NCBI RefSeq assembly: GCF_013403565.1
Contig: NZ_CP058627.1
Coordinates: forward strand, 1,426,001 to 1,490,000
Source of the DNA: Chitinibacter bivalviorum
GTDB lineage: Bacteria; Pseudomonadota; Gammaproteobacteria; Burkholderiales; Chitinibacteraceae
Direction of reading: 5' to 3'
DNA length: 64,000 nt
The position numbers and the translations under genes were made by a program. Of this stretch, positions 1-64,000 are shown one piece after another; the first letter of the stretch is position 1; every line of letters starts with the position of its first letter. The notes beneath the pieces were generated by a model, which saw only the letters and a program-made list of their open reading frames with translations, ran no database searches and was not told the origin of the DNA.

Positions 1-1
1 T

Positions 2-1882
2 AAAGAACAGGCAGATGACAAGCGCAAGCTGCTACAGCAAGAGCAACGAATTCAGAGCCTAGAGTCCCACCGTGCGTCCTTAAAGCCAGGTGAGGCATGC
101 CCATTATGCGGCTCTCCTGAACATCCCAGCGTTCAACGCTATCAGCAGCTCGATGTATCGGCCACTGCGCTCGCATTGCAGGAAAAAGACGCAGCACTGC
201 AACAAGCTTTAGAAGGTGGCCAAGCGCTCAAAAGCCAGATCGACCAGCTCACCGGTAGCCTGGCACAGTACCAGCAAGTACTGGCTGGGCTGGTTCATAC
301 TCAACAAGAAATTCAAGTCAAATGGGATGCATCAGCTCCTGCTCTAGAGATAGCAGCAACGGCTTGGCAAGATCCCGAGTTGCTCACACAAGGACTAGAA
401 AACAGTGCTCAGCAGGAAGCCGAGCTCAGAGCTGCACTTGAGCACACCGAGACGGCCCAGCAAGCTTTGATCAAAGCCCGCGAAAACAAGGCTGCTCATG
501 ATGCGCAGCTACAAGCTGCAGATACGCAATTGGCGCTACTTCAGCAAACCTATGATCAAGCTGTCCAGCGCATCAACGAGCTTGAGCAACAAATTGCCAA
601 GGATGCAGCAGCTCAGCAACAAGCTACGATGGCGCTAAGCACCGCCATTAATGATTCAGGTTTTGCTCCCGCCGATGATATGAGTAGCTGGCTGGAAAGC
701 CGCCAGCATGACTGGCAAACTTGGCAGGAAAAGCTACAAGCACTGCAACAACAAGCCAGCAATCTACAAAAGCAACAGCATCGTAGCGAGCAAGCGACTG
801 GCCAGAAAATGGCTTGGCAAACGCGTTGGGAAAAACTGGCGGAACCTATTACACCGCAACGCTTGGACATCACAATCAGTGAATCAATGCTTATACAGTA
901 CACAGCAGAAGTCGAACGACTAACGACGCTAATCGCTACTTTGCAGGGTCAAGAAACGCAATTGGCTGCAGATAGGCAAACCCAGCAGCAAGTTTGCGAA
1001 GCCGCCAAAGCCAATAGGCTGGCGGCATTGGCGCAAAGCCCTTTTGCCGACCAAGCTGCCTTTACGCAAGCTCTGCTACCGACAGAAACCCGTCAACAGC
1101 TACTCGCTATGCGACAACAGCTACATCAAGCACTTGAACGCAGCAAAGCTGTGCAACAAACAGCGTCAGAGGCACTACTCCAACTACAAGTACAAGCCCT
1201 CACCCCGCATGACCTTACCGCGCTAGAGACACAAATCACAGCACTGGATACACAACGTCAAACCATTTCTGCGGAACAAGGTGCGCAACAGGCGCTGTTG
1301 CGCGACGACGCACAGCGCCGAGACAACCAAGCCGCCTTGTTCGAGCAAATTGCCGCGCAAGTTTCAGACGTAGATATCTGGCAACGACTCAATAGCTTGA
1401 TTGGCTCCAAAGAAGGCGACAAATTCCGCAAATTTGCCCAAGGGCTGACACTAGACCACCTGATGCATCTAGCAAACAGGCATCTTGAAAGGCTGCACGG
1501 ACGCTATTTGCTTCAGCGTAAATCTATAGGTGAGCTGGAGTTAGAAATTTCAGACACTTGGCAGGGAGATATAACACGAGATACTCGGACCTTATCCGGA
1601 GGCGAAGGGTTTCTAGTCAGTCTAGCTCTTGCCCTAGCATTATCGGATCTTGTCAGCAATAAGACATCTATTGATTCACTATTCTTGGATGAAGGGTTTG
1701 GCACGTTAGATGGTGAGGCACTCGAAACTGCTCTAGATGCACTAGATACGATGAATGCCAGCGGAAAGACAATAGGAATTATTAGCCATATAGATGTATT
1801 AAAAGAGCGAATATCATTACAAATAAAAATCATCAGATCAAATTACGAAGGAAATTCATCAGTAAATATTCAGCATCAATAA
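2..1882 (+). CDS. sbcC: Exonuclease SbcC, 3' part (5' end outside window)
   Basis: ATP-driven subunit of the SbcCD (Rad50/Mre11-like) nuclease that processes hairpins and DNA ends. The reading frame is open from the first bases, so the gene is cut by the window edge. The zinc-hook motif CPLCGS is encoded at about 98-112. It is followed by a long Gln/Ala-rich coiled coil (the returning arm), then the ABC signature LSGGEGF near 1590 and the Walker B/D-loop run SLFLDEGFGTLDGEAL near 1680. The frame containing the hook continues without a stop to 1882, so a start at the internal TTG (176) is not credible. sbcD would be expected upstream, outside the window. The next gene, 112 bp downstream, is also a hooked ABC ATPase. 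Confidence 0.95.
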   Translation, partial: KEQADDKRKLLQQEQRIQSLESHRASLKPGEACPLCGSPEHPSVQRYQQLDVSATALALQEKDAALQQALEGGQALKSQIDQLTGSLAQYQQVLAGLVHTQQEIQVKWDASAPALEIAATAWQDPELLTQGLENSAQQEAELRAALEHTETAQQALIKARENKAAHDAQLQAADTQLALLQQTYDQAVQRINELEQQIAKDAAAQQQATMALSTAINDSGFAPADDMSSWLESRQHDWQTWQEKLQALQQQASNLQKQQHRSEQATGQKMAWQTRWEKLAEPITPQRLDITISESMLIQYTAEVERLTTLIATLQGQETQLAADRQTQQQVCEAAKANRLAALAQSPFADQAAFTQALLPTETRQQLLAMRQQLHQALERSKAVQQTASEALLQLQVQALTPHDLTALETQITALDTQRQTISAEQGAQQALLRDDAQRRDNQAALFEQIAAQVSDVDIWQRLNSLIGSKEGDKFRKFAQGLTLDHLMHLANRHLERLHGRYLLQRKSIGELELEISDTWQGDITRDTRTLSGGEGFLVSLALALALSDLVSNKTSIDSLFLDEGFGTLDGEALETALDALDTMNASGKTIGIISHIDVLKERISLQIKIIRSNYEGNSSVNIQHQ

Positions 1883-1994
1883 ACACCAAAAAAATCTAAA
1901 ACCACGAAACAACTAAAGCAATTCCACTGCTTGGCTAAGAGCCTAACTAAGCACAGAAAGATATCGATCACTATAAGACTACAAGGACTGAGAT

Positions 1995-4433
1995 ATGATT
2001 AGAAAAATAAAATCTATTAGCAATCTGGGAGTTTTTAAAGGTTTCGAATGGGATACGGAAGTTCGTGAAGAAAATGGAAAAACCACTCCTTTTCAAGATA
2101 TTAATGTGATTTATGGCAGGAACTACTCCGGCAAGACAACTCTTTCACGCATTATACGTGCATTAGAAACGGGTGTATTATCTGATAAATACGAAAATCC
2201 ATCATTCAGCATCACTTTAGATGACAACTCTCAAGTAACACAAGCGGCACTAAAAAATCACACAAAAACCATTCGAGTATTTAATGAAGACTTTATTCGT
2301 GACAATTTACGCTTTATAGTAAACCCTGATGAAAACATTGAATCATTTGCTATCCTTGGTGACGATAACAACAAGATCGAACAAGAAATAGCAGAGCTTG
2401 AATTAGAACTTGGCTCAAACGAAATAGCTAACGAAACAGGACTCTATGCTCAATTGAGTTCAGCCAAAACGGCCAGCGGCATAGCATCACAACAGCATCA
2501 GTCGGCCAAGGATGCCCTAGAAACTCAACTAAGTAGTAAAGCAACAGATAAAAAAATAGGGATAAAATACAAGTCGGAACGCTTTGGCGATCAAAACTAC
2601 ACGATACAGAAGTTGAAGGGAGATATCTCATTAGTTCAAGCTACAGATTATCACCCTCCTTCAGAAGAACAGCTAACACAATACGAAAAACTAATTTTAG
2701 AAACTGCTCTTCAACCAATTCCTCACTTCACGGCACCTAACACTAAATTCCAAAGCCTAGCAGCGCAAACCGAAGTACTTGTCACTAAGAAGATCAGCGA
2801 ATCAAACAAAATTGAAGAATTGGTAAAAAATGCAGTCCTGCACAGATGGGTCAATGAAGGCCGAGCACATCACAAGGACAAATTCAATCAGTGCCTATTT
2901 TGTGACAGTACAATTTCCGCGGACCGCTGGGCAGTACTAGATAAACATTTTGACGAAGAGTCGAATCAGCTTGAGAAAAATATTGATGCACTAATAGTAC
3001 AGATTGAGGACGAAAAAAAATCCATCAGCTCGGCCTTATCGATTGATAAAAATCTTTTCTACTCAAAATATCACCAAGAATTAAGCGATCTGGATATTTC
3101 ATTAAAAGAGGCCATCAAAAATTACACACAATCATTGGATTTGTTAATTTTCCAGCTAACGTATCGAAAAGAAAACATTCTAAGCTCCAGAACTTTTGAA
3201 GCTCCAGTAGAGGCTACAGATCATTTATTATCCATTTGGGATAATTACAAGGCACTTTGCGAGAAATCTGATGGTTATACAACCATGTTGGCTCGCGATC
3301 AGAAATCGGCCAAAGATAAGCTACGTCTAAAGGAAGTTTCAGACTATCTGATCACTATCGAATACGACAAACAACAATCCACCATCGTAGAGTTACAAGG
3401 AAAAAGCACAGAATCAATACAAGCAGTCAGTCAAATCAATGCCAAAGTCCTCGAAAAAACTAACGAGATTGCATCGAAAAAGCGCGAGCTGAACGACGAA
3501 GAGAAAGGTGCGATAAAGGTCAATGAGTATTTGAATAATTTCTTCGGGCATAGATTTCTCAAACTCAAAGCCGAACAGGAACAGGGGGAGGGAGCAAAAC
3601 GAGTACGCTTCGAGGTGATTCGTGACAACAAGAAAGCTCATCACCTAAGTGAAGGTGAATGTAGCCTACTTGCTTTTTGTTACTTTTTGGCAAAGCTCGA
3701 CGATATCGCCACACGAGATACCAAACCAGTCATTTGGATTGACGACCCCATTTCGTCTCTAGATGGGAATCACATCTTTTTTATTTACAGCCTGCTAAAC
3801 ACCGAGATCGTCTCTACCAAAAAATTCTCTCAGCTCTTTATATCAACCCATAATCTTGATTTTCTGAAATACCTTAAGCGCCTTGGCGGAAAATATTCCG
3901 ACAACGATGGCAAACTTAAAGACTATCAAAAGGGTTATTTCGTCGTTGCCCGCAAAGATAGAATATCGACAATTGCGATCATGCCAAAATATCTCAAAGA
4001 GTTTGTCACAGAATTCAATTACCTATTTCAACAAATACATAAGTGCGCATCCATTGAGTCAGTTGACGACACTAATTATGTAATATTTTATAATTTTTCA
4101 AACAATGCCAGAAAATTTTTTGAAATTTATTTGTATTACAAATACCCCGATCAAGGAATGAACGAAGGTACGCTGCGCCTATTTTTTGGTGAAGATAAAA
4201 TCCCTGCGGTGTTAATTGACAGAATCAATAATGAATACTCCCATCTTGCCGGAGTATTTGAGCGTGGAGCAACCCCCGTAGAAGTTCCCGAAATGCAGAG
4301 CGCTGCAAAGCTCATTATTGAACGACTTAAGCAAGACTCCGAGCAATATTCATCGTTGCTTAAGAGCATCGGGGCAACAGAGGCGCCAGCAGTTCAAGAA
4401 GCCACTCTCGCAGAGAAACTGGGAGCTGAATGA
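1995..4433 (+). CDS. RloC/PrrC-like AAA_13 ATPase, candidate anticodon nuclease
   Basis: An 812-residue protein. Walker A is GRNYSGKTTL (41-50). Long coiled-coil stretches flank a CxxC zinc hook, CLFCD (Cys300/Cys303). An LSEGE signature and a WIDDPISSLD Walker B/D-loop follow. The C-terminal region holds Arg706 and Glu710 (RKFFE, spacing of four) and His750 (NEYSH), an arrangement like the Arg-Glu-His set of PrrC and RloC tRNA anticodon nucleases. RloC combines a Rad50-like hook with such a nuclease and is known to be DNA-damage responsive. The ATG at 1995 is preceded by AAGGA. No hsd genes are visible, unlike prrC. It could also be a general AAA_13 ATPase. The RloC assignment rests on domain order and motif spacing, not on a search. 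Confidence 0.7.
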   Translation: MIRKIKSISNLGVFKGFEWDTEVREENGKTTPFQDINVIYGRNYSGKTTLSRIIRALETGVLSDKYENPSFSITLDDNSQVTQAALKNHTKTIRVFNEDFIRDNLRFIVNPDENIESFAILGDDNNKIEQEIAELELELGSNEIANETGLYAQLSSAKTASGIASQQHQSAKDALETQLSSKATDKKIGIKYKSERFGDQNYTIQKLKGDISLVQATDYHPPSEEQLTQYEKLILETALQPIPHFTAPNTKFQSLAAQTEVLVTKKISESNKIEELVKNAVLHRWVNEGRAHHKDKFNQCLFCDSTISADRWAVLDKHFDEESNQLEKNIDALIVQIEDEKKSISSALSIDKNLFYSKYHQELSDLDISLKEAIKNYTQSLDLLIFQLTYRKENILSSRTFEAPVEATDHLLSIWDNYKALCEKSDGYTTMLARDQKSAKDKLRLKEVSDYLITIEYDKQQSTIVELQGKSTESIQAVSQINAKVLEKTNEIASKKRELNDEEKGAIKVNEYLNNFFGHRFLKLKAEQEQGEGAKRVRFEVIRDNKKAHHLSEGECSLLAFCYFLAKLDDIATRDTKPVIWIDDPISSLDGNHIFFIYSLLNTEIVSTKKFSQLFISTHNLDFLKYLKRLGGKYSDNDGKLKDYQKGYFVVARKDRISTIAIMPKYLKEFVTEFNYLFQQIHKCASIESVDDTNYVIFYNFSNNARKFFEIYLYYKYPDQGMNEGTLRLFFGEDKIPAVLIDRINNEYSHLAGVFERGATPVEVPEMQSAAKLIIERLKQDSEQYSSLLKSIGATEAPAVQEATLAEKLGAE

Positions 4434-4600
4434 TGGCGCTTCCAGCCTAAAGTTATGAAAGACGCTAGATGAGTGACATGATGGCATGTCAATAAAAGGG
4501 AGTCTAAAGTTTCAGGTGGTTTAATTTGCAAATTTGAATAGGCAGCCCCTCCTAACCTTGGAGAAATACTACAAGGCTCGGGGGGTATGACCTAAGTAGA

Positions 4601-4625
4601 AAGCCCGCGTAAGCGGGCTTTTCTG
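4601..4625 (+). terminator. Rho-independent terminator after the RloC-like gene
   Basis: AAGCCCGC (4601-4608), GTAA loop, GCGGGCTT (4613-4620), then a T-rich end. It lies 170 bp past the stop of the RloC-like gene. Confidence 0.75.
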
Positions 4626-4631
4626 TGCTGC

Positions 4632-4685
4632 TTTATGTGTCGTCGAATGCAGGCTTATGTGTCGATAATGCAAACTTATCTGTCG
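4632..4685. repeat. Three direct repeats of TTATgTGTCG spaced 21-22 bp
   Basis: TTTATGTGTCG (4632), CTTATGTGTCG (4654) and CTTATCTGTCG (4675) recur at two-helical-turn spacing. This resembles transposase-binding repeats at ends of TnsB/TniA-type elements (inference). No transposase is adjacent. Confidence 0.6.
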
Positions 4686-4729
4686 TTCGACGCTGACCTT
4701 TAATAGCTCCGCAGTCTTTTCAGGAATTT

Positions 4730-4785
4730 ATTCGGAACTTTGGCTACACAAAAATTCGGAACTATGCCTATAAAATTCGGAACTA
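4730..4785. repeat. Three direct repeats of ATTCGGAACT spaced 21-24 bp
   Basis: ATTCGGAACT begins at 4730, 4754 and 4775, usually followed by ATG or TTG. The 382-bp gap between the RloC-like gene and nrdB (4434-4815) holds this array, the TTATGTGTCG array and a terminator, and no gene that I can support. Confidence 0.6.
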
Positions 4786-4815
4786 TGGTAGAACTCACAA
4801 ATTAGAAAAGCAAAA

Positions 4816-5934
4816 TTAATCCCAGCTCAACGCCCCACCCGTCTGATACTCCGTCACCCGAGTCTCAAAGAAATTTTTCTCTTTCTTCAAGTCAATCATT
4901 TCACTCATCCATGGGAATGGATTCGTTACACCAGGGAACAACTCGTTCAGGCCAATTTGCTGCATCCGACGATTGGCGATGAAACGCAGGTATTCTTTAA
5001 ATTGCGCGGCATTCAGACCCAATACGCCGCGTGGCATAGTGTCTTCGGCGTAGGCGTATTCGAGCTCAACGGCTTGCTTGAATAGCTCGACGATTTCGGC
5101 TTTGAATGATTCTGTCCACAATTCTGGGTTTTCCATTTTGATCGTGTTGATCAAGTCGATACCAAAATTGCAGTGCATGGATTCATCGCGCAGGATGTAT
5201 TGGTACTGCTCGGCAGCACCCGTCATTTTGTTTTGACGACCGAGCGCGAGGATTTGTACGAAGCCAACGTAGAAGAACAGGCCTTCCATAATGCAGGCAA
5301 ATACGATGATCGAGCGCAACAGGGCTTGGTCGGTGGCCAAGGTGCCGGTTTTGAACGCGGGGTCGGTCAATACGTCGATAAATGGCATCAGGAAATGATC
5401 TTTATCGCGGATTGATTTGACTTCGTTGTAGGCGTTGAAGACTTCGCCTTCGTCCAGACCCAATGATTCAACAATGTATTGATAAGCGTGGGTGTGAATC
5501 GCTTCGTCAAACGCTTGGCGCAGCAGGAACTGGCGGCATTCTGGCGAGGTGATCTGGCGGTAGGTGCCCAGCACGATGTTGTTGGCTGCGAGGCTGTCGG
5601 CGGTCACAAAGAAGCCCAGATTGCGTTTGACCACGCGCATTTCGTCTTCGGATAACTGGCCGGTTTTCCATTGCTCGATGTCGCGCTGCATGTTCACTTC
5701 TTGCGGCATCCAGTGGTTTGCACACTGGGCGAGGTATTTTTCCCAGGCCCATTTGTGTTTGAATGGCACGAGCTGATTGACGTCGGTGGTGCCGTTGATG
5801 ACGCGTTTGTCATCGGCGGTGATGCGCGGCGGAATGGCGTTGGTGGCCACTTTTGGTGCGGCAGGAATGGCGTTCGCCTGAGCTGGCGCGGGTGCGGCTG
5901 GGCGGTCGAGAACGTCATCGTCAAAACTGAGCAT
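4816..5934 (-). CDS. nrdB: Ribonucleoside-diphosphate reductase beta subunit (class Ia)
   Basis: Makes the diferric-tyrosyl radical used by NrdA to reduce NDPs to dNDPs. The 372 residues match the usual length. Metal-site helices are visible as [19 protein letters not shown] and DESMHCNFG. The first 40 residues are Ala/Pro-rich and probably disordered. The ATG at 5934 has AAAGGA upstream. It lies at the end of a minus-strand row: nrdA, adenine deaminase, lipoprotein, nrdB. So nrdA and nrdB are about 2.3 kb apart with two unrelated genes between them, unlike the adjacent pair of most proteobacteria. No NrdR box was seen directly before nrdB. Confidence 0.95.
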
Positions 5935-5978
5935 GGCTACTTTCCTTTTAATACATTTTGAATATGTGCTGGCAATGC

Positions 5979-6563
5979 TTATTGGCTGCCGAGCAGTTGT
6001 TGCTGAATATTGCTGGTGTCGGTGAGTTGATAGCGTTTTTGCAAATCAAACATATCGCGTTTGAATTCGTTGCTAAAAGTCACACTCGATTGAAAATTGA
6101 TATTGAGGTTAAGGCTACCGAGGTAGCTGACCTCACCGGCACGAACGCTAAATTTTTGCTGTACGGGCACATTGAAATATTCGCTGGTATCAAAACCCAG
6201 CATCGAATTGCTGTGGCGAGACCAGCTTCCCGTAATATTGCTCACCGTGTATTCACCCGCAGGCAAACTCAGCAAGTACACTCGACCTGCGGGGCTAGGC
6301 TCGCTACCTGGTGCGTTAATGATGTCGGTCATGATCCGTGCATAGAGGTAATTGGCCCCTTGCGCGCCTTGCACAAATACCGTGGCGTCGCTGGTGTCAC
6401 GGTCGAGTGATTGCAGGCTCATCGACATAAGCACCACGCCATTGCCTGGGATAGGTGCAATGCGGCCTTGAACAATCTGCTCGGCGGCCCGCTTTTGCCC
6501 TGTCATTGTGCTGCTACATGCGGCGAGCATCAGGACGAAAACCAGACTCAACATCCGTTTCAT
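5979..6563 (-). CDS. Predicted outer-membrane lipoprotein, unknown function
   Basis: A protein of 194 residues starting MKRMLSLVF, with a lipobox LAAC at about residues 16-19, so it is probably lipid-anchored. I chose the ATG at 6563 because it gives the signal peptide and is preceded by GGAGG. The longer frame to 6650 would overlap the adenine deaminase gene. The body looks beta-rich ([20 protein letters not shown]). It starts 13 bp after the deaminase stop, so co-transcription is likely, and nrdB follows 45 bp later. I recognise no family; the function is unknown. Confidence 0.75.
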
Positions 6564-6576
6564 GTAAAGCCTCCGA

Positions 6577-7602
<1,026 letters not shown>

Positions 7603-7720
7603 TTAGTTTTAAGCAAAAACACGCTGGCAGCGTTAATCGGCCTCGCTGTACACCATGTACTATCATCGGCCTCATGCCTTGCCAGCGCGCTTTTGCGCCA
7701 ATATATTCAATCGGGATCAC

Positions 7721-7759
7721 CGATATTTAAGATGACTCGACGAACCATCTTAAATATCG
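7721..7759. repeat. Inverted repeat CGATATTTAAGATG
   Basis: Perfect 14-bp arms (7721-7734 and 7746-7759) around an 11-bp loop. A related palindrome lies about 400 bp away at 8126-8166. Confidence 0.8.
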
Positions 7760-7778
7760 GCGCCGCCATGCGGCACCG

Positions 7779-7828
7779 AGGTATATCAATACAAGCCAAA
7801 CCCGGCATTATCTACAGACCTATACCCA
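7779..7828. repeat. 50-bp GGTATAT palindromic repeat, copy 1
   Basis: Starts AGGTATATC and ends CCTATACCCA; exactly 50 bp. It lies between two other palindromes in the gap upstream of the deaminase gene. Confidence 0.65.
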
Positions 7829-8125
7829 CATTAGCAGCAAGATGGTGGGTTACGTCCTTCGGCCTAACCCACCCTACGGCAGCGCCGCGATGATTGGGCT
7901 GGGGCTTTTATCCACGTGTAGCGAAAACCGCGGCGAGGAGAGAGACAAACAGTTTCACCGTTTGGCTCACGACGAAGCAAGGGCAGCGCGGAGCGCTTTT
8001 CGCCCGGGTCGCCTTTCTTTGCGTACTTACTTTGGCGAGGCAAAGAAAGTACGTCCCCCGCGGAAGGCGGCAACTCCAGTCAAGAGAACCGCTTCAAATT
8101 CAATTAGCCAATACTCTTCCATCTC

Positions 8126-8166
8126 GCGATATTTAAAATAACTGCCACAATCATTTTAAATATCGC
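8126..8166. repeat. Inverted repeat GCGATATTTAAAAT
   Basis: Perfect 14-bp arms (8126-8139 and 8153-8166). It shares the half CGATATTTAA with the palindrome at 7721, so the two bracket a segment of about 450 bp. Confidence 0.8.
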
Positions 8167-8186
8167 TACCGAATAGCGGCAGCGAT

Positions 8187-8236
8187 GGGTATCTCTTGCA
8201 AAAGCAATCAGCAGAACTAGGTCAAGCAAATACCTA
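8187..8236. repeat. 50-bp GGTATAT palindromic repeat, copy 2
   Basis: Starts GGGTATCTCT and ends CAAATACCTA; exactly 50 bp. Its right end is part of the nrdA terminator palindrome. Confidence 0.6.
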
Positions 8237-8252
8237 ATTAGGTATTTGCTTG
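8223..8252 (-). terminator. 30-bp perfect palindrome, probable nrdA terminator
   Basis: CAAGCAAATACCTAA is followed directly by its reverse complement. It begins 10 bp past the nrdA stop codon. T-tracts are weak, so it may act as a stem-loop end rather than a classical terminator. Confidence 0.5.
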
Positions 8253-8262
8253 AAGCCCATGA

Positions 8263-11157
8263 TTACTGGCACGCCTCGCAATCTGGATTATCAATCGAGC
8301 AGAACTTCGCATCCGTCGCTGGCGTGCTATCCACCGCCGCCGCAGCCGTAATCACGGCTTGCGCTTGCGCTGCTGCATAGCCACCATCCACTGGCACCGC
8401 GTTCAACTCGCCACCACGACCGGTTGATTTCTCAGCCGCCGTTGCTGCCAGCGTGCGCAGGTAGTAAGTGGTTTTCAGGCCGCGCAACCAAGCGTGTTTG
8501 TACAACTCGTCCAGTTTCTTACCTGAGGCACCGGCCATGTAGATATTGAGCGATTGCGCTTGGTCGATCCATTTTTGACGACGTGAAGCCGCTTCCACCA
8601 ACCATTTCGGATCCATCTCAAACGCAGTGGCGTACAGATCACGCAGGTCTTGCGGGATGCGATCGATTTGCGCCACTGAGCCGTCGAAGTATTTCAGATC
8701 CGACACCATGACTTCGTCCCACAGGCCGCGGGCTTTCAGGTCGCGCACCAAGTGCTCGTTGATCACGGTGAATTCACCTGACAAGTTCGATTTCACGAAC
8801 AAGTTTTGGTAAGTCGGCTCGATACACGCATCCACGCCGACGATGTTTGAAATCGTAGCGGTTGGCGCAATCGCCAAGCAATTTGAGTTGCGCATACCGT
8901 AGGCGGCGATGCGGTCACGCAGCATCGTCCAATCCAGACGCGAGCTGCGATCCACTTCCAGGTAGCCGCCGCGCTCTTCTTCAAGCAGACGCAGTGAGTC
9001 TTGCGGCAAGATGCCACGATCCCACAAGCTGCCTTTGTAGCTGGCGTAAATGCCGCGCTCTTGCGCCAATTCGGTTGAAGCCCAGTAAGCGTGGTAAGCC
9101 ACGGTTTCCATCGATACATCGGCAAATTCAACTGCGGCCTCTGATGCATATGGAATACGCAGCGCGTGCAAGCAGTCTTGGAAACCCATAATGCCCATAC
9201 CGACTGGACGGTGTTTCAAGTTTGACGTACGCGCTTTGCGCACTGGGTAGAAGTTAATGTCGATCACGTTGTCGAGCATACGCATCGCTACTTTCACGGT
9301 GCGCGATAGTTTCTCAGCATCGAGTTCACCATTTTTCAGGTGGTTGTACAGATTGATCGAGCCCAAATTACATACGGCGATTTCTTCGTCGTTGGTATTG
9401 AGCGTGATCTCGGTGCACAAATTCGATGAATGAACGACACCAACGTGTTGCTGTGGGCTGCGGATATTGCATGGGTCTTTGAAAGTGATCCATGGGTGGC
9501 CCGTTTCAAACAACATCGTCAGCATTTTGCGCCACAGGCTTAAAGCGGGGATGGTTTTCGCCACGCGCATTTCACCACGCGCCGCTTTGGCTTCGTAGTT
9601 GGTGTAGGCAGTTTCGAAGGCTTTCCCCACTTTATCGTGCAGATCTGGCACTTCGGATGGGCTGAACAATGTCCAGTTAGCACCTTCCATGACGCGTTTC
9701 ATAAACAGGTCAGGAATCCAGTTGGCCGAATTCATATCGTGCGTACGGCGACGGTCGTCACCGGTATTTTTACGCAACTCGAGGAATTCTTCGATGTCAG
9801 CGTGCCAAGTTTCCAGGTAAGCGCAGACTGCACCTTTGCGTTTACCACCTTGATTGACCGCCACGGCAGTGTCATTCACCACTTTCAGGAATGGCACTAC
9901 GCCTTGAGATTTGCCATTGGTACCCTTGATGTGGCTACCCATGGCGCGCACGGAAGTCCAGTCATTACCCAAACCACCAGCAAATTTCGACAACAATGCG
10001 TTTTCTTTGAGTGCTTCGAAAATACCATCCAAATCATCAGGTACAGTCGTCAGGTAGCAGCTCGACATCTGGCTGTGACGCGTGCCCGAGTTAAACAGCG
10101 TTGGCGTTGATGACATAAAGTCAAAGCTCGACAACACGTTGTAGAACTCGATCGCGCGGTCTTCGCGATTGGTTTCATTCAGCGCCAAGCCCATGGCCAC
10201 GCGCATAAAGAAGACCTGTGGCAACTCGATGCGGCGCTCGTTGATGTGCAGGAAGTAGCGGTCGTACAAAGTTTGCAGACCAAGGTAGCCAAACTGGTAA
10301 TCACGGTTGTGATCCAAGGCAGCAGCCAATTTCGCCAAATCAAACTGACCCAGCTTTTCATCGAGCAACTCGGCTTCGATGCCTTTTTTGATGTAACGCG
10401 GGAAATAGCTCGCGTACACCGTTGCCATGTCTTCGTGGCTGGTTTCTTCACCTAGCACTTCACGACGTACGGTATTGAGCAGCAAACGTGCAGTCACCAG
10501 ACCATAAGCAGGGTCGGTTTCGAGGAAGGTGCGTGCAGCCAAAATTGCTGATTTGCGAACTTCTTCTGCCGGAACACCGTCGTACAGATTTTTAAGTGTT
10601 TCAGCCAAAATCTGGTTTTGGTCGGTGTATTGCTCCAAGCCGCTACACGCCGAAGCGATCAGCGCTTTGAGTTTAGTCAGATCGAGCGGACGGCTGCTGC
10701 CATCTTCATACAACACATTAATTGCGTGCTGCTCAGCAGGCTCGGCTTCATGACGCGCAGCATCACGCTCACGTTGACGTTCGCTGCGATACAGTACATA
10801 GGCGCGCGCCACATCGTGCTCGCCCGAGCGCATCAGCGCCAATTCAACTTGGTCTTGGATGTCTTCAATGTGAATCGCACCGCCATCAGGCTTGCGGCGC
10901 ATCAGCGCATTCACGACTGAATCAGTCAAATGAGAAACTTGCTCACGCACAGCCGCGCTAGAAGCGGCGTGGCTACCCTGTACCGCGATAAATGCTTTAG
11001 TTACGGCAACAGAGATTTTTGATGGCTCAAAAGGAACAACCGAGCCATTACGGCGAATAATTTTGTAATTAGCGTAATGCGCAGCATCGTGTGATGGTGT
11101 CTGGATATCAGTACTATCAGTGCGGCTAGTTGGGCTACTGTCGAGCGTGGCGTACAT
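8263..11157 (-). CDS. nrdA: Ribonucleoside-diphosphate reductase alpha subunit (class Ia)
   Basis: Catalytic subunit that reduces NDPs using the NrdB radical. At 964 residues it is about 200 longer than the E. coli protein because of an N-terminal extension with two ATP-cone-like units (residues about 30-130 and 145-235), the allosteric activity sites. Active-site cysteine motifs are MSSCYL and SSNLCTEI. The C-terminal redox pair is in NPDCEACQ, reloaded by thioredoxin or glutaredoxin. NrdR-like boxes lie upstream at 11178-11224, and NrdR itself binds ATP/dATP through such a cone. The ATG at 11157 was taken because the conserved region begins soon after it. Confidence 0.96.
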   Translation of the reverse strand: MYATLDSSPTSRTDSTDIQTPSHDAAHYANYKIIRRNGSVVPFEPSKISVAVTKAFIAVQGSHAASSAAVREQVSHLTDSVVNALMRRKPDGGAIHIEDIQDQVELALMRSGEHDVARAYVLYRSERQRERDAARHEAEPAEQHAINVLYEDGSSRPLDLTKLKALIASACSGLEQYTDQNQILAETLKNLYDGVPAEEVRKSAILAARTFLETDPAYGLVTARLLLNTVRREVLGEETSHEDMATVYASYFPRYIKKGIEAELLDEKLGQFDLAKLAAALDHNRDYQFGYLGLQTLYDRYFLHINERRIELPQVFFMRVAMGLALNETNREDRAIEFYNVLSSFDFMSSTPTLFNSGTRHSQMSSCYLTTVPDDLDGIFEALKENALLSKFAGGLGNDWTSVRAMGSHIKGTNGKSQGVVPFLKVVNDTAVAVNQGGKRKGAVCAYLETWHADIEEFLELRKNTGDDRRRTHDMNSANWIPDLFMKRVMEGANWTLFSPSEVPDLHDKVGKAFETAYTNYEAKAARGEMRVAKTIPALSLWRKMLTMLFETGHPWITFKDPCNIRSPQQHVGVVHSSNLCTEITLNTNDEEIAVCNLGSINLYNHLKNGELDAEKLSRTVKVAMRMLDNVIDINFYPVRKARTSNLKHRPVGMGIMGFQDCLHALRIPYASEAAVEFADVSMETVAYHAYWASTELAQERGIYASYKGSLWDRGILPQDSLRLLEEERGGYLEVDRSSRLDWTMLRDRIAAYGMRNSNCLAIAPTATISNIVGVDACIEPTYQNLFVKSNLSGEFTVINEHLVRDLKARGLWDEVMVSDLKYFDGSVAQIDRIPQDLRDLYATAFEMDPKWLVEAASRRQKWIDQAQSLNIYMAGASGKKLDELYKHAWLRGLKTTYYLRTLAATAAEKSTGRGGELNAVPVDGGYAAAQAQAVITAAAAVDSTPATDAKFCSIDNPDCEACQ

Positions 11158-11177
11158 GCACGGTTCCTCAAAGCTTT

Positions 11178-11224
11178 GTGTATAAGTCTGTGTATAGTTT
11201 GTGAAGAAACACTACATCTTGTGT
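11178..11224 (-). promoter_or_regulatory. Two NrdR-type boxes upstream of nrdA
   Basis: ACACTACATCTTGTGT (11209-11224) matches the NrdR consensus ACACwATATATwGTGT at 14 of 16 positions. A second 16-mer exactly 31 bp away (11178-11193) keeps only the GTGT half. Paired boxes at about three helical turns are typical of NrdR-repressed nrd promoters. Confidence 0.7.
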
Positions 11225-11316
11225 TCAGGTCACAGTGGTGACACAAATACTAGGGGAAAGTGGGGGGCTGGTGCAACTAGCACAGGCTGTGCTAGCAGAT
11301 GAATGGTGAGGTAAAA

Positions 11317-11351
11317 AGCACAAACCCAAGCCAGGCTTGGGTTTGTGTGCT
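11317..11351 (-). other. Long hairpin between slyD and nrdA
   Basis: CAAACCCAAG and CTTGGGTTTG arms around CCAGG, extended outward by AGCA/TGCT-type pairing. The 354-bp gap between nrdA and slyD (11158-11511) holds this hairpin, the NrdR boxes and the slyD terminator, and no gene I can support. Confidence 0.5.
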
Positions 11352-11442
11352 GTTGGACCATTAAACTTACATGACAGCGGGTTGCAAGATTGCAACATGC
11401 AGCACATACCAAGCAAGTGATGTAACTTTCTGCTCGACAAAC

Positions 11443-11467
11443 AAAAAGGCGGCCAAGCCGCCTTTTT
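11443..11467 (-). terminator. slyD terminator
   Basis: AAAAAGGCGGC, CAA loop, GCCGCCTTTTT: an almost symmetric bidirectional terminator 45 bp past the slyD stop. Confidence 0.85.
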
Positions 11468-11511
11468 CATTACTCATTCAAAGACCGCATCTTAAAGCAG
11501 TCTATTTCATC

Positions 11512-11991
11512 TTAGTGGTGATGGCCGTGCTCGCCGTGAACGTGGCCATGAGCCAACTCTTCGGCAGTTGCTTCGCGAACGTTCGTTACTTTAGCGGCAA
11601 AACGAATTGTCATGCCAGCAAATGGGTGATTGCCATCTACTGTCACTTTATTGCCTTCAACTTCAGTCACGCGGAACAAGATTACTTCGCCTGTTTCAGG
11701 ATCATCAGCTTCAAACATCATGCCCACTGCAACTTCAGGCGGGAAACCGTCTTTGTCTTCGTCACGAACCAATTCTGGCTCGAATTCGCCAAATGCGTCA
11801 TCTGGTGACATCGTCACTTCCACCGCATCACCCACTGACTTGCCATGCAACGCTTCTTCAACCAGCGGCAGGATATTGTCATAACCGCCATGCAGGTAAG
11901 CAATCGGTTCTTCGGTTTTGTCGATTTGATTGCCTTCGGCGTCGTACATTTCATAAGTGAGTGTAACAACGGAATTTTTGGCGATTTGCAT
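11512..11991 (-). CDS. slyD: FKBP-type peptidyl-prolyl isomerase SlyD
   Basis: Cytosolic prolyl isomerase and metallochaperone of 159 residues. The FKBP/insert-in-flap order of SlyD is visible: an N-terminal strand VTLTYEMYDAEG, the YLHGGYDNILP motif, an acidic flap, and the core motif VDGNHPFAGM near residue 120. The tail is His-rich (HGHVHGEHGHHH), the nickel/zinc-binding end that supplies hydrogenase and urease maturation in other species. It lies 5 bp after the peroxiredoxin-like gene, so the two are probably one operon. A strong terminator follows. Confidence 0.93.
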   Translation of the reverse strand: MQIAKNSVVTLTYEMYDAEGNQIDKTEEPIAYLHGGYDNILPLVEEALHGKSVGDAVEVTMSPDDAFGEFEPELVRDEDKDGFPPEVAVGMMFEADDPETGEVILFRVTEVEGNKVTVDGNHPFAGMTIRFAAKVTNVREATAEELAHGHVHGEHGHHH

Positions 11992-11996
11992 AGTGT

Positions 11997-12464
11997 TTAT
12001 CCTAGCTGTTTTACAAGGTTCAAAATTTCGGCCGCATGGCCTTTGGGAACGACATGATAGAAAGCATGCCGAATCACACCCGATTTATCAATGACAAATG
12101 TCGAGCGTTCGATGCCATATCTTACCACGCCATGTGCTTCCCATTCGTGTATGGCGTGATAGAGGCGGCTAACCTCGCCTTCTGTATCGGATAAAAGGTC
12201 GAATGAAAGGCCTTGCTCATCGATAAAACTATCGTGGGCCAGACAGTCATCCGAACTCACCCCCAGAATAACGGTGTCATATTGCGAAAATGCGTCAGCA
12301 CGGTCAGAGAACTCAACCGCCTCTAATATTCCGCCAGGCGTATGATCTTTGTTAAAAAAGTACAACACGACATTTTTTTTCGACTGAAAATCACTCAGCT
12401 GGATCATCTCCATCTGAGCATCGGGCAAAGAAAAATCAGGGGCTAATTCGCCTACATTGAGCAT
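11997..12464 (-). CDS. Bcp/PrxQ-family protein without the peroxidatic cysteine
   Basis: A 155-residue thioredoxin-fold protein of the AhpC/TSA Bcp family. I chose the ATG at 12464 (MLNVGELAPDFSLP) because GGAG precedes it; the frame runs to 12518 without a ribosome site. The active-site loop that reads TPGCTTE in Bcp is TPGGILE here, so the peroxidatic cysteine is glycine. The only cysteine left is in SSDDCLAHDSF, at a position unlikely to react. The rest of the fold is well kept. It may be a non-peroxidase paralogue with a structural or chaperone role, or one using the other cysteine. It is co-oriented with slyD, 5 bp away. Confidence 0.85.
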   Translation of the reverse strand: MLNVGELAPDFSLPDAQMEMIQLSDFQSKKNVVLYFFNKDHTPGGILEAVEFSDRADAFSQYDTVILGVSSDDCLAHDSFIDEQGLSFDLLSDTEGEVSRLYHAIHEWEAHGVVRYGIERSTFVIDKSGVIRHAFYHVVPKGHAAEILNLVKQLG

Positions 12465-12615
12465 GGGGTCTCCAGTCGGTGCAATAATACGATTATTAGC
12501 TGACGCTAGCTTTGCCATTCAGACGCGGGAATCCACTTATATATAGAGCGCCCCAAATCCATTGGCTACACCTTGCGCCTTTCTTATTTTATTTATTTCT
12601 TTATAGCCACAAGCC

Positions 12616-13761
12616 ATGCCTAAAACACCTTTCGATGTTGCACTGTTGGGTAATTTAACGCCCGAACAATTTTTGGCCGACTATTGGCAAAAAAAACCAC
12701 TGCTCATTCGCCAAGCCTGGACTCATTTTCCAGAGCTGATCGATTTTGCGCGCTTATCTGAGTTTGCCCAGCGTGACGATGTCGAATCACGACTGATTGA
12801 GTTTCAGCATGGTCGCTGGAAGCTCGAAAACGGCCCATTTAGCCAACATCGTCTTAATCGCTTACCAGAAACGGATTGGACAATCCTGGTACAAAACGTC
12901 AATCATCTGGTGCCGCATATTGCGGACTTCTTATATCAATTTAATTTCCTGCCTTATACCCGCTTGGACGACGTCATGATTTCGTATGCGCCGCCCGGTG
13001 GTACGGTTGGCCCTCACTATGACTCCTACGATGTCTTTTTGTTGCAAGTGGGCGGACAAAAACGCTGGCAAATTTCCAGCGACGATGCGTCCGGCTTTAT
13101 TGAAGATGCCCCTATCCGCGTACTGAAAGATTTCAACCCTGAGCAAGAGTGGATCTTAGAGCACGGCGATATGCTGTATCTGCCACCGAAATACGCCCAT
13201 TACGGCGTAGCCCTTACCCCCGGGATGACGTACTCAGTTGGGTTCCGCGCCCCCAAAACACAAGAGGTCGCGACCAAATTTCTAGAGTTTTTGCAAGATG
13301 AAATCTGTCTTGAAGGCATGTACAGCGATCCTGACGCAAAAGCCACTGCGAGCCCAGCAAGAATCGACGAAGCCTTTGTCAGTCAAATCAGCAAAATGCT
13401 GCAGCAAGTCAAATGGAATGACGACATCGTGCGTCAATTTATTGGCCGCTATTTCTCCGAGCCCAAGCCTCACGTCTTTTTCGACCAAACTGAAGCGCCT
13501 CTGGAGTTTGATGACTTTGCCCAAGCCCTTGCGACACATGGCATTGTGCTTAATCTCAAAAGCCAGATGCTCTATAGCGATCAGCAGTTATATATCAATG
13601 GCGAAGAAGTTGAGTTTGAAGATGCAAGCGCTGAAGATATCGCCGCCCTGCAGCTATTAGCGAATGAACGCACCTTAGCTGCAGGGGAATACTCCGATGA
13701 ACTCGTCGATTTACTCTATAGCTATCATGAATATGGATACCTCCAACCCATTACCCGATAA
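12616..13761 (+). CDS. roxA: 50S ribosomal protein L16 arginine hydroxylase (JmjC/cupin)
   Basis: Fe(II)/2-oxoglutarate oxygenase of the YcfD/RoxA family that hydroxylates an arginine of ribosomal protein L16. It has 381 residues, close to E. coli YcfD. The iron triad is visible: the HxD of GPHYDSYDVF (about residues 133-141) and the distal histidine in YLPPKYAHYG near 197. The N-terminal motif ADYWQKKPLLIRQA is typical of the family. The C-terminal winged-helix-like half ends in YSYHEYGYLQPI. Its 3' end overlaps the next gene, so the two are translationally linked. Confidence 0.92.
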   Translation: MPKTPFDVALLGNLTPEQFLADYWQKKPLLIRQAWTHFPELIDFARLSEFAQRDDVESRLIEFQHGRWKLENGPFSQHRLNRLPETDWTILVQNVNHLVPHIADFLYQFNFLPYTRLDDVMISYAPPGGTVGPHYDSYDVFLLQVGGQKRWQISSDDASGFIEDAPIRVLKDFNPEQEWILEHGDMLYLPPKYAHYGVALTPGMTYSVGFRAPKTQEVATKFLEFLQDEICLEGMYSDPDAKATASPARIDEAFVSQISKMLQQVKWNDDIVRQFIGRYFSEPKPHVFFDQTEAPLEFDDFAQALATHGIVLNLKSQMLYSDQQLYINGEEVEFEDASAEDIAALQLLANERTLAAGEYSDELVDLLYSYHEYGYLQPITR

Positions 13762-14233
13762 GCTTGCCCAGCCTTTTGATACCCGAGCAGGGTATCAGGC
13801 TGCGTTCAGCGCCATCATTAGTCAAGCTGGCCATACACTATTGATGTGTGAAAAGGATTTTGCCGAGATCGATTTGGGTTGCAAACGCAATTTTGACCTG
13901 CTGTGGGCGTTTTTCTCGCAACCCTCGCCAGGACGATTGCAACTCTTAATGCAAGACAGCGATTATCTCGGTCGACACTGCCCTCGCTTTATGCAGCTTT
14001 ATGATCGCTTTACCCATTTAATCGAACTACGGGTAATTCCTGAACATTTACGCCAATGGCAAAAAGGCTGGGTCGTGAGCGATCACAAGAGCTATTTAAT
14101 TCGTCACCATTACGACTGGTATCGCGGCGAATTAGCGAATGATCCGCAAATCGTTGCGCTGCTACGACAACAATTTGCCACACTTTGGGAACAATCCACT
14201 TCAAGTAATGCACTGCAACGCCTTGATTTATAA
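13727..14233 (+). CDS. Conserved hypothetical protein (DUF7931-like), overlaps roxA
   Basis: A cytoplasmic protein of about 168 residues if it starts at the ATG 13727 (a second ATG is at 13733). A start at 13697 would deepen the overlap with roxA. Visible features are a TLLMCEKDFAEIDLG strand, LLMQDSDYLGRHCPRF, and the C-terminal VSDHKSYLIRHHYDWYRG. It resembles the region that follows an acetyltransferase domain in some betaproteobacterial proteins (from memory, not searched). The overlap with roxA suggests co-expression. Function unknown. Confidence 0.7.
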   Translation: MNMDTSNPLPDKLAQPFDTRAGYQAAFSAIISQAGHTLLMCEKDFAEIDLGCKRNFDLLWAFFSQPSPGRLQLLMQDSDYLGRHCPRFMQLYDRFTHLIELRVIPEHLRQWQKGWVVSDHKSYLIRHHYDWYRGELANDPQIVALLRQQFATLWEQSTSSNALQRLDL

Positions 14234-14439
14234 GGACGTACACTACGTTACACGGAGTAGCAGATTCCACTTCAATTTCAAGCCCTAAATGCGACCTAAA
14301 CACTAGCAATTTGTCGGCATGGTGATTAGAATTCGCAGCGTTGGTTGTGAAGAAAGTCACAACGAAGTGAATTTAGGCGATCGGCAATTGCCGGTTACCG
14401 ATAGTTAGTCAATCAAACTTAATCTTAAAGGATTTCAAA

Positions 14440-14649
14440 ATGAAACAATCTCTGCTCGTTGCTGCTTTGTTGGCTGTTGCTTTGTCTGCTTGCGGTAAAA
14501 AAGAAGAGCCAGTTGAAGCTGCTTCTGCTGTAGTTGAAGCTTCTGCTCCAGCTGTTGAAGCTTCTGCTCCAGCTGCTGACGCTTCTGCTGCTTCTGCTGC
14601 TGTTGAAGCTCCAGCAGCTTCTGCTGCTTCTGAAGCTGCTGCTAAGTAA
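14440..14649 (+). CDS. Small Ala-rich lipoprotein
   Basis: A 69-residue protein: signal peptide MKQSLLVAALLAVALSAC with lipobox LSAC, then KKEEP and a run of Glu/Ala/Ser/Pro repeats (VEASAPA type) to the end. It has no folded domain and is probably a short surface or periplasmic lipoprotein. AAAGGA precedes the ATG. It has its own terminator. The repeat of GCTTCTGCT-type codons could let the length vary between strains. The 206-bp gap upstream (14234-14439) shows no other gene. Confidence 0.8.
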   Translation: MKQSLLVAALLAVALSACGKKEEPVEAASAVVEASAPAVEASAPAADASAASAAVEAPAASAASEAAAK

Positions 14650-14670
14650 TTCGGTTTTACCGAATACTGA

Positions 14671-14697
14671 AAAGCCGACCACAAGGTCGGCTTTTTG
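14671..14697 (+). terminator. Terminator of the Ala-rich lipoprotein gene
   Basis: AAAGCCGACC, ACAA, GGTCGGCTTT then T-rich. A smaller ATTCGG/CCGAAT hairpin precedes it at 14648-14665. Confidence 0.9.
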
Positions 14698-14742
14698 CAT
14701 TTCTGGGGTAAAATAGCAGCCATCTCCCAACGATCTCCTTCC

Positions 14743-16071
14743 ATGTCCATTCAAATCCTCCTCCCCCGCTGGATCATCCCAATTATTCCTCGCCACACCG
14801 TGTATAGCGACTATGCTCTGGTCATGAATGGCGAGCGCATTATTGCGCTTCAAGCCAAAGATGAGGCACTCGCAGCCTATCCACAAGCGACGATCACCGA
14901 GCTACCCGAGCATGCACTCTTGCCCGGGCTCGTCAATCTACACGCACATTCAGCCATGACCTTATTGCGCGGATTTGCTGATGACCTGCCGCTGATGCGT
15001 TGGCTCAATGAACACATCTGGCCAGCCGAAGGGATGCATGTGAGCGATGAATTTGTCTTCGATGGCTCCCAACTTGCCATCGCAGAAATGATTGCCGGCG
15101 GCACCACCAGCTGCAATGACATGTATTTTCATCACAGCGCAGTTGCACGCGCAGCGCTTGATGCAGGTTTTCGAATGACAATCGGCTGCTCGATTCTCGA
15201 GTTTCCAACTGCATTTGCCAGTAATGCCGACGATTACATCGGCAAAGCCCTGAAAAGTCGTGATGAATTTCTCGGCGAAACGCTTGTTAATTTTACCCTC
15301 GCACCACACGCGCCCTACACTGTCAGCGATACGACTTTTGGCCGCATCATTACGCTGGCCGATCAACTCAATCTCAGCATCCACTGCCACATTCACGAAA
15401 CAACGGACGAAATCGCAGGCAGCCTCAAAGAATATGGAGTCCGCCCCTTAGAGCGCCTCGCCCAGTTGGGACTGCTTGATAGCCCGCTGATCGCAGCGCA
15501 TATGGTGCACACCACCGACACTGAGATCGCCCTACTCACCCAAAAAGGCGTGCACATTGCGCACAATCCGGCCAGCAACCTCAAGCTCGCCTCAGGCTTT
15601 GCCCGCATTCACGATCAACTGGGCGCAGGCATCAACGTTGGTATCGGCACCGATGGTGCCGCCAGCAATAATAAGCTCGATATGTTCGCCGAAATGCGCC
15701 TCGCCGCCCTGCTCGCCAAAGGCCAGAGCGGCAACCCAGAAGCGATTCCTGCGTGGCAAGCATTGGAAATGGCCACGCTCAATGGCGCCATTGCATTAGG
15801 CCAGCTGGGACAAATTGGCAGCCTCGAAGTTGGCAAACAAGCCGACCTGATCGCAGTGAACCTTGCCGCATGCGGCACGCAACCATGTTACGATCCAGTA
15901 TCGCATTTAGTTTATGCCGCAGACCGTAATCAGGTCAGCGACGTCTGGATTGCCGGTCGCGCCGTCTATCGTCAGCAGCAACACCAAACACTGAAGCTAG
16001 GCGAGATTGAATCCAAAACTCGTTACTGGCAACACAAAATCAAAGCAGGTATATCCTCAAAAGCCTTATAA
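14743..16071 (+). CDS. mtaD: 5-methylthioadenosine/S-adenosylhomocysteine deaminase (TRZ/ATZ family)
   Basis: A metal-dependent amidohydrolase of 442 residues. The metal-binding motifs are GLVNLHAHSAMTLLRG (near residue 60-75), a middle HCHIHET and HNPASNLKLASG, and the aspartate in GIGTDGAASNN. These fit MtaD, which deaminates methylthioadenosine and S-adenosylhomocysteine; guanine-deaminase-like relatives are possible. The ATG at 14743 was chosen because an earlier start lies in the preceding terminator. It leads the mtaD-ubiG-gph row seen in related Neisseriales. Its last codons and stop lie inside a copy of the 50-bp repeat. Confidence 0.85.
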   Translation: MSIQILLPRWIIPIIPRHTVYSDYALVMNGERIIALQAKDEALAAYPQATITELPEHALLPGLVNLHAHSAMTLLRGFADDLPLMRWLNEHIWPAEGMHVSDEFVFDGSQLAIAEMIAGGTTSCNDMYFHHSAVARAALDAGFRMTIGCSILEFPTAFASNADDYIGKALKSRDEFLGETLVNFTLAPHAPYTVSDTTFGRIITLADQLNLSIHCHIHETTDEIAGSLKEYGVRPLERLAQLGLLDSPLIAAHMVHTTDTEIALLTQKGVHIAHNPASNLKLASGFARIHDQLGAGINVGIGTDGAASNNKLDMFAEMRLAALLAKGQSGNPEAIPAWQALEMATLNGAIALGQLGQIGSLEVGKQADLIAVNLAACGTQPCYDPVSHLVYAADRNQVSDVWIAGRAVYRQQQHQTLKLGEIESKTRYWQHKIKAGISSKAL

Positions 16072-16096
16072 GGATTAATGTTGTGACCAATACCCA
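16047..16096. repeat. 50-bp GGTATAT palindromic repeat, copy 3, across mtaD/ubiG
   Basis: Starts AGGTATATCC and ends CCAATACCCA; exactly 50 bp. It contains the last codons and stop of mtaD (TAA 16069-16071), the AAGGA before ubiG, and the ubiG GTG start. Confidence 0.65.
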
Positions 16097-16802
16097 CGAA
16101 GAAAAAATTAATGTTGATGATGGCGAGATCGCCAAATTTTCAGCCCTCGCACACAAGTGGTGGGATAAAACCAGCGAATTCAAACCGCTGCATGAAATCA
16201 ACCCGCTGCGCATTGGCTTTATTGATCAGCATGCTGGCATCAGCGGACTGAAAATCCTCGACGTTGGTTGCGGCGGCGGCATTTTGTCTGAAGGACTCGC
16301 CGAACGTGGCGCAGAGGTCACTGGCATCGATCTGGCGGAAAAATCACTCAAAGTCGCGCAACTGCATTTATTTGAATCGGGGCTCAAAGTCGATTACCGC
16401 AAAGTACCTGTCGAAGAACTTGCTGCTGCCGAGCCAGAAAGCTACGACGTCGTGACCTGCATGGAAATGCTCGAACACGTCCCCTCGCCCGCCAGCATTG
16501 TTGAAGCCTGCGCCCGCCTCGTTAAACCGGGCGGCTGGGTGTTTTTCTCGACACTCAATCGCAACGCCAAAGCGTATATGCTGGCCGTCGTGGGTGCGGA
16601 ATATGTACTTAATATGCTGCCGCGCGGCACGCATGATTACGACAAATTCATCAAGCCATCCGAATTGGCCCGTATGACGCGCACCGTAGGGCTCGATACC
16701 GTCGCACTCACCGGCATGACATTTAATCCCCTGACGCAAGTGTATAAACTCACCGACGACACCGACGTGAACTACATCGTTGCCACGCGCAAAGGCTTAT
16801 AA
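16083..16802 (+). CDS. ubiG: Ubiquinone biosynthesis O-methyltransferase
   Basis: A class I SAM methyltransferase (239 residues) catalysing both O-methylations in ubiquinone synthesis. The SAM-binding motif LDVGCGGGILSEGLA is near residues 59-73. Motif VVTCMEMLEHV and FFSTLNRNAKAY are typical of UbiG. The start is GTG at 16083 with AAGGA 8 nt upstream; both lie in the 50-bp repeat. It is 11 bp from mtaD and 1 bp from gph, so the three are an operon. Confidence 0.95.
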   Translation: MTNTHEEKINVDDGEIAKFSALAHKWWDKTSEFKPLHEINPLRIGFIDQHAGISGLKILDVGCGGGILSEGLAERGAEVTGIDLAEKSLKVAQLHLFESGLKVDYRKVPVEELAAAEPESYDVVTCMEMLEHVPSPASIVEACARLVKPGGWVFFSTLNRNAKAYMLAVVGAEYVLNMLPRGTHDYDKFIKPSELARMTRTVGLDTVALTGMTFNPLTQVYKLTDDTDVNYIVATRKGL

Positions 16803-16803
16803 A

Positions 16804-17454
16804 ATGATCAAAGCCGTATTATTTGATCTCGATGGCACACTGGCTGACACCGCACCCGATATGGGCGCGGCGCTCAATCGCCTACTCATCGAGGAAGGCG
16901 TTGCGCCCCGTTCGCTCGACGACATTCGCCCCGTCACCAGCCACGGCGCACGCGGCCTACTGGAACTTGGTTTCGGCATCGGACCGACGCACGCGCGGTT
17001 TAGCGAATTACGCGAACGTTTTCTTGACCTGTACGCCGAAAAAATCTGCGAAGGCACTACGCTGTTTGACGGCATCAGCGAACTTATCGAAGAAATTAAC
17101 GCACGCGGCATGGCGTGGGGCATTATCACCAACAAGCCAATGCGCTTCACCGACCCGCTAGTGCAATTACTCCCCCTCCCTATAGCCCCACAGACCTGTG
17201 TTTCTGGTGATACGGTAGGTATACCCAAGCCAGATGCCAAACCTATGCTGCATGCAGCCGCCGAGCTGGGCATCGACCCGATTCATTGCCTGTATGTTGG
17301 TGACGCCGAGCGCGACATCGAAGCGGGTCGTCGCGTCGGCATGAAAACCGTCCTCGCCAATTACGGCTACATCAGCGACAGCGACGACACCGCTAGCTGG
17401 GGCGCGGACTTGAATATCAATCACCCACTCGAATTGCTAGTCCATTTAGGGTAA
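16804..17454 (+). CDS. gph: Phosphoglycolate phosphatase (HAD family)
   Basis: A HAD hydrolase of 216 residues that removes phosphate from 2-phosphoglycolate produced by DNA repair. HAD motif I is VLFDLDGTLAD at the N-terminus. Motif II is IITNKP, followed by the conserved lysine in GIPKPDAKPM and motif IV YVGDAERDIEAG. The ATG at 16804 starts 1 bp after the ubiG stop; the frame extends upstream into ubiG without support. In relatives this place is filled by gph or a pyrophosphatase-like HAD, so the exact substrate is a family-level call. Confidence 0.88.
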   Translation: MIKAVLFDLDGTLADTAPDMGAALNRLLIEEGVAPRSLDDIRPVTSHGARGLLELGFGIGPTHARFSELRERFLDLYAEKICEGTTLFDGISELIEEINARGMAWGIITNKPMRFTDPLVQLLPLPIAPQTCVSGDTVGIPKPDAKPMLHAAAELGIDPIHCLYVGDAERDIEAGRRVGMKTVLANYGYISDSDDTASWGADLNINHPLELLVHLG

Positions 17455-17460
17455 GCAAGG

Positions 17461-17466
17461 TATAAT
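17461..17466 (+). promoter_or_regulatory. -10 element of the ssrA promoter
   Basis: TATAAT 36 bp before the mature tmRNA 5' end. The -35 region is not clear. A short leader would be removed by RNase P. Confidence 0.55.
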
Positions 17467-17502
17467 CGTCTCTCTTCACTTCGCATGAAGAACTCCGAAC
17501 AT

Positions 17503-17864
17503 GGGGGTGCCATGGTTTCGACAGGGGTTGCAAAGCGGATGAGGGCATGTCGGGGTCTCAGCTGCCCGTAAAAACAACTGAAAACATATAGTCGCAAACG
17601 ACGAAACTTACGCTCTAGCTGCTTAAGCTAGACTCTGCACCGCAAGGCCCATCGGGCGGGTCGGGTAAAACCGGCAGCAGAGTCATTTAGATGGGATCGC
17701 TTTAAGTCGGGTTACTTGGCTTAGGGTTAAACTAAGGTGACTCGCTCTCTTCAAGCCTGCCCATCGGCGTGATTGAGAGTTAAAACCCAAATGATACGGC
17801 TAAACATGTAGAACTCACTGTAGAGTGCTTCTGGACGGGGGTTCAACTCCCCCCACCTCCACCA
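17503..17864 (+). ncRNA. ssrA: Transfer-messenger RNA (tmRNA)
   Basis: Rescues stalled ribosomes by trans-translation with SmpB. The 5' end GGGGGTGCC pairs with CACCTCC before the 3' ACCA (one G-U), giving the tRNA-like acceptor stem. The T arm is GGACGGGGGTTCAACTCCCC. The resume codon GCA is at 17594 and the tag ANDETYALAA ends at TAA 17624-17626. This tag suggests Neisseriales. The 3' end is the probable attachment site of the adjacent integrase region. Confidence 0.97.
17842..17864 (+). other. Probable attL: 3' end of ssrA
   Basis: The ssrA 3' end is a common target of tyrosine integrases, and an integrase gene starts 176 bp further on in the same direction. A second copy of this end was not found in the window. 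Confidence 0.45.
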
Positions 17865-17895
17865 AACACTTGTTTCACAAAGCTTCAAGAAATCT

Positions 17896-17933
17896 CAAAA
17901 CCCGCATAAAGCCTAGCTTTAGCGGGTTTTTTG
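17896..17933 (+). terminator. ssrA terminator
   Basis: AAACCCGC and GCGGGTTT arms with an inner TAAAGC/GCTTTA stem, then a T6 tract. Confidence 0.9.
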
Positions 17934-18039
17934 TTATTCATATTGTTTCAAACAGTTTCACAAAAGCGCATCATTTTCCTGTCCCCTATCCTGTCCCCAG
18001 TCTATGCTTTAATAGATTCTCAACAAAAAGGGGACAGAT

Positions 18040-19308
18040 ATGTCACTCAACACTGGGGCAGATAATGAAAAACCGAGGAACCTGTTAACCGTTCTTGCCA
18101 TTAAAAATGCAAAGGTTCCAGAGGGTAAAACTGAAACAACACTTTATGATGGAGATAGGCTCTACTTACTCATTACATCCACGCGCCAGCGTTGGTACTT
18201 CCGTTTTGGATTACAGGGAAAAATGTACAAACAATGGCTTGGTGAATACCCAAAAATTAACCTAAAAAAGGCTCGCGAACTACGCAATGCTTCTGCGGCC
18301 ATGGTACTCGAGGGCAAAGATCCCCGAGTCGTCAAGCAGATCAGCAAGGCCAATGCAAAAGTCAGTACTGACGATACATTTGAAGCAATTAGCCATGAGT
18401 GGTTTGCGCGTGCAATGGCGCAAAAATCTAAAAGCCACAGAGACAGAACAATAAATCGCTTGGAAAGCGATATTTTTCCATGGCTAGGCAAGCGCAAAAT
18501 TTCAACCATTGAGGCACCAGAATTACTTATTTGTCTGCGTCGTATCGAAGAACGTGGCGCTATTGAAACGGCTCACCGTGTTAGATGGTCATGCGGCAAA
18601 GTTTTTGCGTATGCCATTGCAACAGGCCGTGCAGTTAACAATCCTGCCGATACCTTAGCAAAAGCAGACGTATTGAAGTCCCCTACTTCTATTCCTTTCC
18701 CTACTATCACTGATCCAGTAAAAATCGGCGCTTTATTGCGTGCGATTGATAGCTTAGAGGCAGGCATAACCGTCAAATGCGCCACACAACTTGCGCCACT
18801 CGTATTTACTAGAATTGGTGAATTGAGAAAAGCGGAATGGACAGAAATTGATTTTGATCGCCAGCAGTGGCGTATTCCTGCAGAAAAAATGAAGAGCCGC
18901 GCGCCTCATATCGTTCCGCTGTCTAAACAAGCAATTGAAATACTCAAGACAATCCATCCTGTAAGCGGACACAGCCAATACGTATTTGAAGGAGGCCGCA
19001 GCAATGGCCGCCCAATGAGTGAAGCAGCTATAAATATTGCATTACGGCGTCTTGGCTACACCCAAGAAGAATTTACGGGACATAGTTTCCGCAAAATTGC
19101 CTCCACTCAACTGCATGAATCTCACTTATGGCACCACGACGCAATAGAACGTCAATTAGCACATGGTGAAAAAGACAGTGTTTCTGCAACATATAATCAT
19201 GCTCAACACCTACCAGAACGGACCACGATGATGCAATGGTGGGCAGACTATCTTGATAAACTTAAAGCTGGTGGCGATGTAATAAACTTCCCTGCAAGAG
19301 CAGTCTAA
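18040..19308 (+). CDS. Tyrosine-type site-specific integrase (P4-like)
   Basis: Integrase of 422 residues. The N-terminal arm-binding domain (TLYDGDRLYLLITSTRQRWYF) is of the DUF4102 type, the middle SAM-like core-binding domain follows at about 110-200, and the catalytic domain comes after. Catalytic residues are visible: Arg in FTRIGELRKAEW, the GHSFRKIAST box, and a C-terminal ATYNHAQHL bearing the tyrosine. It is next to the ssrA 3' end in the same orientation, as in many genomic islands. The start at 18040 is the first ATG of the frame. No excisionase is adjacent; an AlpA-type regulator lies 2.6 kb downstream. Confidence 0.93.
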   Translation: MSLNTGADNEKPRNLLTVLAIKNAKVPEGKTETTLYDGDRLYLLITSTRQRWYFRFGLQGKMYKQWLGEYPKINLKKARELRNASAAMVLEGKDPRVVKQISKANAKVSTDDTFEAISHEWFARAMAQKSKSHRDRTINRLESDIFPWLGKRKISTIEAPELLICLRRIEERGAIETAHRVRWSCGKVFAYAIATGRAVNNPADTLAKADVLKSPTSIPFPTITDPVKIGALLRAIDSLEAGITVKCATQLAPLVFTRIGELRKAEWTEIDFDRQQWRIPAEKMKSRAPHIVPLSKQAIEILKTIHPVSGHSQYVFEGGRSNGRPMSEAAINIALRRLGYTQEEFTGHSFRKIASTQLHESHLWHHDAIERQLAHGEKDSVSATYNHAQHLPERTTMMQWWADYLDKLKAGGDVINFPARAV

Positions 19309-19403
19309 ATTTTGGCACAATGTTAGGTGACTTGATTCAGGGGTCAAATCACTTCGCATTAGTCCGTTGCATGCTTCAAGGGGCATCGCACAGGTCAGCT
19401 CGC

Positions 19404-19407
19404 GTAC
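19404..19407. repeat. Target-site duplication GTAC of the IS1182-family element
   Basis: GTAC at 19404-19407 and at 21044-21047 flanks the element; the target is itself palindromic. Confidence 0.7.
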
Positions 19408-21043
19408 CAGGCTGTGTAAAAACGCCAAGACCGACGTGGGTCATTTCGCCTAACCAATTTGAATCACGCGCGTGTGATTTGAAGTAAACGTAAAACTTCA
19501 TAAATAACACCACTGAAAACAGCAAATAAAAGGCCCTTCAGCCCTTCATTGCCACCAACATTGCTTGATTTCCCATTATGTTCATAACTCGCTTCATGTT
19601 ATACGCGAGTATATGCAAACTCATCTCTGTACTGACGTGCTTCAAGGTCTTCATTAGGAAGTGCGTTGCCCCCATCCAGGCTTTTAGCGTACCAAAGGGG
19701 TGTTCAACGGTCTGCCGTCGAATGCGCATTGCATCTGGTTGCAATTCCAGCCGCTGCTGCGCTTTTTCCAGTACCGCCTCATGCTCCCAGCGACTCACGC
19801 GCCGATTATTACTCGGAGTACATTTGGTTTTGAGCGGGCAACGTGGGCAATCAGAACTCCAATACCGGCTCATATAGCGCCCAGCTTCCAGACTCACAAA
19901 ACGATGAATTAGTCGGCTATTGCCTGGGCAGACATATTCATCGCGAACTGGGTCATAGTGGAATTCATCTTTGCCAAAGCGCCCATCGGCTTTCGCGCCT
20001 GAGGTTTGCGGCTTCGGCACCAAAACCATGATGCCCGCCTGTTCGCACGCCAGTATTTCATCACCGTTGTAATAACCCCGGTCAGCGACCACCTCTAGCG
20101 TTTCTTGTTCGAGCACTGCTTTGGCTTGTTGGGCCATATTGGCCAGCTGCGCGCGGTCATGCCCTTGATTGATGACTTGATGCGCAATAATTAAATGGTG
20201 CTTGGCATCAACAACGGTTTGCACGTTATATCCCACAACACCACTGCCACGGCCGCTGGTCGCCATGGAACGGGCATCTGGGTCGGTGAGTGAAATTTGT
20301 TTGTCTGGCGTCTTGGCGAGTTGAGCCTCGACCTCATCCAGGCGGGCCATCTGCGACTTTAGTCGCGCCAACTTGTCCTTCAAGCGAGCGACCTTGGCTT
20401 CTGCAATATCGGGCTGTTGCCGGTCTGCAATTTCCATCTCCCGCAGGTAACTTGCAATGTTCGCTTCGATTTGCTCCCGTTGCTTCGCGAGTTTGTTGCT
20501 GGTGTAGTTGCGGTCGCGATGATTAACGGCTTTGAACTTGCTGCCATCAATCGCCACAATGGCGTTGCTAAATAAACTGAGTTGTCGACATAGCTGAACA
20601 AACTGGCTGCAGACTTTGCAGATAGCAGGTCCATTATCTTTGCGGAAATTGGCGATGGTTTTAAAGTCGGGCATTAAGCGACCGGTGAGCCAAATCAGCT
20701 CTAGATTCCGGTGGGCTTCACGTTCCAAGCGACGGCTAGATTGGATTCTGTTGAGGTAACCGTAGATATACAGCTTGAGCATCGTGCTGGGATGGTAGGC
20801 TGGGCGGCCAGTGGCTTCTGGCTCAACCCCATCGAAACCGAGTGCCTTTAAATCCAGGTATTCTACAAACTGGTCAACGACCCGGACAGGGTTGTCTGCG
20901 CTGACATAATCTTCCAAGCATTCAGGCAACAGCAATGTTTGGGTTCTGCTTTCACCTGCAATGAATCTGGGCATAGAATCATCCTTGGCGGGGAGTTCCA
21001 AGAATTATACCGGTCGAGTGTTTATGTGTTTTTACACAGCCTG
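19408..21043 (-). mobile_element. IS1182-family insertion sequence, complete
   Basis: A 1,636-bp element with terminal inverted repeats starting CAGGCTGTGTAAAAAC. The right end is the reverse complement, GTTTTTACACAGCCTG. It carries a single full transposase on the minus strand and is flanked by a 4-bp GTAC duplication. Intact ends, ORF and duplication suggest a recent insertion. It splits a small ORF. Confidence 0.85.
19538..20974 (-). CDS. IS1182-family transposase
   Basis: DDE transposase of 478 residues. The start MPRFIAGESRTQ (20974) has AAGGA upstream; the frame extends to 21001 without support. The N-terminal DUF772-like domain includes YHPSTMLKLYIYGYLNRI and SRRLEREAHRNLELIWL, where DFKTIANFRKDN follows. 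The catalytic region has VAIDGSKFKAVN, VVADRGYYNGDEI and EHPFGTLKAWMG, as expected for this family. A zinc-ribbon-like cluster (CPRCPLKTKC) lies between. It fills the IS and appears intact. Confidence 0.95.
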   Translation of the reverse strand: MPRFIAGESRTQTLLLPECLEDYVSADNPVRVVDQFVEYLDLKALGFDGVEPEATGRPAYHPSTMLKLYIYGYLNRIQSSRRLEREAHRNLELIWLTGRLMPDFKTIANFRKDNGPAICKVCSQFVQLCRQLSLFSNAIVAIDGSKFKAVNHRDRNYTSNKLAKQREQIEANIASYLREMEIADRQQPDIAEAKVARLKDKLARLKSQMARLDEVEAQLAKTPDKQISLTDPDARSMATSGRGSGVVGYNVQTVVDAKHHLIIAHQVINQGHDRAQLANMAQQAKAVLEQETLEVVADRGYYNGDEILACEQAGIMVLVPKPQTSGAKADGRFGKDEFHYDPVRDEYVCPGNSRLIHRFVSLEAGRYMSRYWSSDCPRCPLKTKCTPSNNRRVSRWEHEAVLEKAQQRLELQPDAMRIRRQTVEHPFGTLKAWMGATHFLMKTLKHVSTEMSLHILAYNMKRVMNIMGNQAMLVAMKG

Positions 21044-21178
21044 GTACCAAAACCAATCAGCATAGAACCAACAAACTACTACGAGATGTTGACGAGCAGA
21101 TACTCTGGCTTTGAAAGTTTATTTGCACATTTGAACAATAAGGATCTCGGTAAACACACCTCACAAGCTGCAAATTAA

Positions 21179-21905
21179 TAACAAACGAAACACTTCAACG
21201 GGTAATTTTCAAGCTTGTACTGTCAACAATCTTCGGTATGGAGTGTGAATTGCAGTTCAAATTGGACAGGCAATTAAAACACAATGATGAGCACCTAGAA
21301 TTAGCGCATTATTAGCCAACCCCTGAAAGAACTTCACCTTCAATTAGTAGAGCCCTGACAATTGGAGATTGCTCAGCGCGCGCACGCGCACGCGCAATTA
21401 GGGCACAGCAGCCAGATTTCAACCCTAAATTCAAAATAAATATTTTTTTGTTTTTTTGCTACATAAAATCACTTTCAAAGATGAAAGACATCACCCACTT
21501 AACGTTGCGTACTAAGCCATACTATTTATCTAACTTACAAAAACCATAAATACTTAAAAAAATCTTAAAATAGCATGTACACAAATACGATAGCAATCGA
21601 GTCTAAGGCAAAGTCAACAGCACCAACAACTTCCTAAAAAATTATTATTTACTCAACAAAAACAGCCTAACCACGGGTAGATACTTAATCTAAAAATAGC
21701 AATTTAATAAATAAATCTATTTAAGTTTATTATCGTATTTATTCTATCCAGACAATGCCGATCGGCTCTCGACCAAGGGAACATTCTAGGGCTGGACGGC
21801 TGGTTTTTATTTCTTTCGATTTGTTGTACATTTTCCTGAGCAAGCAAGTTTTTGCTAAAAATCCGCACATCAGCTGATGTTGCAACTACACAAGGGAATA
21901 TACAA
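21179..21905. other. AT-rich gap without a credible gene
   Basis: The 727 bp between the IS-split ORF and the AlpA-like gene is AT-rich and has stops in all frames. It contains a run of alternating purine-pyrimidine bases, GCGCGCGCACGCGCACGCGCA (in two parts, 21376-21396), and otherwise nothing I recognise. It may be decayed island DNA or a regulatory region of the AlpA-like gene. Confidence 0.6.
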
Positions 21906-22112
21906 ATGAACATCAATCCATCAAAAAATGGCCGGATAATGCGTGTGAAAGAAGTAGCGCTGCGTGTTGGGGTTTCAAGATCGACAATTTATCGCATGTT
22001 ACTCAAGGGAAAATTCCCTCCATCATTTGCTATATCACGGCGCTGTATAGGCTGGAGAGAGTCGGATATCGATGACTTCATCACTAAATTGTCGTTAAAA
22101 GATTTGGAATAG
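21906..22112 (+). CDS. AlpA-family transcriptional regulator
   Basis: A 68-residue DNA-binding protein of the AlpA/MerR-like excisionase group. The helix-turn-helix reads RVKEVALRVGVSRSTIYRML, followed by the wing FPPSFAISRRCIGWRESDIDDFI, typical of AlpA proteins encoded beside P4-type integrases. Family members activate integrase or act as recombination directionality factors. The ATG at 21906 has AAGGGA upstream. It is convergent with the AAA ATPase gene and shares a terminator hairpin with it. Confidence 0.88.
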   Translation: MNINPSKNGRIMRVKEVALRVGVSRSTIYRMLLKGKFPPSFAISRRCIGWRESDIDDFITKLSLKDLE

Positions 22113-22118
22113 TCGATA

Positions 22119-22156
22119 GCCACCAAAGCCCAGATTTCATTCTGGGCTTTGGTGGC
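22119..22156. terminator. Bidirectional terminator between alpA-like and AAA genes
   Basis: Perfect 16-bp stem: GCCACCAAAGCCCAGA (22119-22134), TTTCAT loop, and its reverse complement (22141-22156). Confidence 0.8.
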
Positions 22157-22224
22157 AAATTACTTGGCCGTTTAGACGACACTTAATTTTCGTGCTTGAT
22201 CTACTCAATACAGAGGCGTATTTG

Positions 22225-23880
22225 TTAGAAAAAGCCAATTCGCCTGAGAGCAGCTTGCGGAGTAACCGGCGGTAGCCTTAAAGTCAATTGCCCACGTAAT
22301 TTCCGTAAGGCATTTGGGTCCTCCACAACATCAACTGAAAACTCAATTGCTTCAATGAGTGCGGCTTTCAAACTTCGGATTGAGTCACACCGAGATGCTA
22401 ACTCGCACAAGATGGCGTTATCGACTTTGCTATCGAAAAACTGCCCACACTCCATCTCTTCTAGCAGTGAGTGATAGAGCATTGAAGCAAGACGCTGTAA
22501 CTCCGCTGCAGTTGGGGCTTCGGTTTTGAAAACACGCACCCTCGATAGCATTGGCGAGCTAATTCTCTCCAAGTCATTTGCTGTCAGCATAAAGCTGGCA
22601 TGCTCCATGTTAATTGGGGTGGCCAAGAAATTGTCCATAAATTGCCGGCTATTTTGCTTCTCGAGTAGCATTAGCATTGCATCTGTGTAGTCCCCTTTTC
22701 CACTGGACATTGAGACCGTTTTATCTACTTCTTCAATCACAATCACTGGATTTGCGTACCGACAACCAGCCATGAATTTGGCGACGCGGCCTGCGTCAGC
22801 ATTGTTCCATTGAGCAGAAGAGCCTTGGAATAGCATCCCATCAAAATTACCAGAAAGTTGGATGCACAACATGGGCACCTCCAGAATCCGGCACACCTCA
22901 GCGCAAAGCCACGATTTACCGTTGCCGGCCGGCCCGATGAGCAGCAAGTTACCTAAGTGCAATGGCGCATGGGTTGCCGCCTGATGTTTGATTCGCCTGA
23001 GGAGTACCTGAAAAAACTCATGGTGCTGTTTTTGTTGCTCGTAAAACTTCAATAAAGCGTAGTAATGATGATCGCTAGCGAGAATGAGTTGCTTCGGGTG
23101 TCCTAATTTGCCCAATTCAGCCGTTTTTTCTGGTCGATTGGTCCGCAGCTGAGCTTCCATTTGGATTTCCAGTTTTTGGGGATCGACCAAATTCACCATC
23201 CGTGCTGGCTGGACGTTAATTTGCTTCATGGTCGCGTTGTTGGCAGGCAGCGAAGCTGCCGGTAGATGCCAGCTGCTGACCTCATCATCGACGAGCAAGA
23301 GAACAGTGCTTGAGTTGAGGTATGGCCAGAGCTGTGCAAGAAACTCGGCATCGAGCCCAGCGAGGCAACACACTACAGGTTTAGTTCCTTCATTGGCTTC
23401 GCTTTTAACACATGGAGGCGAAATGGGTTCGCCATTCAGATCGCTGTTCCAATAGTAATTTAATCGGTTTTCGGCCAGGGTATATTCAAGCTGTAAGGCA
23501 ACTTCTTCTGTGCACTCAAGTGGCAAATGCAGCAATAAAGGTCCCTGGGGGTGAACGCGCCATTCTTTGATAATTTGAGTCAGACTCGAAAACCAACTGG
23601 GGATCAAATCAAACTCATGTGTTTCAAATCCGCTATCGCAGCAATCTAGATCGTCATCCCCCCAATCTGGCGCAGGCGGACCGTCAAAGATGGAGCTCAA
23701 CATTTCTGAATCATCAGCGGACCCTAACCGGAGGCCTTTTGGCCAGGGAGCAGTAATGCGAATCAGCTTATTCCGATCAAGTGTTGCGCCAGCTTGCCGT
23801 GACAAGTAGCCACGAAGTGCATAGTCAGGCAATTCCCGAAATAAGGGGTTCGCATGTGCAAAATAATAAGAGTCGCGCAT
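22225..23880 (-). CDS. AAA ATPase with a large unique N-terminal region
   Basis: A 551-residue protein. Residues 1-300 match no family I know; they include a Cys/Asp-rich stretch (GDDDLDCCDS, 75-84). The AAA module follows: Walker A GPAGNGKS (316-323), Walker B VIVIEEVD (379-386), a sensor-1 FMLTANDLERI and an arginine MLSRVRVF. The C-terminal lid is helical. The AAA core resembles Lon/FtsH-type unfoldases but no protease domain is present. It may work with unknown neighbours of the integrase region. The ATG at 23880 overlaps the stop of a possible small upstream ORF (TAATG) and has GGAGGT in front. Confidence 0.8.
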   Translation of the reverse strand: MRDSYYFAHANPLFRELPDYALRGYLSRQAGATLDRNKLIRITAPWPKGLRLGSADDSEMLSSIFDGPPAPDWGDDDLDCCDSGFETHEFDLIPSWFSSLTQIIKEWRVHPQGPLLLHLPLECTEEVALQLEYTLAENRLNYYWNSDLNGEPISPPCVKSEANEGTKPVVCCLAGLDAEFLAQLWPYLNSSTVLLLVDDEVSSWHLPAASLPANNATMKQINVQPARMVNLVDPQKLEIQMEAQLRTNRPEKTAELGKLGHPKQLILASDHHYYALLKFYEQQKQHHEFFQVLLRRIKHQAATHAPLHLGNLLLIGPAGNGKSWLCAEVCRILEVPMLCIQLSGNFDGMLFQGSSAQWNNADAGRVAKFMAGCRYANPVIVIEEVDKTVSMSSGKGDYTDAMLMLLEKQNSRQFMDNFLATPINMEHASFMLTANDLERISSPMLSRVRVFKTEAPTAAELQRLASMLYHSLLEEMECGQFFDSKVDNAILCELASRCDSIRSLKAALIEAIEFSVDVVEDPNALRKLRGQLTLRLPPVTPQAALRRIGFF

Positions 23881-24068
23881 TAGACACCTCCCTGTACGCT
23901 AAATACCGGGCAGTCAAATTCACTGTGGTGTGCACTTACCGTGCGACGAAGGATTGCGGAGATGTGGCTTCGCAATGATGTGATAGAATATTTTTGCATC
24001 GTTTTCTTTCCTGAGATAAATGTTGCAGAGATCGTCCTACTGGTTGGTAAGATCTCAACGGGCCCCAT
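23880..24068 (-). CDS. Possible small ORF coupled to the AAA ATPase gene
   Basis: An ORF of about 62 residues from ATG 24068 whose stop overlaps the AAA start as TAATG, with GGAGGT inside its 3' end. The composition (MGPVEILPTSRT) matches nothing I recognise and there is no clear ribosome site. Its start codon sits in the 3' arm of the 24061-24090 hairpin on this strand. Real coupling or chance; weak. Confidence 0.25.
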   Translation of the reverse strand: MGPVEILPTSRTISATFISGKKTMQKYSITSLRSHISAILRRTVSAHHSEFDCPVFSVQGGV

Positions 24069-24096
24069 TGTGTTCAAGCACTTTGGGGCCTTTCTT
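24061..24096 (+). terminator. Terminator-like hairpin without an obvious upstream gene
   Basis: GGCCCCA (24061-24067) and TGGGGCC (24084-24090) then a T-rich tract on the plus strand. No plus-strand gene ends here; the 320-bp gap 23881-24200 could hide a small RNA. Confidence 0.5.
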
Positions 24097-24133
24097 TTTT
24101 ATATTGAATTTAAGTCATCACACAACCAAATGA

Positions 24134-24198
24134 CTACACAATGTAATCATTACATCATGTAGCTATTGCGTCAAGCGAATTTTGGCTACATTATGTAG
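24134..24198 (+). promoter_or_regulatory. Array of CTACA/TGTAG operators before the Arc-like gene
   Basis: Half-sites CTACA or TACA and TGTA(G) recur at 24134, 24142, 24151, 24158, 24186 and 24194. TGTAATCATTACA (24142-24154) and CTACATTATGTAG (24186-24198) are perfect palindromes. The last ends 2 bp before the ATG. This suggests autoregulation by the Arc-type protein. Confidence 0.65.
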
Positions 24199-24200
24199 TT

Positions 24201-24458
24201 ATGACCAAAACACGCACACCTACCGCTCATATCGCTCCTTTTGGATTGCGCATGCAAAATGATTTGAGGGAAGCACTAGAAAGTGCCGCCAATATAAGCG
24301 GGCGATCACTCAACGCAGAAATTGTTGCGCGACTCCAATCTAGTCTTGAAAAAGCCCCAAACCAGCAGGCATCTGAGCTTGAGGCGATCCAATTGGCTGT
24401 TCGTGAAGCTGTCCGAGATGAACTGAAGGAAATACTGCCCAAGCCCAAGGCTAAATAA
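24201..24458 (+). CDS. Arc-family ribbon-helix-helix DNA-binding protein
   Basis: An 85-residue protein with the Arc-like fold: strand THIAPFGLRM-type (AHIAPFGLRMQNDLREAL) followed by two helices (NISGRSLNAEIVARLQSSL). The tail is acidic then Lys/Pro-rich. The family binds palindromic operators as dimers of dimers; an array of CTACA/TGTAG sites covers its promoter. No Shine-Dalgarno precedes the ATG. A possible -10 (CATTAT, 24189) 17 bp from TTGCGT would place transcription start at or next to the ATG, so the mRNA may be leaderless (inference). Confidence 0.85.
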   Translation: MTKTRTPTAHIAPFGLRMQNDLREALESAANISGRSLNAEIVARLQSSLEKAPNQQASELEAIQLAVREAVRDELKEILPKPKAK

Positions 24459-24542
24459 TCGGGCGAAGAAAACAGGGAAGCAAAAGCAAGATCAGGGGGT
24501 GATTTTGCATTTCAAGCGATGGCAGACCAAACATTAAATTAG

Positions 24543-25181
24543 TTAGAACGGCAAGAACCGTTTTAAAAAGTCGCGGACTTTTTCTAAACGGGATTTTTTG
24601 GGTGTATAGCTGATGAGTGATTGGTAATACTCTTGATCAAGACCAATTAGCTTGCTATTGGTCTGAAAGCGGTCATAACATCCCTTGAGTAAGAGATAGG
24701 CATCATCGAGTGTTGCTGGGTACTCACCATTTAGCTGGCGCATCGCAGCACAAGTGAGAATAAGTTCGTACCACCAATATGTAGTATCCGAAGGCCCCAT
24801 TGCGGATGGTTTATAGTTCACGAATTCATCAATCTGCTCATCCGTAATGTCAGGGTGAATGAGCTGCGCATCTTTTAAGAGTTTAATCTCGTACTCAGTA
24901 ATCTGAAGCACGGCAAAAAGATCGTCGACCTGTATAAAATGCCTCACCGATTTTTTTTGCAATGATAACTCTTCAGTATTGTCCCTTGAAAAAAACACTC
25001 GAACCGGACTAGGTGACTCGCCGATGTTGGTGCGGCTAACTGAATAGAGAGTACCGACCGCAATGCCACCAAATAGCGAATAGTTGGGCCGAATACCCAA
25101 GTAGATGAACATATTCTGATTAATCATCAGACCTTGTTCTTCAAGCTGAGAAATGAATTTAGGGTGTTTCAAAGATGGCAT
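24543..25181 (-). CDS. Hypothetical protein of the integrase-linked region
   Basis: A soluble protein of 212 residues with no signal peptide or membrane span and no family I recognise. Visible features are an N-terminal half with hydrophobic strands (FIYLGIRPNYSLFGGIAVGTLYSV), an Arg-rich RVFFSRDN turn, a helical middle (FAVLQITEYEIKLLKDAQLI) with WWYELILTCAAMRQL, and a basic C-terminus ending RDFLKRFLPF. It is between the Arc-like gene (convergent) and the metzincin-like gene (same strand, 90 bp upstream). Confidence 0.65.
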   Translation of the reverse strand: MPSLKHPKFISQLEEQGLMINQNMFIYLGIRPNYSLFGGIAVGTLYSVSRTNIGESPSPVRVFFSRDNTEELSLQKKSVRHFIQVDDLFAVLQITEYEIKLLKDAQLIHPDITDEQIDEFVNYKPSAMGPSDTTYWWYELILTCAAMRQLNGEYPATLDDAYLLLKGCYDRFQTNSKLIGLDQEYYQSLISYTPKKSRLEKVRDFLKRFLPF

Positions 25182-25271
25182 AATGATATTGAACCTGATC
25201 GTTGATCCATTTCACTATCACTTTCGCAAATAATGAAAAGAATTGGCCCCACTCCCGAGGCCTAACACTGT

Positions 25272-27152
25272 TTATCGGCTACGGATCATTTGCAACACAC
25301 GGAAATCCGGCGCGGGATCAACGATATGTTTCTGGCGATCGTTCAAGACAGGGTTGGCACTGCTTGAAGATTTCGACAAAGCGCGAGACGACCCCATGTT
25401 GCCGGTTAAGTTACGGGCAAACGCAAACTGCAAATTAGCCCAATCGTTATAGTCACTTAACACTCCAATCTGCCCATCATCATTAACGTCATAACTGTAA
25501 TGAGTTTGATTTGTGCCGTTATTGTTCCAATCCAGATTCACCAGACCTCGGCCAATGCCAGTTTGCGTGTCGCTTAAATCCGCTTCATTCAAATTACCAC
25601 CAGAGCCATCAGAAAAATTTAATGGCATATTAGCCGCACAAGGCCCATTTGAGTACGAGCATGGGTCAGTGTTATTTAATCGACCCAAGTAACGCTGACG
25701 GAAGCTATCTGAACCGCTACCTGTGCCATATAGTGAATACAGATAATTCATCACGCTTAAGTAGTTGGGCTTGTAATTAATGCCGTCACCACCGCCATGG
25801 TTTAGGCCGAGGTTGTGACCCAATTCATGCATGATGGTTGCCGCTTGCATATTCACCAATTGATTCAGGCCAGTACCCGCCGTGGTGACAAAACCCCAAT
25901 TGCCCATGGTCAGCAACAAATCATTGCCACCTAATTCGGCCACGCCTGATGAGCCGGCAGAACCATCACTCAACTGAGAATTGGCCATCAGCAGGAAATG
26001 GAAGGTTTGCAATCGAGCAGCATCAAAATATTGAGCTTTGTAGGCATAAATGGTTGACTCAGGGCATGGCGAACCTGAACTACCCAGTCCGATACATTGA
26101 GCGTATGGCACGCTACGACCGCCGCCCAAATTAAAATCAGCTGGCGAGAAGTTGGGGTTAAACAAACCGCCCACGTCAAAGTGAATGGCAATACCATGTG
26201 GCGCAAAGGCATTCACCACTTGTTGCAATGCTTCTTTCCGTGGTAGAACACCGGGGTCAAGCGTCTTCATCCAGTTTACTTGAATGAATACATCTTTTTG
26301 GCCGGGGCGCGCGCCCATGTCGTAATAATTGATGCCACCAAACGTCTGGCCCGGTGCTTTGGCATAGGTTGGAATGCCGTCACCATCTTGGTCAATCGCG
26401 TTGGCGGGGACATCATTTTTACCCAATGGCGTGCTAAATGCCACCGAACGCCATACAGTGCCAGTGCCTACTGTGTTTTGGCCCGGTACGACATCACGAA
26501 CCAGTGAGCGGCCATACTCAACTGCAGTCAATGCTTCAGCATTTGTTGCGCCCCATGCGCCAGCCGTGGTGGGGGTGTCAGTATTGCTACCAAAGCGAAC
26601 CACATCCAATGTTTTACCACCGGATACCAATTCAATAAAACCCGAACTGCCCCAAGTTGGAATGTTGTCGCCATTGCGAATACGAGCCACTTGGCTTGAC
26701 GAAGGAATGTTTGAATCCACATCGCCGGTTACCAATAGATAACCACCCGCAGGGATGACCGTATTGGCTGGCATGGTGAACGTAACAGGCGCAACCGCCT
26801 GTTGGTATGGGCTGCTGCGACCGCCTGCGGTAGCGCGTACGGTGACATCATTTAAGTTAACCGCTTGCCCGCTGGTGTTAAACACTTCAAACCATGCCAC
26901 CCCGTTGGAATACACGTTACTTGAAACTTCGCTGATGACCAGCGAACCGCTTTGCGCAGGCGTAGATGGAATGGCTGTTGGCGTCGGTAATGGAATTTGT
27001 GTTGCCGCAGGAGAAGGCGACGCTGACACCGAAACAGTTGCTGTCGGCGTAGGAGCTGTCGTGCTTGAATTGGGGATTGAGGCGCTTCCACCGCCACCAC
27101 CACCGCAAGCGACTAAAGCAATAGATAATATACAGATGCTCGGACGAATCAT
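25272..27152 (-). CDS. Secreted lipoprotein with lamin-tail-like and metzincin-like domains
   Basis: A 626-residue protein. The signal peptide MIRPSICILSIALVACG ends in lipobox LVAC. A Gly run and a Pro/Thr/Ser-rich linker (about 20-65) follow. A lamin-tail-type beta domain (LVISEVSSNVYSNGVAWFEV) spans about 70-200. The C-terminal half bears HELGHNLGLNH (about 441-451), a metzincin zinc motif, with a Met-turn-like SVMNY soon after, so a zinc peptidase is likely. It is anchored to the envelope and probably faces the outside. It lies downstream of a five-gene envelope row on the same strand. The substrate is unknown. Confidence 0.8.
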   Translation of the reverse strand: MIRPSICILSIALVACGGGGGGSASIPNSSTTAPTPTATVSVSASPSPAATQIPLPTPTAIPSTPAQSGSLVISEVSSNVYSNGVAWFEVFNTSGQAVNLNDVTVRATAGGRSSPYQQAVAPVTFTMPANTVIPAGGYLLVTGDVDSNIPSSSQVARIRNGDNIPTWGSSGFIELVSGGKTLDVVRFGSNTDTPTTAGAWGATNAEALTAVEYGRSLVRDVVPGQNTVGTGTVWRSVAFSTPLGKNDVPANAIDQDGDGIPTYAKAPGQTFGGINYYDMGARPGQKDVFIQVNWMKTLDPGVLPRKEALQQVVNAFAPHGIAIHFDVGGLFNPNFSPADFNLGGGRSVPYAQCIGLGSSGSPCPESTIYAYKAQYFDAARLQTFHFLLMANSQLSDGSAGSSGVAELGGNDLLLTMGNWGFVTTAGTGLNQLVNMQAATIMHELGHNLGLNHGGGDGINYKPNYLSVMNYLYSLYGTGSGSDSFRQRYLGRLNNTDPCSYSNGPCAANMPLNFSDGSGGNLNEADLSDTQTGIGRGLVNLDWNNNGTNQTHYSYDVNDDGQIGVLSDYNDWANLQFAFARNLTGNMGSSRALSKSSSSANPVLNDRQKHIVDPAPDFRVLQMIRSR

Positions 27153-27262
27153 GATAAAACCCCAACGCTCATAACAATTAACTTGTAGTTTTGGCAGCCT
27201 TCATTCCCGATCAAAAAATCCAACGAGAAACTCAGGGCGCAGACGCGCTTGATATTCATGCA

Positions 27263-29233
27263 TTAGAGATAAAAATGCGTGAGTTTTCTCAATCGGTCAT
27301 TGATCGGATAACTCAATGTTTGAGCTTTAACGACCCAATCGAATGCGCTCGCAGCAGGAGTGCCAATTTCATGTGCAAACTGCTGGAGCACACCTTTGTA
27401 TTCCGTGGTTTGGGTAATCTCAGTTTCAAGATTTTCGATTCGATATATGCCGAAGCTTAGAACGCTCAACAGCACCAATGTCGCAATCGAACTTCCCAAC
27501 GTCATTGCGCTGAAAGTTGAATTAATATTCTGTTTTGCAACAGGCCCCCAAGGCCAAAGCACAGCGGCAAATGTGAGAACGCCAGCATAAAACCAAGCCG
27601 ACTGCAGAACATTCCCAAAGATCTGCAAGCTACCGAGAATGAGGAGAACGAACACCCATTTCGGGATTGGTAACGCAGGGATACGAAGCCCGATTTTTTT
27701 GGTTAATGGCGTCCCCAGCAGCACAACCTTGCTGAGATATCTCAGTGATTTAAAGGTGTGTGTCATCGCACCAAGGCAGCTAAAAAACAGTGCCAATGCG
27801 GGTGCAATGATCGACTCCGCGGCATCATGTCCGTACTGCTTGAATTTGCCATGTTTGGCAAAATCGGACTCGACCGCATCAAACACTTCACCATCGCTAA
27901 TCGCCTGAGTCATTTTTCGGTAGTTTTGCTGGTCTGCAGGATGCAAATTAAGCATTAAAGGCAAGATGGTCGATCTAAAGTAATTGTAATTTTCTGTAGG
28001 CTTTTCAGCACAAGTTGCAATTTGGACAGTACTTGCAAGTTCATACCCTAACTTGTTGTAGATCCATTGCTGAATCATCTCAGAGGCTACAAACTGCTTG
28101 AAATCTGATGTTCTTGGCGTCCCATGATTGTCTGTAAGCCATACCACCCCAATAGCCTTGGCAAATTCTTGTTGAAACACATTTTCGACATCACTTGGTT
28201 CCATCTCAATGTAGCGTCGCTGATCTGGGCTTAATCGCTTGAGCATTTCAGCGCGAACTTGGGGCTGAGCTCGATTCCACATTGCGTTATTATTCGGTGA
28301 AATTCCACGCTGTTGAAGTTGTCGTTTAGTTTGTGAGACAACCTGTTGACCGAACCGCCATTTTGCATCTTCGAGTTGCTTTACTTTAGGCGTGACCGCT
28401 GCCCCTTTCTGCTTAAATTGCGCGTACATTGTAGGCAAAGCATTACAGATCGGAATCCAGGCCTTATTGAACGAAGTTGCTTCGAGGTGCTGCTTATTGA
28501 TGATAAAGGCATTACGCATTTCTCGTTTGTTTTCCAACCAGCCTTTTACTGTATTTTTCGGGTCTTCCAGATGCCAAAAGAACATTGGAAAAACCGACAT
28601 AAAGGTTTTACCAGAGGGGGAATGTAGCGTTGCCGGATCAGTCGGAATGCCTTTTAAACTCGCTGTACCAGCAAATACATCCGCAACGACGCCTCGGACT
28701 AAAAATGCTTCATATAGCTTGGTATTTGTCTGCTCATCTTCGACAAAGGCATCCAGTAAGGCTTTCTCGCCAATATATGCGCACAAAATTCCTGCTAGTG
28801 CCGCGCAAATCAGTCCACTGCTTAATCTAAACCACTTCAGTTCTTTGACTGACGCGTAAACCATGACGCCAAAACAAATGAGCGCAAGGAGCAGCAATTC
28901 GTTCACTCGTCTAGGCAACAGAGCATGCCCGATATAGATCGACACAGTTGCAGCAAGAAACACGACACACAGAACTTTGCCAATGTCGTGCTCAATGAGC
29001 TGCAAGATATCGTCCTGATGCAATAAGATTGACCATGCAATCAAAGCCAAAGCACAACCAGAGATCAGCCGCCCCCAATGTTCTACCGAATCAATTAAAG
29101 GCTTGGCAGCATTTCCACCAATGACATCGATTACATTGGCATTGAACGCCAGTTCGACGGTCAGATAGCTAATGGTCAGCAGCACCATCAATAGGTAGTA
29201 TCGACGCATCACAGATTGATTTGCGGAGGACAT
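27263..29233 (-). CDS. Large polytopic membrane protein of unknown function
   Basis: A 656-residue protein with about five N-terminal membrane spans (residues 12-160), a hydrophilic region of about 290 residues (roughly 165-460), and about four spans in the C-terminal third (near 475-620). The central part is helical and charged (QQVVSQTKRQLQQRGI, PDQRRYIEMEPSDVENVFQQEFAK) with a single WLTDNHGTPR turn. No enzyme motif is recognised. Its ATG abuts the stop of the upstream lipoprotein gene (TAAATG), so the two are translationally coupled and probably interact in the envelope. Confidence 0.75.
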   Translation of the reverse strand: MSSANQSVMRRYYLLMVLLTISYLTVELAFNANVIDVIGGNAAKPLIDSVEHWGRLISGCALALIAWSILLHQDDILQLIEHDIGKVLCVVFLAATVSIYIGHALLPRRVNELLLLALICFGVMVYASVKELKWFRLSSGLICAALAGILCAYIGEKALLDAFVEDEQTNTKLYEAFLVRGVVADVFAGTASLKGIPTDPATLHSPSGKTFMSVFPMFFWHLEDPKNTVKGWLENKREMRNAFIINKQHLEATSFNKAWIPICNALPTMYAQFKQKGAAVTPKVKQLEDAKWRFGQQVVSQTKRQLQQRGISPNNNAMWNRAQPQVRAEMLKRLSPDQRRYIEMEPSDVENVFQQEFAKAIGVVWLTDNHGTPRTSDFKQFVASEMIQQWIYNKLGYELASTVQIATCAEKPTENYNYFRSTILPLMLNLHPADQQNYRKMTQAISDGEVFDAVESDFAKHGKFKQYGHDAAESIIAPALALFFSCLGAMTHTFKSLRYLSKVVLLGTPLTKKIGLRIPALPIPKWVFVLLILGSLQIFGNVLQSAWFYAGVLTFAAVLWPWGPVAKQNINSTFSAMTLGSSIATLVLLSVLSFGIYRIENLETEITQTTEYKGVLQQFAHEIGTPAASAFDWVVKAQTLSYPINDRLRKLTHFYL

Positions 29234-30226
29234 TTACGACTTCTTGTTCAGATCGATGACGACACCACGACTATTTACACGGGTGTTTTCAACGACTTTG
29301 ATTTCTTCAAACTTAACCACTTTATTCACTTCTGACTTGCTTGAAGCCTTCGGCTTAGTGCTACTACCTGCAGCTTTCGTGGAATCGTCAATAGCGACAA
29401 CAGGGGTTTCTACCTTCGTTTTTGGTTTTGACTTTTGTTTTGTGCTTCCCGCATTGCTTTTTCGATCATCATTAGCAGCCACTTTGGATGATTTCGATTC
29501 AGACTCCGGGGCGTCTTTTTGCAGTAACGCAGACTGACGTCCAAACTGAGAAATACTATTGGGATTGCTTGAAACCCAACCCACTAAAAGCGGATCACGT
29601 TCTTTTGGGTTCCAGGTGTAATAGCCGACATTCCCTTTTTCATCGCTAAAAGGACGGATCTCGACTTTTGCATCTCGGTCCGTTTTGATTAAAGTATCAA
29701 CCGTGTACTTTGCACCATCGGCTTGTAATTTGAGTACCTGATACCGATCACTTGAACCATCGCGTACTTTCATGATGATGTGCCGCTCACCGCCAAACAT
29801 CATGTCTTGTACGACTTCAGGGGGGCGTTTGGGATCAGCGAGTTGAGGCGGTAAATCAATGGCTTTCTCCTTGCGGTCTACCCCAGTAAACAACAGGACG
29901 ATTTGACCATCAGGATCACAGCGATTGGGCTTGGTTTTTGCAATAGTGAGCGGAGAACTACCATTTTTGTAGTTCTGAATAACCTGATATTGACCACTCG
30001 TTATTTCGTTGGATAATTCATGCAAGGCTTTATCGAATTCGAACTTGCTTCGTACGCAATCGCTAGCGAGTGCATTTTTACCACTGCACAATAGCGTGGT
30101 AGAAATGAAAGAAGTCAGCGCACCACTCGCTGCGCAGGCATAACCTTGGGTTGAGGTATTGGCACAAGACACCAATAACGGGCTAAGTACGAAAAATGTC
30201 AAACAGTGGGTAGAGTACGAGCTCAT
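29234..30226 (-). CDS. Predicted lipoprotein with basic, low-complexity C-terminus
   Basis: A protein of about 330 residues if started at ATG 30226 (MSSYSTHCLTFFVLSPLLVSC), giving a lipobox LVSC. A TTG at 30262 is an alternative with no better ribosome site. The N-terminal 230 residues appear folded (ILLFTGVDRKEKAID, RYQVLKLQADGAKYTVDTL). The last 100 are Lys/Ser/Pro-rich and probably disordered (KSKPKTKVETP). It precedes the large membrane protein without a gap. Function unknown. Confidence 0.7.
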   Translation of the reverse strand: MSSYSTHCLTFFVLSPLLVSCANTSTQGYACAASGALTSFISTTLLCSGKNALASDCVRSKFEFDKALHELSNEITSGQYQVIQNYKNGSSPLTIAKTKPNRCDPDGQIVLLFTGVDRKEKAIDLPPQLADPKRPPEVVQDMMFGGERHIIMKVRDGSSDRYQVLKLQADGAKYTVDTLIKTDRDAKVEIRPFSDEKGNVGYYTWNPKERDPLLVGWVSSNPNSISQFGRQSALLQKDAPESESKSSKVAANDDRKSNAGSTKQKSKPKTKVETPVVAIDDSTKAAGSSTKPKASSKSEVNKVVKFEEIKVVENTRVNSRGVVIDLNKKS

Positions 30227-30276
30227 CTTTGGTTCGCAAAATAGGGAGGAAGCAATGTGCAACTTCTCAGATTAAG

Positions 30277-30699
30277 TTATTGTGCTTTGCAGTATTTTTG
30301 AGTGAAATCGGCGCGTTTTGGCAGCGGAGCCCCCGTACCGACCTTTCGGCAGTCCTCATCAAATACTGTGACTTGTTTTTTTATCAGCAAGTTTTTTACA
30401 TTACCAACACTGGCCTCTGAGAGGTCCCACAGCTCCGAGGCTTTGTATTCTTTACACTCTGCCAATATGGCAAACAGGCGATCACAATCACCTTTAGGCA
30501 TCAATGCGCCATCAATTGGTTTAGTTTCTCCACAATGCTTCGCGATCCAGTAGTCAACTCCTGCTTTACCTTCGTTGCGCTCGGTACCTGCGGGCACGCG
30601 AGTCAAACATTGTTGCCACTCTTCCGCAGTCTTAGGTTTGGCCGCCCAGGCTGAGCTAGCCAAGAAAGTACTGATCAACACTAGTACTATTTTCTTCAT
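30277..30699 (-). CDS. Small periplasmic protein
   Basis: A 140-residue protein with a cleavable signal peptide (MKKIVLVLISTFLASSAWAA). The mature part has six cysteines (in QQCLTR, KHCGE, DCDRLF, AECKEY, EDCRK and KYCKAQ), enough for three disulfides. GGAG precedes the ATG at 30699. It belongs to the same minus-strand row as the RDD and lipoprotein genes, with a 3-bp gap to the RDD gene. No family recognised. Confidence 0.72.
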   Translation of the reverse strand: MKKIVLVLISTFLASSAWAAKPKTAEEWQQCLTRVPAGTERNEGKAGVDYWIAKHCGETKPIDGALMPKGDCDRLFAILAECKEYKASELWDLSEASVGNVKNLLIKKQVTVFDEDCRKVGTGAPLPKRADFTQKYCKAQ

Positions 30700-30702
30700 G
30701 AT

Positions 30703-31356
30703 TTATGCTCCACGACGTTGTATGACAATGGTGCCTGCCACTAAATCGTGGAAGGTTTGATTTTTTTTACTGAAACAAGCAACGATGTAGCCGATCAATA
30801 GAATGCAAGACAGAAAAGAGATCACAAGACGGAGAAATGACGTTCCAACTGAAATGATCTTGCCATCGACCGAGCAAATTTCTAAACCCACTAATTTCAT
30901 GCCTAATGTGCCGCGAATGGATGGTGTAGCCATCATAATTGCCATGGCCGCGCAGACGATGATAGGGCCAAGGAGTGCACCAACCCCTAGCGTGCCAATG
31001 CCAACAACCAAATCAAATGCGAGGAAAATCAAGAAATCGATCAAGCCACCTAATAGCCTTCGGGAAATAGGCGCAATGACGATGGGCTGCTCATTCAGCA
31101 CGGCCGTTTCAGAGGGATCAAGGCTCGCAAAAAATTGCGCGATAGGATTGGTTGCTGCAGTTTCATTGATGAGACCACGCACTGGGTGGACCCCTACTAC
31201 ACCAGCCTCGCTCATTTCAATCAGCACTGTTTCATTTAAAACAGGAGCCAATGTCCCCTTCCAGTGTGAAATCATAAATTGATGCGCTTCGCCTGCCGCA
31301 TTAATAATGCCCTTCCCTTCATTCTGGTTGTAATGAATGATTGTGCCTTTTTCCAT
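30703..31356 (-). CDS. Cold-shock-like domain fused to an RDD membrane domain
   Basis: A 217-residue protein starting at ATG 31356 (the frame also has GTG at 31359). Residues 1-60 look like a cold-shock OB fold: KGTIIHYNQNEGKGIINAAG, then PVLNETVLIEM and VGVHPV. After a linker, residues 90-215 form an RDD domain with about four spans, opening PISRRLLGGLIDFLIFLAFD with the Arg and Asp that name the family, and ending FHDLVAGTIVI. Fusions of this order occur in proteobacteria, usually unexplained. It heads the envelope row; the HTH gene is divergent. Confidence 0.82.
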   Translation of the reverse strand: MEKGTIIHYNQNEGKGIINAAGEAHQFMISHWKGTLAPVLNETVLIEMSEAGVVGVHPVRGLINETAATNPIAQFFASLDPSETAVLNEQPIVIAPISRRLLGGLIDFLIFLAFDLVVGIGTLGVGALLGPIIVCAAMAIMMATPSIRGTLGMKLVGLEICSVDGKIISVGTSFLRLVISFLSCILLIGYIVACFSKKNQTFHDLVAGTIVIQRRGA

Positions 31357-31441
31357 CACCTATAATCCTTGCAACGCAGTTTAAAATGAAGAAGTACCAC
31401 CTGATTTATGAACGACTTAGCAGTTCGAATTTGAAATCAGG

Positions 31442-31516
31442 GTGAAGTCGCTTTGAGCTTCACACATTCACTTCATAATAACCTTGCCATGCGTTATACA
31501 ACAACCACTTGGTTGT
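31442..31516. promoter_or_regulatory. Palindromes in the divergent HTH/RDD promoter region
   Basis: ACAACCA-CT-TGGTTGT (31501-31516) is a near-perfect palindrome 34 bp before the HTH ATG and a candidate operator. GTGAAG/CTTCAC (31442-31463) is a second one. Confidence 0.5.
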
Positions 31517-31549
31517 TTTGTGTCGCAAAGCTTCCACCATACTTGCCTG

Positions 31550-31987
31550 ATGGACGCAAATAACAAACAAGCTTTCGCAGAACGACTGAAAATAGCACTA
31601 CAGCGGAGTGCTCCGATGGTGCAAACGGGAACCCAGCTCGCCATTCAGTTTAATTTGCGTTATCACGGCGAATCCGTTTCACAACAAACTGCTCATAAAT
31701 GGTTAAAAGGCTTAGCACGGCCAAATCCAGATAAGATTGAAATTCTTGCTTCTTGGCTGGATGTCTCACCACATTGGTTACGATTTGGCGACGCAGATGA
31801 CAGCAAAGTGGTTTGTCTTGAGCCCACGTCAGAGTTAGGCGAAATTGCTCCGACGGAAAAAAACCTGATTCTTCACTACCGATTGATGACTGATCAACAG
31901 CAGGCCATCATCCAAAATCTAATCAATGAGTTTTCGATTCGGCGAATTGTTTGGCCCAAAAAATCTTTGAATGATGACGAAGAATAA
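31550..31987 (+). CDS. HTH transcriptional regulator (XRE-like)
   Basis: A protein of about 145 residues from ATG 31550; an earlier TTG (31484) would put the palindromic operator inside the gene. The helix-turn-helix is VSQQTAHKWLKGLARPNPDKI, followed by LASWLDVSPHWLRFG, a motif of phage-like repressors of Proteobacteria. The C-terminal part (LILHYRLMTDQQQAIIQNLI) could dimerise. It is divergent from the envelope-gene row and is a candidate repressor for it and for itself. Confidence 0.82.
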   Translation: MDANNKQAFAERLKIALQRSAPMVQTGTQLAIQFNLRYHGESVSQQTAHKWLKGLARPNPDKIEILASWLDVSPHWLRFGDADDSKVVCLEPTSELGEIAPTEKNLILHYRLMTDQQQAIIQNLINEFSIRRIVWPKKSLNDDEE

Positions 31988-32410
31988 CCTTCGAATCTAA
32001 TGGTATTCACTTGAGTTCTGACACGTAAATTTGCCAACGCCCCACCTAACTTTTGGTCTGCGATGAACTTCTCTACGGAACGACATCTGAGTGGTAAATA
32101 CTTACGGCATGCAGACTTTTGTTTATTAATGAGGAAGGCATCTCGGGGGTTGGAATTCGAGATGGCGATGAACGCGGCCTTAACCAGTTGGAAGATGATC
32201 CATCTAATCAGCAAGCGCAAGACTGTCGGCTTCGTTTTATTAAGCGGACATATTGCAAGTTAAGTCAGGCGTCTCTAGTTCGGCCAAAGCCGCCAGTCAC
32301 AATCTATTGTTGTTGGCACAAAATCATTGTGCCACTACAACTACTACCAATTGGTCATCGATGAGAGAACAGAACAAGTATAAGATTTAGCTTTTATTAC
32401 GCTCTTTGCT
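31988..32410. other. Gap with degenerate sequence
   Basis: The 423 bp hold only short, broken frames on both strands and part of a TCGGCCAAAGCCGCC palindrome similar to the dispersed repeats near 42-63 kb. The right boundary of the ssrA-linked region could fall here, but no repeat of the ssrA 3' end was found. Confidence 0.5.
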
Positions 32411-33514
32411 ATGCACATAAAGGCATTTTTCCCAGCTGTTACACCAATACAATTTAAAGAATGTATAGTCGGCTCTATAGGAGCAGCGCTTGGCTTAATT
32501 GGCACTGCGATGCTATGCCAATGGTTTTTTGGTTTACACAGCCATTGGTTAATTGCTCCAATTGGGGCATCAGCGGTATTACTTTTTGCTGCACCAGCTA
32601 GCCCTTTAGCGCAACCGTGGTCAATTATAGTAGGTAATGTACTCTCTGCTGTAGCTGGAGTACTCTGCGCAAATCTCATTGGTCATACGGCATTGGCTGC
32701 GGGAATTGCAGTTATGCTGGCAATTGCGGTCATGTTACTCACCCGTAGTCTGCACCCGCCGGGTGGTGCTGTGGCGCTGACTGCAGTCATTGGCGGCTCA
32801 CAGATCAGCGATCTGGGCTATCTATTTGTGGTTGTGCCCGTTGCGATCAATTCGCTGCTCATTTTGCTGATTGCGCTGATTTACAGCCATCTGGCCAGCC
32901 GCCGTTACCCCAATTACACCCCACCGGTGACAACACATCATACGAATGATCCCTCGCCCAGCCAAAGAGTTGGCACCAGTGCAGAAGATATCAAATATGC
33001 GCTGGCACATCAGGAACAATTGCTCGATATTAGCTCGCAGGATTTGCAGCATGTCTTGCATGATGCGCAACAGCATGCGTTACAGCTCAAAATAGGTGCT
33101 TTGCGCTGTGATGCTGTGATGTCGAGATCGGTCGTCACGGTAACGCCGGAAAGCAGCTATGCCGAGGCTTGGCAAAAACTCTCTCATCATCGCGTCAAAG
33201 CACTCCCCGTCAGCAACAGTCAATCGCAGTTACTGGGCATTGTGACCTTACACGATCTGGTAATTGACCCACCCAGCGCGCAACCACGCGCCGCTTTTAC
33301 TATGAACACGCCGATTGCCGAGATCATGAATACCCAAATTCATACCGCCAGACCCGAGCAATCCTTGCTGGAGCTGGCGGAATTATTTGCCGATGGCGGC
33401 TTACATCATCTGCCGGTGGTTGATGCAGATCGACTGGTCGGGATCATTACCCAGTCGGATATGGTCGCGGCATTGTTGCAATGCTTGTTGTCAGCCAAAA
33501 TTGAAACCAACTAA
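32411..33514 (+). CDS. HPP-family membrane protein with two CBS domains
   Basis: A 367-residue protein. Residues about 15-165 form four to five spans with the name-giving motif SLHPPGGAVALTAV. After a linker, two CBS repeats follow (CDAVMSRSVVTVTPESSY and IAEIMNTQIHTARPEQS), a regulatory adenosine-binding module. HPP proteins of plastids and cyanobacteria have been reported as nitrite transporters (established for a few), so nitrite uptake is plausible beside nirK; this is inference. It is convergent with the nir operon. Its 3' end overlaps the neighbour's 3' end by 4 bp. Confidence 0.85.
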   Translation: MHIKAFFPAVTPIQFKECIVGSIGAALGLIGTAMLCQWFFGLHSHWLIAPIGASAVLLFAAPASPLAQPWSIIVGNVLSAVAGVLCANLIGHTALAAGIAVMLAIAVMLLTRSLHPPGGAVALTAVIGGSQISDLGYLFVVVPVAINSLLILLIALIYSHLASRRYPNYTPPVTTHHTNDPSPSQRVGTSAEDIKYALAHQEQLLDISSQDLQHVLHDAQQHALQLKIGALRCDAVMSRSVVTVTPESSYAEAWQKLSHHRVKALPVSNSQSQLLGIVTLHDLVIDPPSAQPRAAFTMNTPIAEIMNTQIHTARPEQSLLELAELFADGGLHHLPVVDADRLVGIITQSDMVAALLQCLLSAKIETN

Positions 33515-33777
33515 TGGGTGCCCGAACAAAAACCGCAGCACGGTGCACCGACTTTCTCATCGCGGATTTTATGAATCTGCCAGCGCCATAAATCTGGCCC
33601 ATCTTGCAGATATTCCCAGCGATAACTTTGGCTGTATTTTTTTTCAAACAGCGCCTGCAAGCGCATCGGACGCTGCTCGGCACTGAGCTCAAGACACTCG
33701 CCGACGGCTAATTGCTCAAAGCCTTGAAACAGCTGTTGCTCGGTTTCGGCGAGCCGAGCCAGATCAAATACAGACAT
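33511..33777 (-). CDS. DUF2249 protein with Cys-rich tail
   Basis: An 88-residue protein (ATG 33777, GGAGG upstream; the frame opens at 33792). It carries a DUF2249-like fold (CLELSAEQRPMRLQALFEK, then YRWEYLQDGPDLWRWQI) and a C-terminal CCGFCSGTH. DUF2249 proteins recur in nitric-oxide and denitrification loci. It is the last gene of the nirK operon. Its role is unknown; the cysteines could bind metal or sense NO. Confidence 0.8.
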   Translation of the reverse strand: MSVFDLARLAETEQQLFQGFEQLAVGECLELSAEQRPMRLQALFEKKYSQSYRWEYLQDGPDLWRWQIHKIRDEKVGAPCCGFCSGTH

Positions 33778-33791
33778 CGTGTCCTCCCACA

Positions 33792-34388
33792 TTAATTAGT
33801 CAACCTGTTTTGCAATGCTGCCAGCAGCGCCGGATCGGGCTCGACCGAAAGCGTGACGCTGGCCTTGACCACCTGCCCTTGCTGATCCAGCACGACAAAA
33901 CGTGTGTTGTGGTTGATTTCGCCGTTGGCACCGCGGCGATATTTCACGCCCAGCGTAGCGGCCAGCTGGCGTGTGTGCGCGTCGTTATCACTGACTACCA
34001 GCCGATACACACGCTCGTCCATCTCATGGACTTTAGCCAAGGCCGCCAGACTTTTCGCCGTATCTACACCGGGATTCAAACTCACCAGCACCGCTTGCAC
34101 CGCGCCGCGTTGCGCTGCTGGCAACTGCGTGATCGTCCGTTTGACGTTTTCCAGCACGATCGGGCAGGAAATATTGCAATCACCATAAAACATCGTGATC
34201 AGCGTCGCTTTCTTCCCCGCCTGCCCCAGCTTAAACGGCTGATTGGTTTGATCGGTCAATGGCACGGCCAGTTGAAACAATGATTCGCCACTCACGGCCG
34301 CTGCCGCGCTGGCAGCATGCTGATGTTCTTCGCACGCCGGTACGGCGCTGATGGCGCCGAGCAAAAGCATGGCAAGTATCGCTTTCAT
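33792..34388 (-). CDS. SCO1/SenC-family copper chaperone
   Basis: A periplasmic thioredoxin-fold protein of 198 residues. The signal peptide is MKAILAMLLLGAISAVPA followed by CEE (possible lipobox-like cysteine). The copper motif CxxxC is GDCNISCP near residue 75; the third ligand His may be in INHNTRF. It probably delivers copper to NirK or an oxidase. GAGGATAAG precedes the ATG. It is in the nirK operon, between the NirV-like gene and a DUF2249 gene. Confidence 0.88.
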   Translation of the reverse strand: MKAILAMLLLGAISAVPACEEHQHAASAAAAVSGESLFQLAVPLTDQTNQPFKLGQAGKKATLITMFYGDCNISCPIVLENVKRTITQLPAAQRGAVQAVLVSLNPGVDTAKSLAALAKVHEMDERVYRLVVSDNDAHTRQLAATLGVKYRRGANGEINHNTRFVVLDQQGQVVKASVTLSVEPDPALLAALQNRLTN

Positions 34389-34406
34389 TTTCTTATCCTC
34401 AGTGAC

Positions 34407-35159
34407 TCATTGAGCCGGTTTGACGCAGCGGAACCCCAGACTGCCGACACTATCCTGTCCATTTAACGCCGCCAGCAAGGCAATGCGCATCAACACGGCG
34501 TAGTTTTCCTTGTCACCTAAACTGAGCGACGCGGCGCCACAGGTTTCCAATATTTTCTGTTCACCCTGCGCACGGCTGTCGACGGTGACAAACAGACCAT
34601 TAAAATCATCGACCCATTCCCAGATCAGTTGGTGCAGATCGTAAACGCCGTAAATATTGGCCGGATGCAGCCCGACATCGGGCAAACGCTCGACGCTGGG
34701 TTTTTCGTACCAGCCCAGAATTTGCGCCCGCCAGGCCGGATCAATGCGCGCGTCTTTACGGTTGGCATCGGCCGCGGCGGCAAATTCCCATTGCGTCCAG
34801 CTTGGCAAACTTGCGCCTTCGCTGGCGCAATATGCACTGGCAGCAAACCAACTTACCTGCGTCACCGGTGCATTCGCGGCATGCGGCGCAAAATCAGTGG
34901 CACTGCGCCACTGATTGAGATAACTGGCGGTGGCATAGAGCGTGGGCGCTTTACCGCGCTGCCATGCGGGGTTTGTAACGACAAAGCGCAGAAACTCCGC
35001 ATTGGTGACCGGTTTACTGCGCATCTGGTATGCCGCGACAGGCACGGTCTCGCCATCCAGCGGCAAGGCCGTGCGCAGTGTGCCGCCTGCGATCGGGACG
35101 TAGTCGGCAGCGTGGAGACACCCTAGTACGAACGCGAAACAGACGGCTGCGGTTTTCAT
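34407..35159 (-). CDS. nirV: NirV-like protein (SUMF1/FGE-sulfatase domain)
   Basis: A secreted protein of 250 residues with signal peptide MKTAAVCFAFVLGCLHAA. It has the formylglycine-generating-enzyme fold: PVTNAEFLRFV, TQVSWFAASAYCASEGASLPSW, and the closing VGSLGFRCVK. NirV is a SUMF1-type protein encoded beside nirK in several denitrifiers; its function is unsettled. Its ATG overlaps the stop of the cytochrome gene as ATGA, so translation is coupled. The symbol is a context-based inference. Confidence 0.75.
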   Translation of the reverse strand: MKTAAVCFAFVLGCLHAADYVPIAGGTLRTALPLDGETVPVAAYQMRSKPVTNAEFLRFVVTNPAWQRGKAPTLYATASYLNQWRSATDFAPHAANAPVTQVSWFAASAYCASEGASLPSWTQWEFAAAADANRKDARIDPAWRAQILGWYEKPSVERLPDVGLHPANIYGVYDLHQLIWEWVDDFNGLFVTVDSRAQGEQKILETCGAASLSLGDKENYAVLMRIALLAALNGQDSVGSLGFRCVKPAQ

Positions 35160-35539
35160 TTTGCTGCCCGCAGTTTTTTCACTTGATCGACCTTGAACAT
35201 CGCCTTGCCGCCGTTGAGCGCGACGCTGACATAATTGAGCACATCGCTCATTTCTTGATCAGTGAGGGTTTGTGCCGGCATTGCCGAGTTAAATTTCTGG
35301 CCGTTCACCGTCACTTCGCCAGTCAAGCCATGATCAAGAATTTTGACCAAAGCGGCAGGCGTAGCTTTTTTAAAGTAATCCGATTGCTTGAGCGGTGGAA
35401 AAGCCCCCGGCAAGCCCGCACCGTCCGCCATATGGCACGATGCACAGACCTGTTGGAAAACCGCTTTGCCCGCATCCAGTTCTGCTGCTGAGGCCGTGCT
35501 AGCGATTAAGGCTAAAGCCAAACACATAGAGAAACGCAT
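35156..35539 (-). CDS. Class I c-type cytochrome
   Basis: A 127-residue periplasmic monohaem cytochrome. Signal peptide MRFSMCLALALIASTASAA, then the haem site CASCHMADGAG (near residue 32-36) and the distal Met in FNSAMPAQTL. It is directly downstream of nirK, so the likely role is electron donor to the nitrite reductase. GGAG precedes the ATG at 35539. Confidence 0.9.
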   Translation of the reverse strand: MRFSMCLALALIASTASAAELDAGKAVFQQVCASCHMADGAGLPGAFPPLKQSDYFKKATPAALVKILDHGLTGEVTVNGQKFNSAMPAQTLTDQEMSDVLNYVSVALNGGKAMFKVDQVKKLRAAK

Positions 35540-35555
35540 TTTCGTACTCCTCGAT

Positions 35556-35605
35556 GGGTATATGTCTGAAATCTATTTAATTAATGATCTTCAGCCATAT
35601 ACCTT
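35556..35605. repeat. 50-bp GGTATAT palindromic repeat, copy 4
   Basis: Starts GGGTATATGTCTGAA and ends TTCAGCCATATACCTT; exactly 50 bp. It lies between nirK (stop 35611) and the cytochrome gene. Confidence 0.7.
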
Positions 35606-35610
35606 TAATA

Positions 35611-36657
35611 TTAATGTTCAGCCTTAGCTGCCGCCGCTTTGCTGTAAATCTCTGGATGCTCTTCACCACTCACGCTCATAATACCGATCGCCCCTTTATG
35701 GAAAGCGCGGCTGAGCGCATGATCAACCAGCGTCAGATTGCCCGGCACCTTGGGCACAAACTCGACGATGGTCGAGCCGCCCGGAGGCACGGTCGTGGTT
35801 TGCACCTGTTCTTGGTATTTCAGGCCACCCTCGGTGTAAACCTTGTCAAAAATCGCACCGATGACGTGGAAATTGGAAGCGACGTTCGGCCCGCCGGAGC
35901 CAAAATACAAACGCACTTTGTCGCCCACATTGGCGGTCAGCGCGTTTTTGCCGGTCAGCGAATTGCTCGCGCCGTTAAATAAGATGTAGCTGGCGTTTTC
36001 GTCGATTGAGCGTTGCATATCAAACGGTTGCAGCCCGCCCGCACCAAACGCGCCCGGTGTATAAAAATCGCCCTGCATCACGTAATACTCTTTATCAACC
36101 GGCGCCATGCCCGCTTCGGGCTCAACCAGAATCATGCCGTACATGCCGTTGGCGATATGCATCGCGACGGGTGCGGTCGCACAGTGATACACATACAGAC
36201 CCGGGTTCAGGGCTTTGAAGGTAAACGTTGCATCTTTGCCCGGCGCAATCAGCGTTTGTGGTGCGCCGCCACCGGGGCCAGAAACCGCGTGCAGATCGAT
36301 GTTATGCGGCACTTTGCTGGTCGGCAGATTTTTCAGATGCAGCTCAACCGTATCGCCCTGACGCACCCGGATCATTTTGCCCGGCACCGTGCCACCAAAA
36401 GTCCAGAACATGTATTTCGTGCCCGGCGTGATTTCGCGAATCACTTCTTCGGTGGTCAGATTAACGATGACTTTGGCCGGTGTTTTGCGCACAATCGGCG
36501 CTGGCACCATGGGTGGCGCGGTCAATTCGGCCGTTTCGACTGGCAAATCTGCGGCGGCATCCGCCCAGGCCCCCATCGCCCCCAAACTGCCCATGGCCAC
36601 CAGCAAGGTGGTCATCACCGCACGGTGTAATCGCGGTTGAAACTGTAATTTCGACAT
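35611..36657 (-). CDS. nirK: Copper-containing nitrite reductase
   Basis: Periplasmic enzyme reducing nitrite to nitric oxide in denitrification. 348 residues from ATG 36657 ([12 protein letters not shown]), which has AGGAGATG in front; the frame opens at 36678. Two cupredoxin domains: [13 protein letters not shown] and [20 protein letters not shown] carry the type-1 ligands (His, Cys, His, Met), [11 protein letters not shown] and [14 protein letters not shown] the type-2/active-site histidines. The signal sequence has [18 protein letters not shown] perfect FNR box between two TAATA-type sites controls it. NO produced here is handled by norB nearby. Confidence 0.95.
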
Positions 36658-36702
36658 CACATCATCTCCTGTTAACACGCTTGTGTGATGTTATGTTGTA
36701 AC

Positions 36703-36718
36703 TAATATACATATTAAA
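36703..36718 (-). promoter_or_regulatory. NsrR-like site 1 upstream of nirK
   Basis: TAATATACATATTAAA, a TAATA...ATATTA palindrome. The same motif recurs before norB and nsrR, so it is a plausible NsrR target (inference). Confidence 0.5.
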
Positions 36719-36720
36719 TA

Positions 36721-36734
36721 TTGATCAAAATCAA
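36721..36734 (-). promoter_or_regulatory. FNR/ANR box upstream of nirK
   Basis: TTGATCAAAATCAA, a perfect match to TTGATnnnnATCAA, about 70 bp before the nirK ATG. It indicates anaerobic activation by an FNR-type regulator. Confidence 0.8.
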
Positions 36735-36742
36735 CATGTATT

Positions 36743-36759
36743 TAATATACACATTAAAG
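36743..36759 (-). promoter_or_regulatory. NsrR-like site 2 upstream of nirK
   Basis: TAATATACACATTAAAG, similar to site 1, on the far side of the FNR box. Confidence 0.4.
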
Positions 36760-36798
36760 TTACCGCTCCTACAACATCCACGCTCCAGCCCAATAAAA

Positions 36799-36825
36799 AC
36801 GGCGCTAAAAGCGCCGTGATGGTTT
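36799..36825 (-). terminator. Terminator of the upstream DUF2249 gene
   Basis: ACGGCGC (36799-36805) and GCGCCGT (36811-36817); on the minus strand followed by TTTTTATT. It separates the 36860 gene from the nirK promoter. Confidence 0.8.
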
Positions 36826-36859
36826 GAAATCATTGATGTTTTTTTACGTCAACAGCGCT

Positions 36860-37189
36860 TTATTGCCCGCTGCAACCACAACCGCCACTACCGCAACCTT
36901 CACTGGCCGCAGTCTCGGCCACTTTCAGCGGCACAATCGCAAAATCAATGACGACGGCTTCATGATCACGTTGCACATAGCGCGCAACAACTTGCCCTTG
37001 ATAGCGTTGCTCGATCTGCGCCAGCAGCGGCAATGGATCATGATCGTTCACAAAACGCATCGTTTCGCCCTCAGACAGCGATTCGAGCGCGCCGAAAATT
37101 GCCGCATGCCGAAAACGTTTGGCAACGCCGCGCGCATCAAAACCATACACGCCATCCAGAGTTAAATGAGAACTTGCACAAGAAGACAT
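36860..37189 (-). CDS. DUF2249 protein with Gly/Cys tail
   Basis: A 109-residue protein. The DUF2249-like core includes ALESLSEGETMRFVNDHDPLPLLAQIEQRY, then YVQRDHEAVVIDF. The C-terminus is Cys/Gly-rich (SEGCGSGGCGCSGQ), perhaps a metal site. AAAGGAAT precedes the ATG. It is between norB (70 bp upstream) and the nirK promoter, with its own terminator, so it is probably transcribed with norB. One of three DUF2249 proteins in the cluster. Confidence 0.82.
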   Translation of the reverse strand: MSSCASSHLTLDGVYGFDARGVAKRFRHAAIFGALESLSEGETMRFVNDHDPLPLLAQIEQRYQGQVVARYVQRDHEAVVIDFAIVPLKVAETAASEGCGSGGCGCSGQ

Positions 37190-37208
37190 CTTAAATTCCT
37201 TTGTTAAC

Positions 37209-37258
37209 AGGTATATGGCCAGGCACTATATTTTGCATAGCGTCTGACCACATACCTA
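37209..37258. repeat. 50-bp GGTATAT palindromic repeat, copy 5
   Basis: Starts AGGTATATGGCC and ends CCACATACCTA; exactly 50 bp. It lies between norB (stop 37268) and the DUF2249 gene. Confidence 0.7.
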
Positions 37259-37267
37259 ATACACACA

Positions 37268-39544
37268 TCAAGCTTTATTTTTTGCCAATTGGCCATCAAG
37301 CACTGGCACGGTTTTAGCTTTACCAAGCAGGCGCAGCGCAAACACTGCCAGATACAACACACCCGCCGCAAACACGATGTCACCCGGAACGCGCAGCCAC
37401 ACCAGCGTTTCCATCACGGATGAGTGAATGATTTCAGCCGAGCGTGCATACCACAGACCATGCTCAACACTCGCCGCAGCCTGGTAAATACCAGCAGGCA
37501 GCAAGGACATGAACACCATCATGAAGAGACCAATATTCATGCTCCAGAATGCCGGTTTCAGCAGGCCATCATTCCATTTCGCTGCAGGTGCAAGACCACG
37601 CAGGCAGAACAGCATCAGACCAATCCCCAGCATGCCGTACACCCCGAACAGCGCAGCGTGACCATGCGCAGCGGTCATATTCAGACCTTGCACGTAGTAC
37701 AGCGCAATCGGTGGATTAATTGCAAAACCGAGCAGACCAGCACCGACGGTGTTCCAGAAACCTACCGCGACAAAGCACATAATCGACCAGCGATATTTTG
37801 CAACCCACGGTGCAGCTTGTGTGTGGCGATAAGTGTGATACGCCTCAGCAGCAATCAGCGCCAGCGGCACGACTTCGAGTGCCGAGAACATCGCGCCAAC
37901 GGCAATGACCGAAGTCGGTGAACCGGTGAAATACAGGTGATGCAAAGTACCCAGAATGCCGCCGAACAAAAAGACGATGGTTTCCAGCACAATCGCACGA
38001 TTCGCAGAAGCAGTCCGGATCAGACCCAGACGGCTGAGCAGCAAGGCGATCACTGCGGTGGCGAATACTTCAAAGAAGCCTTCCACCCACAGGTGAACCA
38101 ACCACCAACGCCAGTATTCGATCATCGCGTAGTGGGTTTTTTGGCCCCAAACCAGCGACGAGGCGTAGAACAGACCAATACAGACCGCAGAAATAAACAC
38201 CATCGCGATCAGGCCCTGGCTCTCGGACGGTTTACGCAGCGCAGGCCACAGACCACGGCCGAGCAAGGTTGCCCAGATCAGCAGGCCAATAAACAGTAGA
38301 ATCTGCCACACGCGACCCATACTGGTGTATTCCAGCCCCTGATTACCGAGCCAGAAGCTGTAATTGGTCCCCAGGCGTTGCATCGTGCCGATCCAACCCG
38401 TAGCAATCGAGCCAACGACAATCAGGAGCAAGGCATAAAACAGCGCATCGGTGCCCAGCTTTTGAAACTTCGGCTCTTTACCACCGAGCACCGGCGAGAG
38501 GAACAGACCCGTCGCCAACCATGCTGTTGCAATCCACAGCACGCCCAACTGAGTATGAATCGTGCGGCTAACGGTAAATGGCAAGGCTTCAGCCAGCGGA
38601 ATCCCAAAGAAACTGCCGCCTTCCACCTGATAATGCGCCGAGATAATCCCCATGCCGACTTGTGCCAGCAGCAAGCCGATTACGACATAGAAATACTTGA
38701 ACGTGGCCTTCATCGATGGCGTCAATTGCAGCGCAATCAACGGGTCTTTATCCGGGCAAACGGCAGGCTCTTCTTCCCGCTGCATATTGTGAAACAGCAC
38801 CATCGCCGCAATGCCGCCGATCAGCAAAATAATGCTGGCGATCGACCACAAGCTCGTTCCCGTCGTTGGCGTATTTTCAATCAAGGGTTCGTGCGGCCAG
38901 TTGCTGGTGTACGACAGATGATGCTCACCCGGACGATTGGTGCCCGCTGCCCACGCTGACCAGAAGAAGAACGCTGGCAGCGCTTTCAAATCGTCAGCAT
39001 CTTTGATTGAGCCAGAGATCATTGCATACTGGGTACGCAATTTATCCTGCGCCGGATCGGTGCCAAACAGGCTTTCATAATGCTGCGCGACTTGTTGCAT
39101 CGCCAGCGCGCGATCAGCCTGAATCGTCACCGTATCTTTGGCGGCGTCGTAGGTGTTGGTACGCATTACCGACACCACGCGCACATCGATCGGCGCCTGC
39201 TCTTCCCGATTCAGTTGTTCATAATTTTTATGATATTGCTGTTGCGCCCAGATATTACGTAGCGCGAGTACTTCGCGATGCAGCCAGTCGGCTGACCAAT
39301 CCGGCGCCACATAGCTGCCATGCCCCCAGACTGAACCCATTTGCTGGCCGCCTGCAGACAGCCAGGCTTCCTGACCGCGCTGAATTTGCTCGGCGGTATA
39401 CAGCACTTTGCCATTGCTGTTGACGATTTGCTGCGGAATCGGTGGTTTGTCGAGATAGATTTCCCTGCCTATCCAGCCTAAGGCGGCAAAAGACAGGAAA
39501 AACACAATCGCAAGCCAGCGCCAAAGCGTGCGCGTTTTTTGCAT
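37268..39544 (-). CDS. norB: Quinol-dependent nitric oxide reductase (qNOR)
   Basis: Integral-membrane enzyme of 758 residues that reduces two NO to N2O with electrons from quinol. The N-terminal span and periplasmic extension replace NorC, giving the single-subunit qNOR/NorZ type of Neisseria. Haem and FeB ligand motifs are visible: RTIHTQLGVLWIA, HLWVEGFFEVFATA (His and Glu), HHLYFTGSP and AAHGHAALFGVYG. GGAGA precedes the ATG. It is flanked by an NsrR-like site upstream and by DUF2249 and nirK genes downstream. It detoxifies NO made by NirK. Confidence 0.96.
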   Translation of the reverse strand: MQKTRTLWRWLAIVFFLSFAALGWIGREIYLDKPPIPQQIVNSNGKVLYTAEQIQRGQEAWLSAGGQQMGSVWGHGSYVAPDWSADWLHREVLALRNIWAQQQYHKNYEQLNREEQAPIDVRVVSVMRTNTYDAAKDTVTIQADRALAMQQVAQHYESLFGTDPAQDKLRTQYAMISGSIKDADDLKALPAFFFWSAWAAGTNRPGEHHLSYTSNWPHEPLIENTPTTGTSLWSIASIILLIGGIAAMVLFHNMQREEEPAVCPDKDPLIALQLTPSMKATFKYFYVVIGLLLAQVGMGIISAHYQVEGGSFFGIPLAEALPFTVSRTIHTQLGVLWIATAWLATGLFLSPVLGGKEPKFQKLGTDALFYALLLIVVGSIATGWIGTMQRLGTNYSFWLGNQGLEYTSMGRVWQILLFIGLLIWATLLGRGLWPALRKPSESQGLIAMVFISAVCIGLFYASSLVWGQKTHYAMIEYWRWWLVHLWVEGFFEVFATAVIALLLSRLGLIRTASANRAIVLETIVFLFGGILGTLHHLYFTGSPTSVIAVGAMFSALEVVPLALIAAEAYHTYRHTQAAPWVAKYRWSIMCFVAVGFWNTVGAGLLGFAINPPIALYYVQGLNMTAAHGHAALFGVYGMLGIGLMLFCLRGLAPAAKWNDGLLKPAFWSMNIGLFMMVFMSLLPAGIYQAAASVEHGLWYARSAEIIHSSVMETLVWLRVPGDIVFAAGVLYLAVFALRLLGKAKTVPVLDGQLAKNKA

Positions 39545-39624
39545 GATAGTTCTCCGTTGAGGGTGAAATGGGATGTCAAGTCCAATAAGTTACATATTAC
39601 ATGCAACTTTTATGAATATGCAAA

Positions 39625-39642
39625 TTATATACATATTAAAGG
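39625..39642 (-). promoter_or_regulatory. NsrR-like site upstream of norB
   Basis: TTATATACATATTAAAGG, part of a wider AATATG...CATATT palindrome (39615-39637). It shares the core of the nirK sites. Confidence 0.5.
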
Positions 39643-39707
39643 CTAATTATTGCGCACAACATCGGTAACGGAGTTCATAGGCCAAGGAAAATATGATCAA
39701 AAAAAGT

Positions 39708-39757
39708 AGGTATATCTCTAAAGCTATTTTAAATAGGAATCTATAGAGACATACCTA
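39708..39757. repeat. 50-bp GGTATAT palindromic repeat, copy 6
   Basis: Starts AGGTATATCTCTA and ends TAGAGACATACCTA; exactly 50 bp and the most symmetric copy. It is 24 bp past the nsrR stop. Confidence 0.75.
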
Positions 39758-39780
39758 ATGGTGTATTTTGGAGAAGAATG

Positions 39781-40239
39781 TCAGGGACGAAAACCCGTAG
39801 GGTGAAGTTCGATGGCAAAGACCGCCCCCAACTCGACCGGATTACTGATCAGATCAGCCAGCGTGTAACGATCGAGCACAGCATATAGCGCCTGCAGCGC
39901 TTCATTTAGGATGAATTTGAGTCGACAGACGCTGGCGATATTGCAGCTATTGTTTTCACGGTCAAAACACTCGACCATTGGGCTGTCTTCTTCGCTCAGT
40001 CGTACCAAAGCACCAATATTGATCGCCGATGGTGGGCGCGATAAGAGCATGCCACCACCCTTACCACGCATCGTGTCGATAAAGCCTTGTCGCGACAGAA
40101 AATTAACGACCTTCATCAAATGATTATCCGAAATGCCGTACGCTTGGGCGATTTCGCTGCGCGTCACCACTCCGCCATCTTTCATTGCCACATAAATCAG
40201 TGTACGCAAACAGTAATCGGTAAAGACATTCAGGCGCAT
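39781..40239 (-). CDS. nsrR: Rrf2-family nitric-oxide-sensing repressor NsrR
   Basis: A 152-residue winged-helix repressor holding an Fe-S cluster that NO destroys. Start MRLNVFTDYCLRTLIYVAM is typical. The recognition region is RSEIAQAYGISDNHLMKVVNFLSRQG. The cluster cysteines are in CFDRENNSCNIASVCRL (three Cys). It is upstream of norB on the same strand with 236 bp between, and near the TAATA-type sites, so it is the probable local regulator, also of itself. Confidence 0.93.
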   Translation of the reverse strand: MRLNVFTDYCLRTLIYVAMKDGGVVTRSEIAQAYGISDNHLMKVVNFLSRQGFIDTMRGKGGGMLLSRPPSAINIGALVRLSEEDSPMVECFDRENNSCNIASVCRLKFILNEALQALYAVLDRYTLADLISNPVELGAVFAIELHPTGFRP

Positions 40240-40270
40240 ATACTGGTATCCTTTTCATAACACGCATTTT

Positions 40271-40282
40271 TAATACATATTA
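40271..40282 (-). promoter_or_regulatory. NsrR-like site upstream of nsrR
   Basis: TAATACATATTA palindrome about 30 bp before the nsrR ATG, suggesting autoregulation. Confidence 0.45.
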
Positions 40283-40417
40283 CCTCAGAATGGGTAGTGT
40301 GCAATGGGAGTTTGTACTGATGTTGCCTCTACCTCTAAAGAAAATGCCTGACTGATATCAAATCAGCATAACGAAAAGCTGCATAGGCTGTTGGAATTAT
40401 CTAAAGGAGTACCAGCG

Positions 40418-40831
40418 ATGAGCATCACCACCGCATTACAACAACAGCATCGCCAGTGCGATGAATTTCTGGCGCAAGCTGAAAGTGCGGCCCGTGCTGC
40501 ACAATGGGGTGATTGTGTGACAGCGACGCAAGTGTTTTGCCAAATGACCGAGGCGCATTTTGCGCTGGAGGAAGAATCGCTGTTTCCTGCTTTCGAGCAG
40601 GCCACCGGCATGAGTGGTGGGCCAACGCAGGTGATGCGCGGCGAACATGCGCAGGCCCGCGATCTGATGCAGGGCTTGCAAGATGCGGCGCAAAACTGGG
40701 ATGCCGATGATTTCATCGGCTGCGCCGAAACCTTGTTGATTCTGCTCCAACAACACAATATGAAAGAGGAAAATATCCTCTATCCGATGTGTGATCGCAG
40801 CATCCCCGAATTTGCCGAGCGGATTGCGTAA
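40418..40831 (+). CDS. Hemerythrin-like protein
   Basis: A 137-residue four-helix protein (ATG 40418, AAAGGAG upstream; the frame opens at 40391). Candidate di-iron ligands are in QQQHRQCDEF, AHFALEEE, GEHAQARD and QQHNMKEENILYP. Hemerythrin-like proteins in denitrifiers bind NO or repair Fe-S centres, as in the YtfE/DnrN group. It is divergent from nsrR and followed by a DUF2249 gene (3 bp gap) and a membrane protein gene, which form one operon. Confidence 0.87.
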   Translation: MSITTALQQQHRQCDEFLAQAESAARAAQWGDCVTATQVFCQMTEAHFALEEESLFPAFEQATGMSGGPTQVMRGEHAQARDLMQGLQDAAQNWDADDFIGCAETLLILLQQHNMKEENILYPMCDRSIPEFAERIA

Positions 40832-40834
40832 GCC

Positions 40835-41053
40835 ATGGCCAATCTCAAGCTGGACTTACGCGGCCTTGCGCCACCCGAACCGATAGAGCGGATTTTGCAT
40901 TGGCTCGACGCAGCCATCGCGGGCGAAACCCTCCTTGCGCATCTGCCCCACACCCCTTACCCGCTGTACGATCATTTACGCATGCGTCCCTGCCACTGGG
41001 ACTGTGCTGCGCATGCCGATGGTTCGGCGATACTGACCCTGCATCGAGACTGA
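40835..41053 (+). CDS. Small DUF2249 protein
   Basis: A 72-residue protein with a DUF2249-like core: LDLRGLAPPEPIERILHWLD, then HTPYPLYDHL and the C-terminal strand GSAILTLHRD. No Cys-rich tail, unlike its two paralogues in the cluster. It starts 3 bp after the hemerythrin-like gene and ends 3 bp before the next ATG, so the three genes are one operon. Confidence 0.82.
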   Translation: MANLKLDLRGLAPPEPIERILHWLDAAIAGETLLAHLPHTPYPLYDHLRMRPCHWDCAAHADGSAILTLHRD

Positions 41054-41056
41054 ACG

Positions 41057-42283
41057 ATGTTCCAGCCTGAATTTAGCTTGCCCGTCGCACTACCGCTGCG
41101 TTTTTTTCGTACCGCGCCAATCTGGCTGGCGCTGGTGGCACTACTGGCTTTCGGTCTGGATGAGAGCGACTGGCAGCAGCGGTTTTCACCCGCCATGTTG
41201 GCATTAACCCACCTGCTGATGCTGGGCTTTGTGGGCAATATCATGATCGGCGCGCTACTACAGGTCAGCGCCGTGCTGGCCGGGGTAAAGGCGACAAATC
41301 CGGTTTTCTGGGGGCAGTTATTGTGGCTAGCCTTGCAAGGTGGAGCCGCACTGCTAGCAGCCGGTTTGTGGCATATGCAGCCGATCTGGCTACAGGCCGC
41401 GGCAGTGATCTTATTCACCAGCCTGGGTGGCTTGGCGCTGTGGCTGCTGATCGCGCTATGGCGCAGTGGCGTTGCGACACCCTTGCGCTGGGCGATTGTG
41501 GGTTTGGGCTTGACCGCACTCAGCGGCGTACTGTTAGTTAGCTTGCTCAGTACGGGCTGGCCCGCTATCGCGCTCAATGATTTGTTGCGCGCGCATATAG
41601 CGTTAGGCAGCATCGCCTGGGTTGTCGGGCTGATTATCGCTGTCGCCTTTACCGTCGTACCGATGTTTCTGGTCGCGCCAGCGTGGCCAAGTCGTTTAAA
41701 TTGCTATTTATCGCTGGCCTTGCTGGCGACAGTATTGGCGGCTGCGCTTGATGCCCGCTTGCTGATGCTACTGGCACTTCCCGTACTAAGTTGGTTGCTG
41801 GCGCTACTGAAACTGCTTCGACACAGCCAGCGCCGCGCCGATCCTGCGCGCTATTTATGGGGCTGGGGCGGTTTCAACCTATTACTAGTGACGGTACTAA
41901 TCCCATGGATGGATCAATGGTCCTCGCTCTTGAGCACGCCATCACAAGCGCCCATTATGCTCGCTGCTTATTTTCTGTTCGCGGGCGTCCTCCCGATTAT
42001 CACCGCCATGCTGGCCAAAATTATACCCTTTCTGCTCTGGATGGATTTCAGACTGAAAATCAAAAGCGGTGGTGGCTTGCGGCATATGGGGCAACTCTTT
42101 CCCGAACGCTGGCTAAAAAAGCTGGCCTATCTATGCTTCAGCATGGGTATATCTTTCTTCCCTTTGTATTTATTAGCCTTTAAGTCAATACCTATCATTT
42201 TAATAATTTATGCAGTTGCCTTAAGCTATTGCATAGAATCAGCCTTGAGCATTCAGAATAAAGCTAAGATCCTTCAGTCTTAG
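41057..42283 (+). CDS. Polytopic membrane protein, haem-copper oxidase/NnrS-like
   Basis: A 408-residue protein with about eleven or twelve hydrophobic spans. Histidines in predicted spans (LTHLLMLGFVGN, LLRAHIALGSIAWV) resemble haem-ligand positions of haem-copper oxidase subunit I or NnrS-type proteins, which occur in NO-response loci. This is a resemblance, not an assignment. It is in the operon with the hemerythrin-like and DUF2249 genes. The last part of the coding region (42145-42194) is a copy of the 50-bp repeat, so about 16 residues of its C-terminal end come from a repeat. Confidence 0.75.
   Translation: MFQPEFSLPVALPLRFFRTAPIWLALVALLAFGLDESDWQQRFSPAMLALTHLLMLGFVGNIMIGALLQVSAVLAGVKATNPVFWGQLLWLALQGGAALLAAGLWHMQPIWLQAAAVILFTSLGGLALWLLIALWRSGVATPLRWAIVGLGLTALSGVLLVSLLSTGWPAIALNDLLRAHIALGSIAWVVGLIIAVAFTVVPMFLVAPAWPSRLNCYLSLALLATVLAAALDARLLMLLALPVLSWLLALLKLLRHSQRRADPARYLWGWGGFNLLLVTVLIPWMDQWSSLLSTPSQAPIMLAAYFLFAGVLPIITAMLAKIIPFLLWMDFRLKIKSGGGLRHMGQLFPERWLKKLAYLCFSMGISFFPLYLLAFKSIPIILIIYAVALSYCIESALSIQNKAKILQS
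42145..42194. repeat. 50-bp GGTATAT palindromic repeat, copy 7, inside a gene
   Basis: Starts GGGTATATCTTT and ends GTCAATACCTA; exactly 50 bp, within the 3' end of the NnrS-like gene. The weakest symmetry of the seven. Confidence 0.5.
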
Positions 42284-42392
42284 CGCAAATTCTCAGTAGG
42301 GTCTAAATTATTTAGTAGAGGTAGGGAGGTTCAGTTGGAGCACATCAGTGACAGCTAAGGCCGAGTAGCTCAGCTGAAAAACTAAAATAATG

Positions 42393-42424
42393 AAGGCCGC
42401 AACAAGCTGGTTAGCGGCCTTTCG
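42393..42424 (+). terminator. GGCCGC terminator, repeat A
   Basis: AAGGCCGC ... GCGGCCTTTCG. The same design recurs at 45143, 61774 and 62984. Confidence 0.7.
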
Positions 42425-42495
42425 TTTCTCATGCTTTGGCATCGACAGATCGGCCTAAGCGGTCACCGATGTGCTTCTACAACCACATCAATCAT

Positions 42496-42565
42496 CTTAC
42501 TTTTGCGTCAGAATCTGAGTGGGCAGACAATGAGCTGTCAGGTGACGGTAGTCGGCCAGAAGCGG
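42496..42565 (+). repeat. 70-bp inverted repeat, left copy
   Basis: CTTACTTTTGCGTCAG and AATGAGCTGTCAGGTGACGG blocks. The reverse complement at 44320-44389 has the same 16-bp outer part and nearly the same 37-bp inner part. The two enclose a 1.9-kb unit with three genes. Confidence 0.85.
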
Positions 42566-42599
42566 TCATCCCCTAATATCTCATTTACAAAACGTGTAT

Positions 42600-43088
42600 A
42601 TGAAACTACGGCAAGAACTTACTCCTCCTCCGCTCGATGAGTCGCTTGTGGCTCGTCTCGCTGAATTGGCAGATGCCATTGACGGCAATTCAAGCGAGAT
42701 GCTGCGTTCTGAGTTCAATAGGCTTGCAGGTACAGCATTGCCAGTGAGTGCTTTTCAAGGGATTTACGGAAGCGAAAACCACGCCAACTTTGTGCGGAGG
42801 GTTCTACGAAAACAACAAATCAAGGCAGTGCCCGATGTTACTCGAGAAGAGCTTATCGAAATTGTCCGACGCGCAATGAAACCCGATAGGACTGGGTTGC
42901 ATGAGGCATATATGGCCATATTGGATTGCAACGTGCCGCGGCCACACGCATCGAATCTGCTTTTCTATCCAGTCGACTACGAACACAGTAGCAACACATG
43001 GGGCGGCGGCAAACCGATGAGCGACTATGACCCAAGCCCAGAGCAAATCGTCGACTGGGCTCTTGATATGACCTCTAATCTGCGGTGA
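42600..43088 (+). CDS. Hypothetical soluble protein between inverted repeats
   Basis: A protein of 162 residues from ATG 42600 (GTG 42594 is also possible). It is soluble, helical in the first half (LDESLVARLAELADAIDG, REELIEIVRRAM) and has FYPVDYEHSSNTWGGGKPMSDYDPS near the end. This resembles cassette-type hypothetical proteins of unknown function. No ribosome site is evident. It lies inside the 1.9-kb unit bounded by the 70-bp inverted repeats, on the strand opposite to the two membrane genes. Confidence 0.65.
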   Translation: MKLRQELTPPPLDESLVARLAELADAIDGNSSEMLRSEFNRLAGTALPVSAFQGIYGSENHANFVRRVLRKQQIKAVPDVTREELIEIVRRAMKPDRTGLHEAYMAILDCNVPRPHASNLLFYPVDYEHSSNTWGGGKPMSDYDPSPEQIVDWALDMTSNLR

Positions 43089-43204
43089 ATGGCTGGAGAT
43101 GAGAGGCAGCTAAGGGTCGGGTTGAGCCACTCAAGCTCAGCTGACGCATGACCAGGTGGCGGCAGGCTGTGAGGCAGAAGTCGAGCCACAGCTGCCACCC
43201 AAAA

Positions 43205-43525
43205 CTACAACGCCTGCAACACTAAGAAAATTAGAGCAGCAACTCCAAGGGCTAACGAATAAAGAACCCTAATCCAGAAAATAAATGGGTTCTTATTCAG
43301 ATAGATTAGAGGTCCACGCAGCGTTGTAGTTTTTGTATCAAGTGCAGCAACAACATCTAGCACTACTAAAGGTAGAAGAATAAGCGCAGCAGTAATTTTC
43401 AGCTCTCTGGAGTAGTACCAGCCGAAATCCTTTGTGACAACCGAAGCCAGCCAGAATATTGTACAAACAATAACAAGCGGCACTATAAAACGGTCGTATT
43501 GCTGTCTAGTTCTCATTGAGACCAC
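43205..43525 (-). CDS. Small membrane protein, unknown
   Basis: A 106-residue protein with three predicted spans (FIVPLVIVCTIFWLASVV, ITAALILLPLVVLDVVAAL, WIRVLYSLALGVAALIFLVL). The start could be Met4 (43516). No family recognised. It follows the next membrane gene on the same strand after 74 bp, so they may be co-transcribed. Both are inside the inverted-repeat unit. Confidence 0.6.
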   Translation of the reverse strand: MVSMRTRQQYDRFIVPLVIVCTIFWLASVVTKDFGWYYSRELKITAALILLPLVVLDVVAALDTKTTTLRGPLIYLNKNPFIFWIRVLYSLALGVAALIFLVLQAL

Positions 43526-43599
43526 TTCAAAACAAGTTTCGTTACCTAGCCGACGAATGCCGGTGTCGACCCATAACAGCCGCTGAAAACTAAGCGAGA

Positions 43600-44250
43600 T
43601 TATGCTTCGGTGTCATGTTGTTTTCTAAATTGACGCTCCGAAAAGAGCCAAATTATGAGTCCAAATAGCCCGCCAGCAAGACTCCAAAGGATAATCTGAG
43701 GAACAAAATATGCGAGAGTTGGTTGAATATGACGTGTAAGAACAGGAAGGCATGACATTCCAAGGAACATCGGTAATCCCCACCCCAAAATCCCTCGAAC
43801 CAAAATAAAATTCCATCTCCCTTTTGTTCTCGTTATTGCCCAGTTGTTTCTTAGTTTTGCACTAGCAGACAAGGTTTTTGATGTCGCCCTAGGATCTAAG
43901 CGCCATTCTTGCGGCACGTTAGAATACATGAAAGTCTCGCAGACTTTGGCGGATGGCCAACGAAAGATATAACGAGCAATAAGTGCATTTAGCAGCCACC
44001 CTAGAGCGTATCCCATCAGCATGAGAGCAACCATAATAAAGATGAATGCTATTAGCCAAAGCAATCCATTTGGTTGCTCTTTGACAGGGGCTCCGCCTGG
44101 AATCCCCATCGCTCGTCCTAATGGTCCGACAAGCAAGAAGAGTGGAATGAATGCAGAAAACATTAACACCAATGGGAGTACGCTCAACCACCGAACAATC
44201 TTTGGCTGCAGGTGTTCACCAATAATGAAGTTTGTACCTAATAGATTCAT
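43600..44250 (-). CDS. Membrane protein, unknown
   Basis: A 216-residue protein with about four spans: LSVLPLVLMFSAFIPLFLLV and LLWLIAFIFIMVALMLMGYAL in the N-terminal half, a hydrophilic loop (about 95-140), then GILGWGLPMFLGMSCLPVL and YFVPQIILWSLAGGLFGLII. The C-terminus is charged (SERQFRKQHDTEA). No recognised family. It is the first gene of a two-gene minus-strand row in the inverted-repeat unit. Confidence 0.6.
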   Translation of the reverse strand: MNLLGTNFIIGEHLQPKIVRWLSVLPLVLMFSAFIPLFLLVGPLGRAMGIPGGAPVKEQPNGLLWLIAFIFIMVALMLMGYALGWLLNALIARYIFRWPSAKVCETFMYSNVPQEWRLDPRATSKTLSASAKLRNNWAITRTKGRWNFILVRGILGWGLPMFLGMSCLPVLTRHIQPTLAYFVPQIILWSLAGGLFGLIIWLFSERQFRKQHDTEA

Positions 44251-44319
44251 TTGGAATCGTTGCCTTTGATAGTTACATTATCTTGATATGCAATTTCAAA
44301 AAGTCTAAATATTATCCGT

Positions 44320-44389
44320 CCGCTTATGGCCGACTACCGTCAGCTGACAGCTCATTTTCGGCGCTCAATGACGCTGACGCAAAAGTAAG
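44320..44389 (-). repeat. 70-bp inverted repeat, right copy
   Basis: Reverse complement of 42496-42565, with GAGCTGTCAGCTGACGG and CTTACTTTTGCGTCAG blocks. Confidence 0.85.
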
Positions 44390-44540
44390 TTGCTTGATGT
44401 AGTACTGTGCGCACATGAGTGGCGGCTTTGGCCCGAACAGCTATGGCCCATGCCAAAATAAGTTGGCCACATCAGAGTACTACAGTTCGGAATACTTTAG
44501 ATTGGCGGAAAAACCACTATACACAAAGCGCTATCCCTGT

Positions 44541-44630
44541 ACCTAACAAGTCAGCCAACAGGATGCTAAACTGCAGGGCAGTTTGGTTTGCTCCGCTGCG
44601 CTTAGGCACCTTTTACACCCATCATTAGAG
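44541..44630 (+). repeat. attC-like segment before the 44638 gene (tentative)
   Basis: Starts with ACCTAAC (RYYYAAC form), has an AAACTGC/GCAGTTT hairpin and ends CATTAGAGC, only partly of the GTTRRRY form. Size and position before a cassette-like gene suggest a degenerate integron attC site, but the ends are imperfect and no integron integrase is present. Confidence 0.25.
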
Positions 44631-44637
44631 CCCAAAT

Positions 44638-45081
44638 ATGACGATCATCGAAGCGATCACATTTGCTATAGCAATACTCGGTGCAGCTCTCGGTCTAATA
44701 AACACTTGGCACAATCTCGACAAGGCGCGCGTAAAACTTATTGTTCAGCCCAAGCACGCAGTTGCATTCGGTGGGGCAGATGAAAATCTTAATTTTTGTA
44801 TTGAGATTACTAATCTCAGCTCATTTCCCGTTACCCTCTCTGAGACTGGTGTTCTTTATCACGGAACCATGAGCAGAGGAGTAATAATTCAGCCAGTTCT
44901 ACTGGATGGTGGACCGTGGCCGCGACGGTTAGAGCCACGTTCCTCCGTATCCATCTATGCACAAAATCCTGCAAAAAATTCGGAACGCTTGATTCGGTGT
45001 GCATATGCAAAAACAGCCTGCGGAGTTACAAAGCGAGCAACAAGTCCAGCATTGAAACAATTGGCTACTCATGGGCTCTAA
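44638..45081 (+). CDS. Hypothetical protein with N-terminal membrane anchor
   Basis: A 147-residue protein. The first 25 residues are a span (AITFAIAILGAALGLINTWHNL). The rest forms a beta-rich cytoplasmic or periplasmic domain (LNFCIEITNLSSFPVTLSETGVLY, RRLEPRSSVSIYAQN). Proteins with this layout are common in gene cassettes of unknown function. The ATG is 8 bp after an attC-like segment; a terminator repeat follows 60 bp downstream. Confidence 0.65.
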   Translation: MTIIEAITFAIAILGAALGLINTWHNLDKARVKLIVQPKHAVAFGGADENLNFCIEITNLSSFPVTLSETGVLYHGTMSRGVIIQPVLLDGGPWPRRLEPRSSVSIYAQNPAKNSERLIRCAYAKTACGVTKRATSPALKQLATHGL

Positions 45082-45142
45082 CCTTTCAGGTAGTTTTGGC
45101 AGAAGGTCGGCCTTCGCAATGGTATGAACCAGAAATGATTTA

Positions 45143-45170
45143 GGCCGCTAACTGATGGTTGGCGGCCTTT
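45143..45170 (+). terminator. GGCCGC terminator, repeat B
   Basis: GGCCGCTAAC ... GTTGGCGGCCTTT after the 44638 gene; followed by the same GACATCGACTGGTCGGCC run as other copies. Confidence 0.7.
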
Positions 45171-45493
45171 AGTTTTTCTCGCATCGACATCGACTGGTCG
45201 GCCTTAGCCGACGCTCAAATGTCTCTACAAAAGCTGGGGCGATTCAAAGGCCATGATCTTGTGACACGGATTGATAGGCAAAATAGCATCGATGCTGAAA
45301 AAATGCAGATTTAAAGACCGATGAGTTCAATGGTTTGCACAGCAATTTAGGTCACTCCAACTCAGCAGCGGCACTTCCTTAAGTTGGCTACTTCAAATTG
45401 GCAAAGCTCAACCAATACTTACAAAGACAGAACAGCCCAAAGTCTATTAACCGTCTAGTTACCCAGTCCTAAGATGATTTTTGGCCATAAATT

Positions 45494-45592
45494 GGATATT
45501 TAACAAATATCCGCGGATATTTTTGGATATCAAGTGGATATTTATTTTTTATCCAATCTAAAGATACGTTTTGATCAAATTGCAAATATCCA
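45494..45592. repeat. Cluster of GGATATTT palindromes
   Basis: GGATATTT-AAC-AAATATCC (45494-45512), then GGATATTT (45515), GGATATC (45525), GGATATTT (45537) and AAATATCC (45584). Five half-sites in about 100 bp, 450-540 bp before cdiB. Confidence 0.65.
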
Positions 45593-46033
45593 ACTCGCTC
45601 ACGCAGCATCAACAAGAATACAATGAAAGCCTGCAGAAAGTATGACAGCAGAATATAACTTGAGCCCAGGAAAAAAAACAAATTTGCTAGATGCCCATCG
45701 CCGCAAAAAATTGGCAGCAACATTTTGTGCTAGAAGTGAGTGAATCGATGCAATCACACAAAAGTCGAGAGGCCGTAACCCACAATGTAGCAATCTTTCT
45801 TTTCTACAGTCTTGCAATCGACTAATCGACTAAAGTTGCCGACCAACACATCTCCCCCTACTAAAGCTTTTGGCTCGCGGCCGAGCCATGGAGGCTGCGT
45901 TAGCTTACAGCCTTTCCCGTATCGAAATTACAACCAACGTGAATTAGCCTTTTCTAATGTTTAATGTTCCTGCATAATTTTGTCATTGTTACGTTTGACT
46001 TTGAGTTTTTAAAATGAATTTGTTGTTCGGTAG

Positions 46034-47749
46034 GTGGGGGGATATTCACATCTATCCACTGCCGTCTGTTTAAGTCTGTTGTCTTCTTCGATCTGTGCCA
46101 TCTCCCCCGGTGAAATCTTAGAGCAAAATGCACGGCAGCAGCAATGGGTTAAAGAGCGCGAACAGTCCCTACGCGAGCAAAACGAACCGTCACCAAACGT
46201 TCAATTACAATCACCCACTCCCGCTTTAACCACCCGATTTCCTGCGCAAGAATCACCTTGTTTTGTCATCCACCATATTGAATTAATTGGCCCCAAGGCT
46301 GAACAATTTGCATGGGCATTGGATGCCGCAAATTCGCCTGATCGAGCCATTGATCGCTGTCTAGGTAGTGACGGCATTAACCTGGTGATGCGCCGTATTC
46401 AAAATGAAATAGTGCAGCGCGGATTTACAACGACTCGGGTTGTGGCCAGTGATCAGGACTTATCAAAAGGCACGCTCAGTCTTACCGTGGTGCCAGGGAT
46501 GATTCGTCGCATCGTCGCATCTGAGGGTAGTAGTCCACGCGCTACGTATTGGAATGCGTTACCGTTTCAGGCTGGCGAGGTTTTAAATCTTCGCGCAATT
46601 GAGCAAGGGCTTGAGAATTTTAAGCGTCTGCCCAGTGTGCAGGCCGATATTCAGATTGCACCTGCTTCGGGAGCCGATGCACAGCCGGGTGACAGTGATT
46701 TATTGGTCAGTTGGCAGCAGCCGATGCCGTTTCGTTTCAGTGTTGGCCTTGATAATTCGGGCACTGAAAGTACAGGTAAATATCAGGGTTCTTTAACGTT
46801 CTCTTACGATAATTGGCTCACGCTCAATGACCTGTTTTATGTGTCGTTGACCCATAATGTCGGCCAAAGCACGGAAGGTGGCACATCTGGGTATACGGTG
46901 TATTACGCCATTCCTTATGATTATTGGTTGCTCTCGTGGTCGACGAGTAAAAGTTCCTACTTTCAAAATGTCGCGGGTGCAAATCAGAACTACCGCTATG
47001 GTGGCGACAATAAAAATGTCGAAATGGTCTTAAGCCGTTTACTGTGGCGAGATGCACAAAGTAAAACCTCATTTAGCCTTAAGGGCGGGATGCGCCAAAC
47101 CCAAAATTTTATTGATGATGTCGAAGTGGGTGTGCAGCGACGCAGAACGGTAGGTTGGGAAGGTCACCTTTCACATCGTCAGTATCTTGGGCAAAGCACT
47201 TTGGATCTGGATGCGACTTATAAGCATGGCACGGGCGCATGGCAAGCCTTGGCAGCTCCCGAGGAGGCGTTTGGTGAGGGTACTGCCCGAATGGCGCTTT
47301 GGACTGCATCGGCTAATTGGTCGACGCCAGTATTCTCTGAAGATTTACGCTACTCAGCCAATTGGCGTGTGCAATGGAATCGGACGCGTTTGGTTCCTCA
47401 AGATCGATTCTCCATCGGCGGGCCCAGTACGGTTCGCGGCTTTGATGGTTCAATGACTTTGGTGGGGGACAGTGGATGGCTCATCCGCAACGACTTAAGT
47501 TTACCCCTCAACAAGCTTGCACTGGATGCCATTCCCGGTGAGATCTATTTAGGATTGGACTATGGGCATGTCGGCGGTCCCTCTAGTGATTTCTTGCTGG
47601 GCAATCAGTTAGCGGGCACTGCTCTGGGTGTGCGCGGCCAGTATAAAAATTTGAATTATGACGTCTTCGCCGGATTACCACTCTATCAGCCAACAGGATT
47701 TGGACCGAAAGATGTGACGGCAAGCTTCAATCTGAATTTAATGTTTTAG
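46034..47749 (+). CDS. cdiB: TpsB-type outer-membrane transporter, CdiB/ShlB family
   Basis: A 571-residue two-partner-secretion pore that exports the CdiA-like protein. The frame starts at GTG 46034, right after an in-frame TAG. The hydrophobic part STAVCLSLLSSSICA serves as signal sequence. A POTRA_2 region (CFVIHHIELIGPKAEQF, IVQRGFTTTRVV) is followed by the C-terminal barrel (FSVGLDNSGTESTGKYQGSL, RFSIGGPSTVRGFDGS, FNLNLMF). An ATG at 46014 is out of frame by one base at a run of six G (46036-46041). It precedes cdiA by 109 bp. Confidence 0.9.
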   Translation: MGGYSHLSTAVCLSLLSSSICAISPGEILEQNARQQQWVKEREQSLREQNEPSPNVQLQSPTPALTTRFPAQESPCFVIHHIELIGPKAEQFAWALDAANSPDRAIDRCLGSDGINLVMRRIQNEIVQRGFTTTRVVASDQDLSKGTLSLTVVPGMIRRIVASEGSSPRATYWNALPFQAGEVLNLRAIEQGLENFKRLPSVQADIQIAPASGADAQPGDSDLLVSWQQPMPFRFSVGLDNSGTESTGKYQGSLTFSYDNWLTLNDLFYVSLTHNVGQSTEGGTSGYTVYYAIPYDYWLLSWSTSKSSYFQNVAGANQNYRYGGDNKNVEMVLSRLLWRDAQSKTSFSLKGGMRQTQNFIDDVEVGVQRRRTVGWEGHLSHRQYLGQSTLDLDATYKHGTGAWQALAAPEEAFGEGTARMALWTASANWSTPVFSEDLRYSANWRVQWNRTRLVPQDRFSIGGPSTVRGFDGSMTLVGDSGWLIRNDLSLPLNKLALDAIPGEIYLGLDYGHVGGPSSDFLLGNQLAGTALGVRGQYKNLNYDVFAGLPLYQPTGFGPKDVTASFNLNLMF

Positions 47750-47858
47750 TCATTATATTTGAGCGATCCGACACGGTGTGTCACCCACTTTGGGGTTGGC
47801 GTGTCTGGCGAGGACAATCCTTGCCCTGTGATTGCTGTATTTATTTCTGGGTCTGGTT

Positions 47859-50800
47859 ATGAATCAATCTCTGTATCGCATCGTTTTTAATCAATCGCGC
47901 GGCCTATTGATGGTCGTCGCTGAAAACGTCACAGGGCAAGGTAAAACCAGCACCCAAAGTGCACAAGCACCACAAACTCGCGCCAGGCTCATAACGCGCA
48001 TCAGTGCATTGCGTTTTGCATTTTTGGCTGCACTTGGGGCCGTGACCTTGCTGATGCCCGTACAAGCCGCAGTTCAGTCTGATCATCAGGCGCCGACATC
48101 TCAACAACCCACCATTCTTAAAACGGCCAATGGCGTCGAACAGGTCAATATTCAGACCCCCAGTGCGGGCGGAGTTTCCAGAAATACCTATTCTCAGTTT
48201 GATGTCGATCGTGGCGGCGTGATCCTGAATAATTCCCGCAAAGATGTGCAAACACAGCAAGGTGGTTGGGTACAAGGTAATCCATGGCTGGCCACGGGAT
48301 CTGCACGCATCATTTTGAACGAAGTCCGCTCCAGCAATCCCAGTTCATTAAAAGGTTACGTTGAGGTAGCTGGCCAGCGCGCTGAAGTCATTATTGCCAA
48401 TCCATCCGGCATTCAGTGTGATGGCTGTGGGTTTATCAATGCCAGTCGCGCCACGCTCACCACGGGCAGTGCAATCTTTAGTGGGGATTCCCTTACCGGA
48501 TTTCGTGTCGGCCAAGGGGCTATCACGATTTCGGGAGCTGGCATGGATGCCAGCCTCACTGATTACACGAGTTTAATTGCGCGTTCAGTCCAAGTGAATG
48601 CGGGCGTCTGGGCCAATAACTTAAACGTTACAACTGGCACGGGTGATGTGGCAGTCACTGGCGACAGCATTATTCCTAGCACCCAAGCCGCTAGTGGCCC
48701 TGCTCCCACCTTTGCGATTGATGTCGCGCAATTGGGCGGGATGTATGCTGGTCAAATCCATCTTATTGGTACTGAAGCTGGCGTTGGAGTGCGAAATGCA
48801 GGGCAAATTGGTGCCTCTGCCGGTGAAGTGATCGTGCAAGCTGATGGCCGAATCAGCAACAGTGGTTTGATCAACGCCACAACACAGGTTCAAATCAAGG
48901 GCGCTCAAGGTTTTGAGAATAGCGGCAACCTGTATGCTAATCAGGCCACCACGGTGCAAGTGACGGGCTCACTCTCTAATAGTGGGGTCATTGCTGCCGG
49001 AGGAGATGTGACCCTACAAGCGAAGGGTGGGCTCGGTCAAATCAGTAATACGGGAACGGGCACCCTGGTCGCGGGTTTAAAAGCCGATGGTAACTTGGGT
49101 GACTCAGGCAATTTGAGCGCACAAGCGGATAGTCAAATTGACGCGGCAGGTTTACTGGCCAGTGGTGGGGAGCAACACTGGAGCGCCCCTCAGGCCAGTT
49201 TAGCGAACAGTCAACTGATCGCTCGTACCTTCAGTCTGGCCGGGGATCAACTGGATTTGCACGACGCAAAAGCCAATATTGGTACAACGTTGGATCTTCA
49301 AGCACACCAGAGCCTGAACACGGCAGGAGCCCAGCTGAGTGCTGATCAACTTAAAATCAATACGCCGCAGTTGGATAATCGCAATGGACAGTTAATCCAA
49401 ACCGGAAACGCTGATCTGACGCTGGCTGTCTCGCAGCAGATAGATAATCGTGGGGGGCGTATTGCGACCAATGCGCGCAATTTGACGCTGACCAGTACTG
49501 AGCTTCTCAACGACCATGGGCAGATCGAACACGCTGGCAGCGGTACGTTAAGTATTCAAGCGGTTGACCAGCATGGCGAACAGAGCCGGATGACCAGCAC
49601 TGGGGTCATGAATCTGAGTGGTCAAACATTAAACTACAGTCATAGTGAATTGCAGGCGAACGCCATCAGCCTCAATCACAGCGATGCGGTACTCGATGGC
49701 TCGAAATTAACCAGTCGCGATGGGTTAAGCATCAACACCCAGCATACACTCAGTACCCAACACGCCCAGCTCAATGCCGATCAGATGACGATCAGCGCTG
49801 AAAACCTCAATAACCAAGGCGGAACATGGCAGCAAAGTGGTCAAGGCGACACCCAAATCGTTGTTAGCCAAGTAATGAATAATGCAGGTGGGCGGATCGC
49901 CAGTAATGGTCAAAACCTAACGATTCATGCGGCCGAAATTAATCAGGACCAAGCGCGGATTGAACATGCGGGCACGGGTTCACTCACGATCGACTCGGCC
50001 AATCAACACGGTCATCAAGCAGAACTGGGCAGTGCGGGTGAGGCGCACTTCTCGGGCCAGACACTGCAATATACCAATGGGAAGATACAAGCCAATCAGA
50101 TCCAGTTCACGCATACTAACGCCACTCTGGATGGCAGTACGATCACCAGTCAGCACGGACTTCGCGCCGACATCGGGCAAACGCTCTCCAGTCAACAGGC
50201 GACCCTGAACGCCGACCAAATGACAGTCAATGCTTCGACGTTCAACAATCAAGGTGGGCAATGGCTACAATCGGGGCAAGGTGACACCCAATTTAATATC
50301 ACGGGTCAATTCGATCATACCGGTGGCCGTCTGGCCACCAATGGGCAGAACCTCACCATTCAAGCGGGCACGCTCGTCACTGATCAAGCTCGGATTGAGC
50401 ATGCAGGGACGGGGGTTTTGCGTCTGCAGGCCAATCAACAAAGTGGTACCCAAACCCACCTTGCCAGCCAAGGTACGCTGCAAATAGCGGGTGGTTCGCT
50501 GAGTTATACCCAAAGTGATTTGCAAGCCAATACCATCAATCTGACGGGTCAGACCGCCACGTTGGATGGCAGCACTCTCACTAGCAATGGTCAATTGAAT
50601 GTTCGGGTTGATCAAACCTTATCGACGCGCAATGTTGATGTCCATGCAGCGCAACTCACGGTAACTGCGTCCAGCCTCAATAATCAAGGTGGACAGTGGA
50701 AACAATCAGGACAGGGTGACACGCAATTTAATGTCGCCACGCAAATGAATAACTCGCAGGGGCAACTCACCACCAATGCGCGCAACGTGACCATCCATGC

Positions 50801-53800
50801 TGGTGAACTCATTAATGACCAAGCGCACATTACCCATGCAGGCACGGGAACGTTAAGCCTTGAATCGGCCAATCAATACGGTGATCAAACGCAAATTACC
50901 ACTGCGGGCAATCTCACTTTAACGGGTGACACGCTGAGCTATACCCATGGCACTTTACAAGCCCAGCAGATTGAACTGACCCACACCAACGCCACGCTGG
51001 ACGGTAGTAGCATCACCAGTCAACAAGGACTTCAAGCCCATATTGACCAAACGCTCACTAGTCGACTCGCTCACCTTAAAGCAGATCAACTCACGGTGAA
51101 CGCGGGTGAACTCAATAACCAAGGCGGTGAATGGTTACAAAGTGGCGCGGCAGATACATCGTTCACAGTTCGAACTCGACTGGATAATACCGATGGCAAG
51201 ATTGCCACAAATGGTCAGAACCTCAGCCTCAATGCAGTAGAAATACTTAATCATAATGCCAGCATCGAACATGCCGGAACGGGCAGCTTATTACTGAACG
51301 CTCCGCAACTGGACAATCACGGCGGCGAGATTCTCAGTCAAGGCGCAGTGCGTATTGACAGCGCAACGATCCAGAATGGCAGCGGTACCATCCAGGGGCA
51401 ACAACTTACCCTGCAAGGTGACACGCTCGATAATCAGCAAGGCCTCCTGCTACAAAAGGGCAGCGCGGCCACTCAAATTCAGCTCAGTGGTGCCTTGGAT
51501 AATCGCAATGGCATCATCGCCAGTAACGGAAATACCAGTCTCACCGCCGGATCACTCGACAATCGTGGTGGCAAATGGCTCCAACAAAACGACAGTCATT
51601 TACAAATTCATCTGGATGGCTCGCTCAATAACAGTGATGCGGGGATTATTCAGGCACAACAACTCCACATTCAAAGTGCCGACCTGAGCAACCATCAGGG
51701 AAAGATCGTTGCCAGCGATATGCTCGATATCCACACCTCGGGTGCCCTCGACAATCATGCGGGGACTTTGGCCGCGCAAAACCAAGTCAAACTGTACAGT
51801 GGTGACCTCAACAACCAAGCCGGTACCATTGCCGCCGTTGCCGGTGACGTACAACTTACGACACAGGGACTCAATAATCAGCAAGGTAAATTGCTCGCCG
51901 CCACCACACTGACTCTCAACAGTGGCGCTCTGGACAACCAACAAGGCGTGATCAATGGGCAACAATTGACGCTCGATAGCACACAACACCAGATTAATAA
52001 TGCGGGTGGGACCATCAATGCCAGTGGTCAACTGAGCATTCAAAGTGGCGCATTCGATAATACAGCGGGTCAAGTTCGTGCCGGTACCGATTTGAGTTTG
52101 GATACGCATGGACAAACACTCACCAATACTAATTCAGGGACTGACAAAGGCATCCAGGCTGGCGGCAATTTAACCCTCTCGAGCGGTGATGTGAACAACA
52201 ATGCCGGTCTGATTTATACCCGGCAAGACCTTAGCATGCACAGTGGGGTGCTCAATAACGGTGGTCGTATCCTTGCAGAACAGAATCTGCAGTTCACTGG
52301 TACCGAGGTTAATAACCTAACGGGACAAATTCAAGCCGGGGGCAATCTCACCTTAAATGCTGACCGCATCGACAATCAAAATAGTTTGATACGTGCCGGG
52401 GGCACGACCACCCTCACCGCCACGCTGCTCAACAACCACAATACGCAAGCGGCCAATCAGGGCATTGAGGGGCAAAACATCACCCTCACCACACATACCC
52501 TCGACAATCGTTCAGGTGACATTCGTGCTGATCAACGCTTGGACATTGTGAGTGACGGCCAAGTACTTAATGGACAAGGTTTAGTGGCAGCGGGTCAAGC
52601 CACCGCCATTCGTGACCAGAACTTAGGAAATAAACAGCTCAACATTCAAAACGACAGTGGCCAGATCCAATCGGGCCACACCCTGGCACTCAATGTCGCC
52701 AGCTACAGTGGCACTGCGGGCCGCTTAGCCAGTATGGGTGACTTGAACTTCAGTGTCTTGGGTGACTACACTCATCAGGGCACCTTTGAAAGCAATGGCA
52801 ACCTCAGTATCAGTACAACGGGTCAATTTATGAATCCGGGGGTGATTCGAGCAGGCCAAACCCTCACGGTGCAGGGCGCGGGTATTGATAATCAGACGAC
52901 GGGTGAGCTCAGTGCCGGTAGCCTTCACCTCAATACCACCGGAACCCTCACCAATCGTGGCCTCTTGGATGGTGGTTTCACTTGGTTAGAAGTCGGCACG
53001 CTCAACAACGTGGGCACTGGTCGGATTTATGGAGACTATCTCTCAATTGCCGCCACAACCCTTAACAATGGTGAAGAAAATGGCACCGCAGCCACGATCG
53101 CTGCGCGGCAACAGTTGGATTTAGGGGTCGGCACACTCAACAATAGTGAACATGGCTACATCTTTAGTGCCGGAGATATGCACATTGGCGGTCAATTGGA
53201 CGCCAATCAGGAAGCACAAGGTCAAGCGACGCTCATCAGCAATCGCAGCGCGACCATTGAGTCGCTGGGCAATATAACCATTAACGCCGCTCAAGTTGAA
53301 AACAAAGACTTGCATTTGGTCTTGGGCGAACAAATTTCGGCGCCAACCCCTGTCGAATACTACCTTGCGGGTGGGAAACAATACCGCCCAGATGAAGTCA
53401 GTATCAAACCCGCCGTCCCCATGGTCTACTCTCCCGCAGATGGCGCCCCCAATTACTTGGTGACACCGGATGGTGAAGTGGATCAGTGGTATCAAGTATC
53501 AGCAACACGAACCACCCATGAAACCAAGGTGATGTCCTCGGATGCGGCTAAGATCGTTTCGGGCGGTAATTTAAGCATCACGGCGGGCCACTTGCTCAAT
53601 GACAACAGTCAGATCATCGCGGGCAATACGCTCACGATGACGCTCAGCTCGCCAATAGAAAATCTGGCCGCCACCGGTACGCGTACAATCGATGAAACAG
53701 GCACGTCCACCCATTATTGGAATGTCGCGACCTATGGCGCGGGCTGCCATCAATGTGGATTCCCTGGTGGCACCTACGTCCTCAATAACAGCCCTGGTAG

Positions 53801-56800
53801 CACCAACTCAAGCAGTACGACGCCTGATATCTCCCTCGGTACGAATCAAGTCCTTGAACATACCGCAGGACACAGTTCGGGGATTGCCATTGAGCAACGC
53901 CAAATTAACAGTGCCATTATCAATGCAGCCCAAGCAGGCACTGTACATGCACAGGGTAGTGGTTCAATCTCGGTGGAAAGTCCGACTTTAAGTCGTGCCA
54001 CTGGCCCGCAAGACAACGCCGTACAACAACAAGCCTCGGGAACGGTCAGTCAAATCCTGGCCGCGACAAGTCAGCTCGCCACAGCACCCACTCAGTTGAG
54101 TAACCAGACCCAAGCAACACTTCAGCAAGTCCAAGATGCCAAAGGCACCATCCTGCAAAAGGTACGCACCTTGAACGTCGCATTTGGCCTGCCCAATAAC
54201 AGCCTGTTTAAGACCAATACTAAGCCAGGCAGCCATTATTTGGTTGAAACCGATCCCCGCTTTGCTGGTTATAAAAACTGGCGTAGCTCGGACTACATGC
54301 TCAAAGAGTTGCAGCTCGACCCCGACTTGATTCAAAAACGATTAGGCGATGGGTTTTACGAACAGAAATTAATCAGGGAACAAGTTGCCCAATTAACTGG
54401 ACAGCGCTTCCTCGGTAATTTCACTGATGATGATGCGCAATATGCGGCCTTGCAAGATCAAGGCGTCGCCTTTGCCAAAGCGCACAATTTGCGCCCCGGT
54501 GTCGAGCTAACCGCCGATCAAATGGCGCAACTGACGGCAGATATGGTGTGGCTGGTCGAGCAAAATGTCACCCTCCCAGATGGCACCGTTACTCAGGCGT
54601 TGGTGCCCAAAGTCTATACCATGGTGCGAGAGGGTGATATCAATGGCAGTGGCAGTTTAATTGCTGGCCGTGACATCAATATCAAGCTCGATAGCCTATT
54701 TAAATCCAATGGCACCCTCGCTGCAAAAAATAGTCTTCAGCTGGTCGCCAATGACATCGAGCTCACAGGCGGACGCGTGCAAGGCAACACCATCAATCTG
54801 GCCGCCAACCAGGATTTGAAGCAACTGGGCGGTGTCATTGAAGGGCTCAGCAAAGTCCAACTCAGCGCGGGGCGAGACATCGTGATCGCCAGCAACTCGC
54901 GCACCCAAAGCAGCTCAACGACCCTCGATCAAGCGCCGGTCGGTTATGGCCGCAGCGTGACAAATGTGAGCAGCACCACGCTGGGAGAGCGAACCGGAAT
55001 TTCAGTGGCCGGAGATGGTGGCACACTCGTCATCCGCGCAGGACGTGATTTAACCCTCACCGCTGCCGACATTAACAACAGTGGTGCACAAGGTACCAGT
55101 ACCCTCACAGCTGGGCGTAATTTAGCACTTAACACCGTTGAGGAAACCTCAAACACCAGTCAAATCTGGCAAAAACCGAACAACACGCGCTCTGAAAAAA
55201 CGCAGACGCTGCAAGGCAGCGAAATTCATGCGGCGGGGGATGTGACGCTCAAAGCCGGACAAGACCTCACCGTCACGGCCGCCACCTTGCGCAGTGAAAA
55301 TGGCGATCTCAACCTCAATGCAGGCAAGGACCTCACCATTACAGCGGGGATGGCGCGCCAAACCAGCGAAGAAGCGCATCAAACCACATCCAAGCGGCTA
55401 CTCTCAAAACAAAGTACCACGACGCTACATGAAAGCACCCAGGAAAGCGCAGTGGGCAGCACCCTCAGTGCAGAGAATATTAATCTGCAAAGTGGCCATG
55501 ACTTGAACGTCATGGGCAGCACCGTCGTCGGTAGCAAAGATGTCAACATCAAAGCTGGGCATGACCTCAACATCGCCAGTGTCACCGAAAGCAGCACCGA
55601 ACACACCTTCACCGAAACCAAAAAATCTGGGCTAATGAGTACTGGCGGTGCAAGCTTTACCTACGGCAAACAGAAACAAAGCCAAGACACCCAGATTAGC
55701 GGTACAGAACAAAGTCATAGCGGTAGCCAAATCGGCAGTCTCAATGGCAATGTCACCTTGACTGCAGCCAATGGCGCACATATCAGCGGCAGTGAAGTGA
55801 AGACCCCGAATGGCGACATCACGGTCGCGGCAGACCATATTCTGATCGACACGGGCACGGACCAGCAACGCCGAACGGATACTCAGAAGTTTGAACAAAA
55901 AGGCATCACAGTCGCCGTCAGTGCCCCCGTCATTAGTGCTCTCGAAGCGACCAAAACGGCCGCCGACATGGTTAAAACCGCAGGGGCCACCAAAGACAGC
56001 CGTGTCGCCCTTCTCGCGGGCACCACAGCCGGACTCGCAGCTAAAAATGCTTACGATGGCCTCAATACGGCAGCAAAGAGCAAAGACGGCGTGACTGGCA
56101 TCAACGTCAGTGTGAGCTATGGAGAGACCAAATCCACCAGCACCACAAATTCGAACAGCCAAACGCACAATGGCAGTAGCCTGGAAGCTGGGGGTAACCT
56201 CAAACTCATCGCCAGTGGCTCTGGCAAAAATAGCAACATTAACGTCATTGGCAGTGACCTCAAAGCCGGTAAAGATCTGACCTTAGCGGCCGATGGCGAC
56301 ATCACCCTGCAAGCAGCCCAAGACACCCATAACCGCAATAGCAGCAACAGCTCAAGCAGTAGCAGCTTCGGTGTTAGCTATGGGATCGGTAAAGGCACAG
56401 CGGGTCTGTCGGTCAATGCCAGCGCCAGTAAGAGTAAAGGTAGTGGCAGTGGTAACGACATCAACTGGCTCAATAGCCACGCCAGCGCCGGCGAAACGCT
56501 CAGCATCACCAGCGGTGGCGACACCAACCTCAAAGGTGCCACTGCGACTGGCAAACACATTGTGGCCGACATTGGTGGCAATTTGAATATTGAAAGCCTG
56601 CAAGACAGCAGCAAATACGACAGCCAACAAAAATCCATCGGCGGCAGTATTTCGGTCGGCTTGACCAGTGTAAGCGGCAGCCTCAATGTCGGACGGGATA
56701 AAACCCACGCCGACTACCTCGCCGTGAACGAGCAAAGCGGGCTCAATGCTGGCAAAGGTGGATTTGACATCAAAGTCAAAGGCAATACCGACCTCAAAGG

Positions 56801-58748
56801 CAGCGTCATCACCAGTGAAGCCGACGCCAGCAAGAACAAGCTGAGTACCGGCACCCTCACCACCAGCGATTTGAACAATCACGCGGAATACACTGCCAGC
56901 AGCGTTGGCATCGGCGTCGGATTTGGCTCCAACTTTGGGAAAGAAAAAGACGGCAGTGCTGGCACAAACCCCGGTACCGTGACGAGTGGCAAAACGGCTG
57001 GTAATGGCATCAAAGCCAACACCCCAGTGGTGATGGCCGCCAAAGGCGATGACAGCAGTACGACCCGCAGCGGCATTGCCGCTGGCAATATCACCATCAC
57101 CAATGAAGATGCACAGCAACAGTTGACTGGCAAAACTGCCGCCGAACAGCTGGCCAGTTTGAATCGGGATACCGGCAACACGGCCGGTCATCTCGCCAAC
57201 AACTACGACCAAGCGCAAATTGACGTTGCCTTCAAAGTCACCAAGGAATTCATCAACCAAAGTGGCACCTTTATGGCCAATCGTGCTGCCGAAGCCGATG
57301 CCAAGAAAAAAGAAATTAGCCTCTACCCTGAAGGCAGCCAAGAACGAAAAGATGCCCAAGCGGCTTACGATGAAGCCGCCAAATGGAGCCCCGGTGGTGA
57401 ATATGGCCGCGCGATGACCGTACTGCAAGTCGCCGCAGGCGGCAATGTGACTGGCGGCATGGGCAACCTGATGCAAAGCGCCGCTGTCAGCTACATCCAA
57501 AGTCTGGGCGTCGAAAAGGTCAAAGAATTCGCCGACAGCTTTGAAAAAGTCCCTGGTGTGAAAGACGAAAGCAGTGAAAGCGCACGAACAGCCTTTCACG
57601 CCATCCTCGCCTGCGCGGGTGCAGCAGCCACCGGGCAAAATTGCGGCAGCGGAGCACTCGGTGCCGCCTCCAGCGTGATCCTCAATAATGTCGCAGACCA
57701 ACTCCAGCACATCGACGGCAGCAACCTTAGCGCGGAAGAAAAAGAGCAGCGAAAAAATGCGATTGGCTCCATGGTTGCGGGCATTGCGCTGATGGCGGGT
57801 GGGGATGCAAGTGCGGCCAATGGCGCGGCGCAGATTGAGATGGAGAATAACTACCTGACTCCAAAGCAAATTACATCGAAGCAAGATGAATTAACAAAAG
57901 CAAAAACTAAAGCTGAGCGAGATGCAATCGAAAATAAATATGCTGAAAAAGATGCTCAACAAGCCCAAGAGGCGGGGAAAAAACTGATAACCAATCAATT
58001 AGGCGTAATGACTCCCGAGGAGTTCTCGCAAATAAGGGACAGCTTGCAGTTATTAGCCCAAAACCCATCCTGTAATACGGAGTGCCGCAGTGATGCAGAG
58101 CGCGGAGTAAAACAACTCAATATCTACCTGACTGCATATGACAAACATCAGGAAAATTTAAAAAGCCAAGAGTTTGTTAATACCGTTGGCAATGTGCTAT
58201 TGGCGCTGATACCAATGGAGCGAATTGCTGCTCTTGCCAAATCTGGTCCAACTGCATTAGCAGGTAGTCTAGTTAAGCAATTCGGGGCGGATATTGCAGG
58301 TTCATCCGTGACAGGGGCAAAGACTGCGGGTAGGATTGAGGTCGCAAACACGGGAGTTGCAGCAACAGAAGCTGAAGTTTTAGCCAAGGTTCATGGCGGT
58401 CGTAGTCCATTCACAGAAATAAATGGGGCTCTTGGCGAGGCACATGGCTGGCAACGTGCATTAGAATCCGGTCATGTACCTATTTCCGAGCCTGGCAAGG
58501 CATCAGTGCCTGGGGCTGACTTTATTACATATAATCCAGAAACAAAATCGATTGTAGTTTGGGATGCTAAGTATCGCGCCCCTGGTGGAAGCTACCCTTC
58601 TTCTCTTCCTGCGGAAAAACTAAAAGCGTGGAGTGCAGAAGTATCTGCTGCTGTCAAAAATATGCCACCTGGCGCAGATCAACGTGCGGCTCAGCGTGCT
58701 TTGGATTCTGGACGCGTAACAGGTCAAATTTTCAAATGGCCTCAGTAG
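47859..58748 (+). CDS. cdiA: CdiA-like filamentous exoprotein with C-terminal toxin
   Basis: A 3,629-residue TpsA. Start MNQSLYRIVFNQSRG is an extended signal peptide (ESPR); the frame opens at 47832 but this ATG is the family start. The TPS domain follows (VIIANPSGIQCDGCGFIN). Five near-identical units of about 145 residues lie at 49.35-51.3 kb, then haemagglutinin repeats. The pretoxin segment ends in MENNYLTP (57840-57851), a variant of the VENN boundary. The last 298 residues carry DFITYN and VWDAK (Asp3554, Asp3569, Lys3571), a PD-(D/E)xK-like nuclease pattern. That end is AT-richer than the rest. The gene for a candidate immunity protein follows. Confidence 0.9.
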   Translation: MNQSLYRIVFNQSRGLLMVVAENVTGQGKTSTQSAQAPQTRARLITRISALRFAFLAALGAVTLLMPVQAAVQSDHQAPTSQQPTILKTANGVEQVNIQTPSAGGVSRNTYSQFDVDRGGVILNNSRKDVQTQQGGWVQGNPWLATGSARIILNEVRSSNPSSLKGYVEVAGQRAEVIIANPSGIQCDGCGFINASRATLTTGSAIFSGDSLTGFRVGQGAITISGAGMDASLTDYTSLIARSVQVNAGVWANNLNVTTGTGDVAVTGDSIIPSTQAASGPAPTFAIDVAQLGGMYAGQIHLIGTEAGVGVRNAGQIGASAGEVIVQADGRISNSGLINATTQVQIKGAQGFENSGNLYANQATTVQVTGSLSNSGVIAAGGDVTLQAKGGLGQISNTGTGTLVAGLKADGNLGDSGNLSAQADSQIDAAGLLASGGEQHWSAPQASLANSQLIARTFSLAGDQLDLHDAKANIGTTLDLQAHQSLNTAGAQLSADQLKINTPQLDNRNGQLIQTGNADLTLAVSQQIDNRGGRIATNARNLTLTSTELLNDHGQIEHAGSGTLSIQAVDQHGEQSRMTSTGVMNLSGQTLNYSHSELQANAISLNHSDAVLDGSKLTSRDGLSINTQHTLSTQHAQLNADQMTISAENLNNQGGTWQQSGQGDTQIVVSQVMNNAGGRIASNGQNLTIHAAEINQDQARIEHAGTGSLTIDSANQHGHQAELGSAGEAHFSGQTLQYTNGKIQANQIQFTHTNATLDGSTITSQHGLRADIGQTLSSQQATLNADQMTVNASTFNNQGGQWLQSGQGDTQFNITGQFDHTGGRLATNGQNLTIQAGTLVTDQARIEHAGTGVLRLQANQQSGTQTHLASQGTLQIAGGSLSYTQSDLQANTINLTGQTATLDGSTLTSNGQLNVRVDQTLSTRNVDVHAAQLTVTASSLNNQGGQWKQSGQGDTQFNVATQMNNSQGQLTTNARNVTIHAGELINDQAHITHAGTGTLSLESANQYGDQTQITTAGNLTLTGDTLSYTHGTLQAQQIELTHTNATLDGSSITSQQGLQAHIDQTLTSRLAHLKADQLTVNAGELNNQGGEWLQSGAADTSFTVRTRLDNTDGKIATNGQNLSLNAVEILNHNASIEHAGTGSLLLNAPQLDNHGGEILSQGAVRIDSATIQNGSGTIQGQQLTLQGDTLDNQQGLLLQKGSAATQIQLSGALDNRNGIIASNGNTSLTAGSLDNRGGKWLQQNDSHLQIHLDGSLNNSDAGIIQAQQLHIQSADLSNHQGKIVASDMLDIHTSGALDNHAGTLAAQNQVKLYSGDLNNQAGTIAAVAGDVQLTTQGLNNQQGKLLAATTLTLNSGALDNQQGVINGQQLTLDSTQHQINNAGGTINASGQLSIQSGAFDNTAGQVRAGTDLSLDTHGQTLTNTNSGTDKGIQAGGNLTLSSGDVNNNAGLIYTRQDLSMHSGVLNNGGRILAEQNLQFTGTEVNNLTGQIQAGGNLTLNADRIDNQNSLIRAGGTTTLTATLLNNHNTQAANQGIEGQNITLTTHTLDNRSGDIRADQRLDIVSDGQVLNGQGLVAAGQATAIRDQNLGNKQLNIQNDSGQIQSGHTLALNVASYSGTAGRLASMGDLNFSVLGDYTHQGTFESNGNLSISTTGQFMNPGVIRAGQTLTVQGAGIDNQTTGELSAGSLHLNTTGTLTNRGLLDGGFTWLEVGTLNNVGTGRIYGDYLSIAATTLNNGEENGTAATIAARQQLDLGVGTLNNSEHGYIFSAGDMHIGGQLDANQEAQGQATLISNRSATIESLGNITINAAQVENKDLHLVLGEQISAPTPVEYYLAGGKQYRPDEVSIKPAVPMVYSPADGAPNYLVTPDGEVDQWYQVSATRTTHETKVMSSDAAKIVSGGNLSITAGHLLNDNSQIIAGNTLTMTLSSPIENLAATGTRTIDETGTSTHYWNVATYGAGCHQCGFPGGTYVLNNSPGSTNSSSTTPDISLGTNQVLEHTAGHSSGIAIEQRQINSAIINAAQAGTVHAQGSGSISVESPTLSRATGPQDNAVQQQASGTVSQILAATSQLATAPTQLSNQTQATLQQVQDAKGTILQKVRTLNVAFGLPNNSLFKTNTKPGSHYLVETDPRFAGYKNWRSSDYMLKELQLDPDLIQKRLGDGFYEQKLIREQVAQLTGQRFLGNFTDDDAQYAALQDQGVAFAKAHNLRPGVELTADQMAQLTADMVWLVEQNVTLPDGTVTQALVPKVYTMVREGDINGSGSLIAGRDINIKLDSLFKSNGTLAAKNSLQLVANDIELTGGRVQGNTINLAANQDLKQLGGVIEGLSKVQLSAGRDIVIASNSRTQSSSTTLDQAPVGYGRSVTNVSSTTLGERTGISVAGDGGTLVIRAGRDLTLTAADINNSGAQGTSTLTAGRNLALNTVEETSNTSQIWQKPNNTRSEKTQTLQGSEIHAAGDVTLKAGQDLTVTAATLRSENGDLNLNAGKDLTITAGMARQTSEEAHQTTSKRLLSKQSTTTLHESTQESAVGSTLSAENINLQSGHDLNVMGSTVVGSKDVNIKAGHDLNIASVTESSTEHTFTETKKSGLMSTGGASFTYGKQKQSQDTQISGTEQSHSGSQIGSLNGNVTLTAANGAHISGSEVKTPNGDITVAADHILIDTGTDQQRRTDTQKFEQKGITVAVSAPVISALEATKTAADMVKTAGATKDSRVALLAGTTAGLAAKNAYDGLNTAAKSKDGVTGINVSVSYGETKSTSTTNSNSQTHNGSSLEAGGNLKLIASGSGKNSNINVIGSDLKAGKDLTLAADGDITLQAAQDTHNRNSSNSSSSSSFGVSYGIGKGTAGLSVNASASKSKGSGSGNDINWLNSHASAGETLSITSGGDTNLKGATATGKHIVADIGGNLNIESLQDSSKYDSQQKSIGGSISVGLTSVSGSLNVGRDKTHADYLAVNEQSGLNAGKGGFDIKVKGNTDLKGSVITSEADASKNKLSTGTLTTSDLNNHAEYTASSVGIGVGFGSNFGKEKDGSAGTNPGTVTSGKTAGNGIKANTPVVMAAKGDDSSTTRSGIAAGNITITNEDAQQQLTGKTAAEQLASLNRDTGNTAGHLANNYDQAQIDVAFKVTKEFINQSGTFMANRAAEADAKKKEISLYPEGSQERKDAQAAYDEAAKWSPGGEYGRAMTVLQVAAGGNVTGGMGNLMQSAAVSYIQSLGVEKVKEFADSFEKVPGVKDESSESARTAFHAILACAGAAATGQNCGSGALGAASSVILNNVADQLQHIDGSNLSAEEKEQRKNAIGSMVAGIALMAGGDASAANGAAQIEMENNYLTPKQITSKQDELTKAKTKAERDAIENKYAEKDAQQAQEAGKKLITNQLGVMTPEEFSQIRDSLQLLAQNPSCNTECRSDAERGVKQLNIYLTAYDKHQENLKSQEFVNTVGNVLLALIPMERIAALAKSGPTALAGSLVKQFGADIAGSSVTGAKTAGRIEVANTGVAATEAEVLAKVHGGRSPFTEINGALGEAHGWQRALESGHVPISEPGKASVPGADFITYNPETKSIVVWDAKYRAPGGSYPSSLPAEKLKAWSAEVSAAVKNMPPGADQRAAQRALDSGRVTGQIFKWPQ
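49350..51300 (+). repeat. Tandem ~145-residue coding repeats in cdiA
   Basis: Units begin near 49375, 49810, 50245, 50680 and 51113, about 435 bp apart. Each has NNQGGxWxQSGQGDTQ followed by ARIEHAGTG and a TLDGSxITS block (the first and last more diverged). Similar DNA makes length change by recombination possible. Confidence 0.75.
57852..58748 (+). other. CdiA C-terminal toxin module
   Basis: The part after MENN (298 residues). It begins with a helical Lys/Glu-rich stretch and a hydrophobic segment (TVGNVLLALIPMERIAAL) that may serve in target-cell entry. It ends with ADFITYNPETKSIVVWDAKY. The Asp, Asp-Ala-Lys pattern suggests a metal-dependent nuclease. Its AT-richness compared with the upstream part fits the known exchange of such modules. 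Confidence 0.65.
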
Positions 58749-58757
58749 GGAGGGTAA

Positions 58758-59249
58758 ATGATTAAAGACTCAACAGAATGGGAGAGGCTAGTAACCCTTT
58801 CCAAAGGTATTCTTCTGAACGCAATAGTTGCAAATGCTGTTCCACTTGGTGACGATCTATACCAAATTGGCCCATCAGCATATTGCATTGTGGATGATCC
58901 GGATGTGGCGCGGGATCATTTAACGGTTGTCTCCCTTTTGTGGGCTTGTAGTGCAAGTGCAGCAAGAAGAGCCTATTACAATGATATTGAGGCCGATGAC
59001 TTAGTTCAAAGGTCTCCTCCTGATCATGTATTTCCGGGGATTAAAGACGGGAGTGCCTATGTTGACATTTTGCGTGGATTAAAGGGACTAGGCGTAAATG
59101 GTTTAATGGAGCATGCAAGCTATCGAATCGTAACGGACGGCAAATTTGTTCACAAAAGTATTGAATTCGATAAGGCTATCTATTACTTCCGCTCGCCTGA
59201 TATAGATGATAAAAATCCACCATATGCAATTCTCTGGAAAATGAAATGA
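58758..59249 (+). CDS. cdiI: Candidate CdiI immunity protein
   Basis: A 163-residue cytoplasmic protein starting 9 bp after the toxin stop, with AGGGAGGG in front. Position and size fit the immunity partner that neutralises the cognate CdiA toxin in siblings. Sequence shows a mixed fold (YQIGPSAYCIVDDPDVARDHLTVV, AIYYFRSPDIDDKNPPYAILW). I recognise no family; immunity proteins are too variable to classify by eye. The function is inferred from position only. Confidence 0.65.
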   Translation: MIKDSTEWERLVTLSKGILLNAIVANAVPLGDDLYQIGPSAYCIVDDPDVARDHLTVVSLLWACSASAARRAYYNDIEADDLVQRSPPDHVFPGIKDGSAYVDILRGLKGLGVNGLMEHASYRIVTDGKFVHKSIEFDKAIYYFRSPDIDDKNPPYAILWKMK

Positions 59250-59996
59250 ATTTAACTGCGTGGCTGTTGAGTTGCTGATATTTGCTGGACCAATGGCTTA
59301 CGTAGCAAGTTATTGAAATGCATTTGAAAAGTTGATTCTGAGGTCGGGTAGTCGAATTTCAGTAAATGCATCAATAAATCATCGGTATCAACAGCATATT
59401 CGGCGGAACTGTGGTTGGCGACACGACAACATTCCATGATTTGCAACCAACGTCAAGCGAATTTTTTTGCGTTATTCACTTCCATGATGATGAGGTTTGT
59501 TGGTGACCATTCTTAGCTAGAACCCTGCCTAATTATATTGTTTGTAAAGTCTGCACTGGAAGTTCTGCTACTTTTATATCAAAATAGAAATCTCATATTT
59601 TGCTTCGCATAATCTCATTCGATGCTTCTCACCTCTCCGCAACGCCTCAGTTTATGCGATGAAGAAATCTCACATTATGCGTCTTGCTACATGTTTTGTA
59701 GGATCCCACTAACTTCTAGATATTTCCCACTTTTCTAGATTTCTGGGATTTCAGTTTGAAGCTAAAAAAGCCCCGGAAGGGGCTTTTTTGTTGAACCCTT
59801 GCCATATTTATACACGAAAATCACCGTAGGATTTGCAATCTCCACTGTAGGATTTTGTCTGCTACGGTTACCAAAGCTGAAATTTTAAAGCTCAACCTCA
59901 AGGACTGTTGCTCGGCCATTGCGGACCTTCAGATCTGATTGCTAAGCACGGCGCATGTTATTGTTTGTTTGAAAAACAAACGAAGATTGTTCTATA
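59250..59996. other. Gap with transposon-end-like repeats after cdiI
   Basis: 747 bp without a supported gene. A 64-codon minus-strand frame (59252-59446) starts here and may be a decayed gene. TCTCAYATTWTGC-like motifs recur at 59591, 59613 and 59668. GTAGGATTTGC/GTAGGATTTTG recur at 59826 and 59847 (21 bp apart). A GCCCC/GGGGC terminator lies between. Confidence 0.55.
59763..59792. terminator. Strong bidirectional terminator
   Basis: AAAAAAGCCCC, GGAA, GGGGCTTTTTT. It isolates the cdi locus from the minus-strand genes downstream. Confidence 0.85.
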
Positions 59997-60656
59997 TCAA
60001 GTCTGGCTTTTGCAATATTGGACAATAGCTTTTCCAATGTTTTTTTCTTGCGATCTCTCTAAAATGCTGCGTACATAGTGCTCAGCAGCACCATATGAAA
60101 CTACTGGATTTATTAATGTTATTTCTTGCCAGCTATTTGGATTATTCTTTATATAATCTATGTCGATACCTAAAACTTGCGACGCCGAATAGAAATCGGC
60201 AAAAGAAAATCGATCGTCCCCACTAACAATAACGGCCAAGCCTTCTTCTAACCATATAGGATTGCGAGGTTCTTTTGCGCATTTTAGATTTTTTGTGGCG
60301 ACATGTGTAATTTCATGAGAAATTATTATTTCGTTAAGGCCTTTCTTATTTAGTGCAATTATTTTATGAAAAATAGTAGACCCTTTTTCCCCATTTTCTT
60401 TGTCAAAAAAAGGAGAAAATAACCGATAGCACCAATCTGATTCGCATGCAACTAAGTAAAATTTTTCTGGGGGCCATAGTTTTGATGAAACATTAGCAAT
60501 TGAATTGTTTGTCATCTCTAGAATTAGATTTAATTCTTGCTTGTTGTTATTTTGGATTATTGCTGTGTAGTCACCTTCTATTTTTATGGAAAATATGCTT
60601 ATAAATGCAAGAAATACAAGTATTAATAATATTGCAGCATATTTAACGCTTCTCAT
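59997..60656 (-). CDS. Membrane-anchored zincin-like protein (HExxH)
   Basis: A 219-residue protein. An N-terminal span or uncleaved signal (AAILLILVFLAFISIFSI) is followed by an extracytoplasmic domain. The zinc-peptidase motif is IISHEITHVATKN (near residue 113-117 for HEITH) and a downstream glutamate is in WLEEGLAVIVSG, the gluzincin arrangement of the peptidase MA group. Four cysteines may form disulfides. The DNA is AT-rich compared with the rest of the window, so recent transfer is possible. The substrate is unknown. A small membrane gene lies 17 bp upstream. Confidence 0.75.
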   Translation of the reverse strand: MRSVKYAAILLILVFLAFISIFSIKIEGDYTAIIQNNNKQELNLILEMTNNSIANVSSKLWPPEKFYLVACESDWCYRLFSPFFDKENGEKGSTIFHKIIALNKKGLNEIIISHEITHVATKNLKCAKEPRNPIWLEEGLAVIVSGDDRFSFADFYSASQVLGIDIDYIKNNPNSWQEITLINPVVSYGAAEHYVRSILERSQEKNIGKAIVQYCKSQT

Positions 60657-60673
60657 TATTTTGCACTCAAAAT

Positions 60674-60952
60674 TTAATTTTTATGATTTTGCCTTGTTAA
60701 CATCAACTTGCTTAAAGTTAGCGAAGGCTCTTGTATTTCTTTGTTTGTGTTGAGCGGAATCTTCATTGCTGTTCTTACAAACTTCAGAAGGTTGTTGTAT
60801 GCGACACAGAAAATCAAGTACAAGAATGCCAGCACAATATTGTTTTTTATTTCTAGCTTGTTGCCGATTATTGCTTCTGTAGCTATGCGCATTACAAAAA
60901 GAATAAAGCCTGCAAGTAAGAAGTACATAATATATTTAAAGTATTTACTCAT
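60674..60952 (-). CDS. Small membrane protein, unknown
   Basis: A 92-residue protein with two spans (YIMYFLLAGFILFVMRIATEA and IVLAFLYLIFCVAYNNLL) and a polar tail. The gene is AT-rich and 17 bp upstream of the HExxH protein gene, so the two are probably co-transcribed and may interact. No family recognised. Confidence 0.55.
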   Translation of the reverse strand: MSKYFKYIMYFLLAGFILFVMRIATEAIIGNKLEIKNNIVLAFLYLIFCVAYNNLLKFVRTAMKIPLNTNKEIQEPSLTLSKLMLTRQNHKN

Positions 60953-61965
60953 GGGATCACTGTTGAATTGTGTGGCAGTTGGATTATATGAAAAGTTCTC
61001 TATCTGTTTTGTGTTGGGTTTTTTTTGATTGTATAATATGGCATATTGCTTTTGGCAGAAGAGGTTAATTGGGTGTCAATAGCTTCTGCAAAATAAAATA
61101 TTTAAAATAAGTGGGCAATATAATAGATTGAATTTAATTCGCTGCATACCGGCTTATCTAAAATTTAATTATTAAGCATCTTGTGAATAACTAGCTCAAT
61201 CCATAGGCTACTAGCTCCACGTATTGGAGTTGGTAAACTAATAACAATTGAAATGCTTGGATTTTCTTCTCATGTTAAAGCCAATGCTTCTGCGGATTAA
61301 AATCCGAAACCATAGGGCAGTTTGTACCCCCTTTATTTTGCTTGGAGAAAACGCCTAGACTACCAACTCCAAAGTGGCCGAAATCGCGACCATAACCACC
61401 CGAACCAGACGTTTATTTAAATTGCCAATAACTTCTGATTACTTACAAATTATTGTAAATATCAAGCTTATACTAGCACATACTTACTTAAGTAGTCATG
61501 TATGTTTGACTTGTATTTTATTAAGCATTTTTAATGAGAATTATTTTAGGGCATATCCATAAACTTGGCTTTCTTCCTACATGACTTGGTAGATTGCGGT
61601 AACGATCGTTTTTACAATGTGCAACTAATCTCCTACTGGCCGATTAACTTCAGAAGACATTTGATTGTCACCTTGTACCGTAACTGACGCAAAAGTAAGT
61701 TTTGAAGTGTCGGCCCAAAATAATATGAGTGGCCGCTATGGCCGAGCAGCACAAGCAGGCCCCACAAATACTTAAGGCCGCTACCTGATAGATTGCGGCC
61801 TTTCGTTTTTCAGACAACGACATCGACACATCGGCCAAAGCTGACGTACTAAAAAGCTTCTGCATCAATAGAAATGTTCAGTGCATTGAGTTCAGATTTT
61901 GTAAAACACCACAGTTAGAATGACTACATTTGATGGTGTTCTACCATCATCCTCTGGAGTCACTC
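60953..61965. other. AT-rich gap with dispersed repeat (C)
   Basis: 1,013 bp. The first 700 bp are AT-rich with no supported gene. From 61683 there is TGACGCAAAAGTAAGTT and GAGTGGCCGCTATGGCCGAGC (compare 44371-44440), then a GGCCGC terminator (61774-61803) and ACATCGGCCAAAGCTGACG. So both orientations of the dispersed repeat are joined here. Confidence 0.6.
61774..61803 (+). terminator. GGCCGC terminator, repeat C
   Basis: AAGGCCGC ... GCGGCCTTTCG, the same design as at 42393. Confidence 0.65.
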
Positions 61966-62946
61966 ATGATTCGCTTGGCGGTTGTTGGAACTAACTGGAT
62001 TACCCAACGTTTTGTCGATGCTGCACATGACACAGGCAAGATACAACTGATCGCGGTGTATTCACGCACGCTTGAGCAAGCAGTTGCATTTGGCGTGCAA
62101 TATCAAGTGGCACATTTTTTCGATTCGCTTGAAAAACTCGCTCAAACAGACTTGATTGATGCCGTGTATATCGCCAGCCCCAATTCTTTGCACGCGCCGC
62201 AGACTTTGTTGTTTCTCAACCATAAAAAACATGTGATCTGTGAAAAGCCACTGGCGTCCAATTTACGGGAGGTGCAAGCAGTGCTGGACTGTGCTCGCGC
62301 GAATCAAGTGATTTTGCTTGAAGCTTTTATGGGGCCACACCTCCCGAATTTTTTGGCAATCCAAAAAGCTTTGCCCAAGCTTGGACGCTTGCGGAAAGTA
62401 TTTTTTAACTATTGCCAATACTCGTCGCGTTACCCTGCCTACTTAGCGGGGGAACACCCAAATACGTTTAATCCTGCGTTTTCTAATGGCTCCATTATGG
62501 ATATCGGCTATTACTGCCTAGCAACTGCAGTTGCATTGTGGGGAGAGCCAAAATCATTATTTGCTAGTGCGAGCTTACTAGAGAGCGGCGTTGATGCGCA
62601 TGGCACAGTCTGTCTCAACTATGGGGATTTCGAGGTGGTACTTGTGCACTCGAAAGTTTCGAACTCAATGATACCCAGCGAAATTCAGGGGGAAGATGGC
62701 ACGCTAACCATTGGTAAGATTTCACAGTGTCTGGACATTAATTTCATTCCCCGTGAAGGAGTAGCGCTGGACATCAATCAAGAACAATGCTGTAACACCA
62801 TGCAATATGAAGCTGAAACATTTGCCGATTTGATCGCGAAAAGGCAAGTAGAGCATCGTGGAATTGCAATTTCGCTGATTGTGGCAGAATTGCTCACCGA
62901 AATTCGCCGCCAGACAGGCGTAATTTTTCCAGCAGACATGCATTGA
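61966..62946 (+). CDS. Gfo/Idh/MocA-family oxidoreductase
   Basis: An NAD(P)-dependent dehydrogenase of 326 residues. The start MIRLAVVGTNWITQRF has GGAG before it; the frame opens at 61930. The Rossmann region is at 1-120, the family motif CEKPLASN near 98, and the catalytic-domain part SNGSIMDIGYYCLATAVALWG follows, with Asp and Tyr of the usual sugar-active-site helix. The substrate is unknown, probably a sugar or polyol. It is a single gene between dispersed repeats C and D, so it may be an acquired cassette rather than part of an operon. Confidence 0.88.
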   Translation: MIRLAVVGTNWITQRFVDAAHDTGKIQLIAVYSRTLEQAVAFGVQYQVAHFFDSLEKLAQTDLIDAVYIASPNSLHAPQTLLFLNHKKHVICEKPLASNLREVQAVLDCARANQVILLEAFMGPHLPNFLAIQKALPKLGRLRKVFFNYCQYSSRYPAYLAGEHPNTFNPAFSNGSIMDIGYYCLATAVALWGEPKSLFASASLLESGVDAHGTVCLNYGDFEVVLVHSKVSNSMIPSEIQGEDGTLTIGKISQCLDINFIPREGVALDINQEQCCNTMQYEAETFADLIAKRQVEHRGIAISLIVAELLTEIRRQTGVIFPADMH

Positions 62947-62983
62947 ACGAACTGTGTATCGATACCGAAGCGTGAAATACGAT

Positions 62984-63012
62984 CGGCCGCAAACCATTAG
63001 GTTGCGGCCTTT
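62984..63012 (+). terminator. GGCCGC terminator, repeat D
   Basis: CGGCCGCAAACC ... GGTTGCGGCC then TTTAATATT, followed by TTCGGCCAAAGCAGACG. Confidence 0.65.
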
Positions 63013-63115
63013 AATATTACCGGGCAATTCCACGGCTGTTCGGCCAAAGCAGACGTCAGAGCACCTAGAATTCATAGGGCGATTCAGACATGACATCCGT
63101 AGCAATCTGCAAACG

Positions 63116-63325
63116 TTAAGTACCAATTCTACTCTCTAAGCAAGTCAGCTCTTTTGCTTGTCCAAATGTACGCAGGAGGATATCCAAGTCTTCCTTTACT
63201 ATAGTTTCGGGCGAGAAAGATTTCAGTGCTCCAGCGCCTGCCAGATCGTGGGCATAGGTAGCAGCCTTGTTCTTGGTAGTTATGCCGGCAATTTCATGGA
63301 ACACTGCGATTAGGCGCTTGGCCAT
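63116..63325 (-). CDS. Hypothetical protein, second gene of edge operon
   Basis: A 69-residue protein from ATG 63325 (a GTG at 63331 is in frame). It has no signal or membrane span: MAKRLIAVFHEIAGITTKNKAATYAHDLAGAG, then FSPETIVKEDLDILLRTFGQAK. It overlaps the 3' end of the upstream gene by 16 bases, which implies coupled translation. No family recognised. Confidence 0.6.
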   Translation of the reverse strand: MAKRLIAVFHEIAGITTKNKAATYAHDLAGAGALKSFSPETIVKEDLDILLRTFGQAKELTCLESRIGT

Positions 63326-64000
63326 CTCCACTCGACTATCTGCCCCCCCAGCGTCGCTGTAATCTTCTCAACATCATCGAATACCGCGCCCACGGTTATA
63401 TCCATAGAGGCAAGTTTTAAGAGTTTGGGCACTTCCGTTAGATAAAATTCAGCCCCCAGTTCAGCGCTTCTAGAGACTGCCTGACGCCAAACTCTCAACG
63501 TTTGTTCATCACTGGTTTCTATCTTTTCGAACAATTGCTTGATTAACTCCTGACCTCCATCTGGTTGTACTTGTAGCCACGTGCTAAACCCAAAATCGGG
63601 GGTAGATGCTGAGGCAATCGGTACCTTACCCAAGAGCTGTCGAGCAATGCTCTGCCTTGTCGCGTTATCACGCTTGGATGCCAAACTGCTCCACACAGTT
63701 TTGAGTGCCGAAACGTCTTCTTCCTTCTCCGGGTCAATCGTTGTAATGAGGTCAACTGCCTGCTCGATAGTGAGCTCGGAGTGCTGTGCCAAGATTGATG
63801 CCATGTCATCCGGAGCGGTCTTCCATGCCAGACAGGCAGTGTTCAGCATCTGCGGTAACTTGGTCTTGTCGACCAATCCACGTTTGAGCATTTCGTTCAG
63901 AGATCGTGGAATACCCTTAGTCAGTGACGCAGGCGACTGTCCAGTCGAGAATGCCACTGCTTGATCAAAAATTGGATCAGGGTTGAATCCAGGATAATTT
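63310..64000 (-). CDS. Hypothetical protein, 5' end outside window
   Basis: The frame is open to the right window edge (upstream of the GTG at 63957 it reads NYPGFNPDPIFDQA), so the gene is cut. At least 229 residues are present. The protein is mostly helical and charged (RSLNEMLKRGLVDKTKLPQ, DPEKEEDVSALKTVWSSLA, QELIKQLFEKIETSDEQTL). No motif recognised. It looks like the C-terminal part of a larger protein, perhaps a P-loop NTPase; this cannot be judged here. The next gene overlaps it. Confidence 0.6.
   Translation of the reverse strand, partial: NYPGFNPDPIFDQAVAFSTGQSPASLTKGIPRSLNEMLKRGLVDKTKLPQMLNTACLAWKTAPDDMASILAQHSELTIEQAVDLITTIDPEKEEDVSALKTVWSSLASKRDNATRQSIARQLLGKVPIASASTPDFGFSTWLQVQPDGGQELIKQLFEKIETSDEQTLRVWRQAVSRSAELGAEFYLTEVPKLLKLASMDITVGAVFDDVEKITATLGGQIVEWRWPSA

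Follow-up and report, generated by a model that had tools for sequence, protein, structure and literature searches.

Among the systems closest to the sites described here, the Haemophilus USS has a strong core accompanied by weaker positions at helical intervals. Chi-type sites are short and polar and are not dyadic. The matS, parS, Noc and SlmA sites are palindromic, recognised by a dimeric protein and distributed over the chromosome; they are contiguous palindromes of less than about 20 bp, occur in tens of copies and are often confined to a domain. Integron attC sites have conserved inverted ends and a variable palindromic middle, vary in length, carry other end motifs and stand in cassette arrays, and REP/BIME, Correia and similar short palindromic repeats lie near gene 3' ends, mostly between genes, and share sequence over their whole length. 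To our knowledge, no chromosome-organising site has boxes four helical turns apart or a copy number as high as that reported below. For the DUS, published features include an over-representation that falls steeply from zero to one mismatch (PMC1939737) and a low copy number in DNA acquired horizontally (PMC2397512); in Simonsiella and Kingella, uptake sequences paired as dyads (simDUS and kingDUS) suggest recognition by a dimer (PMC3630211).

In a 64-kb stretch of Chitinibacter bivalviorum DNA (the window), as in the rest of the genome, sites are found that consist of two inverted GTAT boxes 41 bp apart, or about four helical turns (Table 1). These sites are like the neisserial DUS in numbering hundreds of copies or more, in being restricted to a clade and in lying both within and between genes; both also show a steep fall from perfect to single-mismatch copies (PMC1939737), and the dyad arrangement is shared with simDUS and kingDUS (PMC3630211). 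However, DUS are contiguous 10-12-mers, whereas each Chitinibacter site has two boxes of 4-5 bp at a distance of exactly 41 bp, a freely varying interior and, optionally, a third box. Over-represented perfect copies and inverted pairs at gene ends are features common to the Haemophilus USS (PMC1939737, PMC5217627) and the Chitinibacter sites, but the USS has one asymmetric 9-bp core and the sites are a strict dyad of two equal cores. Unlike attC, they are fixed in length and scattered, and their genic copies lack pairing beyond that given by composition. Unlike REP/BIME and Correia elements, they have in common no more than boxes and spacing, and half of them are genic. In the literature searched, no description of the paired GTAT sites was found.

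The invariant core is GTAT-N37-ATAC, usually in the form GGTAT...ATACC, with an outermost G/C that tolerates change. An earlier note on the window had listed seven segments, and their coordinates, ends and length are all as it gave them; with sites 3 and 5, the core occurs nine times in the window. Site 5, which has the outer C at one side only, lies in the interval of 17.9-32.4 kb that had been described as empty. The emptiness reported for 43-64 kb is borne out, as the shorter core also has zero matches from 42.2 to 64 kb, a result with a chance of about 0.9% at mean genome density. The RGGTATATCTCT-like start proposed as a consensus does not hold, since strong conservation there is confined to GTAT and its outer G. 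A central palindrome, said to be kept in several copies, is good in three of the nine window sites, with 10-11 of 16 inner pairs, and the remaining six are poor palindromes, with 1-4 of 16.

Table 1. Paired GTAT sites and third boxes in the 64-kb window (positions are those of the window).
Feature	Position	Strand	Core	Location and remarks
Site 1	7779..7827	.	GTAT 7781-7784 and ATAC 7822-7825	Intergenic
Site 2	8187..8235	.	8189-8233	Intergenic, 3' of nrdA
Third GTAT box of site 2	8242..8245	+		8 bases beyond site end
Third box of site 3	13779..13782	-		ATAC on the + strand; 9 bases beyond site end
Site 3	13790..13838	.	13792-13836	Within ORF 13697-14233 (+); missed in the earlier note
Site 4	16047..16095	.	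16049-16093	Spans end of TRZ/ATZ-type hydrolase ORF (mtaD of the earlier note) to start of ubiG ORF
Site 5	18607..18655	.	18609-18653	Within ORF 18040-19308 (+); missed in the earlier note
Site 6	35556..35604	.	35558-35602	Junction of nirK and cytochrome c gene
Site 7	37209..37257	.	37211-37255	Junction of 758-aa ORF 37268-39544 and DUF2249 gene
Site 8	39708..39756	.	39710-39754	Close to Rrf2/NsrR-type regulator gene
Third GTAT box of site 8	39763..39766	+		8 bases beyond site end
Site 9	42145..42193	.	42147-42191	Within ORF 41057-42283 (+)

The geometry of the sites is strict. Within the window, spacing 42 accounts for 7 occurrences of GGTAT...ATACC, and the other 295 spacings in the range 5 to 300 yield 10 in all. 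In two 400-kb regions, spacing 42 gave 38 and 44 matches, the neighbouring spacings 41 (2 and 1) and 43 (1 and 3) gave few, and the remaining spacings averaged 0.43 and 0.49, upholding the constancy of the 50-bp length genome-wide. In the genome of 3,677,798 bp, 788 copies have an outer G/C on one side or both; GGTAT...ATACC accounts for 448 matches and the reversed control pattern for 4, a number of copies far above chance. A sample of 1.6 Mb contained 365 sites, where about 13 would be expected from other spacings. In a count by mismatch, 180 copies had the exact GGTAT...ATACC form (about 2 expected). Among 233 single-mismatch copies, 164 differ solely at the tolerant outer base and 69 are altered in the eight core bases, compared with about 33 expected by chance. 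Over-representation drops steeply from perfect to single-mismatch copies, and the core is nearly all-or-none. Apart from a weak dyad consensus the interior varies freely. The description of a constant length with a variable middle stands.

A third GTAT is found exactly 8 or 9 bases beyond one end in 164 of 450 sampled sites, with 71 cases at offset 8, 94 at offset 9 and 0-9 at each other offset from 0 to 39. Of the 144 one-sided cases in regions A-D, 95 have the third box pointing along the GC-skew strand and 49 against it; as G over C composition can account for this bias, no polarity is claimed for the third box. The paired-box site escaped scans for contiguous 8-mers and 10-mers in this DNA, and regions A-F held no contiguous 10-mer repeat comparable with the Neisseria uptake sequence. 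In the single 16.4-kb Neisseria locus used as a positive control for the 10-mer scan, the DUS was recovered 28 times, against a density of about 0.2 per kb for the Chitinibacter sites.

Sites are present in all 15 searched genomes from three genera of one family, with at least 259 in each. Counts are near background in the 28 other genomes searched within that family and in 273 from elsewhere in the class, the latter with 0-12 matches. In a few genomes without sites, matches outnumber those of the reversed control (G305, 12 vs 0; G016, 12 vs 1 with the relaxed pattern). When tetranucleotide dyads were scanned de novo at spacings 5-119, GTAT-41 ranked first in four site-bearing samples of 60-200 kb. 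Another dyad dialect was sought in 60-80 kb from each of the sister genera g2, g3, g4, g6, g7 and g8 and was rejected, their best scores being far weaker; some of their best dyads are terminator-like pairs of A-tracts 23-27 apart. The scan covered neither g5 nor g9, the latter represented by a 1.5-kb contig only. In a tree of NrdA, the smallest group with all site-bearing genomes also includes genus g9, with support of 0.29; given this low support and the inclusion of g9, one origin of the sites and more than one are both possible. The consensus-extended pattern was matched in 72 viral contigs at a single place in each (raw count), and these viral loci carry 79 relaxed-pattern sites in 595.8 kb, with three sites at three of the loci.

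The positions of the sites are orthologous between species and genera. In the window, the core of site 6 is intact at the equivalent junction in four of five relatives and broken in G003, that of site 7 is intact in all five, and the ortholog of site 8 is intact in G005 and decayed in G003. Across 48 directed ortholog comparisons, both boxes are intact in 39, including g1-g11 and g1-g10 (a gene pair was counted both ways if both members carry the site, and one further comparison was unalignable). Each of the nine failures differs at two or more core bases, and eight control spacings gave 0 of 9 in the same test. By nucleotide alignment, 26 of 31 sites are kept, in comparison to 13 of 53 for control spacings. 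At third codon positions, identity is 87.7% in the genic core and 50.9% in the flanks, with intergeneric comparisons included. The genic boxes are maintained at the DNA level, and sampled sites are kept base by base across three genera. The idea that sites occupy permissive protein positions was also considered, with no clear effect: protein identity is 69.6% at sites against 74.3%, and is lower in 14 of 30 gene pairs.

With genes called by a codon-usage ORF heuristic rather than from an annotation, 184 of the 365 sampled sites lie wholly within genes, with boxes in all three frames. Of 142 intergenic sites, 41 are convergent and 11 divergent; together with the genic half of the sites, this led to rejection of a promoter operator. 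Intergenic copies often lie directly behind stop codons, and of 175 flanking 3' ends, at least 80 are no more than 14 nt away. The mean distance from site to site is 4-5 kb, and close neighbours are rare (7 of 340 intervals shorter than 500 bp, about 35 expected). Two small GC-rich contigs, C2 and C3, carry 1 site in 73.6 kb, where about 16 would be expected at the genome mean; C2, the one inspected, has plasmid-like ORFs. Contig C4, which partly duplicates chromosomal sequence, has 4 sites.

The best reading of these sites is that they are the recognition site of a putative multimeric DNA-binding protein. This reader is predicted with high confidence to be multimeric and to require that the two boxes share a face of the helix. 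A role as self tag in the uptake of DNA during natural transformation is proposed for the sites with moderate confidence. Site-bearing fragments would be preferentially taken up and recombined, and molecular drive would thereby regenerate the boxes in long-resident DNA, with new arrivals lacking sites. In that case the sites would correspond to the neisserial uptake sequence, in a dyadic form with two boxes. Taken jointly, a paired-box address, a multimeric reader and an uptake self tag kept by molecular drive form the best explanation on offer, one that we put forward tentatively. Speaking for it are the enrichment and sharpness of the sites, their fixed geometry and third box, their maintenance at the DNA level, the traits in common with uptake sequences, the rarity of close neighbours and the low count in C2 and C3. 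ComEC is found in 25 of 25 family genomes, as is ComEA (24 above the cut-off), but site-free sister genera possess these competence genes to the same extent, and the genes are permissive evidence only. Surveys of candidate readers (ComEA and ComEC in 41 genomes each; the GspH-type pilin in 37, where g10 and g11 are represented by a single genome apiece) found no protein whose distribution separates site-bearing from site-free genera. Counting against the uptake reading are the geometry, with boxes 41 bp apart unlike contiguous uptake sequences of 9-12 bases, the low density, and proteins that show no clear increase in permissiveness at the sites.

The main rival to the uptake tag is a chromosome-organising site, read by a clade-specific nucleoid or condensin-loading protein of which a tetramer would bridge the boxes, with the third box as a cooperative contact and the spaced sites shaping the chromosome. 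This is a possibility of some weight, although we think it rather improbable. The strict four-turn geometry, the sharp offset of the third box, the rarity of close neighbours and the lack of a promoter preference are all in its favour, and the scarcity of sites in C2 and C3 and at the window end is equally expected under an architectural role. However, organism-level selection on architecture alone would hardly yield strong conservation of mutually redundant sites, and no candidate protein was found. Alternatively, the sites could be a self marker for an enzyme of DNA repair, recombination or defence, similar to Chi/RecBCD but dyadic, with site-free DNA treated as foreign. The near all-or-none core, the mean spacing of 4-5 kb, the site-poor C2 and C3 contigs and the agreement of the third box with the GC-skew strand are consistent with such a marker, which is nonetheless unlikely, as the skew bias may reflect composition, the viral contigs match the consensus-extended pattern and there is no candidate enzyme.

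Two further explanations carry little probability. The intergenic copies could act in RNA as hairpins, whether as terminators, mRNA 3'-end stabilisers or intercistronic processing sites, as their location close behind stop codons and covariation beyond the consensus suggest (969 inner pairs vs 851 in column shuffles, z 5.8). This covariation is absent in genic copies (z -0.7), whose boxes fall in all three frames; no T tract follows the 89 co-directional intergenic sites (T 0.22-0.28 across 25 bases downstream), the sense-strand excess of G-U over A-C is weak (z 1.5 and -0.5), and the window sites have no Rfam match at the gathering score. An RNA hairpin is thus very unlikely to explain the sites, and hairpins at 3'-end copies are probably secondary. 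The earlier note had proposed a small mobile or structural element, and the structural part of that proposal stands. A non-autonomous mobile element of MITE or REP type, inserted many times and then decayed, would account for inverted ends, constant length and copies in the hundreds. However, half of the sites are genic, where an insert of 45-50 bp would usually break the frame, and their positions are orthologous across genera. Copies with a single core mismatch are few, and strong conservation is limited to the boxes rather than extending along the whole length. Empty sites, which the note had suggested comparing in relatives, gave no clean difference of about 50 bp at the six one-sided junctions of this small sample (-40, -15, 0, 28, 30 and 60 bp). 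The mobile reading is extremely improbable.

Whichever protein reads them, it is nearly an even call whether the sites represent a categorically new chromosome-wide grammar, in which two or three GTAT boxes at four-turn spacing, with almost no demand on interior sequence, would form nearly 800 conserved addresses for a putative multimeric reader confined to a few genera of one family. The finding means that, within coding sequence, constraint at the DNA level can act strongly on two four-letter words placed 41 bp apart. If the sites are a chromosome-organising or repair address, they would form an unusually dense sequence-specific network of that kind, and the strict geometry would offer a direct handle for isolating the reader protein. 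If they are an uptake tag, they would represent a second, architecturally different route to self-recognition in transformation, close to the Neisseriaceae, and the lack of sites in sister genera would open the origin of uptake specificity to testing.

All seven 50-bp segments described in the earlier note are present in the window, and they belong to a family of paired boxes that recurs throughout the genome. Within the window, GGTAT and ATACC stand at a spacing of 42 seven times, while the remaining 295 spacings together account for ten occurrences. The complete genome of Chitinibacter bivalviorum (3,677,798 bp, four contigs) holds 448 copies of GGTAT-N37-ATACC, which is its own reverse complement and thus gives equal counts on both strands, in comparison to four copies of the reversed pattern. 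The concern that random sequence of this composition could yield as many hits is therefore set aside. The length is also kept: the 400-kb region surrounding the window (region A) has 38 copies at spacing 42 and a 400-kb stretch from a congener (region B) has 44, versus two and one at spacing 41 and one and three at spacing 43, the remaining spacings averaging 0.43 and 0.49.

Across the four regions from this genus (A–D), exact GGTAT...ATACC occurs 180 times, with about two copies expected. Permitting one mismatch across the ten end bases adds 233 copies, of which 164 are changed only in the outermost G or C; the other 69 are changed within the eight GTAT/ATAC bases, against a chance expectation of about 33. 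The true core of the sites is GTAT-N37-ATAC, which brings the window to nine sites. Genome-wide, 788 copies bear at least one outer G or C (601 + 635 - 448). In the sampled set bearing both, the position two bases outward is G in 72%. Between the boxes there is no more than a weak dyad consensus, with A12/T32 the most conserved pair (71%) and W17, T9, T18 and C15 next.

Coordinates of features in the window and on a viral-collection contig, with core and third-box counts for the sampled regions
Feature	Position or sample	Observation
50-bp segments	starts 7779, 8187, 16047, 35556, 37209, 39708, 42145	confirmed
Additional core site	13792-13836	found with relaxed core
Additional core site	18609-18653	found with relaxed core
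tmRNA gene	17503-17864	tag ANDETYALAA; directly before the 17.9-32.4 kb stretch called empty in the earlier note
3638-aa ORF	47832-58748	inside the site-free part
IMGVR_UViG_2931094325 (L289)	1235, 6215, 10784 of contig	three sites; 14.8 kb, 50% GC
Region A	own genome, 400 kb	81 core copies (other spacings, mean 3.6); third box 30/81
Region B	G005, 400 kb	102 (3.9); third box 36/102
Region C	G003	83 (2.6); third box 33/83
Region D	G000, 1-400 kb	99 (3.3); third box 46/99
Region E	G015, genus g11, 200 kb	third box 5/49
Region F	G014, genus g10, 200 kb	third box 14/36

In addition to the two boxes, 164 of the 450 sites in regions A–F carry a third, outward-pointing GTAT past the ATAC end, at an offset of 8 (71 cases) or 9 (94 cases), with zero to nine cases at every other offset from 0 to 39. 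The third box is rare in g11; its offset is only 9 there (five ends) and only 8 in g10 (14 ends), and both offsets occur in the genus of C. bivalviorum. By summed counts, 100 of 274 ends without the outer C have a third box, versus 65 of 626 ends with that C, as if the two were mutually replaceable. In 95 of 144 one-sided cases in regions A–D, the third box is oriented with the GC-skew strand, a bias that composition may explain, with replication polarity as a possible alternative.

Among the genomes searched, the sites are confined to three genera of one family, probably the Chitinibacteraceae. GGTAT-N37-ATACC has 376–542 copies in all six genomes of the genus, 276 and 298 in the two of g10, where the boxes are retained despite a sample GC content of 61.5%, and 259–453 in all five of g11, in comparison to 0–8 in 24 other genomes of the family and 24 from other families of the order. 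With one outer base relaxed, all 15 genomes of the three genera have 388–736 copies each; the other 28 genomes among the family's 43 have 2–21, a few exceeding the reversed control, and the count is 0–12 in 273 additional genomes of the class. A de novo scan for tetranucleotide dyads ranks GTAT at 41 top in four site-bearing samples, and nothing approaching it emerged in six other genera. The full pattern was likewise absent from 80 loci of UbiG relatives; within the named collection, the best of these were a Janthinobacterium-labelled MAG, followed by Andreprevotia and Amantichitinum. In an NrdA tree, the genus groups with g11, and g10 lies near g9, a weak placement (group support 0.29). The viral-collection contig in the table may be host DNA or a provirus long resident in the site-bearing genera.

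A simple codon-usage ORF heuristic places 184 of the 365 sites in A–D entirely within genes and 145 between genes, with 36 partial; from a single chance spacing, about 17 genic and eight intergenic sites would be expected. The genic share is 24/49 in E and 9/36 in F. Genic sites use all three reading frames (90, 66 and 28) and spread over the full gene length. Intergenic sites in A–D favor gene ends, with 41 of 142 in convergent gaps versus 11 in divergent gaps, although the two gap types are equally common, at 164 each; of 175 flanking 3' ends, at least 80 lie within 14 nt of a site. Only seven of 340 inter-site intervals are below 500 bp, versus about 35 expected.

The distribution within the genome is uneven. 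The emptiness of the 3' part of the window was borne out, as 42.2–64 kb holds no site (probability about 0.009 at mean density). Contigs C2 and C3 (64% and 59% GC) have one site in 73.6 kb, where about 16 are expected at the genome mean, and C2 has plasmid-like ORFs. Within the first 20 kb of C2 (43 kb), relaxase-type and resolvase-type ORFs repeat about 13.5 kb apart, alongside efflux-type and repressor-type ORFs, which suggests that C2 is a small mobilisable plasmid whose sequence was assembled in tandem. Four sites lie on contig C4, and two of these match window sites 7781 and 8189 exactly; these two lie in reverse at the start of C4 with a partial nrdA (window 7.7–8.5 kb), a copy reflecting duplication or assembly redundancy.

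Between species and genera, the boxes persist while the surrounding sequence changes. Among six genomes compared at the nir locus (three of the genus, including C. bivalviorum, and three of g11), the core at the junction of a 758-aa ORF and a DUF2249 gene is intact in all six, with exactly 37 bases between boxes, a mostly rewritten interior and one outer base gone in the three g11 copies; 3' of nirK, it is intact in five and broken in G003. Aligned genic orthologs keep both boxes in 26 of 31 cases versus 13 of 53 at control spacings, with flanks 77.3% and 80.4% identical, respectively. In codon alignments, which include comparisons with g11 and g10, both boxes are kept in 39 of 48 directed comparisons, one further being unalignable, versus 0 of 9 at eight control spacings; each of the nine failures has at least two core bases changed. 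As third-codon-position identity is 87.7% in core bases (n=122) versus 50.9% in flanks (n=2540), and the boxes are so often kept, the constraint acts on DNA rather than protein.

A mobile element, which the constant length and variable middle had first suggested, and an RNA element are together very improbable. Conserved gene junctions (129 comparisons) have a site on both sides in 11 and on one side in six, the latter differing in length by -40, -15, 0, 28, 30 and 60 bp, so that this small sample contains no precise 50-bp empty site. Intergenic sites do pair beyond column composition (969 inner pairs versus 851, z 5.8), whereas genic sites do not (886 versus 902, z -0.7). Since, moreover, the 89 co-directional intergenic sites have no T tract and favor sense-strand G-U over A-C only weakly (z 1.5 and -0.5), a hairpin is dispensable for whatever retains the boxes. 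The intergenic palindromes may stem from quasipalindrome correction or secondary use.

Given inverted boxes four helical turns apart, the third box at 8 or 9, weak dyad contacts and the use of all frames, the sites are very probably read by a multimeric protein on duplex DNA; searches found no such protein. The reading we tentatively place first is that they are DNA-uptake tags, in which case biased uptake would let molecular drive keep nearly 800 redundant sites without a fitness effect at each. According to excerpts of the sources, uptake sequences are marked by a steep drop from perfect to mismatched copies (PMC1939737) and scarcity in acquired DNA (PMC2397512), and those of Simonsiella and Kingella are dyad-paired, suggestive of a dimeric receptor (PMC3630211). 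The sites share the steep fall and the genic and 3'-end placement; their scarcity in acquired DNA is suggestive only, and regions A–F contain no comparable contiguous 10-mer. These shared marks fit chromosome-organising sites as well, a possible though somewhat doubtful account, and also a self marker for repair or defence, which is unlikely. Because the marks fit these rivals, no reader was found, and competence genes, present in the family genomes searched, do not separate site-bearing from site-free genera, the uptake reading stays short of an even chance. Literature searches returned no description of such paired-box sites. If they are uptake tags, they would take a two-box, dyadic form rather than that of a single contiguous word; otherwise, they would represent a new kind of chromosome-wide site.
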